Position numbers and translations under genes: made by a program. A stretch of 64,000 nt of DNA, taken from an uncultured Shimia sp. (lineage in GTDB: Bacteria; Pseudomonadota; Alphaproteobacteria; Rhodobacterales; Rhodobacteraceae). Shown in pieces: positions 1-64,000 of this stretch. Position 1 is the first letter of the stretch. Each line of letters begins with the position of its first letter. The stretch covers positions 868,001 to 932,000 of the forward strand of contig NZ_CANLRL010000001.1 of the NCBI RefSeq assembly GCF_947493595.1. The letters are read 5' to 3'. Under the pieces are notes generated by a model, which saw only the letters and a program-made list of their open reading frames with translations, was not told the origin of the DNA and did no database searches.

Positions 1-87
1 GTTCTGACGCACTAGGCCGCGCACAGCAGCAGATTGGCGGGTGCGGCGCAGGCGCGAGGTTGGGAATGGCGCAGGCGTGTGGGTCAT
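1..87 (-). CDS. hemB: Porphobilinogen synthase, N-terminal fragment
   Basis: This is the first 29 codons of a minus-strand gene that leaves the window on the left. The start ATG is at 87, preceded by GGAG six bases upstream. The peptide begins MTHTPAPFPTSRLRRTRQ and continues to LVRQN. That matches the usual alphaproteobacterial HemB opening, an Arg-rich LRR-R-Q segment followed by an LVRE-like motif. HemB condenses two 5-aminolevulinate molecules to porphobilinogen in cytosolic tetrapyrrole synthesis. The catalytic lysines and metal site lie outside the window, so the call rests on the N-terminus only. It is divergent from the gene at 196. Confidence 0.7.
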   Translation of the reverse strand, partial: MTHTPAPFPTSRLRRTRQSAAVRGLVRQN

Positions 88-195
88 TGGGAGCTCCGTA
101 AATTTGCAACATCAGAGGTGCCACGGATTTTACCACACCTCAAGGCTAGGAATTGCCGCAGGGGCGCGGTATGTGAGTTAAAATTCTAAAGGGCA

Positions 196-729
196 GTGAA
201 GACTTTGGACCTGAGCCAAACTATTTTTGAACTCATCGATATGCGCAGCTTCAGCAACCTCTGGTTCTGGATTGCGCTTGCGGTTTTCTGGTCAACGGCC
301 AGCCATTGGGTGTTGGGGGTGCCGTGGGATTCTGTACTGCGGGCGAAGCGCAACGGCGGTCAGGCGGAGATTGACCTTCAGGATTTGGTGCGGATCAATT
401 GCAACCGTTTGCTGCACATTGCGGATGTGTCCGGCCTTTTCCTGATCGGGGGCGGTTGTTTTGCACTGACAGGTTTGGCGGGCGTCGGTTTCGGGTACAA
501 TGTGGAATTTGCACAGGCGGTGTTCCTGCTGATGTTTCCCATGAGCATTGTCAGTTTGCTGAGTGTCCGGCTGGCTCGGCGTATTCGGGCAGATGCCCCC
601 TCATCCGCTGATCTCAGAAAGCGGTTGGCGCGGCACCGGTTTTGGGTGCAGTTTATCGGGATGATTTCAATTTTTGTGACCTCGCTTTGGGGTATGTTTC
701 AGAACTTCCAAATCTCTCCTCTTGGGTGA
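196..729 (+). CDS. Membrane protein annotated in relatives as component of SufBCD complex
   Basis: A 177-residue integral membrane protein with about four hydrophobic segments, near residues 22-40, 78-97, 103-125 and 150-170. It contains the stretch IDMRSFSNLWFWIALAVFWS. From memory, roseobacter homologues of about this length are annotated as a component of the SufBCD complex, but nothing in the sequence proves a role in Fe-S assembly. The start used is GTG at 196, because homologues carry residues upstream of MRSFSNLW. ATG at 241 is the alternative and would cut into the conserved N-terminus. The gene sits 40 bp before mfd in the same direction and may be cotranscribed with it. Confidence 0.6.
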   Translation: MKTLDLSQTIFELIDMRSFSNLWFWIALAVFWSTASHWVLGVPWDSVLRAKRNGGQAEIDLQDLVRINCNRLLHIADVSGLFLIGGGCFALTGLAGVGFGYNVEFAQAVFLLMFPMSIVSLLSVRLARRIRADAPSSADLRKRLARHRFWVQFIGMISIFVTSLWGMFQNFQISPLG

Positions 730-769
730 GGCCACCCCAGTAACACTATAAAATTGGACGGTTAATCCG

Positions 770-3700
770 ATGAAAGACGCGCAGCACATCTCCGTGGGTG
801 GGGCTCCTGAAGGCTTTGACGCTCAGCTGATCCTGAATGAGGTGGCCAAAAGCAATGGCCCGGTGGTGCATGTTGCGCGTGACGATAAGCGCATGGCGGC
901 CACACGGGCGGCGCTGGAATTTTTCCAACCCGACATGCCGGTGATTGTGTTTCCGGGGTGGGATTGTCTGCCTTATGACCGCGTGTCCCCGAATGCCGAC
1001 ATTTCCGCGACACGTATGGCGACCTTGGCCGGTTTGGTGCATGACATGCCCAGCCGTTTTGTACTGTTGACCACACTCAATGCGGCCACTCAGCGGGTGC
1101 CCGCGCGTCAGGTGTTGAAAGAGGCGGCGTTTCGGGCACAGGTCGACCAGAGGGTGGACGAAGAGGCGCTGCGCCAGTTTTTGGTACGCATGGGATTCAC
1201 GCAGGCACCAACCGTGATGGAGCCGGGGGATTACGCAATCCGAGGCGGGATCATTGATATCTTTCCACCGGGTGACAGTGGCCCGGTACGGCTGGATTTC
1301 TTTGGTGACGTTTTGGATGGCGTGCGGCGGTTTGATCCGGCGACGCAGCGGACCACTGAAACGCTCGACATGATCGAGCTTGCGCCCGTCAGCGAGGTCA
1401 TCCTGGATGATCCGGCAATCACGCGGTTTCGGCAGAATTACCGCATCGAGTTTGGTGCCGCTGGCACGGATGATCCATTGTATGAAGCGATCAGTGCAGG
1501 GCGTAAACATCAGGGGGTGGAACACTGGCTGCCGTTCTTCCACGAGACACTGGAAACCCTGTTTGATTATCTGCCAGACGCGGTGATATCTGTGGATGAT
1601 CAATCAGATGCGGCGCGCCTTTCACGTTGGGACAGCGTGGCGGATCAATATGAAACCCGCCAACATGCCATGGCACAAAAAGCCCGTATGGACACGGTGT
1701 ATAAACCGGTGCCAGCGGAGCTTTTGTATTTGGATGACGCGGCCTGGAGTGACGCGATCAAAGGGCGGCGGGTGCTGCATTTCTCGCCGTTACCGCAAGC
1801 GTCTGGCCCCGGTGTGATTGATGCTGGTGGGCGTATTGGTCGCAATTTCTCTCCTGAGCGTCAGCAAGAAGCGGTCAGTCTTTTTGGGGCTCTGGCGGAG
1901 CACATCCGCAAAAAACAGGCGGATGGGCCGGTGGTTGTGGCGAGCTACTCCGAGGGCGCGCGGGAGCGTTTGAGTGGGCTGATCGAAGACGAAGGTCTGG
2001 CCGAAACCATTCACATCAAAGACGCAAAAAACATCCGGAAAACCGGTCTTTACCTGGCTGTACTGGCGCTGGAACATGGGTTTGAAACACCGTCCATGAC
2101 GGTGATTTCCGAGCAGGACGTGTTAGGCGATCGTCTGATCCGGGCTCCACGCAAAAAGAAGCGGGCCGAAAATTTCCTGACCGAGACCCAATCACTGAGT
2201 CCAGGTGACCTGGTGGTGCATGTCGACCACGGTGTCGGGCGGTATCTGGGGCTGGAAGTGGTCACCGCGGCAGGGGCTGCGCATGAGACCATCGCGCTGG
2301 AATATGCGGAAAGTGCAAAGCTGTATCTGCCGGTTGAGAACATTGAGCTGTTGTCAAAATACGGCCACGATGAGGGGCTGTTGGATCGCCTTGGTGGCGG
2401 CGCATGGCAGGCCAAGAAAGCCAAGCTGAAAGAGCGCATCCGCGAGATGGCGGACAAGTTGATCCGCGTGGCGGCGGAGCGAGAATTGCGCAGGGCGCCG
2501 GTGCTTGAGGCACAACACCATGCTTGGGAAGAATTCTCTGCCCGGTTCCCGTATCAGGAAACCGAAGATCAGTTGAGCGCGATTGGGGATGTGATCGGCG
2601 ATCTGGCGTCTGGACGGCCTATGGATCGGCTTGTTTGTGGTGATGTGGGCTTTGGTAAAACCGAAGTTGCTATGCGCGCGGCTTTTGTGGCGGCGATGTC
2701 TGGGCAACAAGTGGCCGTGGTGGCGCCGACCACCTTGTTGGCGCGACAACACGCCAAAGGGTTTGCGGAGCGGTTCCGAGGGTTTCCCTTGGAAGTCAGA
2801 GCTTTGTCGCGGTTTGTTTCAGCCAAGGAAGCGGAAAAAACCCGCGAGGGTATCGCGCGCGGGACCGTTGATATTGTGGTGGGCACGCATGCGCTTTTGG
2901 CCAAGAGCATCCGGTTTAAAGACCTTGGTTTGCTGATCATTGATGAGGAACAGCACTTTGGTGTGGCCCATAAAGAGCGGCTCAAGCAGATGCGCAGTGA
3001 TGTGCATGTGCTGACGCTGACTGCGACACCGATCCCACGGACCCTGCAGTTGAGCTTGTCGGGCGTGCGCGACTTGTCGATCATTGGCACGCCGCCGGTG
3101 GATCGCTTGGCAATCCGTACCTATGTGAGTTCTTTTGATGCGGTTACTGTGCGTGAAGCCTTGTTGCGGGAGCACTATCGCGGGGGGCAGAGTTTCTACG
3201 TTGTGCCGCGGATCAGCGACTTGCCTGAAATTGAAGAGTTTTTGCGCGACCATGTGCCGGAAGTCAGCTTTGTCACGGCGAGTGGGCAAATGGCGGCGGG
3301 CGAACTCGATGACCGTATGAACGCGTTTTACGACGGCAAGTATGATGTTTTGCTGGCGACCACTATTGTGGAAAGTGGTTTGGATATTCCAACCGCGAAC
3401 ACAATGATTGTGCATCGCGCGGATATGTTTGGTCTGGCACAGCTCTATCAAATCCGGGGACGGGTTGGGCGCTCCAAGACGCGGGCCTATGCTTATATGA
3501 CCACCAAGCCGCGGGCCAAGTTGACACAAGCCGCGGAAAAACGGCTGCGGGTTTTGGGGTCTTTGGACACGCTGGGAGCTGGATTTACCCTTGCTTCTCA
3601 AGATCTTGATATTCGTGGCGCTGGCAACCTGCTGGGTGAAGAGCAGTCAGGTCAGATGCGCGATGTGGGTTATGAGCTTTACCAGTCGATGCTGGAAGAC

Positions 3701-4237
3701 GCGATTGCCAAGATCAAGACGGGCGAGCTGGAAGGGTTGTCGGAAGGCGATGACCAATGGGCGCCTCAGATCAACCTTGGCGTGCCTGTTCTGATCCCAG
3801 ATACCTATGTACCTGATCTGGATGTGCGGCTTGGTCTTTATCGTCGTCTGAGCGGGTTGCAGGGCAAGGTAGAGCTGGAAGGTTTTGCCGCTGAACTGAT
3901 TGACCGGTTTGGGAAATTACCCAAAGAGGTCAATACTTTGCTTCTGATCGTGCGGATCAAGGAGATGTGCAAGAAGGCTGGCATTGCCAAACTGGATGGT
4001 GGGCCCAAAGGCGCGACAATTCAGTTCCACAATGATAAGTTTGCTTCGCCGCAGGGTTTGGTCGAGTTCATTCAGGATCAGAAAGGGCTCGCCAAGGTCA
4101 AGGACAACAAAATTGTTGTGCGTCGGGATTGGAAGAAATCCTCAGACAAGATCAAAGGCGCGTTTGCGATTGCTCGGGATCTGGCGCAGAAAGTTGTCGA
4201 CGAGAAGAAACGCAAGAAGGCAAAAACCGCCAAATAG
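770..4237 (+). CDS. mfd: Transcription-repair coupling factor Mfd
   Basis: A full-length protein of 1155 residues, the normal size for Mfd. It displaces RNA polymerase stalled at DNA lesions and recruits UvrA. The N-terminal third is UvrB-like. The RNA-polymerase-interacting CarD-like domain starts near residue 476 (GDLVVHVDHGVGRYLG). The RecG-like translocase follows, with Walker A GDVGFGKT near 623, DEEQ box IIDEEQHFG near 724, TATPIPRTL, and motif VI QIRGRVGRSK. A C-terminal TRCF domain covers about residues 1007-1120, and the tail is Lys-rich (KKRKKAKTAK). All helicase motifs are intact. The gene is convergent with an MFS gene, and two dispersed repeats lie in the gap after its stop. Confidence 0.97.
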   Translation: MKDAQHISVGGAPEGFDAQLILNEVAKSNGPVVHVARDDKRMAATRAALEFFQPDMPVIVFPGWDCLPYDRVSPNADISATRMATLAGLVHDMPSRFVLLTTLNAATQRVPARQVLKEAAFRAQVDQRVDEEALRQFLVRMGFTQAPTVMEPGDYAIRGGIIDIFPPGDSGPVRLDFFGDVLDGVRRFDPATQRTTETLDMIELAPVSEVILDDPAITRFRQNYRIEFGAAGTDDPLYEAISAGRKHQGVEHWLPFFHETLETLFDYLPDAVISVDDQSDAARLSRWDSVADQYETRQHAMAQKARMDTVYKPVPAELLYLDDAAWSDAIKGRRVLHFSPLPQASGPGVIDAGGRIGRNFSPERQQEAVSLFGALAEHIRKKQADGPVVVASYSEGARERLSGLIEDEGLAETIHIKDAKNIRKTGLYLAVLALEHGFETPSMTVISEQDVLGDRLIRAPRKKKRAENFLTETQSLSPGDLVVHVDHGVGRYLGLEVVTAAGAAHETIALEYAESAKLYLPVENIELLSKYGHDEGLLDRLGGGAWQAKKAKLKERIREMADKLIRVAAERELRRAPVLEAQHHAWEEFSARFPYQETEDQLSAIGDVIGDLASGRPMDRLVCGDVGFGKTEVAMRAAFVAAMSGQQVAVVAPTTLLARQHAKGFAERFRGFPLEVRALSRFVSAKEAEKTREGIARGTVDIVVGTHALLAKSIRFKDLGLLIIDEEQHFGVAHKERLKQMRSDVHVLTLTATPIPRTLQLSLSGVRDLSIIGTPPVDRLAIRTYVSSFDAVTVREALLREHYRGGQSFYVVPRISDLPEIEEFLRDHVPEVSFVTASGQMAAGELDDRMNAFYDGKYDVLLATTIVESGLDIPTANTMIVHRADMFGLAQLYQIRGRVGRSKTRAYAYMTTKPRAKLTQAAEKRLRVLGSLDTLGAGFTLASQDLDIRGAGNLLGEEQSGQMRDVGYELYQSMLEDAIAKIKTGELEGLSEGDDQWAPQINLGVPVLIPDTYVPDLDVRLGLYRRLSGLQGKVELEGFAAELIDRFGKLPKEVNTLLLIVRIKEMCKKAGIAKLDGGPKGATIQFHNDKFASPQGLVEFIQDQKGLAKVKDNKIVVRRDWKKSSDKIKGAFAIARDLAQKVVDEKKRKKAKTAK

Positions 4238-4239
4238 CG

Positions 4240-4283
4240 CGTCGGTATTGCGTCTGTATCGCGGCTGTTTTGCGGAGGTGCAA
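4240..4283 (+). repeat. Dispersed 44-nt repeat, copy A
   Basis: This stretch begins CGTCGGTATTGCGTCTGTAT and ends GGAGGTGCAA. It matches 48947-48990 at 40 of 44 positions in the same orientation. Both copies start within 15 bases of the stop codon of a plus-strand gene and lie between convergent genes. Function is unknown. Confidence 0.7.
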
Positions 4284-4298
4284 TTTTGCTGCCATTGG

Positions 4299-4348
4299 CT
4301 TGGGGGCGCTACCCCCAAAACCCCCGGGATACTTTGGGCCAAATGAAG
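4299..4348 (+). repeat. Roseobacter-type dispersed element with hairpin and GGCCAAATGAAG core
   Basis: A short hairpin (TTGGGGG pairing with CCCCCAA) is followed by GGGATACTTTGGGCCAAATGAAG. The second half resembles 56803-56826 in this window (GGGGATATTTCCGGCCAAATGAAG). From memory, extragenic elements of this general form are frequent in Rhodobacteraceae genomes. It occupies the gap between convergent mfd and the MFS gene. Confidence 0.55.
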
Positions 4349-4355
4349 CTTTGGG

Positions 4356-5573
4356 TCAGTCCAAACGCAGGCGCGCAATGGCGTAAAGCAGCAGGCAGAA
4401 GCAGAGGGCAGCTGCGGTTAGGAATGGTGCGCGCAGGGCGAGTTCACGGCCGAGAGAGGGTTCCAGAAGCGTCACCAATGCGCCCGCTGCCAGGGCGCCC
4501 AGGGGCATGCTGCCCCAGCCAAAGAAACGGTAGATGCTGTTTACGCGGCCCAGAAGTTCCGTTGGAATGCGACGTTGACGCCATGAGACGGTGATCACAT
4601 TCCACAGCATCGCAGCGGCCATGACGGAGAACAGGGCTGTTGCCATCGGCGGAGCTGAGGTGCTGAGGCTGATGGTGCCATAGCCGATGCCCCAAATGGC
4701 GATGGAGGCATAGAGGCAGGGCTGCGTGCCAAATTTTTGCACCAGTTTGGGCGCGGTGAGACTGCCAGTGATGGCGCCAAGGGCGGCGATCGAGAGCAGG
4801 AAGCCGTATTGCGTGGCTGAGAGTGACAGCACGTCTTGGGCAAAGAGCACTTGAACAGTCATCGTGCCCATGGCGATGAAGTTCGCGCAGCCGAGCACAA
4901 CGGCGAGGCGCAGCAGAAGTGGATCACTGCGCATGAAGGCGATGCCTTCCTTGAGAGCGCCATAGAAATCTTGTTGCACTTTGGAGCGGGGGGAGAGGCT
5001 GATCATCCAGACCATTCCGGCGGCGAGAACCAGAGCTGCTATGTCCAATCCAAACGGCAGCGCGATGCTGGAGGCGATTAAGAAGCCTGCAAGTGGCGGC
5101 CCAATGAATTGGCCGGTTAACTGTTCAACGCTCCACATTTGGCCATTGGCGGCCTCGAGGTCCGAAGGGGTGACGATGTCCGGTAGGATGGTTTGGGCCG
5201 CGTTGTCGCGCAGGACCTCGGCGGCGCCCAGTACGAAGGTGAGGGCGGTGAGCAGCCAGATGGCGCCTGGGCCAGGTGCGCTGAGCGCCAGCCATAAGAT
5301 GGCGCCCACTAGGGTGGCACGTAGAAGGTCAGCCCGCGCGATGAGTTTGCGGCGGTCCACCTGATCCGCGACCACGCCTGCTGGCAGCGCAAAGAACAAC
5401 CATGGCAGACGTCCGGCAGCAGCGACAGCAGCGATGGCGACTGGGTCGCGCGTCAGCAATGTAGCGAGCCATGGGATGGCCAACATCACGAGGCCGTCGC
5501 CCAGATTGGTTAGGGCGCCGGAGGCAAAGAGAAGTCGGAAATTTCGATTTCGGCGGATCAAGGTGCTGGCCAT
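4356..5573 (-). CDS. MFS transporter, MFS_3/enterobactin-exporter-like
   Basis: A 405-residue, roughly 12-helix major facilitator protein. After helix 1 (LLFASGALTNLGDGLVMLAI) comes the family signature GVVADQVDRRKLIARADLLR in loop 2-3, which is typical of the MFS_3 group. That group includes drug and siderophore exporters and many uncharacterised permeases. It is probably a proton-driven inner-membrane exporter of unknown substrate. ATG at 5573 (MASTLIRRNRNFRLLF) gives the usual MFS_3 N-terminus; an in-frame GTG at 5591 would add six residues. Neither has a clear ribosome-binding site. It lies 41 bp downstream of another MFS gene on the same strand. Confidence 0.8.
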   Translation of the reverse strand: MASTLIRRNRNFRLLFASGALTNLGDGLVMLAIPWLATLLTRDPVAIAAVAAAGRLPWLFFALPAGVVADQVDRRKLIARADLLRATLVGAILWLALSAPGPGAIWLLTALTFVLGAAEVLRDNAAQTILPDIVTPSDLEAANGQMWSVEQLTGQFIGPPLAGFLIASSIALPFGLDIAALVLAAGMVWMISLSPRSKVQQDFYGALKEGIAFMRSDPLLLRLAVVLGCANFIAMGTMTVQVLFAQDVLSLSATQYGFLLSIAALGAITGSLTAPKLVQKFGTQPCLYASIAIWGIGYGTISLSTSAPPMATALFSVMAAAMLWNVITVSWRQRRIPTELLGRVNSIYRFFGWGSMPLGALAAGALVTLLEPSLGRELALRAPFLTAAALCFCLLLYAIARLRLD

Positions 5574-5614
5574 GCAAGGAGTGTCCCGCACAGCCAGCGG
5601 ATGTTCAAGCGGCT

Positions 5615-6832
5615 TTATGCGACCGCTGCACGGGCTTCGATGCGGCGCATGTGCAGCATGAGCAGGAAGCCGATGATGGCAAGCACACCAACGGAAAGCA
5701 CCAGTGGGAAAGGCGTGCCGTCAAAAGCGAGGCCAATCGGGGCGGCCAGGATCACGCCAAAGATGGTGGACAGCGCGCCCATCACGGAGGCAGCGGTGCC
5801 AGCCATATGGCCGAGTGGTTCCATTGCCATGGCGTTGAGGTTACCGATCGTCAAGCCGATGGAAAAGAACACAGTCAGTTGCCACAGCGCAAAGGCGTAG
5901 AACTGAACATTCAGATCCGGTGTCAACACAAAGACCAGCATGCCCGCAGCACAGATGGCTTTTCCGGCAATCGCAACGGTGACCAGGAAGCGCATGCCGA
6001 GGGTCACCACAAGCTTGGCATTCAGCAGGCTCGCAGTGCCGGAAGCCAGCGCGATGCCTGCAAACCAGTAGGGGAACTCGGCGGCGCGGTCATAGGTTTG
6101 ATCATACACAAGTTGCACGGAGCCGATGAGTCCGAAGAGGCTGCCCATAATCAGAGATTGCACCAGAATAGACGTGCGTACAGAAGGAATGCCCCACATT
6201 TCGCGCAGTCCTGACATGAGTTTGCCGATGCTGAAGGGGCGACGGCTCTCCACGGGCAAGGGTTCTGGCAGGCGGATGCCGACCCAGAGTACAGACATCA
6301 TGGAGAACACCATGAAGGCGACAAAGATGCCGCGCCAGGACGAGACGTCGATGATAAATTGCCCCAGCAACGGCGCGGCGGCCGGCACAATAATAAAAAC
6401 CATCATGACAAACGACATGATGCGGGCCATTTCGCGGCCTGAGAACAGATCGCGCACAATGGCGAGGGTGACCACGCGCGGGCCTGCCGCACCCATACCC
6501 TGGAACAAGCGGGCAAAGAGCAGCCATTCCAGGGTTTGGCTTAGGTAGCCAATGAAAGCACAGAGGGTGTAAATCACCGCGCCAGAGATCAGTACAGGCT
6601 TACGGCCAAAGCGATCCGACAGCGGTCCGGTGAAAAACGTGCCGATGCCCATGCCCAGAACAAAGGACATGACAATCAAGGTTTCGGTGTTGTGGCTGCC
6701 CGGGCTGAGTTCAGCGGCGATTTGCGGTAAGGCCGGGAGCATGGCGTCGATCGAAAACGCAATGGTGGCAAACATCATCGCGCACAGGGCAATGAATTCG
6801 ACCTGCGTCATCGGCAGATTGTCTTTGGTCAT
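5615..6832 (-). CDS. Bcr/CflA-family multidrug MFS transporter
   Basis: A 405-residue 12-helix transporter. Its N-terminus (FSIDAMLPALPQIAAEL) and the loop GPLSDRFGRKPVLISG are characteristic of the Bcr/CflA drug:H+ antiporter family, as is the motif RLFQGMGAAGPRVVTLAIVRD. Predicted role is export of drugs or small metabolites across the inner membrane. The start is ATG 6832, preceded by GGAG at six bases. A TTG at 6847 in the same frame has no better support. Substrate cannot be told from sequence. Confidence 0.87.
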   Translation of the reverse strand: MTKDNLPMTQVEFIALCAMMFATIAFSIDAMLPALPQIAAELSPGSHNTETLIVMSFVLGMGIGTFFTGPLSDRFGRKPVLISGAVIYTLCAFIGYLSQTLEWLLFARLFQGMGAAGPRVVTLAIVRDLFSGREMARIMSFVMMVFIIVPAAAPLLGQFIIDVSSWRGIFVAFMVFSMMSVLWVGIRLPEPLPVESRRPFSIGKLMSGLREMWGIPSVRTSILVQSLIMGSLFGLIGSVQLVYDQTYDRAAEFPYWFAGIALASGTASLLNAKLVVTLGMRFLVTVAIAGKAICAAGMLVFVLTPDLNVQFYAFALWQLTVFFSIGLTIGNLNAMAMEPLGHMAGTAASVMGALSTIFGVILAAPIGLAFDGTPFPLVLSVGVLAIIGFLLMLHMRRIEARAAVA

Positions 6833-6960
6833 GACATGCTCCGTCAAAAAAGCTCATGCAGGCAAGAAGACAGCACGCAAAAGCGGCGCTGTTCAAACTC
6901 TGGCCTACACCAGTTGGGTGATCGTGCTTGAGTGGTCAGGCCGCAGAATGGCGGGCCGAC

Positions 6961-6973
6961 CTAACTAGGTTAG
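6961..6973. promoter_or_regulatory. Inverted repeat CTAAC-TAG-GTTAG, possible operator
   Basis: Perfect 5-bp arms around a 3-bp spacer lie about 130 bp upstream of the Bcr/CflA transporter and 50 bp downstream of the DsbA-family gene. The 189-bp gap around it (6833-7021) holds no other recognisable feature. It could be a repressor site for the exporter. The motif is short and may be chance. Confidence 0.25.
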
Positions 6974-7021
6974 CGTGGGGCGTTGTGGTTCACAAGTGAA
7001 GAATGAACGCTGGTTCAGGAC

Positions 7022-7663
7022 TCACTCAGCGGCGTTTTGCGCCTTTACGTCAGCCATCACACGGCGCCAAAGTTCGGCGGGTTGTGCGCCGGGCACTGCA
7101 TGTTGGTTGGCAACAATGAAGGTTGGCACCGAGTTCACACCCATTTCCCGGCTATGCGCATCGCGTTTTTGGATGTCTTCAACGTCGGCATCGGAGTCCA
7201 GAAGTTTGCGCACTACGGCGGCGTCCATACCTGCACTGTCTGCGATATCCGCCAGAACGTCGATTTCCCCAATGTCACGGCCGTCTTTAAAATAGGCGGC
7301 AAACAGGGCATCCACCACAGCGTTTTGCTTTTTCTCGATGCCCGCCCAATGGATCAAGCGGTGAGCGTTTATCGTATTGGGGGTGCGTTTGATTGCGGCG
7401 AAGTTGATCTCCAAACCTTCGTCGCGCGCGTGTTTCTCGATCTCCGCATAGACCTTCACAGCGTTGTCTTTGCCGCCAAATTTGGTTTCCAGATATTCGC
7501 GGCGGTCCATGCCTTCTGAAGGCATATCCGGGTTGAGCTGAAACGGGTGCCACTCAATGACAAAAGGATGATCGCCTTCGGCTTCCAGCGCTTTCATTAG
7601 CCGGGTTTTGCCAATCAGGCACCACGGGCAGATCGGGTCGGAAATGATGTCGAGTTTGATCAT
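7022..7663 (-). CDS. DsbA-family oxidoreductase, FrnE-like
   Basis: A 213-residue cytosolic thioredoxin-fold protein with no signal peptide. The active-site motif CPWC is at residues 12-15, just after the first strand (LDIISDPICPWC). The helical insertion and the cis-proline region (NSVPTFIV, near residue 180) match the FrnE / 2-hydroxychromene-2-carboxylate isomerase-like branch of the DsbA superfamily. It probably performs thiol-disulfide or glutathione-linked chemistry; the exact substrate is unknown. Its ATG overlaps the stop of the upstream ligase gene by four bases, so the two are translationally coupled. Confidence 0.85.
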   Translation of the reverse strand: MIKLDIISDPICPWCLIGKTRLMKALEAEGDHPFVIEWHPFQLNPDMPSEGMDRREYLETKFGGKDNAVKVYAEIEKHARDEGLEINFAAIKRTPNTINAHRLIHWAGIEKKQNAVVDALFAAYFKDGRDIGEIDVLADIADSAGMDAAVVRKLLDSDADVEDIQKRDAHSREMGVNSVPTFIVANQHAVPGAQPAELWRRVMADVKAQNAAE

Positions 7664-9267
7664 GTGGATGCCTTGTAGGTATCGCGCAGCGCGCGGCGGT
7701 TGAGTTTGCCATTGGCGTTGGAGGGCAACGCCGGCAGGCGTTTGTAAAGCCGAGGCTGCTTGTAACGCGCAAGATGGGTCTCCGCAAAGGCTTTCAGCGC
7801 GTCCTCCACAAGATCGTGATCAGACGTATAGAAGGCCGCGATGATGCGTGTGTCGGCTTTGATCTCTACATCGGTCACTGCGATGGCGCTGATCTCCGGA
7901 AATGGCAGGAGTGCGGCCTCGACCTCAAGTGGCGAAACACGAAAGCCACCGGCGTTCATCATATCGTCTGCGCGGCCGAGGTAGGTGATGTGGCCCTCGG
8001 TGTCCATTTGGCCAAGATCGCCCGTGAGAAACCAATCGCCCTGAAACCGTGCAGCGGTGTCTTCTGGGGCATTGAGGTAGCCGATCATCAAACCGGGGTC
8101 TGATTTGTGTACGGCGATGGTGCCAGGGGTGTCATGAGGAACCGGGCCAGTGTTGTCCAAGATTGCGATATTACGGCCGGTTTGGGGCCGACCCAAAGTG
8201 CCTTTTGGCGCAGGGTGAGCCGGGCTGGCCGAAAGGAAGGTTGAGCATTCGGACATTCCAAAAGCTTCGTAGAGTTTGCTGCCGGTGGCTGCATTCCATT
8301 TGGCGCGTAAAGTTTCGGAGAGCTTTTCGCCGGCACAGAGACCGTGGCGCAGATCTGGCAGCGCCGGATTGTCACATGTTGCGAGGATTTTGCGGTACAC
8401 TCCCGGCGCGGCGGCAAACAGGGTTGCGTGACTCTCCCGTAGGCGTTGTGGCAGGTCTTGAGGCGCGGTGTTTGGCGCCGGGATCAGCGCGGTGGCGCCT
8501 GTGGTCCAGGGGTCCATCAGGCCAGTGCCCAACGTGAAGGTCCAGTTGAAGGCCCCAGCATGTAGCAGGCGGTCATTTTCGTGCAAGTCATACCAGCCCT
8601 CAAACATCATTTGCCGTGCCCAGATGGCGCGATGGGCGTGTACCACGGCGCGAGGAACACCGGAGGTGCCTGACGTATAGATGATGTAGGCGGGGCGGTT
8701 GGGGTCGCCAAAGTCAAAATCGGCAGGGGGGAGGGCGTGAAGTTCAAGAAGATGTTTTGTTGTCAGAGTGTTGTCTTGCATTTTTGAAGTTGTTGCAACC
8801 TCAGGGTCATGCAAAATTGCCGCTGGAGAAAGAGTCTCCGCCATCTTTGTGACTTCGGCTTCGGTAAGTTCAGAGGACGTAGGAACGGGGATCAAACCAA
8901 CGGCGATGCAAGCCAGATAGGCAATTGGGAACTCCACCGTATTGCCAAGGCGCATCAAGACGCGGTCACCGGGGGTAAGACCGGACCGCAAAAGACCGGT
9001 TCCTGTGCCAAGGATGGCAGACTTCAGGGCGCCGAAAGTCCAGCTTTCTCTCGTTTCAGAAGATAAGATACATAGCGCCTCTTTATCCGCCAATCGGTCC
9101 GCATGGCGCAGCACATGGGCGGCCATGTTGAAAGACGGAGGGCAGGGTGGCGGGGGACCTTGGTCAAAGACTGAGCTCATGTATTTTTGGTATGCGGCAA
9201 AGGCTTGGGGTTCAAGAGGCATGAGGCGGTTGCCAGCCACGGCGTGTGCAGGATAAAAGCGCGGCAT
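7660..9267 (-). CDS. Class I adenylate-forming enzyme (acyl-CoA ligase-like)
   Basis: An ANL-superfamily enzyme of about 535 residues. The phosphate-binding loop reads YIIYTSGTSGVPRAVVHAH. The A5 motif is YEAFGMSECSTF, the A7 motif WFLTGDLGQMD, and the C-terminal catalytic lysine lies in NANGKLNRR. It should activate a carboxylic acid as an acyl-AMP and probably pass it to CoA. Its closest general resemblance is to benzoate/acetate-type CoA ligases, but the substrate is not identifiable. The start is uncertain: ATG 9267 overlaps head-to-head with the start of the divergent regulator, and ATG 9222 or 9180 are alternatives. None has a good ribosome-binding site. Confidence 0.82.
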   Translation of the reverse strand: MPRFYPAHAVAGNRLMPLEPQAFAAYQKYMSSVFDQGPPPPCPPSFNMAAHVLRHADRLADKEALCILSSETRESWTFGALKSAILGTGTGLLRSGLTPGDRVLMRLGNTVEFPIAYLACIAVGLIPVPTSSELTEAEVTKMAETLSPAAILHDPEVATTSKMQDNTLTTKHLLELHALPPADFDFGDPNRPAYIIYTSGTSGVPRAVVHAHRAIWARQMMFEGWYDLHENDRLLHAGAFNWTFTLGTGLMDPWTTGATALIPAPNTAPQDLPQRLRESHATLFAAAPGVYRKILATCDNPALPDLRHGLCAGEKLSETLRAKWNAATGSKLYEAFGMSECSTFLSASPAHPAPKGTLGRPQTGRNIAILDNTGPVPHDTPGTIAVHKSDPGLMIGYLNAPEDTAARFQGDWFLTGDLGQMDTEGHITYLGRADDMMNAGGFRVSPLEVEAALLPFPEISAIAVTDVEIKADTRIIAAFYTSDHDLVEDALKAFAETHLARYKQPRLYKRLPALPSNANGKLNRRALRDTYKAST

Positions 9268-9889
9268 GAGTTCAAAAGACCCAAAATCGTTGATCAAGAT
9301 TGCGCGTGAAAACGGCGGCCACGATCACGTCGAACCGCTGGACCTTGGCGAACGGGTGCGCGAATTGCGCAAAGCCCGTAAGTGGACGCTGGAGCAAGCG
9401 GCCAGCCAGGCTGGACTGGCGCGATCAACCCTGTCCAAAATTGAAAATGGCCAGATGTCTCCCACCTATGATGCGGTGAAAAAACTGGCGGTGGGATTGG
9501 AAATCTCGGTGCCGCAGTTGTTTACCGCGCCAATCAAAGATCAGGTCAACGGCCGTATGGCGTTGGTGAAGTCCGGAGAGGGCACGCGCCAAGTCACCAC
9601 CACGTATGAACATGAGTTGTTGGCCGAAGGGCTGCGCAAGAAAGCCATGCTGCCGTATCGGGCACGGGTGCGGGCACGGTCCATGGAAGAGTTTGACGGG
9701 TGGGTGCGCCACGACGGCGAAGAGTTCCTTTACGTGTTGACCGGTGTGGTCATGCTTTACACCGAATTTTATGAGCCAGTGGAAATGCGTCGCGGAGACA
9801 GCGCCTATTATGACGGATCCATGGGCCACAATGTGGTTTCCGTAAGTGCGGATGACGCAACAATTCTGTGGGTGACATCACTGGCATAA
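9266..9889 (+). CDS. XRE-family regulator with C-terminal cupin domain
   Basis: A 207-residue protein. The HTH_3 domain covers about residues 28-85 (RVRELRKARKWTLEQAASQAGLA, then STLSKIENGQMSPTYDAVKKLA). A cupin domain follows, about residues 130-205, with HDGEEFLYVLTGVVMLYTEF. This architecture is typical of ligand-sensing repressors of small catabolic or amino-acid-linked operons. It is divergent from the acyl-CoA-ligase-like gene, with start codons that nearly coincide, so that operon is its most likely target. A hairpin terminator follows its stop. Confidence 0.88.
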   Translation: MSSKDPKSLIKIARENGGHDHVEPLDLGERVRELRKARKWTLEQAASQAGLARSTLSKIENGQMSPTYDAVKKLAVGLEISVPQLFTAPIKDQVNGRMALVKSGEGTRQVTTTYEHELLAEGLRKKAMLPYRARVRARSMEEFDGWVRHDGEEFLYVLTGVVMLYTEFYEPVEMRRGDSAYYDGSMGHNVVSVSADDATILWVTSLA

Positions 9890-9912
9890 ACACCTGTGTG
9901 GGAAGGTGTTTT
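9888..9912 (+). terminator. Rho-independent terminator after the XRE-cupin gene
   Basis: The 8-bp stem AAACACCT / AGGTGTTT has an 8-nt loop and runs into TTTTC. It overlaps the stop codon of the regulator and separates it from the ATP-grasp gene. Confidence 0.65.
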
Positions 9913-10030
9913 CGATCAATTTTCACCAAAAGCCGCAGTTTTTGCAGATAGCGAAAATTGTAATGATTGATTGCACGTATTTTTAACAACGATTGGGCAT
10001 TCCAGAGAGGCACTTACATTTGGAGCCAGA

Positions 10031-11266
10031 ATGGAACCTCAAGAAAGAATCGGGCTTGCGAGCCTGACAAAGATGGCGTTTGACGGCGTTGATCTTCAGC
10101 CTCTGCGAACTGAATTGCTGAGCAAAGTGTTCACAGGAAAAGATGCGGATGGCATCTTTATGGACTTGTCGGTGATTGATCAGTTGCAGGGCAACCGCGC
10201 AGCAGGATTGGCTTGGCAGGAAGAAGCGCTCAAGCGGCAGCAGATTTTTAGCACGAAGAAGAGTGACGGCGCGCGCACCAAGCTGCTGGTTTTTGCGGAG
10301 CCAAGCCATATTGGCGGTAATACACCCATCGAGTTCCTGTTGCAGGACGCGGATGTGGAGATCCTCACTTATTATTTGAACGTAGATAGTGACGCGCAAA
10401 TTGAACTGCCCGCACACGATGTGGCGTTTTGTGCCGCCCCAGCGGACAGTGTAAAAGCCGTGGCTTTCCAAGCCAAGGTTCGGGCGTTGACTGAGGCGGC
10501 TGGCACCAAAGTGGTGAACTTACCGGTTGGTCAGGTGGATTTGGAGCGTGACACGCTCGAAAAACTGTTTGCCGGCAGGGGCGGGCTGACACTTCCCAAA
10601 ACGCAACGCTTTGAGCGTGTGGAGCTGCAAGGCGATGCGGGCGAGGAGCGCTTGGCAGTGTTTGGCGACTACCCCTATGTTGTGCGGCCAGTGGGCAGTC
10701 ATGCGGGCGAAGGTCTGGTGCTGATTGAAAGCCAAGCCGCGCTTGCGGCCTATTTGGCGGAACGTGCCGAGGCAACATTCTATGTTTCCGAGTTCATCCC
10801 TTATGCCACGAAAGAAGACGGCTTTTATCGCAAGTATCGGGTGATTTTTGTCGATGGTCAGCCCTTTCCCTGTCACATGGCAATCGCGGACCAGTGGGAT
10901 CTTTGGTACTTGAACGCCCGCATGGAAGAATTTGCCGAGAAACGGGCTGAAGAGGCCGCGTGGATGGACAGTTTTGACAGCACATTTGCCAACCGTCACG
11001 AAAGTGGTTTTGGGGCGCTGACCCAAGCAATTGATCTGGATTATTTTGGCGTGGATTGCGCCGAAGACCCGGAAGGCAATCTGGTGGTGTTTGAGGCCGA
11101 CAACGCGCTGATCGTGCATGACATGGATGATGAAGAGGTTTTTCCCTACAAAAGCAAGCACATGAACCGCATATTTGATGCGTTTGAGACTCTGCTTGAG
11201 AAGAACAGACGCGAGAAGACATCTGTTGAAACAGACGATCCCAAGCCAACGCGGCGATTGTCGTAA
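10031..11266 (+). CDS. ATP-grasp domain protein of unknown substrate
   Basis: A 411-residue protein with two parts. The N-terminal half (residues 1-130) has a helical region like those of TPR-containing relatives, followed by an alpha/beta domain (LLVFAEPSHIGGNTPIEFLL). The C-terminal half carries ATP-grasp features: PYVVRPVGSHAGEGLVLI, YVSEFIPY, YRKYRVIFVDG and the metal-binding VVFEADNALIVHDM. It should ligate a carboxylate to an amine or thiol using ATP, but the substrate is unknown. The start is ATG 10031, with TGGAG five bases upstream. The longer frame from 9971 lacks a ribosome-binding site. The intergenic stretch 9913-10030 shows nothing else. Confidence 0.7.
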   Translation: MEPQERIGLASLTKMAFDGVDLQPLRTELLSKVFTGKDADGIFMDLSVIDQLQGNRAAGLAWQEEALKRQQIFSTKKSDGARTKLLVFAEPSHIGGNTPIEFLLQDADVEILTYYLNVDSDAQIELPAHDVAFCAAPADSVKAVAFQAKVRALTEAAGTKVVNLPVGQVDLERDTLEKLFAGRGGLTLPKTQRFERVELQGDAGEERLAVFGDYPYVVRPVGSHAGEGLVLIESQAALAAYLAERAEATFYVSEFIPYATKEDGFYRKYRVIFVDGQPFPCHMAIADQWDLWYLNARMEEFAEKRAEEAAWMDSFDSTFANRHESGFGALTQAIDLDYFGVDCAEDPEGNLVVFEADNALIVHDMDDEEVFPYKSKHMNRIFDAFETLLEKNRREKTSVETDDPKPTRRLS

Positions 11267-11275
11267 GAGATATTT

Positions 11276-11302
11276 AAAGGCGCTCCGGTTTGGGGCGCCT
11301 TT
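11276..11302. terminator. Bidirectional terminator
   Basis: The stem AAAGGCGC / GCGCCTTT is followed by TCTTTTT on the plus strand. On the minus strand the stem's own A-run supplies a T-tail. It sits between the convergent ATP-grasp and DUF1638 genes. Confidence 0.75.
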
Positions 11303-11306
11303 CTTT

Positions 11307-11948
11307 TTAGAGGGCTTTCAGAGCCTTGGCCATGTCGCCATATCCAGTGAAACGTCGCTCAAAGGCCAAGCCTAGACGATCCGCGCAGGCTTTGGCTTTT
11401 TCGGTGAGGGCCGGGTCGTCGGTTTGCGCTTGGTAGATCAGTTTCTCGTAGTTGCCAAAGTACATGTCGCGTAACTCGGGATGGCGGTCGAGGCCCATGG
11501 GTTTGATGATAAAGGCGTCAAATTGCCGGACGAGGAAGTCGGTCAGATAGAAGGCGGTGAATTCGTCTTCTGATATTTCTGCGAAGCGGTCGTTGCCTTC
11601 AAAAAAGCTGTAGCAATGCGGGCCTGCGACCATCTGAACGCCCAATTCATCGCAGGTCTGTTGCAATTGGCCACCGGTGCCGCAATCGGCGTAGACGACA
11701 AAAATATCGTCATAGGTATCGCGGTGTTTGGCCACCGCCTGACGCACGGCGGGTGCAATTTTTTCCGGTTGGATGTGGAAGATCGCTGGTAGGCAAGTGA
11801 GGTCCATGTGGGACCAGTTGTTGAGTTTGATCAGGTCGAGGATTTCACGGGCGAGCGCGCCACAGGCGAGCAGCAGAATGCGGCCGGATGTGCCTGTGGG
11901 GGCTAAGCCGGACTGAGCGAGGGTGGTGTCATCAGGGAGCTGGGTCAT
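11307..11948 (-). CDS. DUF1638 domain protein
   Basis: A 213-residue cytosolic protein that fits DUF1638. It contains ILLLACGALAREILDLI near the N-terminus, a conserved VVYADCGTGGQL segment, and HCYSFFEG. In alphaproteobacteria DUF1638 genes recur beside corrinoid methyltransferase proteins, as here, with a corrinoid protein two genes upstream. A role in corrinoid-dependent C1 or methionine metabolism is therefore plausible but unproven. Its ATG overlaps the stop of the upstream methyltransferase gene by four bases. Confidence 0.8.
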   Translation of the reverse strand: MTQLPDDTTLAQSGLAPTGTSGRILLLACGALAREILDLIKLNNWSHMDLTCLPAIFHIQPEKIAPAVRQAVAKHRDTYDDIFVVYADCGTGGQLQQTCDELGVQMVAGPHCYSFFEGNDRFAEISEDEFTAFYLTDFLVRQFDAFIIKPMGLDRHPELRDMYFGNYEKLIYQAQTDDPALTEKAKACADRLGLAFERRFTGYGDMAKALKAL

Positions 11949-12637
11949 GGCTTGGTCAGCTTAATAGCAAAGCGGCCTGGCAAAAGCCCGGCCGGGCCGT
12001 AGCTGTCGAGAATTTCGCAATGCCAGCCCATGGCTTCGAGCGCACGTTTGGTACTGTTGGGGTGACGGCGGGACTGCTGATGGATCACCGTGTCAAACCG
12101 GTCGTCAACCTGCGTTTCGATGCGACGGGTGAGACGATCTCGCTCGACAGTGACCTCGATGCGCATCTGCCAATCTGCTCCGGTGTTGCGCCGGGCATGT
12201 GGCAGACAGCTAGGGCCGATCAGGTCGGCAAACAGCAATCCGCCAGAGGGCAGGGCGACAAATGCGGCGCGGGCCACGGGCAGGAGCGTGTCGCGTTTGG
12301 TGGTGGAGTCTATATAGCTCAACACCTCGCCCAGGCAGGTGATGGCTGTGGTGCCCTTGGGGATGCGGATATCTGCAGCGTTGCCTTGTTTCACAAGAAG
12401 ACCTCGCGCTTGGGCGATTTCCACAAAGGCAGGGGAAAGGTCGACGCCTTCGCCCATGACGCCACGGTCTTCAGCCACGGATAGCCAGGTGCCGTCCCCG
12501 CAGCCGATATCAAAAAGATGGGCGTTGACTGGTCCGTGCAGGATTTGCGCGGCGAGCCAGTCATGTGCCTCGTCAAAGGTGTCGTTGAAGCCTTCGGCGT
12601 GAATGCGGGCGAGATCGGTGGAATACAGTCCGGACAT
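11945..12637 (-). CDS. Class I SAM-dependent methyltransferase
   Basis: A 230-residue Rossmann-fold methyltransferase. Motif I is HLFDIGCGDGTWL; the acidic end of strand 2 is GVDLSPAFVEIAQARG; motif IV region is AITCLGEVLSYI. The start is ATG 12637 (MSGLYSTDLARIHAEGF) with AAGG upstream; a longer frame reaching 12688 would run through the terminator stem. It lies between the corrinoid protein and DUF1638. The methylated substrate cannot be read from the sequence. Confidence 0.8.
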   Translation of the reverse strand: MSGLYSTDLARIHAEGFNDTFDEAHDWLAAQILHGPVNAHLFDIGCGDGTWLSVAEDRGVMGEGVDLSPAFVEIAQARGLLVKQGNAADIRIPKGTTAITCLGEVLSYIDSTTKRDTLLPVARAAFVALPSGGLLFADLIGPSCLPHARRNTGADWQMRIEVTVERDRLTRRIETQVDDRFDTVIHQQSRRHPNSTKRALEAMGWHCEILDSYGPAGLLPGRFAIKLTKP

Positions 12638-12650
12638 AGCGGTACCTTGA

Positions 12651-12681
12651 ACAAAAACGGCCCGCCTGTGAAGGGCGGGCC
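12651..12681 (-). terminator. Rho-independent terminator downstream of the corrinoid protein gene
   Basis: The 8-bp GC-rich stem GGCCCGCC / GGCGGGCC has a 7-nt loop. Read on the minus strand it is followed by GTTTTTGT. It lies between the corrinoid gene and the methyltransferase gene, so downstream expression is probably reduced or has its own promoter. Confidence 0.75.
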
Positions 12682-12723
12682 GGATCAAATTGCTCGGGGA
12701 GTGAGCAAGAGGAGAGGGCCTGA

Positions 12724-13422
12724 TTAGGCGCTCATTTGATTGTGTTTACGGGCGACCCATTCTTTGGCGGTTTCTACGGCCACAGCGGCGTCGCGGCAGT
12801 AGGCGTCAGCACCAATGGCCTTGCCAAATTCTTCGTTCAGCGGCGCGCCGCCAACCAGGACAATATAGTCGTCGCGTTGACCCTGTGCGACCAGTGTGTC
12901 GATCACAACCTTCATATACGGCATGGTGGTGGTCAGAAGTGCGGACATGCCCAGGATGTCTGGCTTGTGCTCTTCAAGCGCTTCCATGTAGCTTTCGACG
13001 GCGTTGTTGATGCCAAGATCAACCACTTCGAAGCCTGCGCCCTCCATCATCATGGAGACGAGGTTTTTACCGATGTCGTGAATGTCACCTTTAACGGTGC
13101 CAATCACCATGGAGCCCATGCGCGGTGCGCCGGTTTCAGCAAGCAGAGGCTTCAGGATGGCCATGCCGCCTTTCATTGCGCCAGCGGCCAAAAGCACTTC
13201 TGGCACAAACAATATGCCGTCGCGGAAGTCGGCGCCCACAATGGTCATGCCGCCCACAAGAGCTTCGGTCAGGATGCGGTAGGGTTCCCAACCCCGTTCC
13301 AGCAAGATGTTCACAGCCTCTTCGATCTCTTCCTTGAGACCGTCGTAGAGGTCGTCAAACATCTGTTGGACAAGTTCCTCGTCATTGAGTTCGGACAGGA
13401 TGATGTCGTCTTCTTCTGACAT
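12724..13422 (-). CDS. Cobalamin (corrinoid)-binding protein, MtbC/MetH-B12-domain type
   Basis: A 232-residue protein built like the cobalamin module of MetH. A helical cap domain covers about residues 15-95, followed by a Rossmann B12 domain. The cobalt-ligating motif is GDIHDIG, with His at residue 115, followed by GAGFEVVDLGIN and VLVGGAPLN. It should carry methyl-cobalamin between a methyl donor and an acceptor methyltransferase. The homocysteine methyltransferase gene lies at 16899-17918. From memory, a methionine synthase split into separate homocysteine, B12 and folate proteins was reported for Phaeobacter and Dinoroseobacter, and this gene fits the B12 part. No methyl-folate domain protein is present in the window. 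Confidence 0.9.
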   Translation of the reverse strand: MSEEDDIILSELNDEELVQQMFDDLYDGLKEEIEEAVNILLERGWEPYRILTEALVGGMTIVGADFRDGILFVPEVLLAAGAMKGGMAILKPLLAETGAPRMGSMVIGTVKGDIHDIGKNLVSMMMEGAGFEVVDLGINNAVESYMEALEEHKPDILGMSALLTTTMPYMKVVIDTLVAQGQRDDYIVLVGGAPLNEEFGKAIGADAYCRDAAVAVETAKEWVARKHNQMSA

Positions 13423-13641
13423 GCGCGTATTCCAATACCCTGGCGGGGGCCCAAAATGGGCACCGGTTGCTGTTCGTTATACCCCAGCTTTCAAACTTTT
13501 TCAGCGGGCAAACTGTCTGAATAGCGACATAGCCAAAGCCGCGTGCGACGTGTAGGGCAAAAAACATGAATGCGATGAAAGTTTCTCATCCAGATCATGG
13601 GGTTTGTTGCATGTGTTCTTTGTTTGTTCTAATTTGGACGG

Positions 13642-14727
13642 ATGTCGGATCTCAAACAGCCCACTATTGATGCTACTCGGCGGCGTGCGCGCGGCGCACA
13701 GAGCAATGCGGCAAGCCGCTACGATGTCCAACGTGAAGAGGTGCACGATGGCTGGGAGATACCAGAAGAGCGCGCGGGTTTTGCCACTGAGGTGAGCGAA
13801 GAGCGGCCGCGCTCGGTTATCACGCGAAACACCTCTCCGGACATTCCGTTTGATCGGTCGTTGAACCCATATCGAGGATGTGAGCATGGCTGCACTTATT
13901 GTTTTGCGCGGCCAACTCACGCCTATTTGGGCCTGTCGCCGGGGTTGGATTTTGAAAGCAAACTGGTGGCGCGTCCCAAAGCTGCGGAGGTTTTGGAGAA
14001 AGAGCTGCGACGCAGGGGGTATACCCCAAGCCTATTGGCGATTGGCACCAATACCGATCCCTATCAACCAATTGAGCGCCGATACCGTGTGATGCGGTCT
14101 GTGTTGGAGGTTTTGCAACGGTTCAACCATCCGGTGGCGATCACCACCAAAGGCACCTTGGTGGAGCGCGACATCGATATTTTGAGCGATATGGCGGCGC
14201 GGGGATTGGCGCAGGTGGGAATCTCGTTGACCACTATGGATGGGGCGTTGTCGCGTGCAATGGAGCCGCGCTGTCCGTTGCCGAACCGCCGGTTGGAGAC
14301 AATCCGACGCTTAACGGAGGCGGGCATTCCAGTACGGGTGATGTTGGCGCCAGTGGTGCCTGGCTTGACCGACCATGAGGTTGAGGCACTTTTAAAATCT
14401 GCCGCAAACGCCGGCGCAACTGGGATGGCATGGATTATGCTGCGCCTGCCAATGGAAGTGGCGCCGCTTTTTGAGGAATGGCTACAGGCGGAGTATCCGG
14501 GGCGAGCGGCAAAGGTTTTGGCGCGGATGCGGGAGATGCATGGCGGGGAGCTGTACCACGCGGAGTTCAACAAACGCATGCGCGGCGAGGGCATCTATGC
14601 GGAGATGATTGCCCAGCGGGTGGAAAAAGCGCGGGTGCGATATGGGCTGGACAAAGATATGCCTGCGCTGCGGTGTGACTTGTTTGAGGTGCCGTTTGAG
14701 CGCGACGGACAATTGGCGCTTTTCTGA
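13642..14727 (+). CDS. PA0069/SplB-like radical SAM protein
   Basis: A 361-residue radical SAM enzyme. The [4Fe-4S] motif CEHGCTYC is followed by FARPTHAYLGLSPGLDFESK, the signature of the PA0069 / Rv2578c family related to spore photoproduct lyase. A GTNTDPYQPIERRYRVMRSVLEVL segment and the late PLPNRRLETIRRL are also typical. The reaction is unknown. The protein has a disordered N-terminus of about 60 residues. ATG 13642 is the start used. The gap 13423-13641 upstream shows no terminator or strong promoter consensus. Confidence 0.85.
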   Translation: MSDLKQPTIDATRRRARGAQSNAASRYDVQREEVHDGWEIPEERAGFATEVSEERPRSVITRNTSPDIPFDRSLNPYRGCEHGCTYCFARPTHAYLGLSPGLDFESKLVARPKAAEVLEKELRRRGYTPSLLAIGTNTDPYQPIERRYRVMRSVLEVLQRFNHPVAITTKGTLVERDIDILSDMAARGLAQVGISLTTMDGALSRAMEPRCPLPNRRLETIRRLTEAGIPVRVMLAPVVPGLTDHEVEALLKSAANAGATGMAWIMLRLPMEVAPLFEEWLQAEYPGRAAKVLARMREMHGGELYHAEFNKRMRGEGIYAEMIAQRVEKARVRYGLDKDMPALRCDLFEVPFERDGQLALF

Positions 14728-14817
14728 AACAGTTTCAGCTTTTGGTGAAGTCAACACATTGGAAAGTTTCTGCGCCCGAAGGTGCGGGTCTGAACAAATT
14801 TCCATTGGAGATAGACT

Positions 14818-15549
14818 ATGAAGCACTTGATAGCAGTTGCAAGCCTCGCAGTGGCTTGTGTGGCCGGCACGGCCAGCGCCGAGCGCCTGGTTGTGGGCGT
14901 GGAAAATATTGAATACCTGCCGCACTACAATTGGGACGGCACAAATTACTCAGGATTTGGGGCGGATCTATTGTCGGCGTTTGCGGCAGATGAAGGGTTT
15001 GAGATCGAGTTTAAAGCGCTGCCGATCACGCGGCTGATGCAGGCAGTGGTGACCGGGGATGTGGATCTGAAATATCCGGACAACGCCTATTGGTCAGTCG
15101 AGTTCAAAGACGGTCAAGGCATGGTGTATTCGGAAGTTGTCGCGGAAGCGGTCGATGGAGTGATGGTGCTGCCTGACCAAGTTGGACGTCCTGTGGAAGA
15201 CGTGGATAGACTTGGCACAGTTCTCGGTTTCACGCCGTACTCTTGGCTGGACCGGATCAACGCGGGTGACGTGGACTTGGCGGAAAACGCAAATTTTATC
15301 GGCATGGTCCGTCAGGCGTTGGTTGGACGCATCGACGGCGCTTATGCAAACCAAGACGTCGTGCGGCGGGTTTTGCGTGAACTTGGGAAAGATGAAGATG
15401 CGTTGGTGTTTGATGAAAGCCTGCCGCATTCGGTGTCAAATTATCACCTCTCGACAAGTGCGCGCCCGGATGTGGTCGCGGCGTTTGACACGTGGTTGGC
15501 AGCAAATGGCGACACTGTGGCGGCGCTGCGCGAGAAGCACAACTTTTGA
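14818..15549 (+). CDS. Periplasmic substrate-binding protein, SBP_bac_3 type
   Basis: A 243-residue secreted protein. Signal peptide residues 1-20 (MKHLIAVASLAVACVAGTASA) end in a good AXA cleavage site. The mature part has the two-lobe pattern of family 3 solute-binding proteins: GFGADLLSAFAADEGFEIEFKALPITRLMQAVVTGDVDLKYPDN. No permease or ATPase gene is adjacent, so it may be an orphan binding protein serving a transporter encoded elsewhere or acting as a sensor. ATG follows TTGGAG closely. A hairpin terminator lies downstream. Confidence 0.8.
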   Translation: MKHLIAVASLAVACVAGTASAERLVVGVENIEYLPHYNWDGTNYSGFGADLLSAFAADEGFEIEFKALPITRLMQAVVTGDVDLKYPDNAYWSVEFKDGQGMVYSEVVAEAVDGVMVLPDQVGRPVEDVDRLGTVLGFTPYSWLDRINAGDVDLAENANFIGMVRQALVGRIDGAYANQDVVRRVLRELGKDEDALVFDESLPHSVSNYHLSTSARPDVVAAFDTWLAANGDTVAALREKHNF

Positions 15550-15575
15550 TCGGGGTTTCTTCCGACAAGACATAG

Positions 15576-15603
15576 CCATAGGCGGTCGGCTGCCTATGGT
15601 TTT
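15576..15603 (+). terminator. Rho-independent terminator of the binding-protein gene
   Basis: A perfect 8-bp stem CCATAGGC / GCCTATGG with an 8-nt loop is followed immediately by TTTT. It lies 27 bp after the stop codon. Confidence 0.75.
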
Positions 15604-15688
15604 CCGGGTCGTGGTGGCGATGTGACTCGGGTCTGATCACGTGATAGGGCGGACCTACCACTCACTCACGACAGACTGACGACCAAAA

Positions 15689-16075
15689 ATGAAAAGACTA
15701 ATTGCGTTTGCCATTTTGGCGGCCACGCCTGTTTGGGCGGATGTGCAAGTGCGCGATGCGGACACGATTGTTTTGAACGGCACGCCAGTGCGGTTCCAAG
15801 GGGTTGATGCGCCGGAACTCAAGACCCGCGCGGGAAAAGACGCCAAGCGTTGGACGGTGAATTATTTGCGCGGCAAACAGGTGTCCTGTGATTTGACCGG
15901 AGAGCGGTCCTATGATCGTTACATCGGCGTGTGTTATGCGGATGGGCAGGACATTGGCGCGGCAGTGATTGCGGCCGGGCATGCGTTGGATTGCGCGCGG
16001 TATTCCGGCGGGCGGTATCGTAAATTTGAACAGGCCTCGGCCAGGAGCCGGATCAAGCGGGCAAGGTATTGTTGA
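15689..16075 (+). CDS. Thermonuclease-family (SNase-fold) secreted protein
   Basis: A 128-residue protein with a signal peptide of about 17 residues ending in PVWA. The SNase core is visible: VRDADTIVLNGTPVRFQGVDAPELKT, then YDRYIGVCYADGQDIGAAVIAAGHALD. The calcium-binding and catalytic Asp/Arg/Glu positions of staphylococcal nuclease are partly represented (D in DADT, R in VRFQG, E in APELK), so it may be an active periplasmic or extracellular nuclease. It is short for the family. Four cysteines in the mature part suggest disulfides. Monocistronic. Confidence 0.8.
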   Translation: MKRLIAFAILAATPVWADVQVRDADTIVLNGTPVRFQGVDAPELKTRAGKDAKRWTVNYLRGKQVSCDLTGERSYDRYIGVCYADGQDIGAAVIAAGHALDCARYSGGRYRKFEQASARSRIKRARYC

Positions 16076-16239
16076 GTGCCAACAACGTCTTTGGCGTTCC
16101 TTTGACTTGAGGCGTGTCGTGCTGTCCCGTTCTTCTTCTTGATAGTTGCTTTGTTATCGATGCATGGTGGGCGCATTTCTTTTTGACAGGTTGGGGCACG
16201 TTTGTGTCTGGACGTGTTTCGCTTTCAAAGGACTTTGCG

Positions 16240-16848
16240 ATGCCCTGGATCGATACGGTCGCCTACGACGACGCCGACGGAAAATTGAAGATGCTCTATG
16301 ATCGGGTGAAAGGCCCTGACAACAACGTCGACAACATCATGATGATGCACAGCCTGCGGCCCCACACGATGGAGGGGCATATGGCGATCTACAAATATGT
16401 ATTGCATCACAGTGGCAACACGATGCCCAAGTGGTTTTTGGAAACTTTGGGGGTTTGGGTCAGTTCGCTCAATGAGTGTGATTACTGTGTGGAGCATCAT
16501 TTTGCCGGCTTGAAACGGTTGCTGGCAGATGATGCGCGGGCGGATGGTATTCGCAGGGCGATTGAAACGCGTGACATTGAGAGTGCACCGCTTGATCATA
16601 AGCAGAAGATCGCCATGGAATATGCCCGACAATTGACGCGTGATGCAGCTGGACTAAGCGAAAAACTGATTGTTCAGCTGCGGGATGCCGGGTTCAGCGA
16701 TGGTGAGATTTTGGAAATCAATCAGGTGTCGGCCTATTTTGGCTATGCCAACCGCACTGTGTTGGGCCTGGGATGTTCCACCAAAGGGGACATTCTTGGG
16801 CTCTCACCCAACAACTCGGACAATCCTGACGACTGGAACCACACTTAA
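16240..16848 (+). CDS. AhpD-like / carboxymuconolactone decarboxylase family protein
   Basis: A 202-residue all-helical protein of the peroxidase-related AhpD group. The redox motif is NECDYCVEHH, with two cysteines and a following histidine, in the usual relay arrangement. The middle part reads KIAMEYARQLTRDAAGLSEKL and the C-terminal helix contains AYFGYANRTVLGLG. It probably reduces peroxides in the cytosol. The start is ATG 16240 (MPWIDTVAYDD) with AAGGA seven bases upstream; the longer frame from 16114 is not supported. The gap 16076-16239 holds no further clear feature. Confidence 0.85.
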   Translation: MPWIDTVAYDDADGKLKMLYDRVKGPDNNVDNIMMMHSLRPHTMEGHMAIYKYVLHHSGNTMPKWFLETLGVWVSSLNECDYCVEHHFAGLKRLLADDARADGIRRAIETRDIESAPLDHKQKIAMEYARQLTRDAAGLSEKLIVQLRDAGFSDGEILEINQVSAYFGYANRTVLGLGCSTKGDILGLSPNNSDNPDDWNHT

Positions 16849-16850
16849 AC

Positions 16851-16878
16851 AAAAAGCCCGGACTAAATCCGGGCTTTT
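16851..16878. terminator. Bidirectional terminator
   Basis: A perfect 11-bp stem AAAAGCCCGGA / TCCGGGCTTTT with a 5-nt loop sits between the convergent AhpD-like and homocysteine methyltransferase genes. The A and T runs serve both strands. Confidence 0.9.
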
Positions 16879-16898
16879 GACGTGTAATCTGCTGTTGA

Positions 16899-17918
16899 TT
16901 AGCTGCGACGGCGGCGGCCGCGACGTTCGCGGGCCGGCGCTTCGGCGTCGTCACCGGTGCCGTCGCTCGCGGAGGAAAAGCCGCCCAGGTTCTCGGCGAT
17001 CAATTCAAGGCTTGGACGCTCGCCGCGAGGCCGGGTTTCCAGCGCTTCGCGCATGGCTTTGAGGTGGTTTGGCATAGTGCCGCAGCAGCCGCCGATAATC
17101 GTGGCGCCACAATCGCGTGCCATCACGGCATAGTCTGCCATAAGCTCCGGCGTGCCATCATAGTGGATGTGCCCGTCTACGTATTTGGGAATGCCAGCGT
17201 TGCCTTTGGCCACAATGGGCGTCTCGGTGCCTTGAGCGGAGAAGCCCAACACGGTGCGCAGTAGATCGGGCGCTCCAGTGCCGCAATTGGCGCCAAACCC
17301 TAGGGGTGTGTTCGGCAGGGCACCAACCATTTGCACCATATCCGCGGAGGTCATGCCCATCATGGTACGGCCAGCGGTGTCAAAGCTCATGGTGCCCACC
17401 CAAGGCATATCGGCAAGAGCAAAGGCTTCGGCGGCGGCTTTGTATTCTTCTGGCGCAGAGATGGTTTCCAGCCAGAGAACGTCAGCGCCGCCTTCTTTCA
17501 GACCTTCAGCCTGTTCGTGGAACATTTCTACGGCGTCGGCGTGGGACAGGGAGCCGACAGGTTCCATGATGTCGCCGGTTGGGCCAACAGATCCCGCCAC
17601 GATCACAGGCCGCCCAGCAGCGTCTGCGACGTCGCGGCCGATTTCGGCAGCGAGGCGGTTCAGCTCGCGCACGCGGTCTTGGGCGTCGTGCAGTTTCAGG
17701 CGGGATGCGTTACCGCCAAAAGAGTTGGTCAGGAAGATGTCAGAACCATTGTCGACAGCGAGGCTGTAGAGTTTTTTGATGTTCTGGGGCTCATCGGCGT
17801 TCCAGAGTTCTGGCGCGTCGCCGGAGCTGAGGCCCATGTTGAACAGGTTGGTGCCGGTGGCGCCGTCGGCCATAAGCCAGTCACGGGTTTCCAAAAGCTT
17901 GGAGAGGGCGTTGGTCAT
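16899..17918 (-). CDS. bmt: Homocysteine/betaine S-methyltransferase (methionine synthase homocysteine-binding part)
   Basis: A 339-residue TIM-barrel protein of the homocysteine methyltransferase family. The N-terminus is LMADGATGTNLFNMGL. Zinc-binding cysteines lie in GFGANCGTG and GGCCGTMPNHL. It transfers a methyl group to homocysteine to make methionine. In roseobacters such proteins are annotated betaine-homocysteine methyltransferase but may act as the homocysteine module of a split B12-dependent MetH. The corrinoid protein at 12724-13422 supports that reading. The C-terminus is an Arg-rich tail (RERRGRRRRS). The start is ATG 17918, with GGAG seven bases upstream; the frame upstream to 17990 overlaps the structured leader. 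Confidence 0.88.
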   Translation of the reverse strand: MTNALSKLLETRDWLMADGATGTNLFNMGLSSGDAPELWNADEPQNIKKLYSLAVDNGSDIFLTNSFGGNASRLKLHDAQDRVRELNRLAAEIGRDVADAAGRPVIVAGSVGPTGDIMEPVGSLSHADAVEMFHEQAEGLKEGGADVLWLETISAPEEYKAAAEAFALADMPWVGTMSFDTAGRTMMGMTSADMVQMVGALPNTPLGFGANCGTGAPDLLRTVLGFSAQGTETPIVAKGNAGIPKYVDGHIHYDGTPELMADYAVMARDCGATIIGGCCGTMPNHLKAMREALETRPRGERPSLELIAENLGGFSSASDGTGDDAEAPARERRGRRRRS

Positions 17919-17995
17919 CAGAGACTCCTTAAGGCGCGGGGAACCGCGTGTCAGTTGCGCAGCGATGTGCCACGGGCAGGGCCGGGGCACAACTT
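17919..17995 (-). promoter_or_regulatory. Structured 5' leader of bmt, possible riboswitch
   Basis: On the minus strand the leader contains a 6-bp stem (TGTGCC at 17966-17971 pairing with GGCACA at 17986-17991). Just before the ribosome-binding site there is a second hairpin, CGCGG-TTCC-CCGCG (17935-17948). A GTTG/CAAC pairing could add a pseudoknot. Methionine genes of Rhodobacterales are often under SAM or SAH riboswitches. I cannot match this to a named class by eye. Confidence 0.35.
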
Positions 17996-18012
17996 AATTT
18001 GATGCAAGACCA

Positions 18013-19917
18013 TTATGAGGTGGAGGACAGGTACGCGTCCGGCTGCGCGGTTTGTTGGCACGCAATCGGGGTTGCCGGAGCGCTGCGCAGGTTCACCGCG
18101 CGAGTCAGATCAAGCGCGGCCAAGCTGAGCTGTGCCGGACCGGGGGCCGCCATGAAGAGTGGTTCCCAACGGGGCGCGAAACAGGCTTTGAACTGACGCA
18201 GGCCTGCGCCGCCGGCGTGTTTGAAGTGGTAGCCACGGATTTTTCGTTCCAGCGCAGTTTTTCCTTCGGGCAGGACTGGTGCCGCGGCCAGAGAGAACCG
18301 TGGCACGTCGGCATTGGCAGCCGCTTCGATGGCGCTTTGTACCAATTGGTGCATGGTGCCGTCTGGCGAGTCAGGCAGCACGCGCATCAGGTCGAGACAC
18401 CATTCATGGGCAGTGGCGTGGAAACTGACAAAACCGACAAGCTGGTCGTCTTTGAACGCGAGGAAGACTGTCTGACAGCCGACGTAAAAGTCCTCAAACC
18501 GGCCCATGGTCAAACCTTTGGGAATACCGTGTTTGGCCTCCCAGGCAGAAGAGACTTTTGCCATGTCGCCCAGTGGCAGTTGGTGCGCGCCTGGCTGAGA
18601 GACGCGTACGCCCGCTTTTTCGGCGTTGCGTAGTTTGCGGCGCAATTGGCGATAGGTGGAGCCGGAGGTTGTGTGTTTGGCCGGCGCCAGCACAGCTTCG
18701 TCAGAGATATGCACCACTGCCCAGCCAGCTTTGCGGGTTTTCACGGCCTGGCGGGCCGAGATTTTGTATTTGCAGGCAATGCGGTTTTGCGCGCGAGCGG
18801 CGTGTTTGAGTGGGCGGGCCATGGCGTGGGCGTCACCCTCGATGGGGTCAAACAGGGCTACCAGGGTCTGGCCAATACGCACGGCTCCGTAGCGTCCCGC
18901 GTCACAGGACAGGAGCGCGCCGCCGTTTTGACGGATCACACCCAGTTCGGCTCGGCTGACGGAAGATAGGGGCGCGTTGTCGTACGCTTCATAGGCGCGG
19001 TGTTGGCGAGGCGTACGGGCCGGGCGTGGTTTTGTGAGGTGACGCAGGAACACCAAGCCAGCCAAGAGCGCAGGCAGCGCGTAGTAGATGGCTCGGAACG
19101 CTAGGACACCCGCCAGCAGCGCGGCTTCGGGTTGGTGCGGCAGCATCGCCAAGAGGGTCAACTCGAAAGGACCAACACCACCGGGCGTGCCAGAGAAAAT
19201 GGCTGCGCCCAGAGCAATAAGGAAGACTGGCAGCAAGACGGCAAAACTGAGCGTCAATTCGGGTGGCAGCAGGACGTAGAGCGCCAGAGCGGCGAAGATC
19301 GTGTCGATCAAGCACAATGTCAGAAGCGCGGCCATGGCGGGCAGGGTTGGTAGGCTGAGACGACTGCCCTGGCGGGGCAAGACCGGGAAAACAAAGGCCA
19401 GCACCACCACCAGGAAAGCGACGGCCAGAATGGCCGGTGGGAGGAAAGACGGCACATGCGGCGTGGGCAGGACCAATGCGGCGATGGCGATGGTTACGGC
19501 CATCGCTGCCAAAAAGGTTACGGTGACAAAAGCTGTGATGCGGGCTGCGTCTTTAAGCGACAGATCCGGCATCATGCGCCAGCGTACAAACGTGCCAACA
19601 ACGGCGCCGGCGCCTAAGGTTTGACCCAGACCAATAGACGTTGCGCCAACGGACATGGCTTCTGAGGTGCTGCGGTGCATCTGAAAATGCCGCTGCGCAA
19701 TCACATCATACCGCGAGACGGCCAAAAAACTGAGGGCGGAAAAGGTTAGGGCAAGGCCCCACTGCCAAGCAGAGGCGGAGAGCACGGAGGCCCAAAGCGC
19801 ACCATAGTCTACATCGTCAACCTGCTCAGAAAGTAGCCATAGGCAAACGGCGCCAAAGGCAAACGGCCAAATCCGGCGCAGACAGGTCTGCGCAATCTTT
19901 AACTTTGATTTCTTCAA
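18013..19917 (-). CDS. MprF/LpiA-like phosphatidylglycerol aminoacyltransferase-flippase
   Basis: A 634-residue membrane protein. Residues 1-305 form eight or so transmembrane helices of the UPF0104/LPG-flippase type (QTLGAGAVVGTFVRWR, IFSGTPGGVGPFELTLLAMLP). Residues 320-620 form the cytosolic DUF2156 double-GNAT synthase domain, with GSTYRQLRRKLRNAEKAGV and EWCLDLMRVLPDSPDGTMHQLV. The family makes lysyl- or alanyl-phosphatidylglycerol and flips it, lowering envelope charge and raising resistance to cationic peptides. The protein is shorter than the roughly 850-residue canonical MprF, so the N-terminal helix bundle is reduced. The amino acid used is not predictable. Monocistronic on the minus strand. 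Confidence 0.83.
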   Translation of the reverse strand: MKKSKLKIAQTCLRRIWPFAFGAVCLWLLSEQVDDVDYGALWASVLSASAWQWGLALTFSALSFLAVSRYDVIAQRHFQMHRSTSEAMSVGATSIGLGQTLGAGAVVGTFVRWRMMPDLSLKDAARITAFVTVTFLAAMAVTIAIAALVLPTPHVPSFLPPAILAVAFLVVVLAFVFPVLPRQGSRLSLPTLPAMAALLTLCLIDTIFAALALYVLLPPELTLSFAVLLPVFLIALGAAIFSGTPGGVGPFELTLLAMLPHQPEAALLAGVLAFRAIYYALPALLAGLVFLRHLTKPRPARTPRQHRAYEAYDNAPLSSVSRAELGVIRQNGGALLSCDAGRYGAVRIGQTLVALFDPIEGDAHAMARPLKHAARAQNRIACKYKISARQAVKTRKAGWAVVHISDEAVLAPAKHTTSGSTYRQLRRKLRNAEKAGVRVSQPGAHQLPLGDMAKVSSAWEAKHGIPKGLTMGRFEDFYVGCQTVFLAFKDDQLVGFVSFHATAHEWCLDLMRVLPDSPDGTMHQLVQSAIEAAANADVPRFSLAAAPVLPEGKTALERKIRGYHFKHAGGAGLRQFKACFAPRWEPLFMAAPGPAQLSLAALDLTRAVNLRSAPATPIACQQTAQPDAYLSSTS

Positions 19918-20007
19918 GGTTCCCGCCCCAAATCGTTACCTGTCCCAAGTGACCCAAATCGCTATCGGATGCGTGGTTTCGGCCGCCTTAACAAAGACAA
20001 TTGGAGC

Positions 20008-20040
20008 TAAAAAAACGCGCGGGATGCAGCCCGCGCGCTA
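20008..20040 (-). terminator. Rho-independent terminator of the DUF1476 gene
   Basis: A GCGCGCGGG / CCCGCGCG stem, read on the minus strand, is followed by a run of about six T. It lies 26 bp beyond the DUF1476 stop codon. Confidence 0.8.
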
Positions 20041-20065
20041 TAAATTTTAGGGTTTTGAGAACGGA

Positions 20066-20380
20066 TCAGGCCTCGGTGGCCAACTCTTCTTTTGCGGCGG
20101 CGAGGCCTTCGCGGCGCTTTGCGCGGATGGTTTGCTCATCCGCCTTGTCGCCCAAATCGCCGACAACCTTGCGGATCACATCGTCATGACCAGCTTCTTC
20201 AAAATCTGCAGCGATCACGGTTTTGGCGTAGTCTTCGGCCTCAGCGCCGGACTTGCCCAACAAATCAGCAGCCCAAAGCCCCAGCTTTTTGTTGGCTCGG
20301 GCCTCTGCCTTGAACTTCATCTCTTCGTCATGGGCAAATTTGGCCTCAAAGGCGGCTTCGCGGTCGTCAAATGCGTTCAT
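20066..20380 (-). CDS. DUF1476 protein, zeta-subunit-type inhibitor of F1-ATPase
   Basis: A 104-residue, mostly helical, charged cytosolic protein. It opens MNAFDDREAAFEAKFAHDEEMKFKAEARANK, the conserved DUF1476 N-terminus, which is the inhibitory segment in the Paracoccus ATP synthase zeta subunit. The central GLWAADLLGKSG is also conserved. It is expected to bind F1 and block ATP hydrolysis. GGAGG stands upstream of the ATG. It is divergent from purC across a 156-bp gap. Confidence 0.92.
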   Translation of the reverse strand: MNAFDDREAAFEAKFAHDEEMKFKAEARANKKLGLWAADLLGKSGAEAEDYAKTVIAADFEEAGHDDVIRKVVGDLGDKADEQTIRAKRREGLAAAKEELATEA

Positions 20381-20440
20381 TTATGAACTCCTCCATAATC
20401 ATAGGATGTCACAATTATAATATGATCATCCAAATGGCCT

Positions 20441-20469
20441 GTCGCAAGAGTAAGCCGTGCGCTTGCGAC
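20441..20469. promoter_or_regulatory. Perfect 8-bp inverted repeat in the purC/DUF1476 intergenic region
   Basis: GTCGCAAG and CTTGCGAC form exact inverted arms separated by 13 bases, 68 bp before the purC start. No T-run follows, so it is more likely an operator or leader hairpin than a terminator. Immediately before the purC ribosome-binding site a second small hairpin (CGGGA-CTCA-TCCCG) is visible near 20503-20516. Confidence 0.35.
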
Positions 20470-20536
20470 AATGCTATCCATCCATTAAGAGGGCGAACAA
20501 ATTCGGGACTCATCCCGGAAGAGAAGGAATGTAGCC

Positions 20537-21292
20537 ATGGCCCGCGGCAAAAAAATCTATGAAGGCAAAGCCAAGATTCTGTTTGAGGGCCCTGAGCCGG
20601 GCACCATTGTGCAATACTTCAAAGACGACGCCACAGCGTTCAACGCGGAAAAGAAAGACGTGATTGATGGCAAAGGTGTGTTGAACAACCGCTTGAGCGA
20701 ATATTTCATGACCGGCCTGACACAGGTAGGGGTGCCAACCCACTTTCTCAAGCGTCTGAATATGCGCGAGCAGTTGGTGCGCAACTGTGAGATCATTCCT
20801 TTGGAAGTGATTGTGCGCAATTTTGCGGCGGGTTCCATGAGCAAGCGTTTGGGCATTGAAGAAGGCACACAGCTGCCGCGCCCGATTGTGGAGTACTGCT
20901 ACAAAGATGACAGCTTGGGTGATCCGCTGGTGTCCGAAGAACATATCGCCGCGTTTGGCTGGGCCAGCCAGCAAGACATGGACGATATTCTGGGTCTTGC
21001 GTTGCGCGTGAATGACTGGCTGAGCGGCGTGATGTTTGGTGTTGGCATCCGCTTGATCGACTTCAAGATCGAGATTGGCCGGGTGTACGAAGGCGACTTC
21101 CAGCGCTTGGTTTTGGCGGATGAGATCAGCCCTGACAGCTGCCGTCTCTGGGACATTGAAACCGGACGCAAGCTCGACAAAGACGTGTTCCGCCGTGATC
21201 TTGGCAGCCTGACCGATGCCTATGCAGAAGTGGCGCGCCGCCTTGGTGTGCTGCCCAAAGGCACCGGCCCCAAGCCGACGCTTGTAAGCTGA
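20537..21292 (+). CDS. purC: Phosphoribosylaminoimidazole-succinocarboxamide synthase
   Basis: A 251-residue SAICAR synthetase. The N-terminus [20 protein letters not shown] is the ATP-binding part. The motifs [32 protein letters not shown] and [12 protein letters not shown] are all intact. It ligates aspartate to CAIR in step eight of IMP synthesis. Length and motifs are normal. AAGGA precedes the ATG. It is followed by purS and purQ in the usual alphaproteobacterial order. Confidence 0.98.
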
Positions 21293-21310
21293 TCCTGACC
21301 TAAGCCATCT

Positions 21311-21328
21311 GCGCCCTATTTTGGGCGC
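21311..21328 (+). other. Hairpin between purC and purS
   Basis: GCGCCC-TATTTT-GGGCGC forms a 6-bp GC stem without a following T-run. It may stabilise the purC message or act as a processing or weak attenuation site within the purine operon. Confidence 0.4.
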
Positions 21329-21398
21329 GGTTGGAAAGACGATTTTTGGTAAGAAAAGCGGGACAATCCCGCCACATGCCTAATTGGAGAGAGACCAA

Positions 21399-21629
21399 AT
21401 GAAAGCCCGCGTATATGTCATGCTGAAGAACGGCGTTCTGGACCCACAAGGTGAGGCCGTGCGTCACGCGCTTGGCAGTCTTGGTTTTGATGGTGTTGAA
21501 GGTGTACGTCAGGGCAAAGTGATTGAGCTGGATCTTGCGGAAGGTTCCACCGAGGCGACTGTGACCGAGATGTGCGAGAAGCTGCTCGCCAACACGGTGA
21601 TCGAAAGCTACTGGGTGGAGATGGGCTGA
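21399..21629 (+). CDS. purS: FGAM synthase subunit PurS
   Basis: A 76-residue protein with the whole PurS fold: MKARVYVMLKNGVLDPQGEAVRHALGSLGFDGVEGVRQGKVIELDL. It bridges PurL and PurQ in the three-part formylglycinamidine synthase. ATG 21399 follows GGAGAGAG; the frame extension to 21384 is not needed. Its stop TGA shares a base with the purQ start (TGATG), indicating coupled translation. PurL is not in the window. Confidence 0.96.
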   Translation: MKARVYVMLKNGVLDPQGEAVRHALGSLGFDGVEGVRQGKVIELDLAEGSTEATVTEMCEKLLANTVIESYWVEMG

Positions 21630-22297
21630 TGAAAGCTGCGGTCATTGTTTTTCCGGGTTCCAACTGTGACCGCGATCTTGCGGTGGCCTTTGAGCAGGCC
21701 GGAGCAGATGTCACCATGGTGTGGCACAAAGATACGGCGCTGCCGGAAGGCATCGATATGGTTGGTGTTCCAGGTGGGTTCAGCTTTGGCGATTACCTGC
21801 GTTGCGGAGCGATTGCAGCAAACTCTCCGATTTGTCAGTCACTTATCAAGCATGCCGAACGTGGCGGCTACGCGCTGGGTGTCTGCAACGGCTTTCAGAT
21901 CCTGACCGAAACCGGTTTGCTGCCGGGCGCGCTGCGCCGCAATGCCGGGCTGAAGTACATCTGTCGTACAGTTGGTCTTGAAGTGGCCAGTGCAGAGACA
22001 GCTTTCACTGCTGGTTACAGCAAGGGCGATGTTGTGAACGTGCCAATCGCGCACCACGACGGCAACTACTTTGTTACGGATGAAAAACTGGCTCAGCTGC
22101 GCGACGAAGACCGGATTGCGTTCACCTATACCGACAATCCAAACGGCTCCGTTGCGGACATCGCGGGTGTTGTCAGCAAGAACCGCCGTGTGCTTGGCAT
22201 GATGCCGCACCCCGAGCGGGCGGCGGATACTGGCCATGGTGGCACAGACGGGGTGGCAATGTTCCGCGCGTTGATGGACCAGTTTGCCACAGCGTGA
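21629..22297 (+). CDS. purQ: FGAM synthase glutaminase subunit PurQ
   Basis: A 222-residue class I glutamine amidotransferase. It opens MKAAVIVFPGSNCDRD. The nucleophile elbow is ALGVCNGFQIL with the catalytic cysteine. The His-Glu pair lies in MMPHPERAAD near the C-terminus. It supplies ammonia to PurL for FGAM formation. The start is ATG 21629, overlapping the purS stop; the longer frame from 21572 lies inside purS. Confidence 0.98.
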   Translation: MKAAVIVFPGSNCDRDLAVAFEQAGADVTMVWHKDTALPEGIDMVGVPGGFSFGDYLRCGAIAANSPICQSLIKHAERGGYALGVCNGFQILTETGLLPGALRRNAGLKYICRTVGLEVASAETAFTAGYSKGDVVNVPIAHHDGNYFVTDEKLAQLRDEDRIAFTYTDNPNGSVADIAGVVSKNRRVLGMMPHPERAADTGHGGTDGVAMFRALMDQFATA

Positions 22298-22333
22298 CTT
22301 GAGGGTGTCGGCGCGTAAGCGTACTGTTCTTGT

Positions 22334-24097
22334 ATGACGCAAAACGCTTCTGACACCTCTGAAAAACTGCGCCCGGCGACTACTAGCTGGCGGGCGCGCG
22401 TGACCTTGGCCTTGTTGGTTGTGGTTGCAGGGGTGACGATCTGGGTCACCAACAGTTTCCTGACAGATCGATTTACGGCCAATACGCGCAATCGGGCGGA
22501 GCTTCGGTTGGCGCTCTATTCCGGCAACCTGTTAAGCGAGTTGCGGCGCAACGCCATTGTGCCTCAACTGCTGGCCAAAGACCCTGAGTTGATCGGGGCG
22601 TTGAATTCTCAAGATTTCTCCAGCTCCACAGCCCGGTTGATCAGCTTCGTTGATGAAATTGGCGCTGCGTCGTTGCTGCTGCTGGACGAGACCGGGCGCA
22701 CCGTGGCGGCAACAGATCGCACGCGTCTTGGTACGATGTATCGGGAACAAGAGTTTTTTATCAATGCGTTACGGTCCAATGTTACACTTTTTACGACGGC
22801 CAGAGACGAGACCGGAGCCTATCGGTTCATTTACTCCAGACGGTTGGAAAGTGGCGGTGCCACGCTTGGTGTGATCGCGGTTGAAGTGGATTTGCACAAG
22901 TTCGAGCGGGCCTGGGCCGGGATTTCAGATGCGGTTCTGGTGGCCAATAGCGAAGGCACGATCATTCTCAGCAGTGAGCCTCGGTGGCGTGGGTTGACCG
23001 AAGCAGAGGCATTGGCACGTCAGCCAGCTTTGGGTGCAATTGAACGTGCCATCAAAGTGACAGCAGATTGGGCGCAAGATCCTGCGGATGCGTATTTGCG
23101 CGGGGAAGCGGTAATGCGCATGGGCGCGCGGATCCCGTTCCGGGGCTGGCAGATGACAAGTTTCACCAGCTACGCTGGTGTGCGGGAAAAGGTGAACGCT
23201 GTTCTGGCGCTGGAAATCATGGGGTTTGCGATCCTGTTAGCGTTGGGATTCTACGTTCTTGGGCGCAAAAGTGCGTTGCGCATGGCGTTGTTTCAGCGAG
23301 AAAGCGTGGAATTGCGGGGGTTGAACCTACGGCTTCAGCGGGAAATCGCCGAGCGGGAACGGATGCAGCAGAGCCTTGAAGTGGCGGAACAAAGCCTGGC
23401 GCAGAGTTCCAAATTGGCGGCATTGGGCGAAATGTCGGCAGCGGTGAGCCATGAACTGAACCAGCCGCTGGCGGCGATGAAAACTTATCTTGCCGGAGCG
23501 CAGCTTTTGGTGAAGCGCAATCGGCCGGATGAGGCGTTGACCTCGTTTCAGCGGATTGATGACCTGATTGAGCGGATGGGCGCGATTACCAAGCAACTCA
23601 AATCTTACGCCCGAAAAGGCGGCGATGAGTTCCATGTGGTCGATATGGGAGATGCTGTCGCGTCCGCTTTGTCGATGATGGAGCCGCAATTGCGCCAACG
23701 TCAGGTGCGTATAAGCAAGATTGTGCCGACGGATCCGGTGCGGGTGATGGGCGATCGGGTGCGGATTGAGCAAGTGATGATCAACCTGCTGCGTAATGCC
23801 TTGGATGCCACGGAATCTGTGGCCGATCCGGAGATCGAAATTCTTTTGGCAGCAGGGGAAACAGCCACTTTGACAGTGCGCGACAACGGTCCCGGCATTG
23901 AGGATTTGAACAACCTTTTTGAACCGTTTTTCACCACAAAACAGCCCGGTGAGGGCGTCGGTTTGGGGTTGGCGATCAGTTCTGGCATCGTCAGTGACCT
24001 TGGTGGACGGCTAACAGCACGCAATGGCGATGGGCAGGGGGCTGTATTTGAAGTTCAACTGCCTATCTTGAATGAAGATATTGAAGCAGCGGAGTAA
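22334..24097 (+). CDS. DctB-like sensor histidine kinase
   Basis: A 587-residue membrane kinase. One transmembrane helix lies near residues 23-41, followed by a periplasmic double-PAS/dCache-type sensor (about 45-290, with LLDETGRTVAATDRTRLGT and YSRRLESGGATLGVIAVEVDL) and a second helix near 296-316. A coiled-coil linker leads to the HisKA domain, with His373 in VSHELNQP. HATPase motifs are NLLRNALDA, DNGPGIED and TTKQPGEGVGLGLAI. This layout is that of DctB C4-dicarboxylate sensors. No dct transporter gene is adjacent, so the ligand is uncertain. The paired regulator begins five bases after the stop. Confidence 0.88.
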   Translation: MTQNASDTSEKLRPATTSWRARVTLALLVVVAGVTIWVTNSFLTDRFTANTRNRAELRLALYSGNLLSELRRNAIVPQLLAKDPELIGALNSQDFSSSTARLISFVDEIGAASLLLLDETGRTVAATDRTRLGTMYREQEFFINALRSNVTLFTTARDETGAYRFIYSRRLESGGATLGVIAVEVDLHKFERAWAGISDAVLVANSEGTIILSSEPRWRGLTEAEALARQPALGAIERAIKVTADWAQDPADAYLRGEAVMRMGARIPFRGWQMTSFTSYAGVREKVNAVLALEIMGFAILLALGFYVLGRKSALRMALFQRESVELRGLNLRLQREIAERERMQQSLEVAEQSLAQSSKLAALGEMSAAVSHELNQPLAAMKTYLAGAQLLVKRNRPDEALTSFQRIDDLIERMGAITKQLKSYARKGGDEFHVVDMGDAVASALSMMEPQLRQRQVRISKIVPTDPVRVMGDRVRIEQVMINLLRNALDATESVADPEIEILLAAGETATLTVRDNGPGIEDLNNLFEPFFTTKQPGEGVGLGLAISSGIVSDLGGRLTARNGDGQGAVFEVQLPILNEDIEAAE

Positions 24098-24101
24098 ATT
24101 C

Positions 24102-25436
24102 GTGGCACAAAGCATGAAGATCGCAATCGTTGATGACGAGCAGGACATGCGGCAGTCGATCAGCCAATGGCTGGCACTGTCGGGCTATGACACAGAAACA
24201 TTTCCCAGCGCCGAGGATGCGCTGAAGGCGCTTGGCGCGGAATATCCGGGGATTGTGATCTCCGATATCAAAATGCCGGGTATGGACGGGATGCAGTTCC
24301 TCAAAAAGCTGATGGGTGCGGACAGTTCGCTGCCAGTGATCATGATCACGGGTCATGGAGACGTGCCCATGGCGGTGGAAGCGATGCGCGTCGGTGCGTT
24401 TGATTTCTTGGAGAAGCCGTTTAACCCGGATCGCATGACACAACTGGCCAAGAAGGCCACCAATGCGCGGCGTTTGACCTTGGATGCGCGGGCGCTGCGG
24501 CGTGAGCTGTCTGATGGCGATCAGATTATGAACAAGCTGATTGGCGCGAGCCCAGTGATGGCGCGTCTCAAGGAAGACATTCTTGATCTCGGGCAGGCTG
24601 ATGGGCATGTGCTGATTGATGGGGAAACCGGCACCGGCAAGACGTTGGTGGCGCATGCGTTGCACGCAGTGGGCAGCCGCGCGGGCAAGAAGTTTGTTTT
24701 GGTGAGCTGTGGTGCCTTTGAAGAAGAGGCGCTGGCCAAACGGCTGTTTGGGCCAATGAACCCCGAAGACACACAGTTGCCCGCCGTTGAAGAAGCGCGC
24801 GGAGGGACCTTGGTACTCGAGGACATCGAGAGCTTGAGCGACGCGCTGCAAGCCAAGCTGCTGAACGTGATCAACGAGCAAGGCACGCCGGCGGAAACCC
24901 GCATAGTTGCGATTTCCAACATGCAAGAGCAGGACCGCACCTGCGAAGATGCGCTGCGCTCTGACTTGTTTTATCGCTTGGCTGCATTGCGGATCACGGT
25001 TCCGCCGCTGCGCCAACGGGGTGAAGACATACTTACGCTGTTTACGCGATTGTCTGAGCAGTTTAGCGAAGAGTACGGCTGTGACGCGCCAAAGGTGAGT
25101 GCGCAAGAGGCTGCGCAGTTGTTGCAGGCTCCGTGGCCAGGCAACGTGCGTCAGCTTATCAATCTGGCAGAACGTGCCGTTTTGCAAAGCCGCCGCAGTG
25201 AAGGCACCATTGCATCGTTGCTGATGAGCGATCACGAAGAGATGCAGCCTGTGGTGACTACAGAAGGCAAACCGCTGAAAGAATATGTGGAAGCCTTTGA
25301 GCGTATGCTGATTGACAACACCATGCGGCGCCATCGCGGGTCCATCGCAGGTGTTATGGAAGAGTTGTGCTTGCCGCGGCGGACATTGAACGAGAAGATG
25401 GCCAAATATGGCCTACAGCGGGCTGATTATCTCTGA
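24102..25436 (+). CDS. DctD-like response regulator with AAA+ domain lacking GAFTGA
   Basis: A 444-residue regulator. The receiver domain has phosphoacceptor Asp55 in VISDIKMPG. The AAA+ domain has Walker A GETGTGKT near residues 174-181. A Fis-type helix-turn-helix closes the protein (GSIAGVMEELCLPRRTLNEKM). In sigma-54 activators the segment after ELFG contains the GAFTGA loop. Here it reads LFGPMNPEDTQLPAVEEARGGT, about five residues shorter and without the loop. Walker B is VLEDI instead of LDEI. It may therefore not act through sigma-54. GTG 24102 is preferred because GGAG stands seven bases before it; ATG 24114 is too far. Confidence 0.88.
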   Translation: MAQSMKIAIVDDEQDMRQSISQWLALSGYDTETFPSAEDALKALGAEYPGIVISDIKMPGMDGMQFLKKLMGADSSLPVIMITGHGDVPMAVEAMRVGAFDFLEKPFNPDRMTQLAKKATNARRLTLDARALRRELSDGDQIMNKLIGASPVMARLKEDILDLGQADGHVLIDGETGTGKTLVAHALHAVGSRAGKKFVLVSCGAFEEEALAKRLFGPMNPEDTQLPAVEEARGGTLVLEDIESLSDALQAKLLNVINEQGTPAETRIVAISNMQEQDRTCEDALRSDLFYRLAALRITVPPLRQRGEDILTLFTRLSEQFSEEYGCDAPKVSAQEAAQLLQAPWPGNVRQLINLAERAVLQSRRSEGTIASLLMSDHEEMQPVVTTEGKPLKEYVEAFERMLIDNTMRRHRGSIAGVMEELCLPRRTLNEKMAKYGLQRADYL

Positions 25437-25458
25437 TTTCTGACCGATAGATTTTGTG

Positions 25459-25497
25459 AACGCCACGAGCTCTTGGAGGGCTTGTGGCGTTTTTTGT
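25459..25497 (+). terminator. Rho-independent terminator after the two-component pair
   Basis: The stem AACGCCAC / GTGGCGTT has a 17-nt loop and is followed by TTTTTGTTT, 20 bp after the regulator stop. Confidence 0.8.
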
Positions 25498-25553
25498 TTG
25501 GTGGCAGGGTGCGGCGACGTTGGCGCTAACGGAAATTTGTGGAGTACCTTGTG

Positions 25554-26237
25554 ATGGCATTGTTGAAGACACCGGCTGCATATCTGTTTGATATGGATGG
25601 TTTGCTTCTGGACACGGAGCGCATGTTTCTGAAGGCGTTTTTGACGCTGACCGATGACCTGGGGATTGCAGCTGAAGAGGCGAAAGCGTTTTTTGGCGGC
25701 TTGGTGGGGACATCAAGCAAGGTAACCACCGCACGGTTACATGATTTTTTGCCTCAACAAACAAATGTCGCGGAGTTTGATCAGCGCTGGCGTTTGCTGC
25801 ATCAAAAAAATGTTGCAAGTGGCGTGCCGACAAAGCCGCATGCGGAGGAGGTGCTTCAGGCCATACAAAATGCTAATGTGCCCATGGCGGTGGTGACCTC
25901 CACCCATGGTCCCGCCGCGCAGCATCACTTGGAGAAGGCTGGTATCCTGTCGTTCTTTGAAACAGTGTGCACGGGCAACGAAGTTTCCGCCAATAAACCT
26001 GATCCTGAACCGTATTTAGAAGGTGCACGTCGTTTGGGCGTAGATCCTGCACACTGTGTGGCGTTTGAAGACAGTGATTTTGGGACCACCGCAGCTGTAC
26101 GAGCCGGGTGTTTGACGGTGCAAATTCCAGACCTGCGGCCGCCAAATACGCCGTTGCCGGATCTGGGTCAGATTGTTGCCCGTGATTTGCGCCATGGTGC
26201 TGTGCAGATTGGGCTTTTTGAGGATGCGTTAACCTAA
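25554..26237 (+). CDS. HAD-superfamily hydrolase, beta-phosphoglucomutase-like
   Basis: A 227-residue phosphatase. Motif I is FDMDGLLLDTE with the nucleophile Asp, motif II is VVTST, motif III KPDPEPYLEGA, and motif IV FEDSDFGTTAAVRAG. The alpha-helical C1 cap fits the subfamily of beta-phosphoglucomutase and small phosphosugar phosphatases. The substrate is unknown. ATG 25554 has GGAG nine bases upstream; a GTG at 25539 precedes the GGAG and is less likely. Confidence 0.88.
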   Translation: MALLKTPAAYLFDMDGLLLDTERMFLKAFLTLTDDLGIAAEEAKAFFGGLVGTSSKVTTARLHDFLPQQTNVAEFDQRWRLLHQKNVASGVPTKPHAEEVLQAIQNANVPMAVVTSTHGPAAQHHLEKAGILSFFETVCTGNEVSANKPDPEPYLEGARRLGVDPAHCVAFEDSDFGTTAAVRAGCLTVQIPDLRPPNTPLPDLGQIVARDLRHGAVQIGLFEDALT

Positions 26238-26344
26238 CCCACGTATCCGTCAGACGATTCCCCATTGTGTTTTCCACAGGAGTGGTTTTATGTGGGGGAA
26301 CGGATGGCGCAGGCTTTGCGCACCGTATGAGTTTCGCTGAGTAT

Positions 26345-26600
26345 TGCGTTTCAGTTGGCCCACAGGACCCCGAGGGGCAGAGGGCCGGGCGGGATGCTCA
26401 GACCGATTGGGTTCATGAGAATGAACCAGTAGAGACGCCCGCACCGCCATGGCGGAGGGCATGTAACAGGCGCAGGCTCGGGACCACCGAATGCCGCGTC
26501 GGAGAAGAAACGCGATGAAGCGCGCGATTGATTTGAGAGACCGAGCAGGGGCCGCAAGCGGCCCTGTCGGCGGCGCGCATCCCCTCGCTCAGACAAGACA
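26345..26600 (+). ncRNA. Long structured 5' leader of rne
   Basis: The 432 bases before rne contain no convincing gene but several strong hairpins. There is a GGTTCAT-GAGA-ATGAACC stem with a GNRA loop (26410-26427) and a CCGCCATGGCGG palindrome (26444-26455). A long composite hairpin at 26541-26570 (CCGA...CAGGGGCCGC-AA-GCGGCCCTG...TCGG) is enclosed by GCGCGC pairs at 26520-26525 and 26573-26578. RNase E in enterobacteria autoregulates through its 5' leader. A similar function here is an inference from position and structure; it could also be an independent small RNA. Confidence 0.5.
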
Positions 26601-26669
26601 CCCCCAAAAAGTTCACCGACCCGATCCCCCGGGAGGGGCGCGGCGCTTACGCGGGTGCAAACGGATAAC

Positions 26670-29600
26670 ATGGCTAAGAAAATGCTCATCGATGCCACCC
26701 ACGCGGAAGAGACCCGCGTTGTGGTGGTGGACGGAAACAAGGTTGAGGAGTTCGACTTTGAATCTGAAAACAAACGGCAGCTTGCCGGCAACATTTATCT
26801 CGCAAAAGTAACACGGGTTGAGCCGTCGCTTCAGGCGGCCTTTGTTGACTATGGCGGAAACCGTCATGGTTTCCTTGCGTTCTCAGAAATCCACCCGGAT
26901 TACTATCAGATCCCAGTTGCGGATCGTGAGGCGCTTCTGGAAGAAGAGCGTGCCTATGCAGAGTCTTTGAAGGCTCGCGACGAGGAAGAGGAAAAGCCAA
27001 AATCCCGGTCTCGCCGATCTCGGTCCCGTAAGAAGAAGACAGAGGATCAGGTTGCATCTGAGGCCGCGGATGCGGACACAGCAGAGGCCGTCTCTGAAAC
27101 AGCTGCTGCTGAGATCTCTGGTATGGAAACCATTGATTTGGTGGAAGATGCTGGTGGTGATCAAGACGAAGGTCTGTCGCCAATGGAGCTGGTAGAAGAG
27201 ACACCGGTAGAAGAGCCTGGCGAAGCGGAAGCCGTCGAGGCCGAGGAGCCTGCGACTGACGTCGCGGATGCGGAAGACACTGCAGCTGAAACCGAAGAAG
27301 TTTCGGCGGACAGCGCGGCGGATCAAGCGCCTGTTGTTGAGGTTGAGGCCGTTGAAGCGGTCGAAGAGCCTGCGCAAGACGCTGCTGAAACGGATACAAG
27401 CGCCGAGGACACTGACGGCAAGGACGAGGGTCCCAAAACCATCGCAGCCAACACTGAAGGCGAAGACGCTGTTGTCAGCAAAGACCCGGAAACCGGTGAA
27501 GAAACCGAAACCGAGACCAGTGTTGTTTCCGAAGACGAGAAGTCTGGGGAAGAGGCGGTAGCTGAAGGCGCCGCCCCTGTGGCCGAGGAAGATGTGGTAG
27601 AAGAGGCCGCGCCTGCGGATGTGGGTGAGGCAGATGTGGCAGCTTCGGAGGAAGCGACTTCAGAAGACCAAGTTGACGGCTCCGCTGACGATGCACCAAG
27701 CACCGAAACAGAGGTGGTTGCTGAAGCTGCCGATGCGCCAGTTGAAAGCGCTGTAACGGAAGATGCCGCACCGTCCGACAATGCCGTAGAAGCGGATGCA
27801 TCAATCGAGACATCCGAAGGTTCAGACGCGAGCAGTCCTGAAGACGACAGCGAATCTGACACGTCGTCTGATGACGACGAGAATGGTAAAAAGTCCAATC
27901 GTCGCCGGTCGCGCCGCCGTGGAAAACGCTCCGATGCGTCCGAAAAGGACGAGAGCATTGAATCGGTAGCGGACGAAGACGACAGTGAGGAAATTCGCCC
28001 ACCGCGAAAGCCGCGTGCCCGTCGTTACAAAATCCAAGAAGTGATCAAGGTGCGCCAGGTCATGCTGGTGCAGGTGGTGAAAGAAGAGCGTGGCAACAAA
28101 GGTGCGGCGCTGACAACTTACCTGTCTTTGGCCGGACGTTATTGCGTATTGATGCCTAATACCGCGCGTGGCGGTGGCATTTCGCGCAAGATCACCAATG
28201 CAGCGGATCGCAAGAAGCTCAAAGAAATCGCTGGCGAGATCGACGTGCCACAGGGCGCGGGTTTGATTGTGCGCACGGCAGGTGCCAAGCGCACCAAATC
28301 CGAGATCAAACGGGATTATGAATACCTTCAGCGTTTGTGGGAGCAAATCCGCGAGTTGACGCTGAAATCTATTGCGCCTGCGAAGATCTACGAAGAAGGT
28401 GATCTGATCAAGCGTTCGATCCGTGACCTGTATTCGCGTGAGATCGACGAAGTTTTGGTCGAAGGCGAGCGCGGATACCGCATTGCCAAGGACTTCATGA
28501 AAATGATCATGCCGTCCCACGCCAAAAACGTGAAACGCTATCAGGACACATTGCCGTTGTTTGCCCGTTATCAGGTGGAAAGCTACCTGTCCGGCATGTT
28601 CAACCCAACGGTTCAGCTGAAGTCCGGCGGCTATATCGTGATTGGCGTGACGGAAGCGCTGGTGGCGATTGATGTGAACTCCGGTCGGGCTACGAAGGAA
28701 GGCTCGATTGAAGAGACTGCGTTGAAGACCAACCTTGAAGCGGCTGAAGAAGTGGCGCGTCAGTTGCGTCTGCGTGATTTGGCTGGTCTGATCGTGATTG
28801 ATTTCATCGATATGGATGAGCGCAAGAACAACAGCGCTGTTGAAAAACGGATGAAAGACAAGCTGAAGACGGATCGCGCCCGCATACAGGTGGGCCGGAT
28901 TTCTGGGTTTGGCCTGATGGAAATGAGCCGTCAGCGCTTGCGTCCGGGTATGATCGAAGCCACGACGCAGCCCTGCGCGCATTGCCACGGCACTGGATTG
29001 ATCCGCTCTGATGACAATCTGGCACTGTCTATCCTGCGCCAGATTGAGGAAGAAGGCACACGTGGTCGTACCCGTGAAGTACTGGTTAAAGCGCCGGTCG
29101 CCATCGTGAACTATCTGATGAACCAGAAGCGCGAACATGTGGCACAGATCGAAGCACGTTATGGCTTGTCCGTACGCATCGAAGCCGATCCTCACTTGGT
29201 GTCTCCGGACTTCACAATTGAGAAGTTCAAGACCGCAACACGTGCCGTGCCAAAAGTTGAAGCACCAGTGGTTTCCGGCGATATCTCTATCATGGATGCG
29301 ATTGACGACGCTGACGTGGAAGACGCGGAAGTGATCTCTGAAGAAGCTGCGGTGGAAGAAAAGCCAGCAGAAGATACGAGCGAAGAGAAGCCGAAGAAAC
29401 GCCGTCGTCGTCGGCGCCGTCGTCGCGGCAACGGTGAAGGTGAAGACAACGCTGACGGAGAAGCCAAGACCGAGAGCGACACTGACACGGAGGCGTCGGA
29501 GGGTGCTGAGGCATCTGAGACTGGGTCTGAGACACCAGCGGAAGAGGCTTCTGATGGTGAAGAGAAACCGAAAAAACGCAGCCGTAGCCGTCGTAGCCGG

Positions 29601-29975
29601 TCACGTGGCAAGAAATCTGAAGCCGTAAGCGAAGATGCCACAGTGGAAGAGGTGACCTCGGAAGAGGTCAGCACCGAGACACCGGCCGAAGCGCAGCCGG
29701 TGGAAGTGGCTGAAGCAGAAGTTGAACAAGTTACGCCTGTCGACGTAACGGACGAGTCTGAAGCTGTTGATACATCGGAAGTGGTTCCGGTGGCTGACAC
29801 TGCTGTTGAGGCTCCGGAGCCTGTTGAAGCGCCGATTGTGGAAGCAGAAACCAGCGGTGCACCAGAGGCAGTAGAATCGCCATTGGAAGTAGCTGTTGCT
29901 CCGGAGGCCACGGTTCCCGAAGAACCCGCGGCTCCGCCTAAACCAAAACGACGCGGCTGGTGGTCGCGCGGTTAA
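26670..29975 (+). CDS. rne: Ribonuclease E with a large acidic insertion in the S1 domain
   Basis: A 1101-residue Rne/Rng endonuclease. The S1 domain begins near residue 35 (VTRVEPSLQAAFVDYGGNRHGFLAF). It is interrupted from about residue 108 to 447 by a low-complexity Glu/Asp/Ala/Val-rich block, then resumes at YKIQEVIKVRQVMLVQV. The catalytic part follows with AIDVNSGRAT and VIDFIDMDERKNN, whose aspartates bind the catalytic magnesium. The zinc-link is CAHC near residue 769. The C-terminal 250 residues are unstructured, with Arg-rich RNA-binding patches (KKRRRRRRRRRG) and acidic repeats, a probable degradosome scaffold. ATG 26670 gives the conserved MAKKMLIDATHAEE start. Confidence 0.97.
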   Translation: MAKKMLIDATHAEETRVVVVDGNKVEEFDFESENKRQLAGNIYLAKVTRVEPSLQAAFVDYGGNRHGFLAFSEIHPDYYQIPVADREALLEEERAYAESLKARDEEEEKPKSRSRRSRSRKKKTEDQVASEAADADTAEAVSETAAAEISGMETIDLVEDAGGDQDEGLSPMELVEETPVEEPGEAEAVEAEEPATDVADAEDTAAETEEVSADSAADQAPVVEVEAVEAVEEPAQDAAETDTSAEDTDGKDEGPKTIAANTEGEDAVVSKDPETGEETETETSVVSEDEKSGEEAVAEGAAPVAEEDVVEEAAPADVGEADVAASEEATSEDQVDGSADDAPSTETEVVAEAADAPVESAVTEDAAPSDNAVEADASIETSEGSDASSPEDDSESDTSSDDDENGKKSNRRRSRRRGKRSDASEKDESIESVADEDDSEEIRPPRKPRARRYKIQEVIKVRQVMLVQVVKEERGNKGAALTTYLSLAGRYCVLMPNTARGGGISRKITNAADRKKLKEIAGEIDVPQGAGLIVRTAGAKRTKSEIKRDYEYLQRLWEQIRELTLKSIAPAKIYEEGDLIKRSIRDLYSREIDEVLVEGERGYRIAKDFMKMIMPSHAKNVKRYQDTLPLFARYQVESYLSGMFNPTVQLKSGGYIVIGVTEALVAIDVNSGRATKEGSIEETALKTNLEAAEEVARQLRLRDLAGLIVIDFIDMDERKNNSAVEKRMKDKLKTDRARIQVGRISGFGLMEMSRQRLRPGMIEATTQPCAHCHGTGLIRSDDNLALSILRQIEEEGTRGRTREVLVKAPVAIVNYLMNQKREHVAQIEARYGLSVRIEADPHLVSPDFTIEKFKTATRAVPKVEAPVVSGDISIMDAIDDADVEDAEVISEEAAVEEKPAEDTSEEKPKKRRRRRRRRRGNGEGEDNADGEAKTESDTDTEASEGAEASETGSETPAEEASDGEEKPKKRSRSRRSRSRGKKSEAVSEDATVEEVTSEEVSTETPAEAQPVEVAEAEVEQVTPVDVTDESEAVDTSEVVPVADTAVEAPEPVEAPIVEAETSGAPEAVESPLEVAVAPEATVPEEPAAPPKPKRRGWWSRG

Positions 29976-29983
29976 TGGATCTA

Positions 29984-30011
29984 AACGCCGGGGATTTCCC
30001 CGGCGTTTTTT
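29984..30011 (+). terminator. Rho-independent terminator of rne
   Basis: A perfect 10-bp stem AACGCCGGGG / CCCCGGCGTT with a 4-nt loop is followed by TTTT, just after the rne stop. Confidence 0.92.
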
Positions 30012-30138
30012 GTTGGATGCGGTTCAGTGTGTCGAAGTGTGTAGAGCGGCTAGTTTTCTTGTATAAGTATATTGATGGTGAGAGCCACCCTAATGATGGG
30101 TAAAAGCTAAGCTTGAAAATTGCTGAATAAGGTGCTGT

Positions 30139-30160
30139 AAAGGTACGAAAAAATACCTTT
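30139..30160. promoter_or_regulatory. Inverted repeat upstream of the first ABC transporter operon
   Basis: AAAGGTA and TACCTTT are exact inverted 7-bp arms with an 8-nt A-rich spacer, about 110 bp before the binding-protein start. The surrounding 30050-30200 stretch is unusually AT-rich, with several GCTTGAA/GCTTAAA words. It is the likely promoter and operator region for the operon at 30272-34892. Confidence 0.35.
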
Positions 30161-30271
30161 TAGGCTTGAAGATATTTTAAGCTTAAAAAAAAATTTCCCA
30201 GGTTATTGACGGACTGGCCTTTGAGCGCCCAAAGTTCATCTTGTAAAAACAAAAAACCAGGGAGCGACAAA

Positions 30272-31405
30272 ATGAAGTTGCGGAGTGCGGCATTGGCTGC
30301 GGCGATGGCATTGGTAGGCGCAACAGCGCAGGCTGATGTGAAAGTAGGAATGATCACCACATTGTCGGGTGGCGGTGCTGGCCTTGGCATCGACGTACGC
30401 GATGGCTTTATGCTGGCAGTGCAGCAGGCTGGCCGCGACGATCTGGAGGTGGTGATTGAGGATGACCAGCGCAAACCGGACATCGCGGTACAGCTAGCTG
30501 ACAAGATGATCCAATCCGAAAAGGTGGACGTGCTGACGGGCATCATCTGGTCCAACCTCGCGATGGCTGTTGTGCCAGCCGCGACCGCTCAGGGTAAATT
30601 CTACCTGTCGCCAAATGCAGGACCGTCACCACTCGCGGGCAAGGGCTGTCATCCGAACTACTTCAACGTGGCGTGGCAGAACGACAACCTGCACGAAGCG
30701 GCGGGGGCATACGCCAACGACACCGGTTTGAAGAACAGCTTTATTTTGGCGCCTAACTATCCTGCCGGCAAGGACGCTTTAACTGGATACAAGCGCTTCT
30801 TTGAAGGTGCCTTGTCAGGTGAGCTTTACACAAAGCTTGGACAAACGGACTATGCGGCTGAAATTGCGCAGATCCGGGCCTCCGGTGCGGATAGCGTGTA
30901 TTTCTTCCTGCCAGGTGGCATGGGCATTTCGTTCCTGAAACAATATGCGGCGAGCGGCGTGGATCTTCCGTTGGTTGGTCCAGCGTTCAGCTTCGACCAA
31001 GGCATTTTGCAAGCTGTTGGTGATGCGGCGATGGGTGTGAAGAACACCAGCCAGTGGAACAAGGACATTGATAACGCGACAAACGCAGCATTTGTGGACT
31101 CGTTCCAAGCCGAATACGGCCGTTTGCCGTCGCTTTATGCGAGCCAAGGGTTTGATACCGCCAACTTGCTGATCTCGGCAATGGGCAAAGCGGATATTGC
31201 GGATGCAGATGCGTTCCGCGCAGCGCTAAAAGCGGCGGATTTTGACTCGGTGCGCGGTGAGTTTGCCTTTGGTGACAACCACCACCCGGTGCAGGACATC
31301 TATGTGCGTGAGGTGATCAAGGAAGGTGACGTGTACACCAACAAGATTATTGCGACTGGTCTGTCCAACCACTCGGACGCCTATGCCGGCGACTGCAAAA
31401 TGTAA
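30272..31405 (+). CDS. ABC transporter substrate-binding protein, branched-chain amino acid/aromatic type
   Basis: A 377-residue secreted protein of the Peripla_BP_6 (LivJ-like) group. The signal peptide is about residues 1-22 (MKLRSAALAAAMALVGATAQA). The mature part begins DVKVGMITTLSGGGAGLGID, with GPAFSFDQGILQAVGD and LYASQGFDTANLLI later. Members bind branched amino acids, amides, aromatic acids or dicarboxylates. ATG 30272 follows GGGAG closely. It heads an operon with two permeases and two ATPases. A CoA-transferase and glutaryl-CoA dehydrogenase next door make a dicarboxylate or aromatic acid ligand plausible. Confidence 0.87.
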   Translation: MKLRSAALAAAMALVGATAQADVKVGMITTLSGGGAGLGIDVRDGFMLAVQQAGRDDLEVVIEDDQRKPDIAVQLADKMIQSEKVDVLTGIIWSNLAMAVVPAATAQGKFYLSPNAGPSPLAGKGCHPNYFNVAWQNDNLHEAAGAYANDTGLKNSFILAPNYPAGKDALTGYKRFFEGALSGELYTKLGQTDYAAEIAQIRASGADSVYFFLPGGMGISFLKQYAASGVDLPLVGPAFSFDQGILQAVGDAAMGVKNTSQWNKDIDNATNAAFVDSFQAEYGRLPSLYASQGFDTANLLISAMGKADIADADAFRAALKAADFDSVRGEFAFGDNHHPVQDIYVREVIKEGDVYTNKIIATGLSNHSDAYAGDCKM

Positions 31406-31413
31406 GTGACTTT

Positions 31414-31435
31414 GGGAAGGCTTTCTGGCCTTCCC
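31414..31435 (+). other. Hairpin after the substrate-binding protein gene
   Basis: GGGAAGGC / GCCTTCCC forms an 8-bp stem with a 6-nt loop between the binding-protein and permease genes. Such intercistronic hairpins usually protect the binding-protein message and lower downstream expression. Confidence 0.6.
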
Positions 31436-31555
31436 ATTTCCATGCGCCTTGGCGGGGTGGGGGCATGATGTTCGATCTTCAATATCCTGAATAAACTGAA
31501 TTTTCTGCGTCAATTTATTGGCGGAGGTGTGCCTCTGTGGCGCTGGATGAGGGCA

Positions 31556-32473
31556 ATGACAACACTACTATTCATAGAGCAGATGCTGAACGGGCTTCAG
31601 TTCGGCGTGATGCTGTTCTTGATGAGCGCGGGCCTGACGTTGGTCTTTGGCGTCATGGGGCTTATTAATTTGGCGCATGGGTCGCTGTATATGATCGGGG
31701 CCTTTGCCGCGGCGGCTGTGGCAGCGGCAACCGGATCATTTGTACTGGCCTTAATGGCGTCTTTGGCGGCGGCGGCACTGGCCGGGGCGCTGATTGAGCT
31801 GACCATTATTCGGCGCTTGTACGACCGCGACCATTTGGATCAGGTGTTGGCGACTTTTGCGTTGATCCTGATCTTTTCCGAGGGCACACGCTGGCTGTTT
31901 GGCTCGTTCCCATTGTTCCTAGACGTGCCACCTTTGTTGGCGGGGCCGGTTACCTTGCCGGGCGGGATCGAATACCCGGCTTACCGACTGTCAATTATTG
32001 TGATTGGCCTCTTGGTGGCCGTGGGCATGTTTGGCCTGATCAACCGCACTCGGGTCGGAATTCGTATCCGTGCCGGCGAGGCAGATCGGGAAATGATTGC
32101 AGCTTTGGGCGTGGATATTGCCAAGCTTTATACCTTTGTCTTTGCGCTTGGTGCTGCTTTGGCAGGTTTCGCCGGGGCCTTGGTTGGGGCGATCCAATCG
32201 GTGCAAGTGGGCATGGGCGAACCGGTGCTGATTTTGGCGTTTGTCGTGATTGTGATTGGCGGCATTGGTTCGATCAAAGGCGCTTTTGTTGGTGCGCTTT
32301 TGGTTGGGTTCACCGACACGATGGGCCGTGTTTTGTTGCCCCAGGTTTTTGGGTTGTTTTTGGAGCCATCGGCAGCGGTCTCTGTCGGATCGGCGCTGGC
32401 GTCGATGCTGATTTACATCCTGATGGCGGGCGTTTTGGTGTTCCGCCCCCGCGGACTATATGGGGTGGCGTGA
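31556..32473 (+). CDS. Branched-chain-type ABC permease, LivH-like
   Basis: A 305-residue inner-membrane permease with about eight helices. It has the LivH pattern GLQFGVMLFLMSAGLTLVFGVMGLINLAHGSLYMIGAF near the N-terminus, and GIGSIKGAFVGALLVGF in the late coupling region. It partners the LivM-like protein encoded next. The start is uncertain: ATG 31556 gives MTTLLFIEQMLNGLQF, with ATG 31547 and GTG 31529 as alternatives in frame. Confidence 0.87.
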   Translation: MTTLLFIEQMLNGLQFGVMLFLMSAGLTLVFGVMGLINLAHGSLYMIGAFAAAAVAAATGSFVLALMASLAAAALAGALIELTIIRRLYDRDHLDQVLATFALILIFSEGTRWLFGSFPLFLDVPPLLAGPVTLPGGIEYPAYRLSIIVIGLLVAVGMFGLINRTRVGIRIRAGEADREMIAALGVDIAKLYTFVFALGAALAGFAGALVGAIQSVQVGMGEPVLILAFVVIVIGGIGSIKGAFVGALLVGFTDTMGRVLLPQVFGLFLEPSAAVSVGSALASMLIYILMAGVLVFRPRGLYGVA

Positions 32474-32474
32474 G

Positions 32475-33458
32475 ATGACACGAGAAACCTGGATCAATGT
32501 GGCCGCGCTGGCGGTTTTGCTTGGGGTGCCGCTTTGGGCGTTGATGGCGGATGAGCCGTTTATCATCACGCTTGCGACACGCGCAGCGATTTTCGCGCTG
32601 GCAGGCGTGGGATTGAACCTCGCGTTGGGGACTGGCGGGCTAGTCAGCCTGGGACATGCGGCGTTCTTTGGTATTGGCGGCTATGCGATGGGCATTTTGG
32701 CGAGCCATGCGCAGGCCTATACGCCAATCATGGAAGTGCCGTTTCTGATTGAAGGCACAAAGTCGATGCCGGTGATCTGGCTGGTGGCGATGGTGACAAG
32801 CGCCTTGGCCGCACTTGCGATTGGGGCGTTGAGCCTGCGGACTTCGGGCGTTTATTTCATCATGATCACTTTGGCCTTTGGGCAGATGATCTACTACTTC
32901 GCGATCAGTTGGCCAGCTTACGGCGGTGAGGATGGCCTGTCGATCTATGTGCGCAATGAGTTTCCAGGGCTGAACACGCTGGTGCCGATGCAGTTCTTCG
33001 GCCTGTGTTTTGCGATCCTGTGTCTGGCGCTGTTACTGATGAATGCGATCCACAAATCGGCATTTGGGCTGGCGCTGAGTGCGGCGCGGCAAAACGAAAC
33101 ACGCGTGTTATCGGTTGGCATGAAGCCTTACCATCTGCGGTTGGTGGCTTTTGTGATTTCCGGCGCGGTGACCGGTCTGGCAGGAGCACTGTTTGCAGAC
33201 CTCAACCGCTTTGTCAGCCCTACAATGCTAAGCTGGCAGATGTCGGGGGAGATCATCATCTTCATCATCATTGGCGGCGTTGGACGGCTGTTTGGGCCGG
33301 TGATTGGCGCGATAATTTTTATCCTTCTGGAACATACGCTGGGCGGGTTGTCTGAGTTTTGGCACGTGTACCTGGGAGCGCTACTGCTTGGTATCGTGCT
33401 TTTTGCAAAAGGTGGCGTGATTGGGGCCCTTGCAGGTCGGGAGAAAGCCCATGACTGA
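32475..33458 (+). CDS. Branched-chain-type ABC permease, LivM-like
   Basis: A 327-residue membrane protein with about nine helices. Typical LivM segments are AGVGLNLALGTGGLVSLGHAAFFGIGGYAMG and SGAVTGLAGALFADLNRFVSP, with the EAA-like coupling stretch near IGGVGRLFGPVIGAI. The start is ATG 32475, one base after the livH stop; ATG 32460 would overlap livH. It ends eight bases into the livG-like gene. Confidence 0.87.
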   Translation: MTRETWINVAALAVLLGVPLWALMADEPFIITLATRAAIFALAGVGLNLALGTGGLVSLGHAAFFGIGGYAMGILASHAQAYTPIMEVPFLIEGTKSMPVIWLVAMVTSALAALAIGALSLRTSGVYFIMITLAFGQMIYYFAISWPAYGGEDGLSIYVRNEFPGLNTLVPMQFFGLCFAILCLALLLMNAIHKSAFGLALSAARQNETRVLSVGMKPYHLRLVAFVISGAVTGLAGALFADLNRFVSPTMLSWQMSGEIIIFIIIGGVGRLFGPVIGAIIFILLEHTLGGLSEFWHVYLGALLLGIVLFAKGGVIGALAGREKAHD

Positions 33459-34206
33459 TGTGGTGTTGAACACAGAGCGGCTTTTCAAAAGTTTTGGCGC
33501 CTTGAAGGCCACCAATGATGTGTCGCTGGATTTGCGCAAAGGGGAAATCCACGCGCTGATCGGTCCGAATGGGGCCGGGAAGTCGACGTTGATCCAGCAA
33601 ATCACAGGACATTTGGCCTCTGACAGCGGCACAGTGCGGCTGATGGATGAGGATCTGACCGGCGTTGGTCCGGCGGAGCGCGCGCGCAAAGGGCTTGGAC
33701 GGACGTTTCAGATCTCGTCGCTGGCCATGGAGCACACAGTTTTGCAAAATGCGGTGCTTGGCGCGTTGGGGCAGCGTGGCAATGTGATGTCGTTTTTCAA
33801 GCCGGTGATGAAAGATACGCAGCTTGTGTCGACGGCCAAGGCGGCTTTGGCGCAGGTTGGTTTGGCTGAATTCGCAGCAACACGCACGGCGGATTTGAGC
33901 CATGGACAACGGCGGCAACTGGAGGTGGCGGTTGCACTGACGTTGAAGCCGAAAGCCTTCCTGATGGATGAACCCATGGCGGGGCTTGGGCTTGAAGGTG
34001 CGCAGCAGATGATCGGGCTTTTGACTGAGCTGCGCAAGGAAGCGCCCATTTTGTTGATTGAGCACGACATGGACGCGGTTTTTGCGCTGGCGGATCGGAT
34101 CAGCGTGCTGGTTTATGGCGAGGTGATTGCCACCGGCACGCCAGAGGAAATCAAAGTGAACCCGGAAATCCGGCGGGCCTATCTGGGTGATGAGGTGCCA
34201 GCATGA
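33451..34206 (+). CDS. Branched-chain-type ABC ATPase, LivG-like
   Basis: A 251-residue nucleotide-binding protein. Walker A is GPNGAGKST, the ABC signature LSHGQRRQLEV, Walker B FLMDEPMAGLG, and the switch His lies in LLIEHDMDAV. The GLGRTFQISSL segment is typical of LivG. The start is ATG 33451 (MTDVVLNTERLFKSFG). Its stop overlaps the next gene by four bases (ATGA). Confidence 0.9.
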   Translation: MTDVVLNTERLFKSFGALKATNDVSLDLRKGEIHALIGPNGAGKSTLIQQITGHLASDSGTVRLMDEDLTGVGPAERARKGLGRTFQISSLAMEHTVLQNAVLGALGQRGNVMSFFKPVMKDTQLVSTAKAALAQVGLAEFAATRTADLSHGQRRQLEVAVALTLKPKAFLMDEPMAGLGLEGAQQMIGLLTELRKEAPILLIEHDMDAVFALADRISVLVYGEVIATGTPEEIKVNPEIRRAYLGDEVPA

Positions 34207-34892
34207 GTTTGATCGAGCTAAAAAATGTCGCGGCGTTCTACGGCCCTAGTCAGGCGCTGTTTGATGTGTCGTTGAGCGTTGGCGAAGGTGAAGTTCTAGC
34301 CCTGATGGGGCGCAATGGCATGGGCAAGACCACCACTGTAAAAGTCATGTGCCGGATGCTGAAGAACTCAGGTGGTGCCGTCCAGTTTAGCGGACGGGAT
34401 ATTGGCGGTTTGCCGTCTTATAAGGCTGCGCGATTGGGTATTGGGCTTGTGCCCGAAGGGCGCCGGTGTTTTGCAAATCTGTCGGTGTACGAGAACCTGA
34501 TTGCGGCGGCCCGCAAAGGGGCATGGGACTTTGCGGCAGTGTGCCGTTTGTTCCCACGCCTGGAAGAGCGGCGGGATCAGTCCGCTGCTTCGCTGTCTGG
34601 CGGGGAGCAACAGATGTTGGCGATTGGCCGGGCGCTGATGACCAATCCGAAGTTGCTTATTCTGGATGAGGCCACTGAAGGTTTGGCTCCGGTGATCCGT
34701 CAGGAGATTTGGGAGGCGGTTGCCAAGCTCAAAGCCGAAACCGGCATGGCGATTATTGCCATCGACAAATCCCTGAAAGAATTGGGGCAGGTGGCTGACC
34801 GTGCGGTGATCCTTGAGAAAGGGCGCACGGTCTGGGCTGGCGATTTTGACGCTTTGGGGCCGGAAGAAACTGACCGCTACCTTGGCGTCTAA
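34203..34892 (+). CDS. Branched-chain-type ABC ATPase, LivF-like
   Basis: A 229-residue nucleotide-binding protein, second ATPase of this importer. Walker A is GRNGMGKTT, the signature SLSGGEQQMLAIGRAL, Walker B LLILDEATEGLAP. The LVPEGRRCFANLSVYENL segment is typical of LivF. In place of the usual switch histidine, the segment reads IIAIDKSLKELGQV; the position expected to be His (as in VEQ/VEH) is Lys or Asp here, which is unusual. Its 3' end overlaps the convergent CoA-transferase gene by four bases. Confidence 0.87.
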   Translation: MSLIELKNVAAFYGPSQALFDVSLSVGEGEVLALMGRNGMGKTTTVKVMCRMLKNSGGAVQFSGRDIGGLPSYKAARLGIGLVPEGRRCFANLSVYENLIAAARKGAWDFAAVCRLFPRLEERRDQSAASLSGGEQQMLAIGRALMTNPKLLILDEATEGLAPVIRQEIWEAVAKLKAETGMAIIAIDKSLKELGQVADRAVILEKGRTVWAGDFDALGPEETDRYLGV

Positions 34893-36001
34893 GGTTTTGA
34901 TTTTGGCAATACCGGCGCGGTGCGGTCTGTGGACAGGTCCGCGTCGGAAAACACCCAGGGGCCACGCAGTCCGCGCACACCTTCGGCCTCCACCACCATG
35001 CCACGCGCCGCGATTTGAGGATCGGTCAGCGCTTGTTCAATCGAGTTGATTGGTCCAGCGGGAACGGTGGCGGCTTCTAGCGCAGCCAGGAGTTCTGCCG
35101 AAGACCATTTGCTGGTTTCCAATTCAATCTGCTCAGTGAGGGCATCGCGATTGGCGACACGCAATTGGTTGGTTGCATAGTTCCGGGCGTTACCCAAATC
35201 GCCGCGCGACAGCACACCGCAAAGGCGTTGGAACTGACCATCGTTGCCAACGGCGATGATGATGTGACCGTCGGATGTGGGGACCACTTGGTAAGGCGCG
35301 ATGTTGGGGTGCGCATTCCCTTTGCGGTTAGGGCTGTCTCCGGTGGCGAGGTAGTTCATCGCCTGATTGGCCAGCATTGCCGTGGCGCAATCCAACAGGG
35401 ACATGTCGATATGCTGTCCGCGCCCCGTGGTGTGGCGTTGCTCGACGGCTGCGAGAATGCCGATGGTGCCATAGAGACCGGTGACAACATCCGTGACGGC
35501 AACACCGACCTTCTGGGGCTGTCGCTCCGGCTCTCCGGTGATCGACATCAGTCCGGACATGCCTTGCAACAGGAAATCATAGCCAGCGCGGGAGGCATAT
35601 GGGCCAGTTTGGCCAAAGCCAGTGATCGAGCAGTAGATCAGGCGCGGATTGAGTTTGGACAGTGTGTCGTAATCCAAGCCGAATTTCTTCAAACCGCCAA
35701 CTTTGAAGTTCTCAATCAGAATATCGGCGTCTTTGATCAGCTCTAGTACTTGGGCGCGGCCTTTCTCAGTTCGGAAATCCGCGACCACGGAGGTCTTGCC
35801 GCGATTGGCGGCGTAGAAATATGCGGCGGTTTTGTCACCGTCGCGTTCGATAAAGGGCGGACCCCAGGTTCGGGTGTCGTCACCTTGAGGGGCTTCCACC
35901 TTGATGACCTCAGCACCAAGGTCAGCCAAGGATTGGCCAATCCAGGGGCCGGCCAGAATGCGGGCGAGTTCTACAACTTTGAGACCTTTGAGTGGGGTCA
36001 T
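34889..36001 (-). CDS. CaiB/BaiF-type CoA-transferase, probably succinyl-CoA:glutarate
   Basis: A 370-residue family III CoA-transferase. It opens PLKGLKVVELARILAGPWIGQSLADLGAEVIKVE. The catalytic Asp lies in AGYDFLLQGMSGLM. The segment RGKTSVVADFRTEKG is also typical. The family moves CoA between carboxylic acids. Glutaryl-CoA dehydrogenase is encoded less than 1 kb away, so succinyl-CoA-dependent glutarate activation is the most likely role, but other acids remain possible. It is followed on the same strand by nothing and preceded by the XRE-cupin gene nine bases upstream, so those two form an operon. Confidence 0.83.
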   Translation of the reverse strand: MTPLKGLKVVELARILAGPWIGQSLADLGAEVIKVEAPQGDDTRTWGPPFIERDGDKTAAYFYAANRGKTSVVADFRTEKGRAQVLELIKDADILIENFKVGGLKKFGLDYDTLSKLNPRLIYCSITGFGQTGPYASRAGYDFLLQGMSGLMSITGEPERQPQKVGVAVTDVVTGLYGTIGILAAVEQRHTTGRGQHIDMSLLDCATAMLANQAMNYLATGDSPNRKGNAHPNIAPYQVVPTSDGHIIIAVGNDGQFQRLCGVLSRGDLGNARNYATNQLRVANRDALTEQIELETSKWSSAELLAALEAATVPAGPINSIEQALTDPQIAARGMVVEAEGVRGLRGPWVFSDADLSTDRTAPVLPKSKP

Positions 36002-36010
36002 GGGAAGCCT

Positions 36011-36580
36011 TCAGAGATAGGGCGGCGTGCAGGCGGAAACCACCTCGGCCGGAGTGTCAGAGATATTGCGGAAACGGTGGGGCTGGCGACTGTCAAACAG
36101 ATAGCTGTCCCCGGCCCGCAGGATTTGGGTTTGGCTGCCCACGGTCACTTCGATTTCGCCAGAGAGTACAATGCCGCCCTCGTTTGCGGGGTGGGATAGC
36201 ATGGTTTCACCGGTGTCAGCCCCTGGAGCGTAGTGTTCGCGAAGGATCTGCAAGCCGTGGTCTTTGGCATTGCCTACCTGTTTGAGGGTGAGTTTCGAAG
36301 CCTCAGTGCCCAGTTGTGACGTAAGGTCAGAGAGAGCCTCTGGACCAAAAAAAACCTGACCCGGCGCATGGGTTTCCGGTTCAAAAAATTCGGCCATCGA
36401 CATGCCCATGCCGCCCAATATCTTGCGCAAACTGGCCACTGAAGGGCTGGAGCGGTTGGTTTCGATCATGGAGATCTGCCCATGCGGCACGCCAGCGTAT
36501 TGCGCCAGTTGGCGCTGGCTCAATCCCGCAGACAGGCGTAGTTTTTTAAGGCGGTCTCCCACGTCAAACGGATCGCTCAT
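36011..36580 (-). CDS. XRE-family regulator with cupin domain
   Basis: A 189-residue regulator. The helix-turn-helix domain covers about residues 8-65 (RLKKLRLSAGLSQRQLAQYAGVP, then ISMIETNRSSPSVASLRKIL). The cupin covers about residues 115-189 (GGIVLSGEIEVTVGSQTQILRAGDSYLFDSRQPHRFRN). The PuuR-like architecture suggests sensing of a catabolic intermediate. It is divergent from glutaryl-CoA dehydrogenase and cotranscribed with the CoA-transferase, so it probably controls glutarate use. ATG 36580 has GGAGG six bases upstream. Confidence 0.88.
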   Translation of the reverse strand: MSDPFDVGDRLKKLRLSAGLSQRQLAQYAGVPHGQISMIETNRSSPSVASLRKILGGMGMSMAEFFEPETHAPGQVFFGPEALSDLTSQLGTEASKLTLKQVGNAKDHGLQILREHYAPGADTGETMLSHPANEGGIVLSGEIEVTVGSQTQILRAGDSYLFDSRQPHRFRNISDTPAEVVSACTPPYL

Positions 36581-36636
36581 CGGGTCCTCCGTGTTGAGCC
36601 TGTTGATGTGATACACTGTGTCCACAGGACGCAACG

Positions 36637-36699
36637 AAACTTTGATCAATTGGGTCTAGCAATGCTCAATATTCTGCGCAATAGAAGACAAGAAAGTTT
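36637..36699. promoter_or_regulatory. Candidate regulator sites between the XRE-cupin and gcdH genes
   Basis: GAAACTTTG (36636-36644) and AGAAAGTTTTC (from 36692) contain AAACTTT and AAAGTTT, exact inverse words 49 bases apart. TTGACG at 36732-36737 could be a weak -35 element toward gcdH. The 238-bp gap holds nothing else recognisable. Confidence 0.25.
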
Positions 36700-36818
36700 T
36701 CGCGACGTAGCGGCGTTTGATGCGGGTTGCCTTGACGTTGAAGCAGGGTCGGACATTTTAGGCGGCAACGGAAATTGATGTTTTGCGCCTCTATGTGAGG
36801 CGGACGGAAGGAGAGACC

Positions 36819-38033
36819 ATGGCCAAGGATCTGGCACCACAGTCCAAACCGGAATTGGGTTCGTTCAACTGGGAAGACCCGTTTCTGATCGAAAGCCAGC
36901 TGGAAGAAGATGAGCGTATGATCCGGGATGCCGCACGCGCTTATTGTGAGGAAAAGCTGGCGCCACGTGTAACCGCGGCGTTTGAGCAGGAAGAGACCGA
37001 TCCGGCGATTTTTGCCGAGATGGGCGAGATGGGGCTGTTGGGCACCACCATCCCAGAAGAATACGGCGGTATTGGTGCTGGCTACGTGACCTACGGTCTG
37101 GTGGCGCGCGAAGTGGAGCGTGTGGACAGCGGCTATCGTTCGATGATGTCGGTGCAGAGCTCTCTGGTGATGTATCCTATCTACGCTTATGGCTCTGAAG
37201 AACAGCGCAAAAAATACCTGCCCAAGCTGGCGTCTGGTGAATGGATTGGCTGCTTTGGTCTGACCGAACCGGATGCCGGTTCTGATCCGGGCAGCATGAA
37301 GACCACCGCTAAGAAAGTGGACGGCGGTTATGTGCTGAACGGTGCAAAAATGTGGATTTCCAACTCGCCAATCGCAGATGTGTTTGTGGTTTGGGCCAAG
37401 TCGGACGCGCATGGCGGCAAGATCCGTGGCTTTGTATTGGAAAAAGGAACCAAGGGGCTGTCAGCGCCAAAAATTGCGCACAAGGCTTCGCTCCGGGCGT
37501 CGATCACCGGTGAGATTGTACTCGACAATGTGGAGGTGTCTGAAGACGCACTGCTGCCAAATGTGGAAGGGTTGAAAGGTCCGTTTGGCTGTCTGAACCG
37601 TGCGCGCTATGGCATTGCATGGGGTGCGATGGGAGCTGCGGAATACTGTTGGCACGCGGCACGTCAGTACGGTCTCGATCGTAAGCAATTTGGCAAGCCA
37701 CTGGCGCAAACGCAGTTGTTCCAGCTGAAGCTGGCCAACATGCAGACCGAGATTTCACTGGGTCTTCAGGCGGCGCTGCGGGTTGGCCGTTTGATGGATG
37801 AGGCGAAGGCCGCTCCAGAGATGGTGTCGATCATCAAGCGCAACAACTGTGGCAAGGCGCTGGATATTGCCCGACTGTCGCGCGACATGCACGGCGGTAA
37901 CGGCATCAGCCTGGAGTTTGGTGTAATCCGTCACATGGTGAACCTGGAAACGGTGAACACCTATGAAGGCACACATGACGTTCACGCGCTGATCCTAGGG
38001 CGTGCCCAGACAGGGCTGCAGGCGTTTTTCTGA
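36819..38033 (+). CDS. gcdH: Glutaryl-CoA dehydrogenase
   Basis: A 404-residue acyl-CoA dehydrogenase with the features of GcdH. It has the N-terminal [37 protein letters not shown] in the FAD-binding middle domain, [22 protein letters not shown], and [16 protein letters not shown] with the catalytic glutamate. It oxidises and decarboxylates glutaryl-CoA to crotonyl-CoA, passing electrons to ETF. ATG 36819 ([14 protein letters not shown]) follows GGAAGGAGAG. The divergent XRE-cupin and CoA-transferase genes complete a glutarate activation and oxidation pair. Confidence 0.94.
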
Positions 38034-38063
38034 TATTTGTCAGGCTGTAATATTGTGAAATTG

Positions 38064-38098
38064 AAGCGCGTCACTTGGCTGTGGTGCGCTTTTCTTTT
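38064..38098 (+). terminator. Rho-independent terminator of gcdH, overlapping the hyuB 3' end
   Basis: The stem AAGCGC / GCGCTT has inner CAC/GTG pairs and is followed by TTCTTTTCT. The structure lies partly inside the last codons of the convergent hydantoinase B gene. Confidence 0.65.
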
Positions 38099-39825
38099 CT
38101 GAGTACGATTGTTGCAGCGCTGTCCACCTCGAAGGATGAAGCGATTGCCACGCCAAACAGGGTCTTTGCCTGTTGCGGCGAGTACCGTTCCAGGCGAACG
38201 TCTTCGACAACCAGTTGAGGGTCGCGCTCCAGCGGGTCGCCATAACCGCCTCCGCCGGGGGTTTGCACGCGGACCCGGTCGCCGACTTTTAGCAAAATAT
38301 CCTGTTCTTTTGACAAGTGTTCGGGCGTGTATGGCGCGCCGTCGCGATACACGGCGACCTTGTTGACCTCTCCATCACTGCCGTCGCGCGCGCCTTGCGG
38401 GCCAAAGCGTCCGTGGTCCATGACAAAGCTGGCCTTGGCCTCACCGCGACGCAATTCGACCTCATAGTCTAGACCAAATCCACCACGATGTACGCCTGCG
38501 CCACCGGATCCTTTGTGTAAGGCGTAGTGGCGGTAAAGCACGGGGTAAGCCTGTTCCATGATTTCGATTGGCGGGGCTTTGGAGATGCCGATGGTTGAGC
38601 AGCCGTTTGACAGACCGTCGTGCCGTGCGTTGCCGCCGTAACCGCCGCCTGAAATTTGATACATAACGTAGTTGCGATTGCGCTCGGGATCAAAACCACC
38701 AAGAGCAAAGTTACCGCTGGTCCCCGCAGGCGCGGCCGTGACTTTTTCTGGGATGGCTTGCACGAGCGCAGCAAAAACAGCTTCGGCGATACGTTGCGAG
38801 ACCTCCGCCGCGCAGCCAGAAACCGGACGCGGATATTTGGCATCCAGAAACGTGTCTTCGATACCTATGATGTTAAAAGGCGCAAAGGCTCCGGCATTCA
38901 TAGGCACGTCCGGGAAAATGTGTCTCATGGCGAGGTAGACTGCGCTGTGCGTTGTGGCTCTCACTGAGTTCATGGGACCAAGGCACGGCGGGCTGCTGTC
39001 CTTAAAGTCGAAGGTCAGCCCTTCATTAGATTTGGTGACAGAGAGCGCGATTGTGAGAGGTGCGTTGACCACACCATCGCTGTCGATAAATGCCGTGGAA
39101 GTGTAGGTGCCTTTGGGGATGTTCTGAAGCCTGCTGCGCATTTGGTCATCCGCACGCTGATTCAGCTGGTCTATGGCATCTGAAACTGTAGAATCGCCAT
39201 ATCGGTCAAGCAATGCGGTCAGGCGGGTTTCGCCAACGCGTAGGGCGCCAGCTTGGGCTTGCACATCTCCGATACGCTGGTCGGCAATCCGGATGTTGGA
39301 CTGGATGATTGCAAAAATCTCTTTGTCCATTACACCTTGCTTGAAGAGCTTGACGGGCGGTAAGCGCAGGCCTTCCTGTTCCACCGCCGTTGCGGAGGCA
39401 GAAAAACCGCCCGGCACAGCCCCACCGGTGTCCGGCCAATGGCCGGTATTGGACAGCCAGCAGAAGATTTCTCCATCCCGGTAGAACGGTTTCGCAAAGC
39501 GCACATCCATCAAATGCGTACCGCCAAGATAGGGGTCATTGACGACATAAATGTCGCCTGGAACCGGGGCTGCCACGTCACCAGCGGAGATCATCTCAAT
39601 CAGAACGCGTGTGGAGTGCTGCATTGTACCGACAAACACGGGCAAGCCCGCGGCCCCCTGGGCAATCAAAGCGCCATCGGTGGCGGCGTAAATCCCATCA
39701 GAGCGATCATTGGCCTCAGCGATGACCGGAGAAAAGGCAGCTCGCGAAAAGGCGAGGTCCATTTCATCGCAAACTTGCTGCAAACCAGCTTGAATGACGG
39801 TGAGTGTGACAGGGTCCAGCGTCAT
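38071..39825 (-). CDS. Hydantoinase B / oxoprolinase subunit B
   Basis: A 584-residue protein of the hydantoinase B (HyuB) family. It opens DPVTLTVIQAGLQQVCDEMDLAFSRAAFSPVIAEANDRS and has the conserved VNDPYLGGTHLMDVRF, SNTGHWPDTGGAVPGGF, GYGGNARHDGLSNG and the C-terminal VQTPGGGGYGDPLERD. Together with HyuA it forms an ATP-dependent cyclic amide hydrolase of the 5-oxoprolinase / N-methylhydantoinase / acetone carboxylase relatives. Substrate is unknown. Its ATG overlaps the hyuA stop by four bases. Confidence 0.92.
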   Translation of the reverse strand: MTLDPVTLTVIQAGLQQVCDEMDLAFSRAAFSPVIAEANDRSDGIYAATDGALIAQGAAGLPVFVGTMQHSTRVLIEMISAGDVAAPVPGDIYVVNDPYLGGTHLMDVRFAKPFYRDGEIFCWLSNTGHWPDTGGAVPGGFSASATAVEQEGLRLPPVKLFKQGVMDKEIFAIIQSNIRIADQRIGDVQAQAGALRVGETRLTALLDRYGDSTVSDAIDQLNQRADDQMRSRLQNIPKGTYTSTAFIDSDGVVNAPLTIALSVTKSNEGLTFDFKDSSPPCLGPMNSVRATTHSAVYLAMRHIFPDVPMNAGAFAPFNIIGIEDTFLDAKYPRPVSGCAAEVSQRIAEAVFAALVQAIPEKVTAAPAGTSGNFALGGFDPERNRNYVMYQISGGGYGGNARHDGLSNGCSTIGISKAPPIEIMEQAYPVLYRHYALHKGSGGAGVHRGGFGLDYEVELRRGEAKASFVMDHGRFGPQGARDGSDGEVNKVAVYRDGAPYTPEHLSKEQDILLKVGDRVRVQTPGGGGYGDPLERDPQLVVEDVRLERYSPQQAKTLFGVAIASSFEVDSAATIVLRKEKRTTAK

Positions 39826-41885
39826 ACATTCGCTCCGATATACAGGACTAGATTGCCAACCACATCTGATGCAAGTCTAACCCCCGGTGGAACCACAATT
39901 GTGGTGTCCATCTGTTCTATGATTGCCGGGCCAGTGAGTGTCGCATCAGATGGAAGAGCGTCTCGAGAGTAAACTGGTGTCTCTATCCATGTATTGCCAA
40001 AAAAGACTTGTCTCGACTGTTTTCGTGCAGCCTCAAGCGTTGGCGCGCGTGAAGTTCTGCTCGAAAGAAGAGACAGATCCAACGGCGGGCGACGACCAAC
40101 AACGGAACAGTTTACGTTCACCACAGAGGCAGGCATTTCATTCAGCTTCACCTGAAACCGCTGAAAGTACACTTGTTCAAAAAGGGTTTGAAGGTCGTCA
40201 ATGGACAGCCTCACATCCGTTATTGGCACGGGGAGAAGGTGGGTTTGCCCGACAAATTGCATGTCGAGAGACAGGTGGGTCTCTACGCTCTCCAGCGGAA
40301 CAGTTTCCCGCTCGATCAAGGTTTTGCCTTTCTGGATCAGCTCTTCAAAGACTGTGGTAAGTTTGGATTGAGACAGCGTGCTCAAAGGCGCGTTGATAGT
40401 GCGCACAAAGTCATGGCGCAGGTCGGCAACCACGCAGCCCAAAGCATTGGTCAGTCCGGGGCGGGCCGGGATTATGACACGGGGGATGTCCAGCTCCTTG
40501 GCCAAGGAAGCGGCATGCAAGGGGCCTGCGCCGCCAAAAGCAAAAAGAGCATAATCCCGAGGATCGGCTCCCAAGGACAATGACACCATCCGGATTGCCC
40601 CCGCCATTTTGGTGTTGGCTACCTGAACAACCGCAGAAGCAGCTTCGACGGCGGAGCACTTTAGGTGCGATGCGAGATGCTCGGTAAAGGCGCGGCGCAC
40701 GTCGCGGGATCGGGCGCTCTGTTCCTCAGGTGAGAGATTTGCAAGGCGGAGACGCCCAAGCAGAAAGTTTGCGTCTGAGATGGTTGGCTGTTTGCCGCCG
40801 TGCCCGAAGCAGATTGGGCCGGGCTTTGCGCCCGCGCTCTCTGGACCTACCTCCAGCAGTCCGCCGGAGTTGATTTTTGCGATGGACCCGCCGCCCGCAC
40901 CGACGGTGCGCACATCCACCATGGGCACATGGATTGGCATACCGTATTCCACCTCAATTTCATTTGAGACCGAAGGCGTGGCGTCGCGGATCAGGGCCAC
41001 ATCCGTTGACGTGCCGCCCATATCGTAGGTGATGAGATGAGGCTCTTGTGCTGCGCGTCCTGTGAAGGCTGCAGCCATAACCCCGGAAGCAGGGCCCGAC
41101 ATCACGGTTTTGGCTGCCTCCGGAGAGACGTTCTGGGCCTGCACCATACCGCCGTTGCCATTCATAATAAGTAAGTCTTTGGCATATCCTTGTTCCGTCA
41201 GCGCTTTGGTCAAGCGGTGGACATACTTGGTGAGGACCGGCTGGACAGATGCATTCACCGCTGCGGTGACCCCGCGTTCATATTCTCGATTTTCCGACAG
41301 CAATGCATGGCCGGCGGTTATGTATGTGTTGGGCCAGACCTTGCACAGTGCTTGGACAGCTTCACGTTCATGAGAAGGGTTTGCGTAGGCGTGCAAAAAA
41401 TGCACGACAACAGCTTCACACCCACGATCCAGCAAGACCTTGGCCGCATTGGTGACGGCATCGATATCCAATGGAGTGAGCACATTGCCATCGCAGTCCA
41501 TACGCTCTGGCACCTCAAGGCGCAGATCGCGAGGAATGAGGGGCGTAAATTCGCCAAACATACCGTAGGCCTGAGGTCGGGTGCGGCGACCCAGTTCCAA
41601 AATGTCCCGAAATCCTGTGGTTGTGATAAGCCCGGTTTTGGCCAGCTTGCGCTCAAGAACCGCGTTGGTGGTGGTGGTGGTGCCGTGCACAATGAGGTCA
41701 AGCGCCGCGATTTCGCATTCAGCTGCTTCAAGCGCGGACATCACGCCTTTGGACTGATCGTGTAACGTGCTGGGCACTTTTGCGATACACAGGCCGGATG
41801 GGCTTATGGCAACGAGATCCGTGAAGGTGCCGCCGACATCGACGCCAACAACCGTGCCAGTGTGCAAGTTCTGTGAGTCGGTCAC
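39822..41885 (-). CDS. Hydantoinase A / oxoprolinase subunit A
   Basis: A 687-residue HyuA-family protein with an actin-like ATPase fold. Nucleotide-binding motifs are VGVDVGGTFTDLVAI, HGTTTTTNAVLERK and TYDMGGTSTDVALI. ALFAFGGAGPLHA is also conserved. It supplies the ATP-dependent phosphorylation half of cyclic-amide opening with HyuB. It starts with GTG at 41885, with GGAGG upstream. A perfect palindrome lies directly in its promoter. In this neighbourhood an unsaturated lactam produced by ring reduction of a pyridine carboxylate is an attractive but unproven substrate. Confidence 0.92.
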   Translation of the reverse strand: MTDSQNLHTGTVVGVDVGGTFTDLVAISPSGLCIAKVPSTLHDQSKGVMSALEAAECEIAALDLIVHGTTTTTNAVLERKLAKTGLITTTGFRDILELGRRTRPQAYGMFGEFTPLIPRDLRLEVPERMDCDGNVLTPLDIDAVTNAAKVLLDRGCEAVVVHFLHAYANPSHEREAVQALCKVWPNTYITAGHALLSENREYERGVTAAVNASVQPVLTKYVHRLTKALTEQGYAKDLLIMNGNGGMVQAQNVSPEAAKTVMSGPASGVMAAAFTGRAAQEPHLITYDMGGTSTDVALIRDATPSVSNEIEVEYGMPIHVPMVDVRTVGAGGGSIAKINSGGLLEVGPESAGAKPGPICFGHGGKQPTISDANFLLGRLRLANLSPEEQSARSRDVRRAFTEHLASHLKCSAVEAASAVVQVANTKMAGAIRMVSLSLGADPRDYALFAFGGAGPLHAASLAKELDIPRVIIPARPGLTNALGCVVADLRHDFVRTINAPLSTLSQSKLTTVFEELIQKGKTLIERETVPLESVETHLSLDMQFVGQTHLLPVPITDVRLSIDDLQTLFEQVYFQRFQVKLNEMPASVVNVNCSVVGRRPPLDLSLLSSRTSRAPTLEAARKQSRQVFFGNTWIETPVYSRDALPSDATLTGPAIIEQMDTTIVVPPGVRLASDVVGNLVLYIGANV

Positions 41886-41899
41886 CTACGCTCCTCCAA

Positions 41900-41921
41900 G
41901 CAAATTTATTTGCATGCAAAT
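41900..41921. promoter_or_regulatory. Overlapping palindromes upstream of hyuA, probable operator
   Basis: GCAAAT-TT-ATTTGC (41900-41913) overlaps the perfect 14-bp palindrome ATTTGCATGCAAAT (41908-41921). Both lie 15-36 bp before the hyuA start codon. The TTGCATGCAA core resembles sites of GntR-family regulators. No GntR gene is in the window, so the regulator is unidentified. Confidence 0.55.
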
Positions 41922-41945
41922 GATGGAGGCAGGGATATTTACCTG

Positions 41946-42731
41946 TCAATCGCTGAGAATTCGAATCGAAGCCGTTACCGGTTTGTCGCCGATTACGTAG
42001 GCGCGATGGTCGTTGGTCGACAATGTGACACGAATCTCGTGCTGACCGGGAGGTAAGTGCCCAATTCTTGTTGTCGAGCTATAGAGCCTGCCGAGTTTCA
42101 AACCGTTGAGATAGATGTGGCCGTGGCCAGTGCCCGGAACGTGAGGCCCATCCACAAGGTTTGGTGTGAATTCGAAGTCGTCGGAGAGAACGCCAATCTT
42201 CCAGCCGCCTTCGGTTTCTTCAGCGGAGATCGCAATGCGTGGCGCCGGCTCTCCGTCGCCGACCTGGCAAATGTCACCGATGCCAAAGAGACCCAGATCT
42301 GCCGCTTTCCCGGAAACTTTGGGGGCTACCAGACGGGCGCGTGTCGTGACCGTGCCAGCCTTTTCAAACATCAATGAAATAGGGAAAGTCCGCCCGTCTT
42401 TCAAGTCTCCATCAATGCCATCCAGAGTCAGAAAAACCCCGTCTGCGGCCAGAGAGGCACGGGACTCCGAAGGCAGAGCGAGCGGCCCATGATTTTCGCT
42501 GAACCTCGCATCTTGCGCGTCTGTGGCACTGGCAGACATCAGTTGGTCAGGTGGCCCGACATTCTCCATCGTGACAAATACGGCGAGCTGATTCGGCTGT
42601 GACGCGAGCGGTGCCGCGGTCGCGTTGGACAACAAAATTTGGGCCTCAGGTTTTGGTTTCAAAGCAACCCAACCGAGCCCGGCGATCAAGCCAAACAGGG
42701 CCAGAATCCCCACGATCTTTCGCACTTTCAT
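41946..42731 (-). CDS. Membrane-anchored protein with degenerate PCu(A)C-like domain
   Basis: A 261-residue protein with an N-terminal transmembrane anchor or signal (residues 5-24, IVGILALFGLIAGLGWVAL). Residues 30-110 resemble the copper chaperone PCu(A)C fold (VFVTMENVGPPDQLMSASATDA, then ASLAADGVFLTLDGI). The Met/His ligands expected in the last strand are replaced (GVFLTLDGI, where GYHLMLMGL-like sequence is usual). The C-terminal 80 residues carry GTGHGHIYLNGLKLGRLYSS and PGQHEIRVTLSTNDH, a domain seen in other uncharacterised secreted proteins. Function unknown. It is divergent from the membrane protein at 42760 and lies downstream of no obvious promoter of its own. Confidence 0.55.
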   Translation of the reverse strand: MKVRKIVGILALFGLIAGLGWVALKPKPEAQILLSNATAAPLASQPNQLAVFVTMENVGPPDQLMSASATDAQDARFSENHGPLALPSESRASLAADGVFLTLDGIDGDLKDGRTFPISLMFEKAGTVTTRARLVAPKVSGKAADLGLFGIGDICQVGDGEPAPRIAISAEETEGGWKIGVLSDDFEFTPNLVDGPHVPGTGHGHIYLNGLKLGRLYSSTTRIGHLPPGQHEIRVTLSTNDHRAYVIGDKPVTASIRILSD

Positions 42732-42759
42732 CTCATAAACCCGTCGCTATAGTCGCCGC

Positions 42760-44193
42760 ATGATCGTCACGATGTCCCACTCAGCAACCACTTTCAAGCG
42801 CCGGTGCCTTGCTTTTGGACCCACGTTTGCTGGTGTTATAATGGTTTCCGACCCCGCTCAGGCCCATACCTCTGAGGGCGGTTTCGTGCTGCTCTTGCCG
42901 ACAGATTTCTACATCGCCTCGGGTGTTTTTGCGGTGGCATTGACGGTAGCTTTTATGGCGTTTTTGCCAAGCAGCGCCGCGGTGCGGATTTTCACCCCCC
43001 TAAGGCTTTGGCGCAGTCGACCGAACGGGCTGCCCAGGGCGACAAGCCTTGTGTCCGCTGCGGTCCTGATGTGGCTGGTTTATGTAGGGTTAAACGGGTC
43101 CCGAGATCCATTGGCCAATCCATTGCCCCTGACAATCTGGACCGTTTGGTGGGTTGGGCTTGTATTTGTGCAGGGTTTTGTCGTGGACCTTTGGCGTTGG
43201 ATAAATCCGTGGACTGGGCCGGTTTGGGTTTTGCAGTCCCTGATGGGGCGTCAGTCACAGTTTCGGTTATCTCCGAAAATTGGTCACAGCCTTGGCGTGG
43301 TGTCCTTTTTAGGGTTTGTCGCCTTTTTGCTTGCGGACATTGCGCCTTCTGATCCTGCGCGTTTGGCTCGGGCTGTGGCCGCGTATTGGCTGTTGCATCT
43401 GATTGGCAATCTGCTCTTTGGCCATCGTTGGGCCTTGAGGGCCGAGGGCATAGGGATGGTGATGCAGCTTTATGCGCGTTTGGCGCCGTTTGGCCGATCT
43501 GCGCAGGGCCGCGCTTTTGGCTTTTGGGGCTGGCAAACTGTCCGACGCCGCGTAGTGTCGCCGGGGTTGGCGCTGTTGTGCCTTTTGGTACTGGGCAGCG
43601 GTAGTTTTGATGGCGTGAACGAAACCTTTTGGTGGTTGGCACAGCTTGGCTTGAACCCGCTGGAGTTTCCCGGTCGCTCAGCCGTTATCTGGCAGACACT
43701 GGTCGGGTTGATGGCAAGTAACGTGCTGCTGGTTGCGATCTTTGCAGCGACACTTTGGTTGGGGCTGAGGCTCGGGCGGGTCACACACGTAAGCCTTGCA
43801 ACTGCGTTTTGCCTGTTTGCGCCCACGGTTTTGCCAATCGCGCTCGGGTATCATTTTGCCCACTACTTCACGAGCTTTTTGGTTGAGGCGCAATACGTAC
43901 GGATCGCATTGACCGATCCTTGGTCACGCGGGCAGGATTTTCTTGGCTTGGGTCAGATCTATGTGACGACCGGATTCTTTAACACGCAGGACAGCGTTCG
44001 CGTGCTTTGGTTGTGCCAGGCAGGCGGGGTTGTGATTGGTCATATTGTGGCGGTTTTGCTTGCGCACGCGGTGGCTGTCCGGCACTTCGGATCCGCGCGC
44101 ACAGCGTTACTGTCTCAGGTGCCTCTCGCTATCTTTATGATTTGCTACACCTTTTTTGGCCTATGGCTGCTTGCATCACCGCGCGGCTTCTGA
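42760..44193 (+). CDS. Polytopic membrane protein of unknown function
   Basis: A 477-residue protein with a signal-like N-terminus ending QAHTSEGG and about ten hydrophobic helices. It is rich in Trp and has a FVVDLWRWINPWTGPVW segment and a late GYHFAHYFTSFLVEAQYV. Its size, the AH-x-x-G start of the mature part and the helix pattern recall a family of bacterial membrane proteins often labelled fenitrothion hydrolase, but this is from memory and weak. The start could be ATG 42760 or 42772. It precedes the second liv-type transporter operon by about 100 bp and may be cotranscribed. Confidence 0.55.
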   Translation: MIVTMSHSATTFKRRCLAFGPTFAGVIMVSDPAQAHTSEGGFVLLLPTDFYIASGVFAVALTVAFMAFLPSSAAVRIFTPLRLWRSRPNGLPRATSLVSAAVLMWLVYVGLNGSRDPLANPLPLTIWTVWWVGLVFVQGFVVDLWRWINPWTGPVWVLQSLMGRQSQFRLSPKIGHSLGVVSFLGFVAFLLADIAPSDPARLARAVAAYWLLHLIGNLLFGHRWALRAEGIGMVMQLYARLAPFGRSAQGRAFGFWGWQTVRRRVVSPGLALLCLLVLGSGSFDGVNETFWWLAQLGLNPLEFPGRSAVIWQTLVGLMASNVLLVAIFAATLWLGLRLGRVTHVSLATAFCLFAPTVLPIALGYHFAHYFTSFLVEAQYVRIALTDPWSRGQDFLGLGQIYVTTGFFNTQDSVRVLWLCQAGGVVIGHIVAVLLAHAVAVRHFGSARTALLSQVPLAIFMICYTFFGLWLLASPRGF

Positions 44194-44300
44194 CACAACA
44201 CGCGCCCTCTAGACAGAACCGTCATTCATTCGCACTCTAACAGCTGTGAAGAGTAACGGAATTTTCGGTCACAGACCATGTGAACACAGGGGGTAAAGTG

Positions 44301-45605
44301 ATGACCAAATCCAAGGCCGTACCAGTAACAGGCACGCAGCCGACACGCCGTGATGCGCTCAAGACTTTGGCGCTTGGCGGTGGGGCCGCAGCTGCCATGC
44401 CTCTTTGGGCGCGATATGCAGGCGCACAAACGTCCGAGCCAATCAAAGTGGGTTTTCAAGTGCACCGGACCGGCATCGGCGCGGCCTATGGGCGGTGGTA
44501 TGATCGCACAACTTCCGCAGCGGCGGCTCTGATCAACGAGCAAGGCGGCATCAATGGACGTCCGCTGAAGATTGTGGCCGAAGACGATGGAACTGACCCC
44601 AAACGTGGGGCTGAAGTGGTGGAAAAATTTGCCACGCAGCACAATTGTGACATTGGGTTTGGCACTCTGTTCTCTCATGTTGTGATCGGCTCCGCGCCGC
44701 GTGCTGGAGAATTAAAGCTGCCGTATTTTGTGGTGTCCGAAGGCCACCACGTGGCGAGCGGGATGCTGAATCGCTACACGTTGCAGCCGGGCATTACGGA
44801 CGTGAAGAGCCAGGTACAGGCAATGGCGCCGTTTGTCGCGGACAATCTAGGTAAAAAAGTCACGATGATCTTCCCGGATTTTGCGTTTGGGCATGACCAC
44901 CGAGATTACTTCACTGCAGCGATTGAGGCGCAAGGCGGTGAGGTTCTGGAGCACATTGCGATCCCGCCAACTGAAACGTCCTTCACAAAGTATTTCCCAA
45001 AAATCCCGCGCGACACAGAGGTGATTTACCACGTCATGGTCGGACCCGCTGTGCTGACCTTTGTGAAGGAACTGGGCGAGTTCTTTGGACCGCAACGTCC
45101 TGAGATGTTTGGCTTCATCGACAGCTTGGAAGCGGTGGACATTGGCAGCCCGGGACTTGAGTTCCTTGATGGGACCTACTTCTGGGAGGGCAATCCGCGC
45201 TATGCGCAAGAAGATCAGTCGGAGTATGACGCGTTTTTCCGGGAACGGGTTGGGGTGGATGCCAACGGTGCCTCGGTGAGTGATCCAAAAGACGTGTCGA
45301 CCTATGCGCACATGTTTGGATGCTGGGAGACTTTGCACGTTGTGAAAGCCGGGATGGAGAGCGCCGGATATCGCGGGCCGCAGGACCGTGCTGCATTGAT
45401 AGAGGCGGTGGAAGCGATGACCGACATGCCGCATTCCAATGCGCATCCGCAGGGGGCGAAAATCTTCAACGGCAAAACCCACCAGGTGTTTGGCCATCAG
45501 TACATCACCAAGGTGGTGGATGGAAAACTGCTCTTGGTGCACACCACGTCGATTGAAGACACGTTCTATCCTGACGAGGCGGATTATACCACGCAGGCGC
45601 TTTGA
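44301..45605 (+). CDS. ABC transporter substrate-binding protein, urea/amide-like, Tat-exported
   Basis: A 434-residue binding protein with a twin-arginine signal (PTRRDALKTLALGGGAAAAMPLWARYAGAQ). The mature part starts SEPIKVGFQVHRTGIGAAYGRWY and belongs to the Peripla_BP_6 group that includes urea and short-chain amide binders. Tat export suggests folding in the cytosol before secretion. ATG 44301 is used; a GTG at 44298 is adjacent. It heads the operon 44301-48932 and probably brings in the substrate of the hydantoinase and hydroxylase genes that flank it. Confidence 0.85.
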   Translation: MTKSKAVPVTGTQPTRRDALKTLALGGGAAAAMPLWARYAGAQTSEPIKVGFQVHRTGIGAAYGRWYDRTTSAAAALINEQGGINGRPLKIVAEDDGTDPKRGAEVVEKFATQHNCDIGFGTLFSHVVIGSAPRAGELKLPYFVVSEGHHVASGMLNRYTLQPGITDVKSQVQAMAPFVADNLGKKVTMIFPDFAFGHDHRDYFTAAIEAQGGEVLEHIAIPPTETSFTKYFPKIPRDTEVIYHVMVGPAVLTFVKELGEFFGPQRPEMFGFIDSLEAVDIGSPGLEFLDGTYFWEGNPRYAQEDQSEYDAFFRERVGVDANGASVSDPKDVSTYAHMFGCWETLHVVKAGMESAGYRGPQDRAALIEAVEAMTDMPHSNAHPQGAKIFNGKTHQVFGHQYITKVVDGKLLLVHTTSIEDTFYPDEADYTTQAL

Positions 45606-45660
45606 GAGTGAACTTGGGCGCGGTTCTCAAGCCGCGTCCATTTTTGAGGCGAGGGTGTAG

Positions 45661-46587
45661 ATGGATTTCGGACCTTATTTGATGCTCGCGACCTTGGAGG
45701 GCGCGGTCACGGCGGCGGTCTTGGCATTGACTGCTTCTGGCTTGGCGCTGGTGTTTGGTGTCATGCGGGTGGTGAATGTCGCGCATGGCGAGTTTTTTAT
45801 GCTAGGTGCAGTTTTGGCCTGGTGGGTGACTAATATGTTGGGTGGTTCAGCGGCTTTTGGTTTTGCTGTTGCGCTGATTGTTGTGCCTGTTTTGGTGGGG
45901 TTCTTGGCCGTCGTGACGGACATGACCGTCCTGAAACGGATCAACTATGATCCAGAACGTACCATCGTTGCGACAATCGGTATTTTGTATATTTTTCAGC
46001 AGGTTACATTGATGACCTACGGCCCGGATGCGCGACCTGTGGTGCCGCCGTTTAACACGCGTTTGGCCCTGCCATGGATTGAGTTTGTTGATGGGGAGAT
46101 CAGTCTGTATTGGCCCTGGGGGTTGTCCATCACTAGCTACAAACTTGCGGTGATCGGCGCGGCTGCTTTGGTGTTGGTTGGTCTTTGGGTTTTGATGACA
46201 CGGTCCAAACTGGGGCTATTGATGCGGGCCACCGAACAGGATCGCGATATGGCTTTGGCCTTCGGTATCCCAGTGGAACGGGTTTACGCTTTGGTATTTG
46301 GCCTGGGGGCAGCCATGGCAGCGCTGGCAGCGGTTTTGATCGTGCCAATCCAGCAAGCGCATTATCTCATGGGGCATGATCCGCTTTTGCTGAGTTTCAT
46401 TGTGGTCATCATCGGCGGATTGGGAAGTTTTCCTGGCACGATCTTGGCGGCATTGCTTATCGGTCTATCTGACGGAGTTATTTCGGTTTTCTTTTCTCCA
46501 ACACTTGCAAAAATTCTAGCAACACTTCTGGTGGCGCTTGTTTTGGTGTTCCGGCCTCAGGGTCTGTTTGGAGCGCGTGACACATGA
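45661..46587 (+). CDS. Branched-chain-type ABC permease, LivH-like
   Basis: A 308-residue inner-membrane permease. It has the family segments ASGLALVFGVMRVVNVAHGEFFMLGAVLAWWV and VVIIGGLGSFPGTILAALLIGLSDG, and ends FRPQGLFGARDT, all typical of LivH. Partner of the LivM-like gene that starts inside its stop codon (ATGA overlap). Confidence 0.9.
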   Translation: MDFGPYLMLATLEGAVTAAVLALTASGLALVFGVMRVVNVAHGEFFMLGAVLAWWVTNMLGGSAAFGFAVALIVVPVLVGFLAVVTDMTVLKRINYDPERTIVATIGILYIFQQVTLMTYGPDARPVVPPFNTRLALPWIEFVDGEISLYWPWGLSITSYKLAVIGAAALVLVGLWVLMTRSKLGLLMRATEQDRDMALAFGIPVERVYALVFGLGAAMAALAAVLIVPIQQAHYLMGHDPLLLSFIVVIIGGLGSFPGTILAALLIGLSDGVISVFFSPTLAKILATLLVALVLVFRPQGLFGARDT

Positions 46588-47531
46588 CTGCAGACATGCG
46601 GAAATCTCTGCTTTTGCACGGCGGAGTGCTGCTTGGATTGCTTGCCTTGCAGTATGTGTTGCCTGCCTATCATCACGGCAATCTTGCACGGGTCATGGTG
46701 CTGGCCAGCTATGCGATGGGTTACAATTTGTTGTTTGGCTACACCGGGTTGTTAAGCCTTGGTCACGCGTTGTTCTTCGCTGCAGGACTGTACGGCACAG
46801 GGCTGGCAATATCACAGTTTGGCGTGAGCGCTGGCGTCGCCTTGGCGGTTGGTGTTCTCTTTGGCACCCTTGTCGGTATCGTGATCGGCGCTTTGGCGCT
46901 ACGCACTGAAGGTGTTGCGTTTATGATCGTCACACTGATGTTCGCGCAAGCCGGATACCTTACAATTCTGTATTTTGGACAATACACCAGAGGGGACGAG
47001 GGATTTGTTATTGCGCTGGCAGATCGAAACATTAGTGGATGGGACCTGTCCGACCCATCAGTTCGATATTTTGCTGCATTTATAGTGTTTAGCGCAGCCT
47101 TATTAATGTGCCTGACAGTGGTCAAATCACGCTTTGGCAAAGTACTCATTGCCATTCGCGAAAACGAAGAACGCGCCCGGATGCTTGGGTATAACGTGGA
47201 TCGTTTTAAGCTGGCAGCGATTGGATTATCAGCGTCTCTGGCCGCGCTGTCCGGTGCTGCGTATGGCGTGTTGTTTGGTTATGTCGGCGCCTCGTTTGCT
47301 TCGGTCCAATATTCAATTTTGCCGCTACTTTGGGTCTTGTTAGGCGGCGCGGGGACCGTGCTTGGGCCTTTGGTGGGAACGCTGTTTATGTTTTACCTAA
47401 TTGACCTCAGTTCCGGTATCACCACTGCGTACATGCTAATTGCCGGTGTGGTTTTGGTTTTTTTAACGCTGTTTGCGCCGCAGGGGTTAATGGGCGAGTT
47501 GCGTCGTCGGGCTATACGGTGGCTTCCATGA
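46584..47531 (+). CDS. Branched-chain-type ABC permease, LivM-like
   Basis: A 315-residue membrane protein. LivM signatures are YNLLFGYTGLLSLGHALFFAAGLYGTGLA and LSASLAALSGAAYGVLFGYVGASFAS, ending LFAPQGLMGELRRRAIRW. Its coding sequence is somewhat richer in A/T than its neighbours around 47000-47450. Start ATG 46584 overlaps livH; its stop overlaps the ATPase gene. Confidence 0.9.
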   Translation: MTADMRKSLLLHGGVLLGLLALQYVLPAYHHGNLARVMVLASYAMGYNLLFGYTGLLSLGHALFFAAGLYGTGLAISQFGVSAGVALAVGVLFGTLVGIVIGALALRTEGVAFMIVTLMFAQAGYLTILYFGQYTRGDEGFVIALADRNISGWDLSDPSVRYFAAFIVFSAALLMCLTVVKSRFGKVLIAIRENEERARMLGYNVDRFKLAAIGLSASLAALSGAAYGVLFGYVGASFASVQYSILPLLWVLLGGAGTVLGPLVGTLFMFYLIDLSSGITTAYMLIAGVVLVFLTLFAPQGLMGELRRRAIRWLP

Positions 47532-48250
47532 ATATCTTATCCGCCCGAGGCCTGACCAAAAACTTCAATGGCTTGAGTGCAGTTGACAATGTATGCCTCG
47601 ATGTTCCGCACGGACAAGTTCGCGCCTTGATTGGGCCAAATGGCGCCGGCAAAACCACGTTGGTCGGGATGTTGTCAGGCCGTGTCACTCCGTCGTCGGG
47701 CAGTATCACCTTTGACGGGCGCGAGGTCACCAGCTGGCCCTCACATAAACGCATTGCGGCCGGTGTCGGCTATACCTTTCAAATCACATCCATATTTCCA
47801 AACCTGAGTGTGTGGGAAAACGTAGCTCTCGCCGCACGGCGGAAACTGACGGCTGCTAAGGCGGTCGAACAGGCAGTTCGCAGCGCATTGGATGAAGTTG
47901 GATTGGGTTCGCGACAGGCAGAGAGTGCCGGAGATCTGAGTTATGGTCACCAACGCTTGTTGGAGATTGCAATGGGCCTCGCGCAGGCACCAAAATTGCT
48001 GATCTTGGACGAACCGACGCAGGGTTTGGCAGGCGGCGAGGTGGCAGATTTTTTGAATCTGATCGCCAAATTGCGTGGAGGCACCACCGTGTTTTTGATT
48101 GAACATAATATGGACGTCGTCATGCAAGTGGCTGATTTTGTGACGGTTTTGGATTCCGGTAGGGTGATTTTTGAGGGAACACCGAAAGAGGTCAAGGCAA
48201 GCGAAACAGTGCAGGTGGCTTATCTTGGAGGCGGCGATGCTGCGGCTTGA
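47528..48250 (+). CDS. Branched-chain-type ABC ATPase, LivG-like
   Basis: A 240-residue nucleotide-binding protein. Walker A GPNGAGKTT, signature LSYGHQRLLEIAMGL, Walker B LLILDEPTQGLAG, switch His in FLIEHNMDVV. The start is ATG 47528, overlapping the livM stop (ATGA). Its 3' end overlaps the livF-like gene by 14 bases. Confidence 0.91.
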   Translation: MNILSARGLTKNFNGLSAVDNVCLDVPHGQVRALIGPNGAGKTTLVGMLSGRVTPSSGSITFDGREVTSWPSHKRIAAGVGYTFQITSIFPNLSVWENVALAARRKLTAAKAVEQAVRSALDEVGLGSRQAESAGDLSYGHQRLLEIAMGLAQAPKLLILDEPTQGLAGGEVADFLNLIAKLRGGTTVFLIEHNMDVVMQVADFVTVLDSGRVIFEGTPKEVKASETVQVAYLGGGDAAA

Positions 48251-48932
48251 AGGAGTGTCCGCGGGCTATGGGCGAGCGCAGGTGTTGAGAGAGGTTTCCT
48301 TTGAAGCGCAGGCAGGGGAAATCTTATGCTTGGTCGGACGCAATGGCGCTGGCAAAACAACCACGGTAAAGGCGATCATGGGATTGTTGCCGTTGATGGC
48401 CGGAAACGTCACGTTGGAAGGGACTGTTTTGTCATCATTGCCAGCCCACTTTGTGCCACGCCACGGCATTGGTTATGTGCCGCAAGGGAGACGTTTGTTT
48501 GGCGGATTGACGGTTGCAGAAAACCTCGATGTCGGTCGATTGACAAACGGTAAGGACCGGCTTGTCGTGGAGGAAGTCCTTTCGATTTTCCCCAGGCTTG
48601 CGGAGAGATTTCGGCAGCGTGCCAACACCTTAAGTGGAGGTGAGCAGCAAATGTTGGCGATGGGTCGTGCGATGTGCCTCCGCCCTAAGGTGCTGTTGCT
48701 TGACGAGCCAACGGAAGGTCTACAACCATCTATGATCACGGCTATTCGGGACGCGACTATCCGAATGCGAGACCAAGGCATTGCGGTTGTGTTGGTGGAG
48801 CAGCGGTTGGACGCGATTGTTGAACTGGCAGATCACGTGGCGCTTCTGGAAAATGGTCAGATCAGGGGCACATTGACGCGATCTGAGATGGCAACTTACC
48901 CGCAAAAACTGGCCTCACATCTTGGGGTTTGA
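48237..48932 (+). CDS. Branched-chain-type ABC ATPase, LivF-like
   Basis: A 231-residue nucleotide-binding protein. Walker A GRNGAGKTT, IGYVPQGRRLFGGLTVAENL, signature LSGGEQQMLAMGRAM, Walker B VLLLDEPTEGLQP, and VLVEQRLDAIVEL in the switch region. ATG 48237 (MLRLEGVSAGYGRAQ) is the start; the longer frame lies inside livG. Last gene of the second importer; the dispersed repeat copy B follows its stop. Confidence 0.91.
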   Translation: MLRLEGVSAGYGRAQVLREVSFEAQAGEILCLVGRNGAGKTTTVKAIMGLLPLMAGNVTLEGTVLSSLPAHFVPRHGIGYVPQGRRLFGGLTVAENLDVGRLTNGKDRLVVEEVLSIFPRLAERFRQRANTLSGGEQQMLAMGRAMCLRPKVLLLDEPTEGLQPSMITAIRDATIRMRDQGIAVVLVEQRLDAIVELADHVALLENGQIRGTLTRSEMATYPQKLASHLGV

Positions 48933-48946
48933 AGCCGTGAAAATCA

Positions 48947-48990
48947 CGTCGGTATTGCGTCTGTATCCCGACTGTATTGTGGAGGTGCAA
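48947..48990 (+). repeat. Dispersed 44-nt repeat, copy B
   Basis: Same element as 4240-4283, differing at four positions. In this copy GTCGG and CCGAC can pair across 15 bases. It lies between the convergent livF-like and MarR-family genes, with no other feature in that 80-bp gap. Confidence 0.7.
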
Positions 48991-49012
48991 AAATCTCGTT
49001 GAATCCGAGTGA

Positions 49013-49462
49013 TCAGGTGAGTTTTTGCAACAGCAAAAGGAAGATCGTTTGTTCTGCTTCGTTCAAGGGCGCAAGCGTGTCTCGGGTGATTTGATGGGCT
49101 GCGGGCGCAACAGCTTCGAAAAGATCCCATCCTTGCGCGGTTGGTTTGAGTAAGATGCGGCGTTGGTCTGTCGGATCCGGGGAACTGGCCACGAGGTCTT
49201 TGGCGCGCAGGCGGTCGACCACACCTTTGATCGTGGCGCCGTCCATGGCGGTGGCGCGGCCCAAGGCGTTTTGCGACACTGCGCCAAGTTCGCAGAGTTT
49301 GGCAAGCGCGGCAAATTGGGTGGGGGTTAAATCAGAGATGGCATCCGCGAAAATGGACAAATGTCGTTGGTTGGCGCGGCGCATCAAGAAACCAACCTGG
49401 TCGTCCAACGCATAAGCATCTGCGGCCGCTGATGGGGTGAGTTTTGGGGTTTCAGAGGTCAT
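49013..49462 (-). CDS. MarR-family transcriptional regulator
   Basis: A 149-residue winged-helix regulator. It contains VGFLMRRANQRHLSIF, LTPTQFAALAKLCELGAVSQNALGRATAMDGATIKGVVDRLRAKDLV and the wing PDPTDQRRILLKPT, all typical of MarR regulators of aromatic or N-heterocycle catabolism. It is divergent from the hydroxylase operon at 49585 and probably represses it, releasing on binding the substrate. Start ATG 49462 (MTSETPKL) is preferred; an in-frame upstream start reaching 49546 would enter the candidate operator. Confidence 0.9.
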   Translation of the reverse strand: MTSETPKLTPSAAADAYALDDQVGFLMRRANQRHLSIFADAISDLTPTQFAALAKLCELGAVSQNALGRATAMDGATIKGVVDRLRAKDLVASSPDPTDQRRILLKPTAQGWDLFEAVAPAAHQITRDTLAPLNEAEQTIFLLLLQKLT

Positions 49463-49543
49463 CTCAGGAAGCCTTGTTGCGGGCGCCAATGTGCGATTTG
49501 TTGACAGACGTGTAAAAGCTGCCGCAAAATCCATTGGTATACA

Positions 49544-49557
49544 CACAAGTTTTTGTG
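49544..49557. promoter_or_regulatory. Inverted repeat, candidate MarR operator
   Basis: CACAA-GTTT-TTGTG has perfect 5-bp arms, 28 bp before the hydroxylase FAD-subunit start and 82 bp before the MarR start. Position and symmetry fit an autoregulatory MarR site. Confidence 0.4.
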
Positions 49558-49584
49558 CGCGCCCTGACGATTTGAGAGGTCACC

Positions 49585-50427
49585 ATGGGGATTTATCATC
49601 GCCCCGGCAAGTTGAAAGATGCGCTCGCTGTATTGGCGACAACCGGCGCGCAGCCAGTGGCTGGGTGTACGGATGTTTTTGCTAGCACCGGCGCGCAGGA
49701 ATTGCCGGGCGACGTATTGGACGTTACGGCAATTGATGAGCTGCGCGGGATCACGAAAACTGGCCTAGGGTGGCGCATCGGCGCCACGACAACCTGGCGC
49801 GATGTTGTTTGTACCAAGCTGCCCCCGGCGTTTTGCATGCTCCAACAAGCCGCGCGTGAGATAGGCGGTCTGCAAGTTCAAAACGCGGGCACGGTGGCTG
49901 GTAACCTCTGCAATGCGTCGCCAGCGGCAGACGGGATGCCCCCGTTGTTGGCGCTCAACGCTCAGGTCGAATTGGCATCGGAGCAGGGGATCCGGATTAT
50001 CGACCTGGCTGACTTTGTGTCTGGGCCGAGAGCCACAGTGAGGCGCGACAATGAACTGCTAAGCGCGGTTTTGGTGCCTGACGCGAGTGTGTTGGGCTGC
50101 AGCCGATTCCTAAAGTTGGGCGCACGCAAACATTTAGTGATTTCCATTGCCATGGTTGCGGTGCGCCTTGACGTGCAAGACGAGATCATTCGGGACGTGG
50201 CGGTGGCCATTGGTGCCTGTGGGCCGGTCGCAATACGTGCATCCAAATTGGAACGCGCTTTGGTTGGAACTCGTGTCGATCAGGCTGACCAATTGGTCAG
50301 TGTGGCGCATTTGGAAGATGCCCTGTCACCCATCTCGGATGTACGGGGCGAAGCAGGCTACCGCAGTGTTGCGGCTTTGGAGCTTGTTCAGCGTGGGATC
50401 GTTGATGTGTTGGAGGCGTATCGATGA
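49585..50427 (+). CDS. Xanthine-dehydrogenase-family FAD-binding subunit
   Basis: A 280-residue medium subunit of a molybdenum hydroxylase (CoxM/XdhB-like). FAD-binding stretches are PVAGCTDVFAS and NAGTVAGNLCNASPAADGMPPLLAL. The C-terminal CO_deh_flav_C domain has FLKLGARKHLVISIAMVAVRL. It takes electrons from the Fe-S clusters of the partner subunit encoded next, with a four-base overlap. Substrate specificity rests on the large subunit. Confidence 0.92.
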   Translation: MGIYHRPGKLKDALAVLATTGAQPVAGCTDVFASTGAQELPGDVLDVTAIDELRGITKTGLGWRIGATTTWRDVVCTKLPPAFCMLQQAAREIGGLQVQNAGTVAGNLCNASPAADGMPPLLALNAQVELASEQGIRIIDLADFVSGPRATVRRDNELLSAVLVPDASVLGCSRFLKLGARKHLVISIAMVAVRLDVQDEIIRDVAVAIGACGPVAIRASKLERALVGTRVDQADQLVSVAHLEDALSPISDVRGEAGYRSVAALELVQRGIVDVLEAYR

Positions 50428-53135
50428 TTTCCTTTGACCTCAATGGTGTTTCGCAGACCTTAGACGTTCCACATGGGCGGCGGTTGTCCCGCGTCTTACG
50501 AGAGGATCTCCACTTACGCGGCACTAAGGTGTGCTGTGACGCAGGCGACTGTGGGGCGTGTACTGTGTTGCTGGACGGCGAAGCTGTTTGCGCATGCCTA
50601 ACGCCGGTCGCACAGGTGGCAGACCGTCAGGTTGAAACCATTGAAGGGTTGGGCGCTGCCGGGCCTAACCCTTTGCAGCGGGCCTTTATGCGTCATGGTG
50701 CGGCGCAGTGCGGGATTTGCTCACCGGGCATGATCATGGCTGCGGAAGCTTTGCTGCGGCGGGAATGCAGCCCTGATCGGGACACTGTTGAAGCGGCACT
50801 GGCTGGCGTTTTGTGCCGCTGCACGGGATACACCAAAATCATCGATGCGGTTTTGGATGCTGCTGGAAGCGGCGCAGGCCCGGAGCCTGAGGCAGGCGCG
50901 TCCGTGGGCGCTCGTGTAGAACGACTGGATGGCGCGGCCAAGGTTATGGGGCACGAGCTTTTTGGGGCAGATGTTGTACCCGAAGATGCTCTGTGTGTGC
51001 GTGTGGTGCGTAGCCCGTACCCAGCTGCGCGGTTTGAGTTTGGTGAGGTAGAGGGCTGGGCTGCGGAAAATGGTGTGCAGGTCTTTACAGCCAAGCACAT
51101 CCCAGGCGTGAATTGTTTCGGTGTTATTGAGAGATTTGCAGATCAACCCGTGCTTGCCGCTGAAACCGTGCGTATGGCGGGCGAGGCCGTGGCTCTGGTA
51201 GCAGGACCCAAAGACATTGTGGAAGCGTTGGCATTGAGCACATTTCCCGTGACCTGGGATGTGAAGACGCCGATGCTGGATGTTCGAAGCGCAGTGAAGC
51301 CTGATGCAGAGCACGTGCACCATGACCGCGCAGGAAATCAGTTGATTGCTGGTTTTGTTAGGCAAGGGGACGCGGAAGGCGCACTTGCCAGTGCGGTACA
51401 TGTTGCCGAAGGTGTTCTGCAGACAGGCCATGTGGAGCACGCCTATATTGAACCAGAAGCTGGCGCCGCCTGGATGGAAGGAGAAGTCCTCAACATTCGC
51501 GCTTGCACCCAAGCGCCGGTGTTGGATCAGCATAGCATGGCCCGGGTGCTTGGATTGTCGGAAAACAAAGTGCGCATTCGGCCTGCGGCCACTGGTGGTG
51601 GGTTTGGTGCAAAGCTGGATTTGACGGTTCAGCCATTGCTTGGTCTGGTTACGTTACTGACCGGTCAGCCCAGTGTCCTGATCTACACGCGAGCCGAAAG
51701 CATGGCGGCGAGCACCAAACGACACCCTGCTGATATGCATGCCAAAATAGGCGCGGATGCGGATGGCCGCCTGGTTGGGATGATGTTTGAAGGTGACTTT
51801 GATACCGGTGCCTATGCCAGCTGGGGGCCAACCGTGGCTGTACGCGTGCCGGTGCATGCCAGCGGTCCTTATGTGGTGCCAAACTATGTCGCCAAAGCGC
51901 GCGCGATCCACACCAACGGGCCAGTGGCAGGCGCTTTTCGCGGGTTTGGGGTGCCGCAGGCAGCGGCCTTGCAGGAACAATTGCTGGATCAATTGGCGGA
52001 GCAGGTGGGCATGGACCGCCTGGCATTTCGTCGGCTCAACGCGCTGTCAGACGGCGTGCCCACGGTTTGTGGTCAGAAACTTGAGGGGGTCGGCATTGGT
52101 GCCTGCCTCAGCGCGTTACAGCCGCGCTGGGACGCCGCGTTGATTGAGGCGGCTGCGGAGAACGTCAAATCCAACGGAAAGGTACGCGGTGTGGGAGTCG
52201 CAAGTTGTTGGTACGGTTGCGGAAATACCGCCCTGCCAAACCCTTCGACAATGCGGATCGGGATCACAGCGAAGGGACAGATTTGTCTTCATCAAGGTGC
52301 GATGGACATCGGTCAGGGGGCCAATACAGTGATCCCCCAAATGGCCGCAGATGCGCTTGGCGTGCCGGTGCATCAAATCACGCTGATTGACGCGGACACT
52401 GCGCTAACACCGGATTGTGGAAAGACTTCGGCCAGCCGGCAGACTGTTGTCAGTGGCAAGGCGGCTGTGCTGGCCGCGAAGGCGCTACGGGCACGAATTC
52501 TTCAATTGGGCAATATGGGGGACGAGGCAGCCATAACCTTGTCAGGGGCGGTGCTGACGCTGACGCAAGGGGTGGCGCGGCGGGATATTTCGTTGCGAGA
52601 TCTGCCAGACGATGTGTTTGGCTATGTGCTCTGGGCAGAGGAGACGTATGATCCGCCCACGCAAGCATTGGATGAAAACGGTCAGGGTGCCCCCTATGCG
52701 GTGTACGGTTATGGCGCGCAGCTGGTAGAGGTTGAGGTCGATCAAGTGCTGGGGACCGTGAAGGTGCTCAAGATCACAGCAGCGCATGATGTGGGGCAGG
52801 TTATCAATCCCTTGTTGGCGGAAGGCCAGATTGAGGGCGGGATCGCACAGGGGATTGGCATGGCGTTGATGGAGGAGTTTCATCCGGGCAAAACCGAAAA
52901 CCTGCATGATTATCTGATCCCAACCATTGGCGATGTTCCGGAGATTGTCTCACATCTGATCGAAGTGCCTGATCCGGAGGGGCCGTTGGGGGCCAAAGGG
53001 TTGGGGGAACATGTCTTGATCCCAACAGCGCCTGCAATTTTGAACGCGATACGGCATGCGACGGGGGCTGCGTTGACACAATTACCAGCCCGTCCCGACC
53101 GGGTTTTGGCAGCGATTAGGGCAACAAAGACATGA
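50424..53135 (+). CDS. Molybdenum hydroxylase with fused 2Fe-2S and molybdopterin-binding domains
   Basis: A 903-residue fusion. Residues 1-155 form the small-subunit module with two [2Fe-2S] sites: CCDAGDCGACTVLLDGEAVCAC and CGICSPGMIMAAEALL with VLCRCTGYTKI. Residues 165-903 form the large molybdopterin subunit (ATGGGFGAKLDLTVQPLLG, GAFRGFGVPQAAALQEQLLDQLA). The catalytic glutamate lies in GAKGLGEHVLIP near the C-terminus. Such enzymes hydroxylate N-heterocycles such as xanthine, nicotinate or pyrimidines at carbon next to nitrogen, using water. With the 6-hydroxynicotinate-reductase-like gene downstream, a pyridine or similar heteroaromatic is the likely substrate. Confidence 0.92.
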   Translation: MISFDLNGVSQTLDVPHGRRLSRVLREDLHLRGTKVCCDAGDCGACTVLLDGEAVCACLTPVAQVADRQVETIEGLGAAGPNPLQRAFMRHGAAQCGICSPGMIMAAEALLRRECSPDRDTVEAALAGVLCRCTGYTKIIDAVLDAAGSGAGPEPEAGASVGARVERLDGAAKVMGHELFGADVVPEDALCVRVVRSPYPAARFEFGEVEGWAAENGVQVFTAKHIPGVNCFGVIERFADQPVLAAETVRMAGEAVALVAGPKDIVEALALSTFPVTWDVKTPMLDVRSAVKPDAEHVHHDRAGNQLIAGFVRQGDAEGALASAVHVAEGVLQTGHVEHAYIEPEAGAAWMEGEVLNIRACTQAPVLDQHSMARVLGLSENKVRIRPAATGGGFGAKLDLTVQPLLGLVTLLTGQPSVLIYTRAESMAASTKRHPADMHAKIGADADGRLVGMMFEGDFDTGAYASWGPTVAVRVPVHASGPYVVPNYVAKARAIHTNGPVAGAFRGFGVPQAAALQEQLLDQLAEQVGMDRLAFRRLNALSDGVPTVCGQKLEGVGIGACLSALQPRWDAALIEAAAENVKSNGKVRGVGVASCWYGCGNTALPNPSTMRIGITAKGQICLHQGAMDIGQGANTVIPQMAADALGVPVHQITLIDADTALTPDCGKTSASRQTVVSGKAAVLAAKALRARILQLGNMGDEAAITLSGAVLTLTQGVARRDISLRDLPDDVFGYVLWAEETYDPPTQALDENGQGAPYAVYGYGAQLVEVEVDQVLGTVKVLKITAAHDVGQVINPLLAEGQIEGGIAQGIGMALMEEFHPGKTENLHDYLIPTIGDVPEIVSHLIEVPDPEGPLGAKGLGEHVLIPTAPAILNAIRHATGAALTQLPARPDRVLAAIRATKT

Positions 53136-54586
53136 GCCGTGCACCGAGACAACGCGAGGAAAAAATCCGATGTGACGCTTGTCCGGTGATGTGTTTTATT
53201 GCGGAGGGGCGTATTGGCGCTTGCGACCGGTATGCCAATATCAACGGAGAGATTGTCCGCTGCGACCCTCTGACGATCTTGGATCGGGCGATCGAGGCTG
53301 GGACCGAAGTACGTCCGTTTTTAGGGCGCGATTGGCATGACGGATTGTCCACGGATGATCTGTTTGTCACCGCTGTTGGGGCCGGCACAACCTATCCTGA
53401 TTTTAAGCCCGCGCCATTCCTGGTGAGCCGGGAGATTGAGGGTGTTGATTTTGTCACGGTCGTGACCGAGGCCATTTTTTCCTACTGCGGCGTGAAGGTG
53501 AAGATCGACACGGATCGGCACCTGGGGGCGGAAGGCGCCGTTGTACGCGCGCAGGGTGAGGCCGTGGGGCTGATGGTGACCAGCGAATATGGCAGTCAGA
53601 TGATGAGCCTGGGCGGTGTGGATCACCTGACCGGTGGTAGCAAATCCGAAGGTCGTGTGACCTGCGACGTGTTGTTACAACTCTTGAACCGCGCGCCGGT
53701 GGTTTTAGACGTTGAGGGCGGAGCCGAAGTTGTGGTGCAGGCTGGCGCAGCACCGATTGTAGACGGTCAGAAAGAGACGCGAATGCGCGTCGGATGCGGG
53801 TCGGCCACCATCGGAATGTTTGCTAGCCAATGGAAGGGCTTGGTCGACGAAGTTGTTGTCGTCGATGATCACATCACTGGTGTGGTGAGCGAACATCAGG
53901 CCGGAAAAGTGATTGATTGGCCAGACAGTGGCATACGCATCAAAGGGCGACGCAGTACGCCCGGCCGTTACTTTCAGGTGGCAAAGCCAGGGCTTGGTTG
54001 GGGGGGCACCGATATTGAGGACCCTTTGAGTATCCTTGGTCCCTGGCGGCCGGAAAAAGGCGCGCGGGAAGGTTTGTCGCTTTTGATGGTGAGCACAACG
54101 GGGGAACACGCCGCATTTTATGAGCTCGATGCCGATCTGGTTCCGCAGAAACGCCCTCTGCCGGCAACATTGGAGCCGTCGGTGGCTTTGATTGCGGAAA
54201 ACTGTGAGCCTGCGCTTTGCACCGTTATGTTCATGGGCGGCGCCGGTGGGTCGCTGCGGTCCGGCGTGACCCAAAACCCGGTGAAGCTGACACAGGCAGT
54301 ACAGGCGAATGAAGCCAAGGTGACGGTTGGCGGCGCGCCGGCCTATGTTTGGCCGGGCGGTGGGATCACGCTCATGGCGGATGTGACCAAAATGCCAGAT
54401 GGGGCGTTTGGTATGGTGCCTACGCCGGCGGTGGTGGCCCCATTGGAGTTCACCGTGCCTATGGAGAGGTATCAGGAATTGGGCGGGCACGTGGATCAGG
54501 TCCGAAAACTTCCCCAGATTTTAAACGAAGGTGGCGCGTATGTCCGCAGCACGCATGTGGTGCCCACCAACCTTAAGAAGCCATGA
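53132..54586 (+). CDS. 6-hydroxynicotinate reductase-like protein
   Basis: A 484-residue protein that I recognise as the family annotated 6-hydroxynicotinate reductase (Hnr). The N-terminus carries a cysteine cluster, IRCDACPVMCFIAEGRIGACDRY, likely to bind an Fe-S cluster. Other marked segments are VTEAIFSYCGVKVKIDTDRHLGAEG, GGVDHLTGGSKSEGR and MRVGCGSATIGMFASQW. In Eubacterium barkeri Hnr is a ferredoxin-dependent flavin/Fe-S enzyme that reduces 6-hydroxynicotinate to 1,4,5,6-tetrahydro-6-oxonicotinate. Gene order here (hydroxylase, then this, then UPF0280) supports a reductive N-heterocycle pathway. Start overlaps the hydroxylase stop by four bases. Exact substrate is unproven. Confidence 0.75.
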   Translation: MSRAPRQREEKIRCDACPVMCFIAEGRIGACDRYANINGEIVRCDPLTILDRAIEAGTEVRPFLGRDWHDGLSTDDLFVTAVGAGTTYPDFKPAPFLVSREIEGVDFVTVVTEAIFSYCGVKVKIDTDRHLGAEGAVVRAQGEAVGLMVTSEYGSQMMSLGGVDHLTGGSKSEGRVTCDVLLQLLNRAPVVLDVEGGAEVVVQAGAAPIVDGQKETRMRVGCGSATIGMFASQWKGLVDEVVVVDDHITGVVSEHQAGKVIDWPDSGIRIKGRRSTPGRYFQVAKPGLGWGGTDIEDPLSILGPWRPEKGAREGLSLLMVSTTGEHAAFYELDADLVPQKRPLPATLEPSVALIAENCEPALCTVMFMGGAGGSLRSGVTQNPVKLTQAVQANEAKVTVGGAPAYVWPGGGITLMADVTKMPDGAFGMVPTPAVVAPLEFTVPMERYQELGGHVDQVRKLPQILNEGGAYVRSTHVVPTNLKKP

Positions 54587-55419
54587 AAAGTGGTGCGCAA
54601 ATCAGTTGGTTACCAGACGGTAAGCGTTTGCATATGCACCATGGCCCCATTGATTTAATTGTCGAAATTTGGGGTTCGGGAAAGGCGCAGGCGTATCAAC
54701 GAGCGGCGTTTCGGTTTCAGTCAATCCTAGAGGAATTGGTTGAAGAGCTTCCCGAATTGCGACGGCCTGCAGTGGTGCAGGCGAGGTTTAAGGGGGCGAT
54801 TGCCGCGGCCATGCAGAACGCCGTCGTGCGACATTTGCCGGAGTTTGTGACGCCAATGGCGGCAGTGGCGGGGGCTGTGGCAGATGAAATCGCAAGCGTC
54901 ATCGCTGAAACTCCCAAAGTGCAGAAGGCCTATGTGAACAACGGCGGTGACATCGCGCTGGTTCTGGGGACTTATGAGACATTGACCGCTGATGTGGGGG
55001 GCGGGGTCGGGCGCGCCACGCTGCATGGTGCCAGCGAGATCAGAGGCATCGCAACGTCTGGCTGGCGCGGGCGCAGCCTTTCATTTGGCATTGCAGACGC
55101 GGTGACTGTTTTGGCCAGTTCCGCAGCCCTAGCCGACGTGGCCGCCACATTGGTAGGTAATGCGGTGGATCTACCGGACGATGGCTCGATTACGCGGGCG
55201 CCAGCCGAGAGCCAAAATTTAGACAGCGATCTAGGCCACAGGTCGGTGACGGTTGCGGTGCCCAGTTTGTCGGATGCCGATGTGGCCACAGCTTTGGGAC
55301 GTGGAAGAGATTTTGCGGAAGGTCTTGGCGCAGCGCACGGGGTTTGGGGCGGCATGCTTACGCTTCAAGGGCAGGTGATCACGTTTGGGGAACTCAGTCT
55401 CAGCAATACCATCAAGTGA
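54583..55419 (+). CDS. UPF0280 family protein, ApbE-like
   Basis: A 278-residue protein of the UPF0280 family, related in fold to ApbE flavin transferases. It has KAYVNNGGDIALVLG, GIATSGWRGRSLSFGIADAVTVLASSAALADVAATLVGNAV, where ApbE proteins carry their metal and FAD site. ApbE enzymes attach FMN covalently to target proteins. Placement directly after the reductase-like gene (ATGA overlap) suggests it matures that flavoprotein, but this is inferred. Last gene of the operon; no clear terminator follows. Confidence 0.8.
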   Translation: MKSGAQISWLPDGKRLHMHHGPIDLIVEIWGSGKAQAYQRAAFRFQSILEELVEELPELRRPAVVQARFKGAIAAAMQNAVVRHLPEFVTPMAAVAGAVADEIASVIAETPKVQKAYVNNGGDIALVLGTYETLTADVGGGVGRATLHGASEIRGIATSGWRGRSLSFGIADAVTVLASSAALADVAATLVGNAVDLPDDGSITRAPAESQNLDSDLGHRSVTVAVPSLSDADVATALGRGRDFAEGLGAAHGVWGGMLTLQGQVITFGELSLSNTIK

Positions 55420-55910
55420 TCTCAGCGACGCGCCCGAGCACTTGTTAGCCAGTCAAACCAGCTGTGCAACCAATTTTCAGCGCAGGCAAAGGACGGAGGC
55501 TAATTGTCAATCTCGGTTTCCGTCGGAATGTGGTACCGGACAAACCAATGCTCACTTTCGATTTCATACAACGCCACAGGTGTCGAGGGAAACAGTTTGT
55601 ACCGCTGAGAAGATGCTGGACTTACATTAACTTCAAGTTCTATCGCACTAATTTTTCGTGATATATTTGTCGATTTTAGTCTTGATATTTGGCGAAAAAC
55701 ACCAAGTTGCGGCGCCCAAAAACTGATGCTGGCCAAACATGATCCCAAAGGAGGCACAGTAACGGGCGGTGCACACGTCGGAGTGGTCTAGGCTCGTGAA
55801 GTCGTTGGGCAGGCGGTGCGCAGCGTGCCTTGTGGACATCAGGCGACCACAGAGGATCTTCTGCAGAATTCCCGGCAGTGGTTTGAAGTCACGAAACAGG
55901 CTCAGGAGAC
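55420..55910. other. Intergenic stretch without a recognised gene
   Basis: This 491-bp gap separates the UPF0280 gene from rsmA. It is more AT-rich than its surroundings around 55500-55720. No tRNA, repeat or convincing terminator is seen. One short minus-strand frame is listed separately. Confidence 0.5.
55500..55757 (-). CDS. Possible small hypothetical protein or gene remnant
   Basis: An 85-codon frame whose C-terminal half (RYKLFPSTPVALYEIESEHW) has a protein-like composition, unlike the N-terminal half. It has no recognisable domain and no clear ribosome-binding site. It could be the 3' remnant of a decayed gene. I would not rely on it. Confidence 0.2.
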   Translation of the reverse strand: MPPLGSCLASISFWAPQLGVFRQISRLKSTNISRKISAIELEVNVSPASSQRYKLFPSTPVALYEIESEHWFVRYHIPTETEIDN

Positions 55911-56753
55911 TCAGCTTTTTTCCATCAGACGCGCGAGGGCGCAGAACTGTTCGAGACCCACCACCTCAGCGCGATCTGTCGGTTTGATACCCGCCGCAAT
56001 CAAACGGTCCTCGATGTCTGGGGCTTGCCCTTTGAGTGCAGATCGAAGCATTTTGCGGCGCTGATTGAAGGCGGCAGCAACGATCCGCGACAGGGTGGCG
56101 GCGTCTGCGGGGTAGCGCGGCTCTGGCAGGGCTGTGAGATGCACCACCGCGGAATGCACTTTGGGGGGCGGTGAAAATGCACCCGGCGGCAAGGACATGA
56201 CGATATTGGCATTAGCCCGCCATTGCGACAGGAGCGCGAGGCGGCCGTAGGCTTTGGAGCCTGGCTGCGCCGTGATACGTTCCGCAACTTCACGCTGAAA
56301 CATCAATGTCAGGCTTTGCCAGAACGGCGGCCATTCCTTGGGGGTCAGCCAGCGCACCAGCAGTTCGGTTCCGACATTGTACGGCAGGTTGGCGGCCACG
56401 CGGATGGGCGGTGTGAGATGACTTAGCGGATCCACTTCCAAAGCGTCGCCATTGATCACCTCAAGTTGGCCGGGATAGGCGGCTGCGATTTCCGCCAGCG
56501 CAGGCATGCAGCGGTCATCTTTTTCAATGGCAAGGACCTTGCGGGCCCCTTCTGCCAACAACCCCCGAGTTAGGCCACCGGGGCCGGGGCCAATTTCAAG
56601 GACATCGCAATCCGTCAGTTCGCCTGCGCGACGCGCAATTTTTGCAGTTAGGTTGAGATCCAGCAGAAAGTTCTGCCCCAAAGATTTGCGTGCAGAAAGA
56701 CCATGGGTCTCAATCACCTGACGCAGCGGAGGAAGGTCATCAATTGCGCTCAT
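55911..56753 (-). CDS. rsmA: 16S rRNA dimethyladenosine transferase
   Basis: A 280-residue KsgA/RsmA. The SAM-binding motif I is [16 protein letters not shown]. The N6-adenine motif IV is NLPYNVGT. The N-terminus [17 protein letters not shown] is the family signature. It dimethylates two adjacent adenines near the 3' end of 16S rRNA during 30S maturation. It is the last gene of the lptF-lptG-lptD-surA-pdxA-rsmA operon, separated from pdxA by a 75-bp gap holding a dispersed repeat. Confidence 0.97.
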
Positions 56754-56793
56754 GGGATATGCCTTGGTTCTGGCGGCTCTGCCGCGGGTGGGT

Positions 56794-56826
56794 GCCTCCG
56801 GCGGGGATATTTCCGGCCAAATGAAG
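56794..56826 (+). repeat. Roseobacter-type dispersed element, second copy
   Basis: GCCTCCGGC (a small hairpin) is followed by GGGGATATTTCCGGCCAAATGAAG. The second half parallels 4326-4348. It fills most of the gap between pdxA and rsmA, so it is transcribed within the operon and may form a structured or start-proximal RNA element. Confidence 0.5.
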
Positions 56827-56828
56827 GG

Positions 56829-57797
56829 TCAAGCGGATTGTACCATGCGGTGCGCCATGCGCAGAGCTGCGATTGTGCTCGACGGGTTGGCCTGTCCGGT
56901 GCCTGCGATGTCAAAAGCGGTGCCGTGGTCGGGCGACGTGCGGATAAACGGCAGGCCGAGGGTGACGTTGACGCCGCCGTCAAAGTCCAGCGTTTTGATC
57001 GGTATCAGGGCTTGGTCGTGGTAGGCGCAGATAGCCACGTCATAGCGGGAGCGGGCGGCGGCGTGGAACATGGTGTCGGCAGGTAGCGGACCGGTGAGAT
57101 CAAACCCCGCTCGGCGTAGTTTGTCGAGGATAGGTGCAATCACGGCGGCGTCTTCCTGACCCATGGCACCGCCTTCACCTGCGTGTGGGTTCAGACCAGC
57201 CACCGCAATACGAGGGGTTGGAATGCCAAACTGCGTCTGAAGCCCCTTGGCGGTTATCCGGATGGTCTCTTCCAGCAATTCTGGTGTGAGCGTGGAAGGT
57301 ACGTCCGCGAGGGGAATGTGGATCGTGGTCGGCACGACGCGCAACATGTCAGAAGCGAGCATCATGACAACGTTGTCTACGCCGCCAAGATCCGCAAGGT
57401 ACTCAGTGTGCCCCGGGTAAGGAAAATCCGCGCCGTCCTTAAGAGCCTTTTTGTGGATCGGCAACGTACACACCGCACAGGCCTCACCACTCATGGCAAG
57501 ATCCGCGGCGTGGGCGATTACGTCGATTACCCCTTCTGCGTTGTCTGGCTGTGCGGCACCTGGTGTACGGTCCGCGGCAAAAGGGTGTGGTAAAACGGGG
57601 AGCGCGTTTGCCATTACTGCGCTGGACTCCAGCGGTGATTGCAGCAGTTTATGAGGCACAGTGGCGGGCAGGTGTCGCGGGTCTGCAATCAAAAAGAAGG
57701 ACAGCTCATCTTTCAGCACGGCCCATGCTTTTTCAGCAATTTCCAAGCCAACACCGGCCGGTTCCCCACAGGTCATTGCAATGGGCGCAAGGCTCAT
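56829..57797 (-). CDS. pdxA: 4-hydroxythreonine-4-phosphate dehydrogenase
   Basis: A 322-residue PdxA. It opens PIAMTCGEPAGVGLEIAEKAW. Metal-binding histidines lie in PGHTEYLADL, GLNPHAGEGG and CAYHDQALIPIK. It oxidises 4-phosphohydroxythreonine in pyridoxal phosphate synthesis. The start overlaps the surA stop by four bases (ATGA). Placement between surA and rsmA is the classical order. Confidence 0.97.
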   Translation of the reverse strand: MSLAPIAMTCGEPAGVGLEIAEKAWAVLKDELSFFLIADPRHLPATVPHKLLQSPLESSAVMANALPVLPHPFAADRTPGAAQPDNAEGVIDVIAHAADLAMSGEACAVCTLPIHKKALKDGADFPYPGHTEYLADLGGVDNVVMMLASDMLRVVPTTIHIPLADVPSTLTPELLEETIRITAKGLQTQFGIPTPRIAVAGLNPHAGEGGAMGQEDAAVIAPILDKLRRAGFDLTGPLPADTMFHAAARSRYDVAICAYHDQALIPIKTLDFDGGVNVTLGLPFIRTSPDHGTAFDIAGTGQANPSSTIAALRMAHRMVQSA

Positions 57798-59041
57798 TTT
57801 TCAATAATCCGTGCCTGTGCGCGCAACTGGCTAAGGTAGCTGTTGGCGTAGCTTTCAAGACGCAGGTTGCGCAGGGACTGCGCCACATCTTCGCGAGAGA
57901 GGTCGGAATCGTTGATCTCAGCTGTGCGGCCACAGAGCATGAGTACAATCAGGTTTTGGCCATCAGCGGTGGTCAGGTTGGTCGAGATTTCATTGTCGTC
58001 CAGTTTGGCCAGTTCTATGGCAACATCCCGGGGTATTTCGTTAGGCTTTTGTGTTTCTCTGAACAGACGCTCCGCCGGAAGTCCAAAGCCAACACCAAAA
58101 AGGTCGTCACATTTGTCAACCGAAGCACGCACTTTTGCCGCTTCTGTAAGAGCCTCTTCAGTGCGGCCGCCTGGAATGTAAAACTTTGCGTAGTCGACGG
58201 CAGAGTAGCGGGGTGCGCGGCGGCCTGTTTCAGCGATTCCGCGCAATTGAAAAAGTGCCACAGCATTTGGCAATTGTAGAGGTGGCGACACTTCGCCTTT
58301 GCGCAAGGAGGTCACAACCGGTCGCAAAGGCGCCGGAAGGTTGGTGACATTCATCCAGTCAACGTGGCCACCTTGATCCTTGGTTCCTGACGCAGAATAA
58401 ATGCGGGCAGCGGATTCAAACTCAGAGAAACTTTTAAGCTCCGAGATTTGCGCCGCGAGGCTGTCCACTTGGCCGCGGGTTTGAGGGGTAACCGGGATGA
58501 TGATTTCGGACAATAAAACCCGCACGCCACCTTGTCCGCTGCTTTGCGCAATCGCACGGTCAATTTCTGCTTCACTGACCTCCGCGTTTGCTCCAAATCG
58601 GGACTGCACCACGCCGCCCCAGGCAATCTGGGAAATAATAAAGTCGCGCAGTGATTCCTCGGCGATGCCCTCATTCGCCAGGGCCTTGAGCATGTCTTCT
58701 GCCTTCATGTTCACGCGTTTGGCGAAGTTTTCCAGGCCTGCGGTTACACCTTCCTCCGAAGCGGCAATCCCTGCTTGTCCCGCCGCTTGCAGTTTGAGCC
58801 GATCCTCAATCAACTGTTCACGCGCAAGGTCCAAGGGGTCTCCAGGCGCACTCATGATAACCAGGAGACGGGCGCGTTGTTCAATCTCAAAATGAGTGAC
58901 CACAGAGTCATTCACGGCAATGGCAGGACCAAAGGCGTTTTGGGCCGAAGCGGGCAGAGCGGCAAATCCCATCATTGCACAGGCGGCTGTTGTGCTGGCT
59001 AAGGCGCGAAATGCGGTGCGGATCATCGTGCGTGGCATCAT
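57794..59041 (-). CDS. surA: SurA-like periplasmic peptidyl-prolyl isomerase/chaperone
   Basis: A 415-residue secreted chaperone. The signal peptide covers about residues 1-34 and ends in LPASAQ. The SurA N-domain follows (IAVNDSVVTHFEIEQRARLLVI, REQLIEDRLKLQAAGQAG). One parvulin-type domain is visible near residues 170-275 (VLLSEIIIPV, GGHVDWMNVTNLPAPLRPVV). It escorts outer-membrane proteins such as LptD across the periplasm. The start is ATG 59041; the open frame continues 75 codons upstream into lptD, but that part has no homologous character. It follows lptD by 22 bp. Confidence 0.9.
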   Translation of the reverse strand: MMPRTMIRTAFRALASTTAACAMMGFAALPASAQNAFGPAIAVNDSVVTHFEIEQRARLLVIMSAPGDPLDLAREQLIEDRLKLQAAGQAGIAASEEGVTAGLENFAKRVNMKAEDMLKALANEGIAEESLRDFIISQIAWGGVVQSRFGANAEVSEAEIDRAIAQSSGQGGVRVLLSEIIIPVTPQTRGQVDSLAAQISELKSFSEFESAARIYSASGTKDQGGHVDWMNVTNLPAPLRPVVTSLRKGEVSPPLQLPNAVALFQLRGIAETGRRAPRYSAVDYAKFYIPGGRTEEALTEAAKVRASVDKCDDLFGVGFGLPAERLFRETQKPNEIPRDVAIELAKLDDNEISTNLTTADGQNLIVLMLCGRTAEINDSDLSREDVAQSLRNLRLESYANSYLSQLRAQARIIEK

Positions 59042-59063
59042 GGTGTCGTCGTCTTCCTGTAGG

Positions 59064-61241
59064 TCAGCCGCATTTGCGGTCGTAGCTCTTATCGTTTGAA
59101 TTGACCGAAAATCCAAGCAGGGCCACGTTGAAACCCACCTTGGTGCTTGATTGTACGGTAGAGGATGTCGAAAAACGGCGCGAGAGAGAAAGCTCAACGC
59201 GGAGACATTCGTTGCGGTATTCCAAACCCAGACCGGCCTCTGACGTTTCTCCGCTGACCGCGTCAAATTGCCAATCCATCATGCCGGTCCAATGGCGGTT
59301 GATCCGGTAGCTGCCGTCGAACTTCATTTCAGAAATGTCTTTGTCGCGGGATTCAGCGAGATCTTTTTGCAGCCAGATGTAACTCGCATCGAGCCACAAC
59401 CGATCGTTGGACCAACCCAGACGCGCGCCGACTTTATCTAGGTCACCTTTGGTATCAAGTAGTGCGCGGCCGGTGAACAGAAGACCACTTTGGTTGCTCA
59501 GCTGACCGGCGACGAGTACGTCGGAAGACGTACCAGACAAGCCCGAACTTTGGGTGAAGTCTGGCTGTGCGTCCTGTCTAAAAATTTGCCCGAACGTCAA
59601 ATTTCCCCGCCATCCCGCAGCGCTGACACGCGACCAGTTCACACCAACGGCCGTGGACCAACCACGCTCGCGGCGGTCATAAGACGGGAAACGGGACAAG
59701 GCTAATAGGTTGCCTTCGTCAAACTCCACATGGGTGCTTTCGTCGTTGGCAATGTCGAGGGTGTCGCCACCGGTCCATGCGGCCTGCGCCAGTGGCTCCA
59801 GAATGTATGTCGCGCCGTCCTGACCAGACTTGACCATTGGATAGCGCAGGTAGGCTGCGACAGACGGTGCCAATCCGCTGTCAAAGGTGCTGACAGAACT
59901 GTCGTTTTCAGAGCGATAGGCATCAAAGGCAAGCGCGCCGGTCACACCAGTGCGCAGTCCGTTGCCCAAGGTCCAGTCACCCAGCCATTGCACGTTTGCG
60001 TTGGCGCGTCCGACATCTCGCCCTGGGTCTCCGTCTTTGGTCGAGCGCCGTTGATGACCATGTGCTTCGACGTTGGTGCGCAGCTCTCCGCCCCACATAT
60101 TGAGATACCGTCTTTCGGTCTCTGCTTTGAGCACGAGGAACGGAATTTCATCGTTGTCTTCGTCTTCGCGCAGCGTTTGGTAATGGTAGGCGGCAAAACG
60201 CGTATTTTCTGTCCGGCTGGCGCGTGCGATGGTGATGTCGCTGTTGAGGCGGTCGTCGTCGGAATAGTCGTAGTCTGTCAGGTAGGTGTCATCTGACACA
60301 GCCTTGAGGTCAAATGTCAGCTTGTAGTCTTGTCCAAGCTGGAAAAGGCCTTCGGCAAAGACATAACCGCGGATGATGTCGGTGCGGATGTCATCGTCTG
60401 TGATGGCGCCTTCGAGCTGAATGCCACCACGTTCAAAGGCCTGCCGGTAACGGAACTCCATGGTGCGGGTTTTTGAAGACAGATAGGGCGATAGAACAAG
60501 ATCTCGATCTGTGCCCCAAGGTATGAAGTAAGGCACTTTCACACCGTAACTCAGCAGACTGGAGTGGTTGAACTCTGGGATCAGGAAGCCTTGTGCGCGG
60601 TCCAACGTGGGGTCGGGCATGCGCAAATGCGGGAAGTAGAACACCGGCACGTCGCGCACCAGAACACTGGCGTGATCAAAGTAGAGCTGTTTTTCCACCT
60701 GGTCGTGCACCACACGCCGGGCGCGGATACGCCACAATGGTGGTTCTCCGGTTTCGCAGACATGGCAGGAGCTTACCGTGGTTTTGTCAAGCACACTGTA
60801 GCGGCCTTCAACCCGTGTCATGCGTGCGGCGGCCAGTTGCACCTGATCAGCCATCACCACGCGAGCGCTGTGAATGAGGCCATTGCGCAAATCGGCGTCC
60901 AGCTCGGCGGCATCGGCCACCACCGAGATGACTTCGCCTTGAGTGATGCGGATGGGACCAACCAGAGCAATTTCACCGGTCTTGTTGTTGTACGTGATTT
61001 GCTTGGCAATCAAACGCACATCTTCAGACAAGGCTTCGACATTGCCGCGGGCAATCAGCAAACCGTCCGCTGTCAGGTTGACAGAGTTCGCGACCAGTAC
61101 CACGTTTTGTGGTTCCTTTTGCGTGGATTGTTGCGTGGCGCTGTCTGGCCTTGCTGATTGGGCGATGACTTCAAGAGGGTGTCCCAATGTAAAAGCCGTT
61201 GCGGCCAGAAATGGACAGAGGAAGCGCGGAGAGATCGTCAT
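59064..61241 (-). CDS. lptD: LPS-assembly outer-membrane protein LptD
   Basis: A 725-residue outer-membrane protein. The signal peptide covers about residues 1-28. The N-terminal OstA/LptA-like domain (about 40-160) contains NSVNLTADGLLIARGNVEALSEDVRLIAKQI. A long beta-barrel follows, with HLRMPDPTLDRAQGFLIPEF near its start. Cysteines at SSCHVCETG, in the NECLRVEL strand and at the extreme C-terminus (KCG) could form the inter-domain disulfides needed for LptD assembly. It inserts LPS into the outer leaflet with LptE. GGAGG precedes the ATG, which overlaps the lptG stop. Confidence 0.95.
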   Translation of the reverse strand: MTISPRFLCPFLAATAFTLGHPLEVIAQSARPDSATQQSTQKEPQNVVLVANSVNLTADGLLIARGNVEALSEDVRLIAKQITYNNKTGEIALVGPIRITQGEVISVVADAAELDADLRNGLIHSARVVMADQVQLAAARMTRVEGRYSVLDKTTVSSCHVCETGEPPLWRIRARRVVHDQVEKQLYFDHASVLVRDVPVFYFPHLRMPDPTLDRAQGFLIPEFNHSSLLSYGVKVPYFIPWGTDRDLVLSPYLSSKTRTMEFRYRQAFERGGIQLEGAITDDDIRTDIIRGYVFAEGLFQLGQDYKLTFDLKAVSDDTYLTDYDYSDDDRLNSDITIARASRTENTRFAAYHYQTLREDEDNDEIPFLVLKAETERRYLNMWGGELRTNVEAHGHQRRSTKDGDPGRDVGRANANVQWLGDWTLGNGLRTGVTGALAFDAYRSENDSSVSTFDSGLAPSVAAYLRYPMVKSGQDGATYILEPLAQAAWTGGDTLDIANDESTHVEFDEGNLLALSRFPSYDRRERGWSTAVGVNWSRVSAAGWRGNLTFGQIFRQDAQPDFTQSSGLSGTSSDVLVAGQLSNQSGLLFTGRALLDTKGDLDKVGARLGWSNDRLWLDASYIWLQKDLAESRDKDISEMKFDGSYRINRHWTGMMDWQFDAVSGETSEAGLGLEYRNECLRVELSLSRRFSTSSTVQSSTKVGFNVALLGFSVNSNDKSYDRKCG

Positions 61242-62335
61242 CCGTCCTCCATATGCAACAGCAACCCAAGAGCCAACAGCACACTTGCGATTGGCGGGGC
61301 CCAGGCCGCAAGCATCACCGGAATTTGACCGTTTTCTCCAAGGATCTGTGCGAAATTGCGTATGAAGTGCAGGCTAAATCCAATTAGTACAGATGTCAGA
61401 ACTGCGATGCCGGTATTGCCAAAGCGCGTATGACGCATTGTGAAGGCAGAAGCCACAAGCACCATGGCCATTAAGAAAAGCGGCTGTGCCAGTTCCATTT
61501 GCAACCAGACCTGATGGCGGCGCGCGGAAAACCCTGCATCATTGAGTTCGGCGATGAAAGAGGGCAGTTTCCAGATTGAAATGGAAGCGGGGGTGCCGAA
61601 CCGTTCCCGGATACGGTCGGCCGTGAGCGTGCTGGGAAAGGTGACTGTATCTTCGCGAATTGGATCAGAACCTTCACTCAGGGCGGCATTTAGCAACCAT
61701 GTGCGCACGTTGGAAAGCTCCCAACCGCCTTCGACCAAGCGAGCGGAGTCTGCTTCGATCCGCTTTTGCGGCCCGTCTTCTTGGCCGTACGTCACGATTG
61801 TAATGTCGCGGAAAACGGACGCATCGGTGTTGGTTCCACCAGCGTGGATCACCGCATGCCCAGAGTCGCCGCCTTGGCGTAACCAAATACCTTCATCGGA
61901 CAGGGATAATGCGCTGCGTCCGCCGGATTTCAACATGTCGCTTTGCAGTTCATATTGGACAGAAGTGGCAGCCACGATGGGGTTCAGCGTGGTCACGGAC
62001 AACAAGCCGATGATCAGGGAGACAGTGGTGGGCGAGAGCACCGAAACAATGCCGGAACGCCCGGCGGCGCGCACGACAACCAGTTCGGAACTGCGGGAGA
62101 GATTTATGAACAGTGCGATTGTGGCGAGGATCACAATTAGAGGCATCAGTTGATAGAGGCTCTCTGGTGTGCGGAGCAGTGTCAGGTTCAAGACTCTGCC
62201 AAAGCCAACGGTATCCACATCATAGCGGCGAAGCTGCTCCATCATATCAACCAGCACGGTGAGCACAAAGAAAACAGTGCAGATGCCTAGGAATATCCAG
62301 AGGAATTTGCGCGCAAAGTAGATGTGAACTGTCAT
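61238..62335 (-). CDS. lptG: LPS export ABC permease LptG
   Basis: A 365-residue inner-membrane protein of the YjgP/YjgQ family. There are three N-terminal helices (FLWIFLGICTVFFVLTVLVDMMEQLRRY; PLIVILATIALFINLSRSSELVVVRAAGRS), a periplasmic beta-jellyroll region and three C-terminal helices. With LptF and LptB it extracts LPS from the inner membrane. The start is ATG 62335, overlapping the lptF stop (ATGA); the longer frame to 62437 is inside lptF. Confidence 0.95.
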   Translation of the reverse strand: MTVHIYFARKFLWIFLGICTVFFVLTVLVDMMEQLRRYDVDTVGFGRVLNLTLLRTPESLYQLMPLIVILATIALFINLSRSSELVVVRAAGRSGIVSVLSPTTVSLIIGLLSVTTLNPIVAATSVQYELQSDMLKSGGRSALSLSDEGIWLRQGGDSGHAVIHAGGTNTDASVFRDITIVTYGQEDGPQKRIEADSARLVEGGWELSNVRTWLLNAALSEGSDPIREDTVTFPSTLTADRIRERFGTPASISIWKLPSFIAELNDAGFSARRHQVWLQMELAQPLFLMAMVLVASAFTMRHTRFGNTGIAVLTSVLIGFSLHFIRNFAQILGENGQIPVMLAAWAPPIASVLLALGLLLHMEDG

Positions 62336-63450
62336 TGCGTCACCCTCCGTCGCCACCGAATTGGGTTGGCCGAGAGATAGAGCAGGATGCCCGCAATCAC
62401 AAATCCGAGGGTGCTGGGAACATACATCAGAGGCCAAAGTTCGGGGGTGGAGCGCACCGGATCAGCAATCGCATTTTTCATCGCCTCCAGGATGACCAGA
62501 ATGACAAAGGCAGCAATGATCTGTCGCCACACACCAAAGCGGCTAAACCCACCTGCAAGCAACATAGCAAAGCCAATCAGGGCAAAACTGATCGTAGACA
62601 AAGGCATGGCAAAGCGGTCATGAAGATCTTCGGTTATGCCGCCAATACTTTCACCGGTTTGCTCTGCAATTGCGTCGATGTTTCCAATGATTTCCCAGGT
62701 TGGGAAATGACTGGCGGATACACGAGGCGCTGTCTCCGGATCAATAAGAGAGCTGATATCGTAGGAGAAGTCCGCGAAGTTGGTGGTCATCAGCGTGTCC
62801 GTGTCTTGGCGATGCAATTGCGCCAGGCCGTCCACCATAACCAGTTTGGGGCCAGTCTCATCTTGCACCAAATAGGCGTCTGATGCGGTGTAGGAGGTGG
62901 TACGGCCTTTGGTGCGATGGTCGGCCAAAAAGACATCTTTTAGGACCCCATTGGGGGTGATCTCGCGGATGTAAAACGTGACGCCGTCTGCCGGGTGCAG
63001 AAAGGTGCCATCGGTCAAAAGACGAGCCGTTACGTTTTCGGTTATTTCTTTCTGTCGTTTGCTCAGTTCCGAATTGCTGGTCGGAACCAGGAAATGTGTG
63101 AGCGCGGACAACATCAATGCTGTGATCGCACCAAAGATCGCCACAGGCCGGGCCAGCCGCCAGGGACTGAATCCGGTGGCCTGCATCACGGTCAACTCAC
63201 TTTCAGAGGACAGGCGGTTGGTTACGTAGACGGTTCCTGCAAACACCGCGATGGGCAGCACCAAACGGATGACGTTGGGCAGCGTTAAGACCGACAATTC
63301 CAGAAAGACGGAGACATTTTGGCCGCTGGCAATCAGCTGATCAAACAGCGAAACCGCGCGATTGACCCAATAGACAGACACAAGGATCAGCGCAAAAAAA
63401 CCGAACAGAGTCAGGAACTGCGACAGGATATATCTGTCGAATCTGCTCAC
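62332..63450 (-). CDS. lptF: LPS export ABC permease LptF
   Basis: A 372-residue YjgP/YjgQ-family permease. It opens MSRFDRYILSQFLTLFGFFALILVSVYWVNRAV, followed by the coupling region NRLSSESELTVMQATGFSPWRLARP. A periplasmic jellyroll and three C-terminal helices complete it. First gene of the operon that runs lptF-lptG-lptD-surA-pdxA-rsmA. It is divergent from pepA, a widely conserved arrangement. Confidence 0.95.
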   Translation of the reverse strand: MSRFDRYILSQFLTLFGFFALILVSVYWVNRAVSLFDQLIASGQNVSVFLELSVLTLPNVIRLVLPIAVFAGTVYVTNRLSSESELTVMQATGFSPWRLARPVAIFGAITALMLSALTHFLVPTSNSELSKRQKEITENVTARLLTDGTFLHPADGVTFYIREITPNGVLKDVFLADHRTKGRTTSYTASDAYLVQDETGPKLVMVDGLAQLHRQDTDTLMTTNFADFSYDISSLIDPETAPRVSASHFPTWEIIGNIDAIAEQTGESIGGITEDLHDRFAMPLSTISFALIGFAMLLAGGFSRFGVWRQIIAAFVILVILEAMKNAIADPVRSTPELWPLMYVPSTLGFVIAGILLYLSANPIRWRRRVTQ

Positions 63451-63593
63451 CTGCTAAGAATCCCCCGAACCTTATTGTTGAGCGGCACTTTAGGCGAATT
63501 GTTGGGGTGGTGAAACTGCTATCTGGCGAAGTGCACTGGTCAAGCGAGAAGGCGCGCGTTAGGTGTTTCAAAACGCGATTTTGGAGGTTTGTA

Positions 63594-64000
63594 ATGCGCC
63601 CTGTGACGATTTCTTTTGAAGAAACCCAACTGGATGAAATTGGCACAGTAGAAGGGCGCATTGCGGTCTTTGTGCCTGCGGAAGGCAATTTGGATCAAGG
63701 CGCACGCCGTTTGAACCGCTTGACGCGCGGAGCGGTTGAACGCGTTCGGGAAAGTAAGGCTGAAGATGCAAGCCTAGGGACCGTGTTTACCCTGTCGTTT
63801 CCTGCAGGTGTGGCCGCCGAAGCGGTCGATGTGGTGGTGTTGCCGCGTCGGTGCTCTGTTGAGGACGCCCGTAAGGCGGGCGCTGGCCTTGGCAAAGCGC
63901 GTGGAAATGCGGCGTTGACCGTGCTCGCAGGCACCAATCCAAAAGCCGCGCATGTCGCCTATGGCATTGCGATGCGTGACTACGGCTTTGACGACCACAA
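63594..64000 (+). CDS. pepA: Leucyl aminopeptidase, N-terminal fragment
   Basis: The first 135 codons of a gene that leaves the window on the right. It starts MRPVTISFEETQLDEIGTVE and continues with DARKAGAGLGKARGNAALTVL to YGIAMRDYGFDDH, matching the N-terminal macro-like domain of PepA (M17). The zinc-binding catalytic half lies beyond the window. GGAGG stands six bases before the ATG. The 143-bp gap to lptF should hold both divergent promoters, though no consensus is clear. Confidence 0.9.
   Translation, partial: MRPVTISFEETQLDEIGTVEGRIAVFVPAEGNLDQGARRLNRLTRGAVERVRESKAEDASLGTVFTLSFPAGVAAEAVDVVVLPRRCSVEDARKAGAGLGKARGNAALTVLAGTNPKAAHVAYGIAMRDYGFDDH

What the first reader, a model, noticed from the sequence alone, without database searches (positions are those of the whole stretch)
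34889..55419. A likely catabolic island for nicotinate or a related N-heterocycle, ending in glutarate oxidation
Seen: within 20 kb lie a CaiB-type CoA-transferase, glutaryl-CoA dehydrogenase, hydantoinase/oxoprolinase A and B, a Tat-exported ABC importer, a molybdenum hydroxylase, a 6-hydroxynicotinate-reductase-like protein and a UPF0280 protein, with two local regulators. Known: in Azorhizobium nicotinate is hydroxylated to 6-hydroxynicotinate, reduced to tetrahydro-6-oxonicotinate, opened hydrolytically, decarboxylated and oxidised to glutarate, then made into glutaryl-CoA with succinyl-CoA and decarboxylated to crotonyl-CoA. Inference: the window encodes the first, second, ring-opening and final steps of such a route. 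Missing here are the decarboxylase and semialdehyde dehydrogenase. The heterocycle may be something other than nicotinate.
Basis: partly seen in the sequence, partly recalled or inferred. Interest (0 to 1): 0.85.

Follow-up and report, generated by a model that had tools for sequence, protein, structure and literature searches.

The report
Nicotinate degradation cluster, alternative ring opener
A marine bacterium carries a gene cluster that probably lets it eat nicotinate (vitamin B3) by an already described route, but with an ATP-driven lactam-opening enzyme where many relatives use a different hydrolase, and with a protein of unsolved function that, in the related genomes searched, was never found without the pathway's reductase.

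Summary
The genes are there as described. The 20 kb is a nicotinate cluster of the kind published for Azorhizobium and Bradyrhizobium (PMC3511419), joined to a glutarate block. New here:
(1) Of 68 family genomes with hnr (6-hydroxynicotinate reductase), 37 have the hyuA ortholog and 29 an enamidase-like amidohydrolase, none both; 1 of 81 hnr-less genomes has either. The label changes about six times on the Hnr tree. HyuAB keeps caprolactamase's ATP and metal residues, so it most likely opens the 6-oxo ring.
(2) Nicotinamidase lies in the cluster in 34 of 80 related loci, 23 of them Mesorhizobium: this points to nicotinate.
(3) UPF0280 is in 67 of 68 hnr genomes and 0 of 81 others. It has the ApbE fold but no counterpart of ApbE's invariant histidine and no conserved cysteine.
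(4) Glutaryl-CoA dehydrogenase is in 143 of 149 genomes whatever their hnr state; it sits beside the cluster in 7 of 8 other hnr genomes of this genus, rarely elsewhere.
Decarboxylase and semialdehyde dehydrogenase remain unidentified. Known pathway, new enzyme variant, sharp test for UPF0280.

The parts
34889..36001 (-). CaiB/type III CoA-transferase, probable succinyl-CoA:glutarate CoA-transferase (glutarate block)
   Evidence: PF02515 426 bits; NF052585 529 bits under cut-off 750; human SUGCT 292 bits
36011..36649 (-). HTH + cupin regulator of the glutarate block
   Evidence: PF01381 and PF07883; beside caiB/gcdH in 4 genus relatives L297, L298, L299, L302
36783..38033 (+). Glutaryl-CoA dehydrogenase GcdH
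   Evidence: PDB GCDH chains up to 651 bits against 237 for acyl-CoA oxidase 4 and less for others; 143 of 149 family genomes
38071..39825 (-). HyuB, metal subunit of an ATP-dependent lactamase; proposed ring opener
   Evidence: PF02538 519 bits; aligned with CapB 6yra_B, metal ligands D40, H104, D107, H129 kept (ligands from PMC8453981)
39822..41885 (-). HyuA, ATPase subunit of the same lactamase
   Evidence: PF05378/PF01968; CapA D11 and D295 correspond to D16 and D288; ortholog in 37 of 68 hnr+ and 1 of 81 hnr- genomes
41946..42731 (-). PCuAC-like protein, recurring cluster member of unknown role
   Evidence: PF04314 29.4 bits, exactly at its cut-off; beside MemP in relatives
42760..44193 (+). 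MemP: multi-TM protein without family, directly upstream of the importer's binding-protein gene
   Evidence: no Pfam or NCBIfam match; 9 hydrophobic segments; H365, H368 and H428 conserved at 93% or more in 30 sequences
44280..45605 (+). Substrate-binding protein of the importer (probable nicotinate uptake)
   Evidence: PF13458 161 bits; same position in relatives
45661..46587 (+). ABC permease, LivH type
   Evidence: PF02653
46584..47531 (+). ABC permease, LivM type
   Evidence: PF02653
47519..48250 (+). ABC ATPase, LivG type
   Evidence: PF00005 + PF12399
48171..48932 (+). ABC ATPase, LivF type (true start probably downstream of 48171)
   Evidence: PF00005
49013..49546 (-). MarR-family regulator, divergent from the hydroxylase genes
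   Evidence: PF01047/PF12802; a MarR gene in 32 of 59 fetched family hnr regions
49585..50427 (+). FAD subunit of the molybdenum hydroxylase (probable nicotinate dehydrogenase)
   Evidence: PF00941 + PF03450
50424..53135 (+). Fused [2Fe-2S]/molybdopterin subunit of the hydroxylase
   Evidence: PF01799, PF02738, PF20256; E. barkeri nicotinate dehydrogenase chains 3hrd A 258 bits and B 212 bits over 162-901; best single chain an aldehyde oxidoreductase, 383 bits
53132..54586 (+). Hnr, 6-hydroxynicotinate reductase
   Evidence: 60-70% identical to plasmid homologues, 17 of 26 annotated so; cysteines 14, 17, 21, 31, 119, 178, 222, 358 in 34 of 34 aligned sequences
54583..55419 (+). UPF0280/COG2122, proposed Hnr partner or maturation factor
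   Evidence: NF003322 over cut-off; 67 of 68 hnr+, 0 of 81 hnr- genomes; ApbE fold

Best explanation
A nicotinate (and, with the genome's nicotinamidase, nicotinamide) catabolic cluster. The Liv-type ABC importer brings in nicotinate; the molybdenum hydroxylase makes 6-hydroxynicotinate; Hnr, with its N-terminal four-cysteine (probably [4Fe-4S]) segment, reduces it to 1,4,5,6-tetrahydro-6-oxonicotinate, helped by UPF0280; the HyuAB pair, working like caprolactamase (ATP activation in HyuA, metal-assisted opening in HyuB), opens this lactam in place of the enamidase-like amidohydrolase of relatives; the product is turned into glutarate by enzymes not identified here; CaiB and GcdH turn glutarate into crotonyl-CoA. 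Shown: gene content, orthology, co-occurrence, exclusivity, conserved catalytic residues. Inferred: substrate, every reaction, direction of flow, UPF0280's role.
For: The same core (hydroxylase, hnr, ABC importer, two conserved unknowns) is published as the nicotinate cluster of Azorhizobium, Bradyrhizobium and strain SG-6C, which metabolises 6-chloronicotinate through the nicotinate route (abstract and passages of PMC3511419; there too the genes were assigned by BLAST, not by mutants). Nicotinamidase (NF008623 over cut-off in both representatives scanned) lies in the cluster in 34 of 80 loci and 3 of 20 further ones; the own genome has one, unlinked. HyuA and Ena: 37 and 29 of 68 hnr+ genomes, overlap 0; 1 and 0 of 81 hnr- genomes; 6 changes on the Hnr tree, at least 3 forced by starred branches. 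CapA/CapB catalytic residues conserved. The related oxoprolinase OplAB hydrolyses the six-membered delta-valerolactam with ATP (PMC11033972, passages). GcdH identity strong.
Against: No chemistry was tested. HyuA/HyuB score well under the caprolactamase cut-offs (484 and 327 bits against 1000), so the substrate cannot be read off. HyuAB lies 11-15 kb from hnr here and on another contig or far away in several genomes. GcdH is a core gene (143 of 149). No decarboxylase or semialdehyde dehydrogenase was found in the cluster. PF06684 (DUF1185), which follows UPF0280 in most relatives, is absent from this genome. No nicotinamidase was seen in the fetched hnr regions of the 149-genome family sample.
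Confidence: 0.76

Rival explanations
1. Nicotinate pathway as above, but HyuAB serves another step or lactam (for example 5-oxoproline or a carboxylation) and an unlinked hydrolase opens the ring.
For: HyuAB families have many substrates; HyuA is unlinked from hnr in several genomes; the own genome has three further HyuA-like matches.
Against: HyuA orthologs at 58% identity or more are nearly confined to hnr+ genomes (37 of 68; 1 of 81 hnr-) and never occur with Ena, with repeated exchange on the tree. The own genome has no Ena match at E 0.001.
Confidence: 0.12
2. The cluster degrades another N-heterocyclic carboxylate, nicotinate genes having been re-used.
For: Mo-hydroxylase specificity cannot be read from sequence; the best single chain in the PDB is an aldehyde oxidoreductase (383 bits).
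Against: Nicotinamidase in 34 of 80 related loci; Hnr 59-70% identical to homologues in other genera and families whose clusters are built alike; degradation through the nicotinate route reported for SG-6C, whose cluster is of this kind.
Confidence: 0.1
3. The glutarate block is a neighbour serving lysine or general glutarate catabolism and is not a dedicated part of the nicotinate unit.
For: GcdH in 66 of 68 hnr+ and 77 of 81 hnr- genomes, no association; gcdH within 25 kb of hnr in only 3 of 68 (by eye); gcdH in 2 and caiB in 3 of 59 other fetched hnr regions.
Against: gcdH next to hyuB in 7 of 8 other hnr+ genus genomes (caiB seen in 6; the seventh contig begins at gcdH), in at least two chromosomal settings; expectation about 0.27 per single-copy gene in the 59 regions, P 0.03 for gcdH and 0.003 for caiB (relatedness ignored, single copy of caiB assumed; these +-10 kb regions would have missed the window's own 15 kb arrangement).
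Confidence: 0.3
4. UPF0280 is a sulfur relay acting through a persulfide, as proposed for COG2122 in Methanosarcina, here supplying Fe-S assembly of Hnr.
For: COG2122 is required with DUF39 and a NIL/ferredoxin protein for homocysteine synthesis in Desulfovibrio (PMC5764234, passages read); called a sulfur trafficking protein in PMC12068725 (passages).
Against: No cysteine column is conserved in 32 sequences (at most 6 of 32), and the window copy has none.
Confidence: 0.12

Closest known systems
Nicotinate cluster of Azorhizobium caulinodans, Bradyrhizobium and strain SG-6C (PMC3511419, abstract and passages read)
   Same: [quoted passage not shown] route through the reduced lactam to glutarate
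   Different: Here HyuAB and no enamidase-like hydrolase; XDH-like fused hydroxylase; no DUF1185; caiB-gcdH linked. I did not fetch those named clusters; among nine unnamed alphaproteobacterial loci of one other family (f8) NicAB-type hydroxylase genes are in 9 and the enamidase-like gene in 6
Eubacterium barkeri nicotinate fermentation cluster (its paper is not held; recalled and via PMC3511419)
   Same: Nicotinate dehydrogenase, 6-hydroxynicotinate reductase (the SG-6C homologue is reported 42% identical)
   Different: Recalled: enamidase and a fermentative lower pathway; here HyuAB and glutaryl-CoA oxidation
Caprolactamase CapAB of Pseudomonas jessenii (PMC8453981, passages) and oxoprolinase OplAB (PMC11033972, passages)
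   Same: Two-subunit ATP-dependent lactamase; CapA D11/D295 and CapB D41/H99/D102/H124 counterparts present
   Different: Scores far below the caprolactamase equivalog cut-offs; different proposed substrate
COG2122/UPF0280 of Desulfovibrio and methanogens (MA1715)
   Same: Same wider family; 2o34 is the best fold match (Z 21.1); in both settings beside a ferredoxin-linked enzyme (for Hnr recalled)
   Different: DUF39 (PF01837) found in 0 of 299 Pseudomonadota searched; no conserved cysteine here; consistent partner is hnr
ApbE/Ftp/FmnB FMN transferases
   Same: Fold (Z 13.7-16.2); GGD, ATSG and D-x3-T segments aligned
   Different: ApbE's invariant histidine (SHIxDP loop) has no counterpart in the alignment

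Membership tests
Nicotinate-to-glutarate pathway, Azorhizobium/Bradyrhizobium kind | Molybdenum hydroxylase beside hnr | tested here: met
   NdhMo in 57 of 59 fetched family hnr regions; its substrate is not tested
Nicotinate-to-glutarate pathway, Azorhizobium/Bradyrhizobium kind | 6-hydroxynicotinate reductase | tested here: met
   60-70% identity to 26 homologues, 17 annotated so; E. barkeri Hnr itself was not compared
Nicotinate-to-glutarate pathway, Azorhizobium/Bradyrhizobium kind | Enamidase-like amidohydrolase for ring opening | tested here: not met
   no match in own genome; HyuAB present instead. The claim is therefore 'variant', not plain member
Nicotinate-to-glutarate pathway, Azorhizobium/Bradyrhizobium kind | Decarboxylase and glutarate-semialdehyde dehydrogenase | not tested
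   none among the genes scanned in 34.9-55.4 kb; rest of genome not searched for them
Nicotinate-to-glutarate pathway, Azorhizobium/Bradyrhizobium kind | Growth on nicotinate | not testable with these tools
   needs culture
ATP-dependent lactamase (caprolactamase/oxoprolinase) | ATP-site aspartates and Asp-His-Asp-His metal site | tested here: met
   D16, D288; D40, H104, D107, H129
Caprolactamase proper | NCBIfam equivalog cut-off | tested here: not met
   484 and 327 bits against 1000
FMN transferase (ApbE) | ApbE fold | tested here: met
   AlphaFold2 pLDDT 95.3; 19 ApbE/Ftp/FmnB entries at Z 13.7-16.2, next other fold 7.8
FMN transferase (ApbE) | Metal-binding D-x3-T segment | tested here: met
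   D185/T189 aligned with ApbE D256/T260, hhalign probability 88.7, E 2.6e-6, 103 columns; that these bind the metal is recalled
FMN transferase (ApbE) | Invariant histidine of the SHIxDP loop | tested here: not met
   His228 invariant in 27 of 27 ApbE rows, opposite a gap in UPF0280; its catalytic role is recalled
DUF39/COG1900 relationship of Hnr | Profile similarity | tested here: inconclusive
   a DUF39 sequence recalled from memory scored no better than 48 of 150 unrelated proteins; no real DUF39 sequence was obtained
Succinyl-CoA:glutarate CoA-transferase | NCBIfam equivalog cut-off | tested here: not met
   529 bits against 750; still its best model

The most novel reading that the evidence does not exclude
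UPF0280/COG2122 is a dedicated activator of Hnr, and more generally a cytosolic factor of ApbE fold, without the FMN-transferase histidine and without a sulfur-carrying cysteine, needed by ferredoxin-linked iron-sulfur enzymes of otherwise unrelated pathways (Hnr in aerobes, DUF39 homocysteine synthesis in anaerobes). Together with it, nicotinate degraders repeatedly exchange an ATP-free for an ATP-driven ring opener.
Probability: 0.38. Interest if true: 0.7.

Novelty: new variant of a known kind. Interest (0 to 1): 0.52.

Why it matters
It gives HyuAB, a large family usually annotated only as hydantoinase/oxoprolinase, a specific and testable substrate, offers an answer to how the reduced nicotinate ring is opened in the many relatives without the enamidase-like gene (37 of 68 hnr genomes here), and turns the open question of what COG2122/UPF0280 does into a simple experiment in aerobic, tractable bacteria where its consistent partner is hnr. 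Speculation: the 'amino acid synthesis' label of DUF1185, drawn partly from Liv-type ABC neighbours (PMC2954203, passages), may in part reflect nicotinate-type clusters; but 31 of 81 hnr-less genomes have DUF1185 too.

Tried and rejected
Chance co-location of the hydroxylase/hnr/UPF0280/hyuAB genes: rejected by conservation and co-occurrence.

UPF0280 as plain FMN transferase: fold and D-x3-T kept but the ApbE histidine loop missing. UPF0280 as persulfide carrier: no conserved cysteine.

Hnr as a distant DUF39 protein: an impression by eye of similar motifs did not survive the control (48 of 150 unrelated proteins and 45 of 150 shuffles scored as high); a single recalled sequence is a weak probe. 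PF01837 was found in 0 of 299 Pseudomonadota, so no real sequence came from there; nor from plasmids, the PDB or viral contigs. Hnr fold: AlphaFold2 model pLDDT 74.5; no convincing PDB match (Foldseek best E 0.08; VIA best Z 4.1), which shows nothing either way for a model of this quality.

DUF1185 as an obligatory pathway enzyme: 61 of 68 hnr+ genomes have it, but also 31 of 81 hnr- ones; no match in this genome, G110, G113 and G143, nor in G132 and G008 (hnr at a contig end) and G014 (hnr decayed).

Semialdehyde dehydrogenase: ALDH genes in 14 of 166 loci, at varied places and 29-43% identical to the chosen query apart from the query itself; no consistent candidate.

Literature: no paper in the held library has both 'hydantoinase' and '6-hydroxynicotin'; UPF0280 is in none of the 30 papers listed of 32. 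Subscription papers are not held, so this is not proof of absence.
Full report
WHAT IS THERE. Two more belong to the cluster: a PCuAC-like protein (41946-42731) and a multi-TM protein without a family (42760-44193). The glutarate block (caiB, HTH-cupin regulator, gcdH; 34889-38033) abuts hyuB-hyuA (38071-41885, opposite strand to gcdH), then importer, MarR, hydroxylase, hnr, UPF0280. To the right lie ksgA and pdxA and a gene I call lptD from recall.

THE CORE IS A KNOWN CLUSTER. [quoted passage not shown] The assignment there was by BLAST to the E. barkeri cluster. The window's Hnr is 60-70% identical to 26 plasmid-borne homologues, 17 annotated 6-hydroxynicotinate reductase, and at most 78% identical to those of other genera in the family sample. 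hnr was found in 68 of 149 family genomes (one per genus code; counted in are the decayed copy of G014 and partial ones such as G008), 9 of 25 genus genomes and 32 of 398 genomes of the phylum.

WHY NICOTINATE. In 34 of the 80 loci kept from named genomes (the best 80 of 592 relatives) a nicotinamidase lies 1-5 kb from hnr: 23 Mesorhizobium, and others including L048, L050, L066, L072, L074. The two representatives scanned pass the curated nicotinamidase cut-off (212 bits against 174); the rest rest on BLAST. Three of the 20 loci also have it. The window's own genome has one, on another contig. No nicotinamidase was seen in the fetched hnr regions of the family sample. The Mo subunit matches E. 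barkeri nicotinate dehydrogenase chains (258 and 212 bits over its two halves); the best single chain, however, is an aldehyde oxidoreductase with 383 bits, so this point is supportive only.

THE RING OPENER. In the same 149 genomes, hyuA orthologs (58% identity or more; the next matches drop to 46%; two are cut by contig ends) occur in 37 of 68 hnr+ genomes and in one of 81 others (G022, 85% complete, one stop inside). Orthologs of the amidohydrolase found beside hnr in Sulfitobacter (71% or more; next 49% and 43%; G029 is a fragment) occur in 29 of 68 and 0 of 81. No genome has both; of the two with neither, G014 has a decayed hnr and G109 an amidohydrolase of 49% (Fisher P for exclusivity within hnr+ 3e-17, relatedness ignored). 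The cut-offs were set after seeing these gaps. On a quick tree of 64 Hnr proteins (SH-aLRT support only) the label needs 6 changes, at least 3 across starred branches, so one has replaced the other repeatedly. HyuB keeps caprolactamase's four metal ligands and HyuA its two ATP-site aspartates. OplAB, a relative, hydrolyses the six-membered delta-valerolactam with ATP (PMC11033972, passages). I conclude that HyuAB most likely opens 1,4,5,6-tetrahydro-6-oxonicotinate. The hydroxylase (XDH-like or NicAB) and the importer (two kinds) are exchanged as well; hnr and UPF0280 stay together.

UPF0280. It occurs in 67 of 68 hnr+ genomes and 0 of 81 hnr- genomes, 63 of them over the curated cut-off; the remainder are fragments at contig ends or the decayed G014. 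It follows hnr on the same strand within 300 bases in 65 of 67. The hnr+ genome without it, G008, has a partial hnr at a contig end. Its AlphaFold2 model (pLDDT 95.3) matches the COG2122 structure 2o34 (Z 21.1) and 19 ApbE/Ftp/FmnB entries (Z 13.7-16.2), with other folds at 7.8 or less. Profile alignment with 27 ApbE proteins pairs GGD, ATSG and D-x3-T, but ApbE's invariant His228 falls opposite a gap. No cysteine is conserved. COG2122 is required, with DUF39 and a NIL/ferredoxin protein, for homocysteine synthesis in Desulfovibrio (PMC5764234, passages), where it is noted as distantly related to ApbE without its flavin-binding region; its biochemical role is unsettled. DUF39 was found in 0 of 299 Pseudomonadota searched, so here UPF0280 probably serves something else; Hnr is the obvious candidate. 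Hnr has eight cysteines invariant in 34 of 34 sequences, four in an N-terminal C-x2-C-x3-C-x9-C segment. That E. barkeri Hnr is a ferredoxin-dependent Fe-S flavoprotein is recalled, not checked.

GLUTARATE BLOCK. GcdH is secure; CaiB's best model is succinate-glutarate CoA-transferase but under its cut-off. gcdH occurs in 66 of 68 hnr+ and 77 of 81 hnr- genomes. It lies on the same contig within 25 kb of hnr in 3 of 68 (G000, G079, G125; by eye; contig ends may hide some). In 59 other fetched hnr regions of mostly 20 kb, gcdH is present in 2 and a caiB of 55% or more in 3, against 0.27 expected each if single-copy; these regions would have missed an arrangement like the window's. One named locus, L080, also has gcdH. 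Within the genus, 7 of 8 other hnr+ genomes have gcdH next to hyuB: five of these sit beside ksgA with no DUF1185 seen behind UPF0280, two elsewhere with DUF1185. So the two blocks travel together in this genus, and loosely elsewhere, while GcdH itself is a general enzyme.

GAPS. No decarboxylase or glutarate-semialdehyde dehydrogenase was assigned. Substrate, product and regulation are inferred. Gene naming in the neighbourhood scripts rests on BLAST to a hand-chosen query set; ORF choice in those scripts missed some UPF0280 copies (48 of 59), so the counts for UPF0280 and DUF1185 are taken from the profile searches.

VERDICT. A known catabolic pathway in a variant form, with an enzyme swap that has strong comparative support and a partner protein whose function is open and testable.

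Noticed in passing
42760-44193 and 41946-42731: A multi-TM protein without any family and a divergent PCuAC-like protein recur at the importer end of the cluster; the membrane protein keeps three histidines (H365, H368, H428; 30 sequences), the other four (H203, H205, H231, H242; 12 sequences). Possibly a metal or electron-transfer pair; unexplained.
   Followed up: partly
L310, L311, L312 against L305-L309 and the window: DUF1185 follows UPF0280 in the three genus genomes where no ksgA was seen within about 8 kb, and is not seen behind it in the five (and the window) where ksgA is next; the rest of the cluster stays, so DUF1185 seems dispensable or replaced.
   Followed up: partly
30206-34892: A second Liv-type ABC operon overlaps the 3' end of caiB by 4 bases; its binding protein is also next to caiB or hyuB in genus relatives L302 and L304. 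A glutarate-related importer is possible.
   Followed up: no
L091:5534-6256 and 33 other loci of L043-L122: Nicotinamidase genes lie inside or beside the nicotinate cluster of Mesorhizobium and others, suggesting direct use of nicotinamide.
   Followed up: yes
G014:C28 (L173): hnr (five stops) and UPF0280 (three stops) are both broken in a 98% complete genome: a decaying nicotinate cluster.
   Followed up: no
L033-L038 and the other plasmid records: hnr lies on 26 plasmid records, 12 of them Sulfitobacter, the others mostly roseobacters and rhizobia, so the pathway can be plasmid-borne.
   Followed up: no
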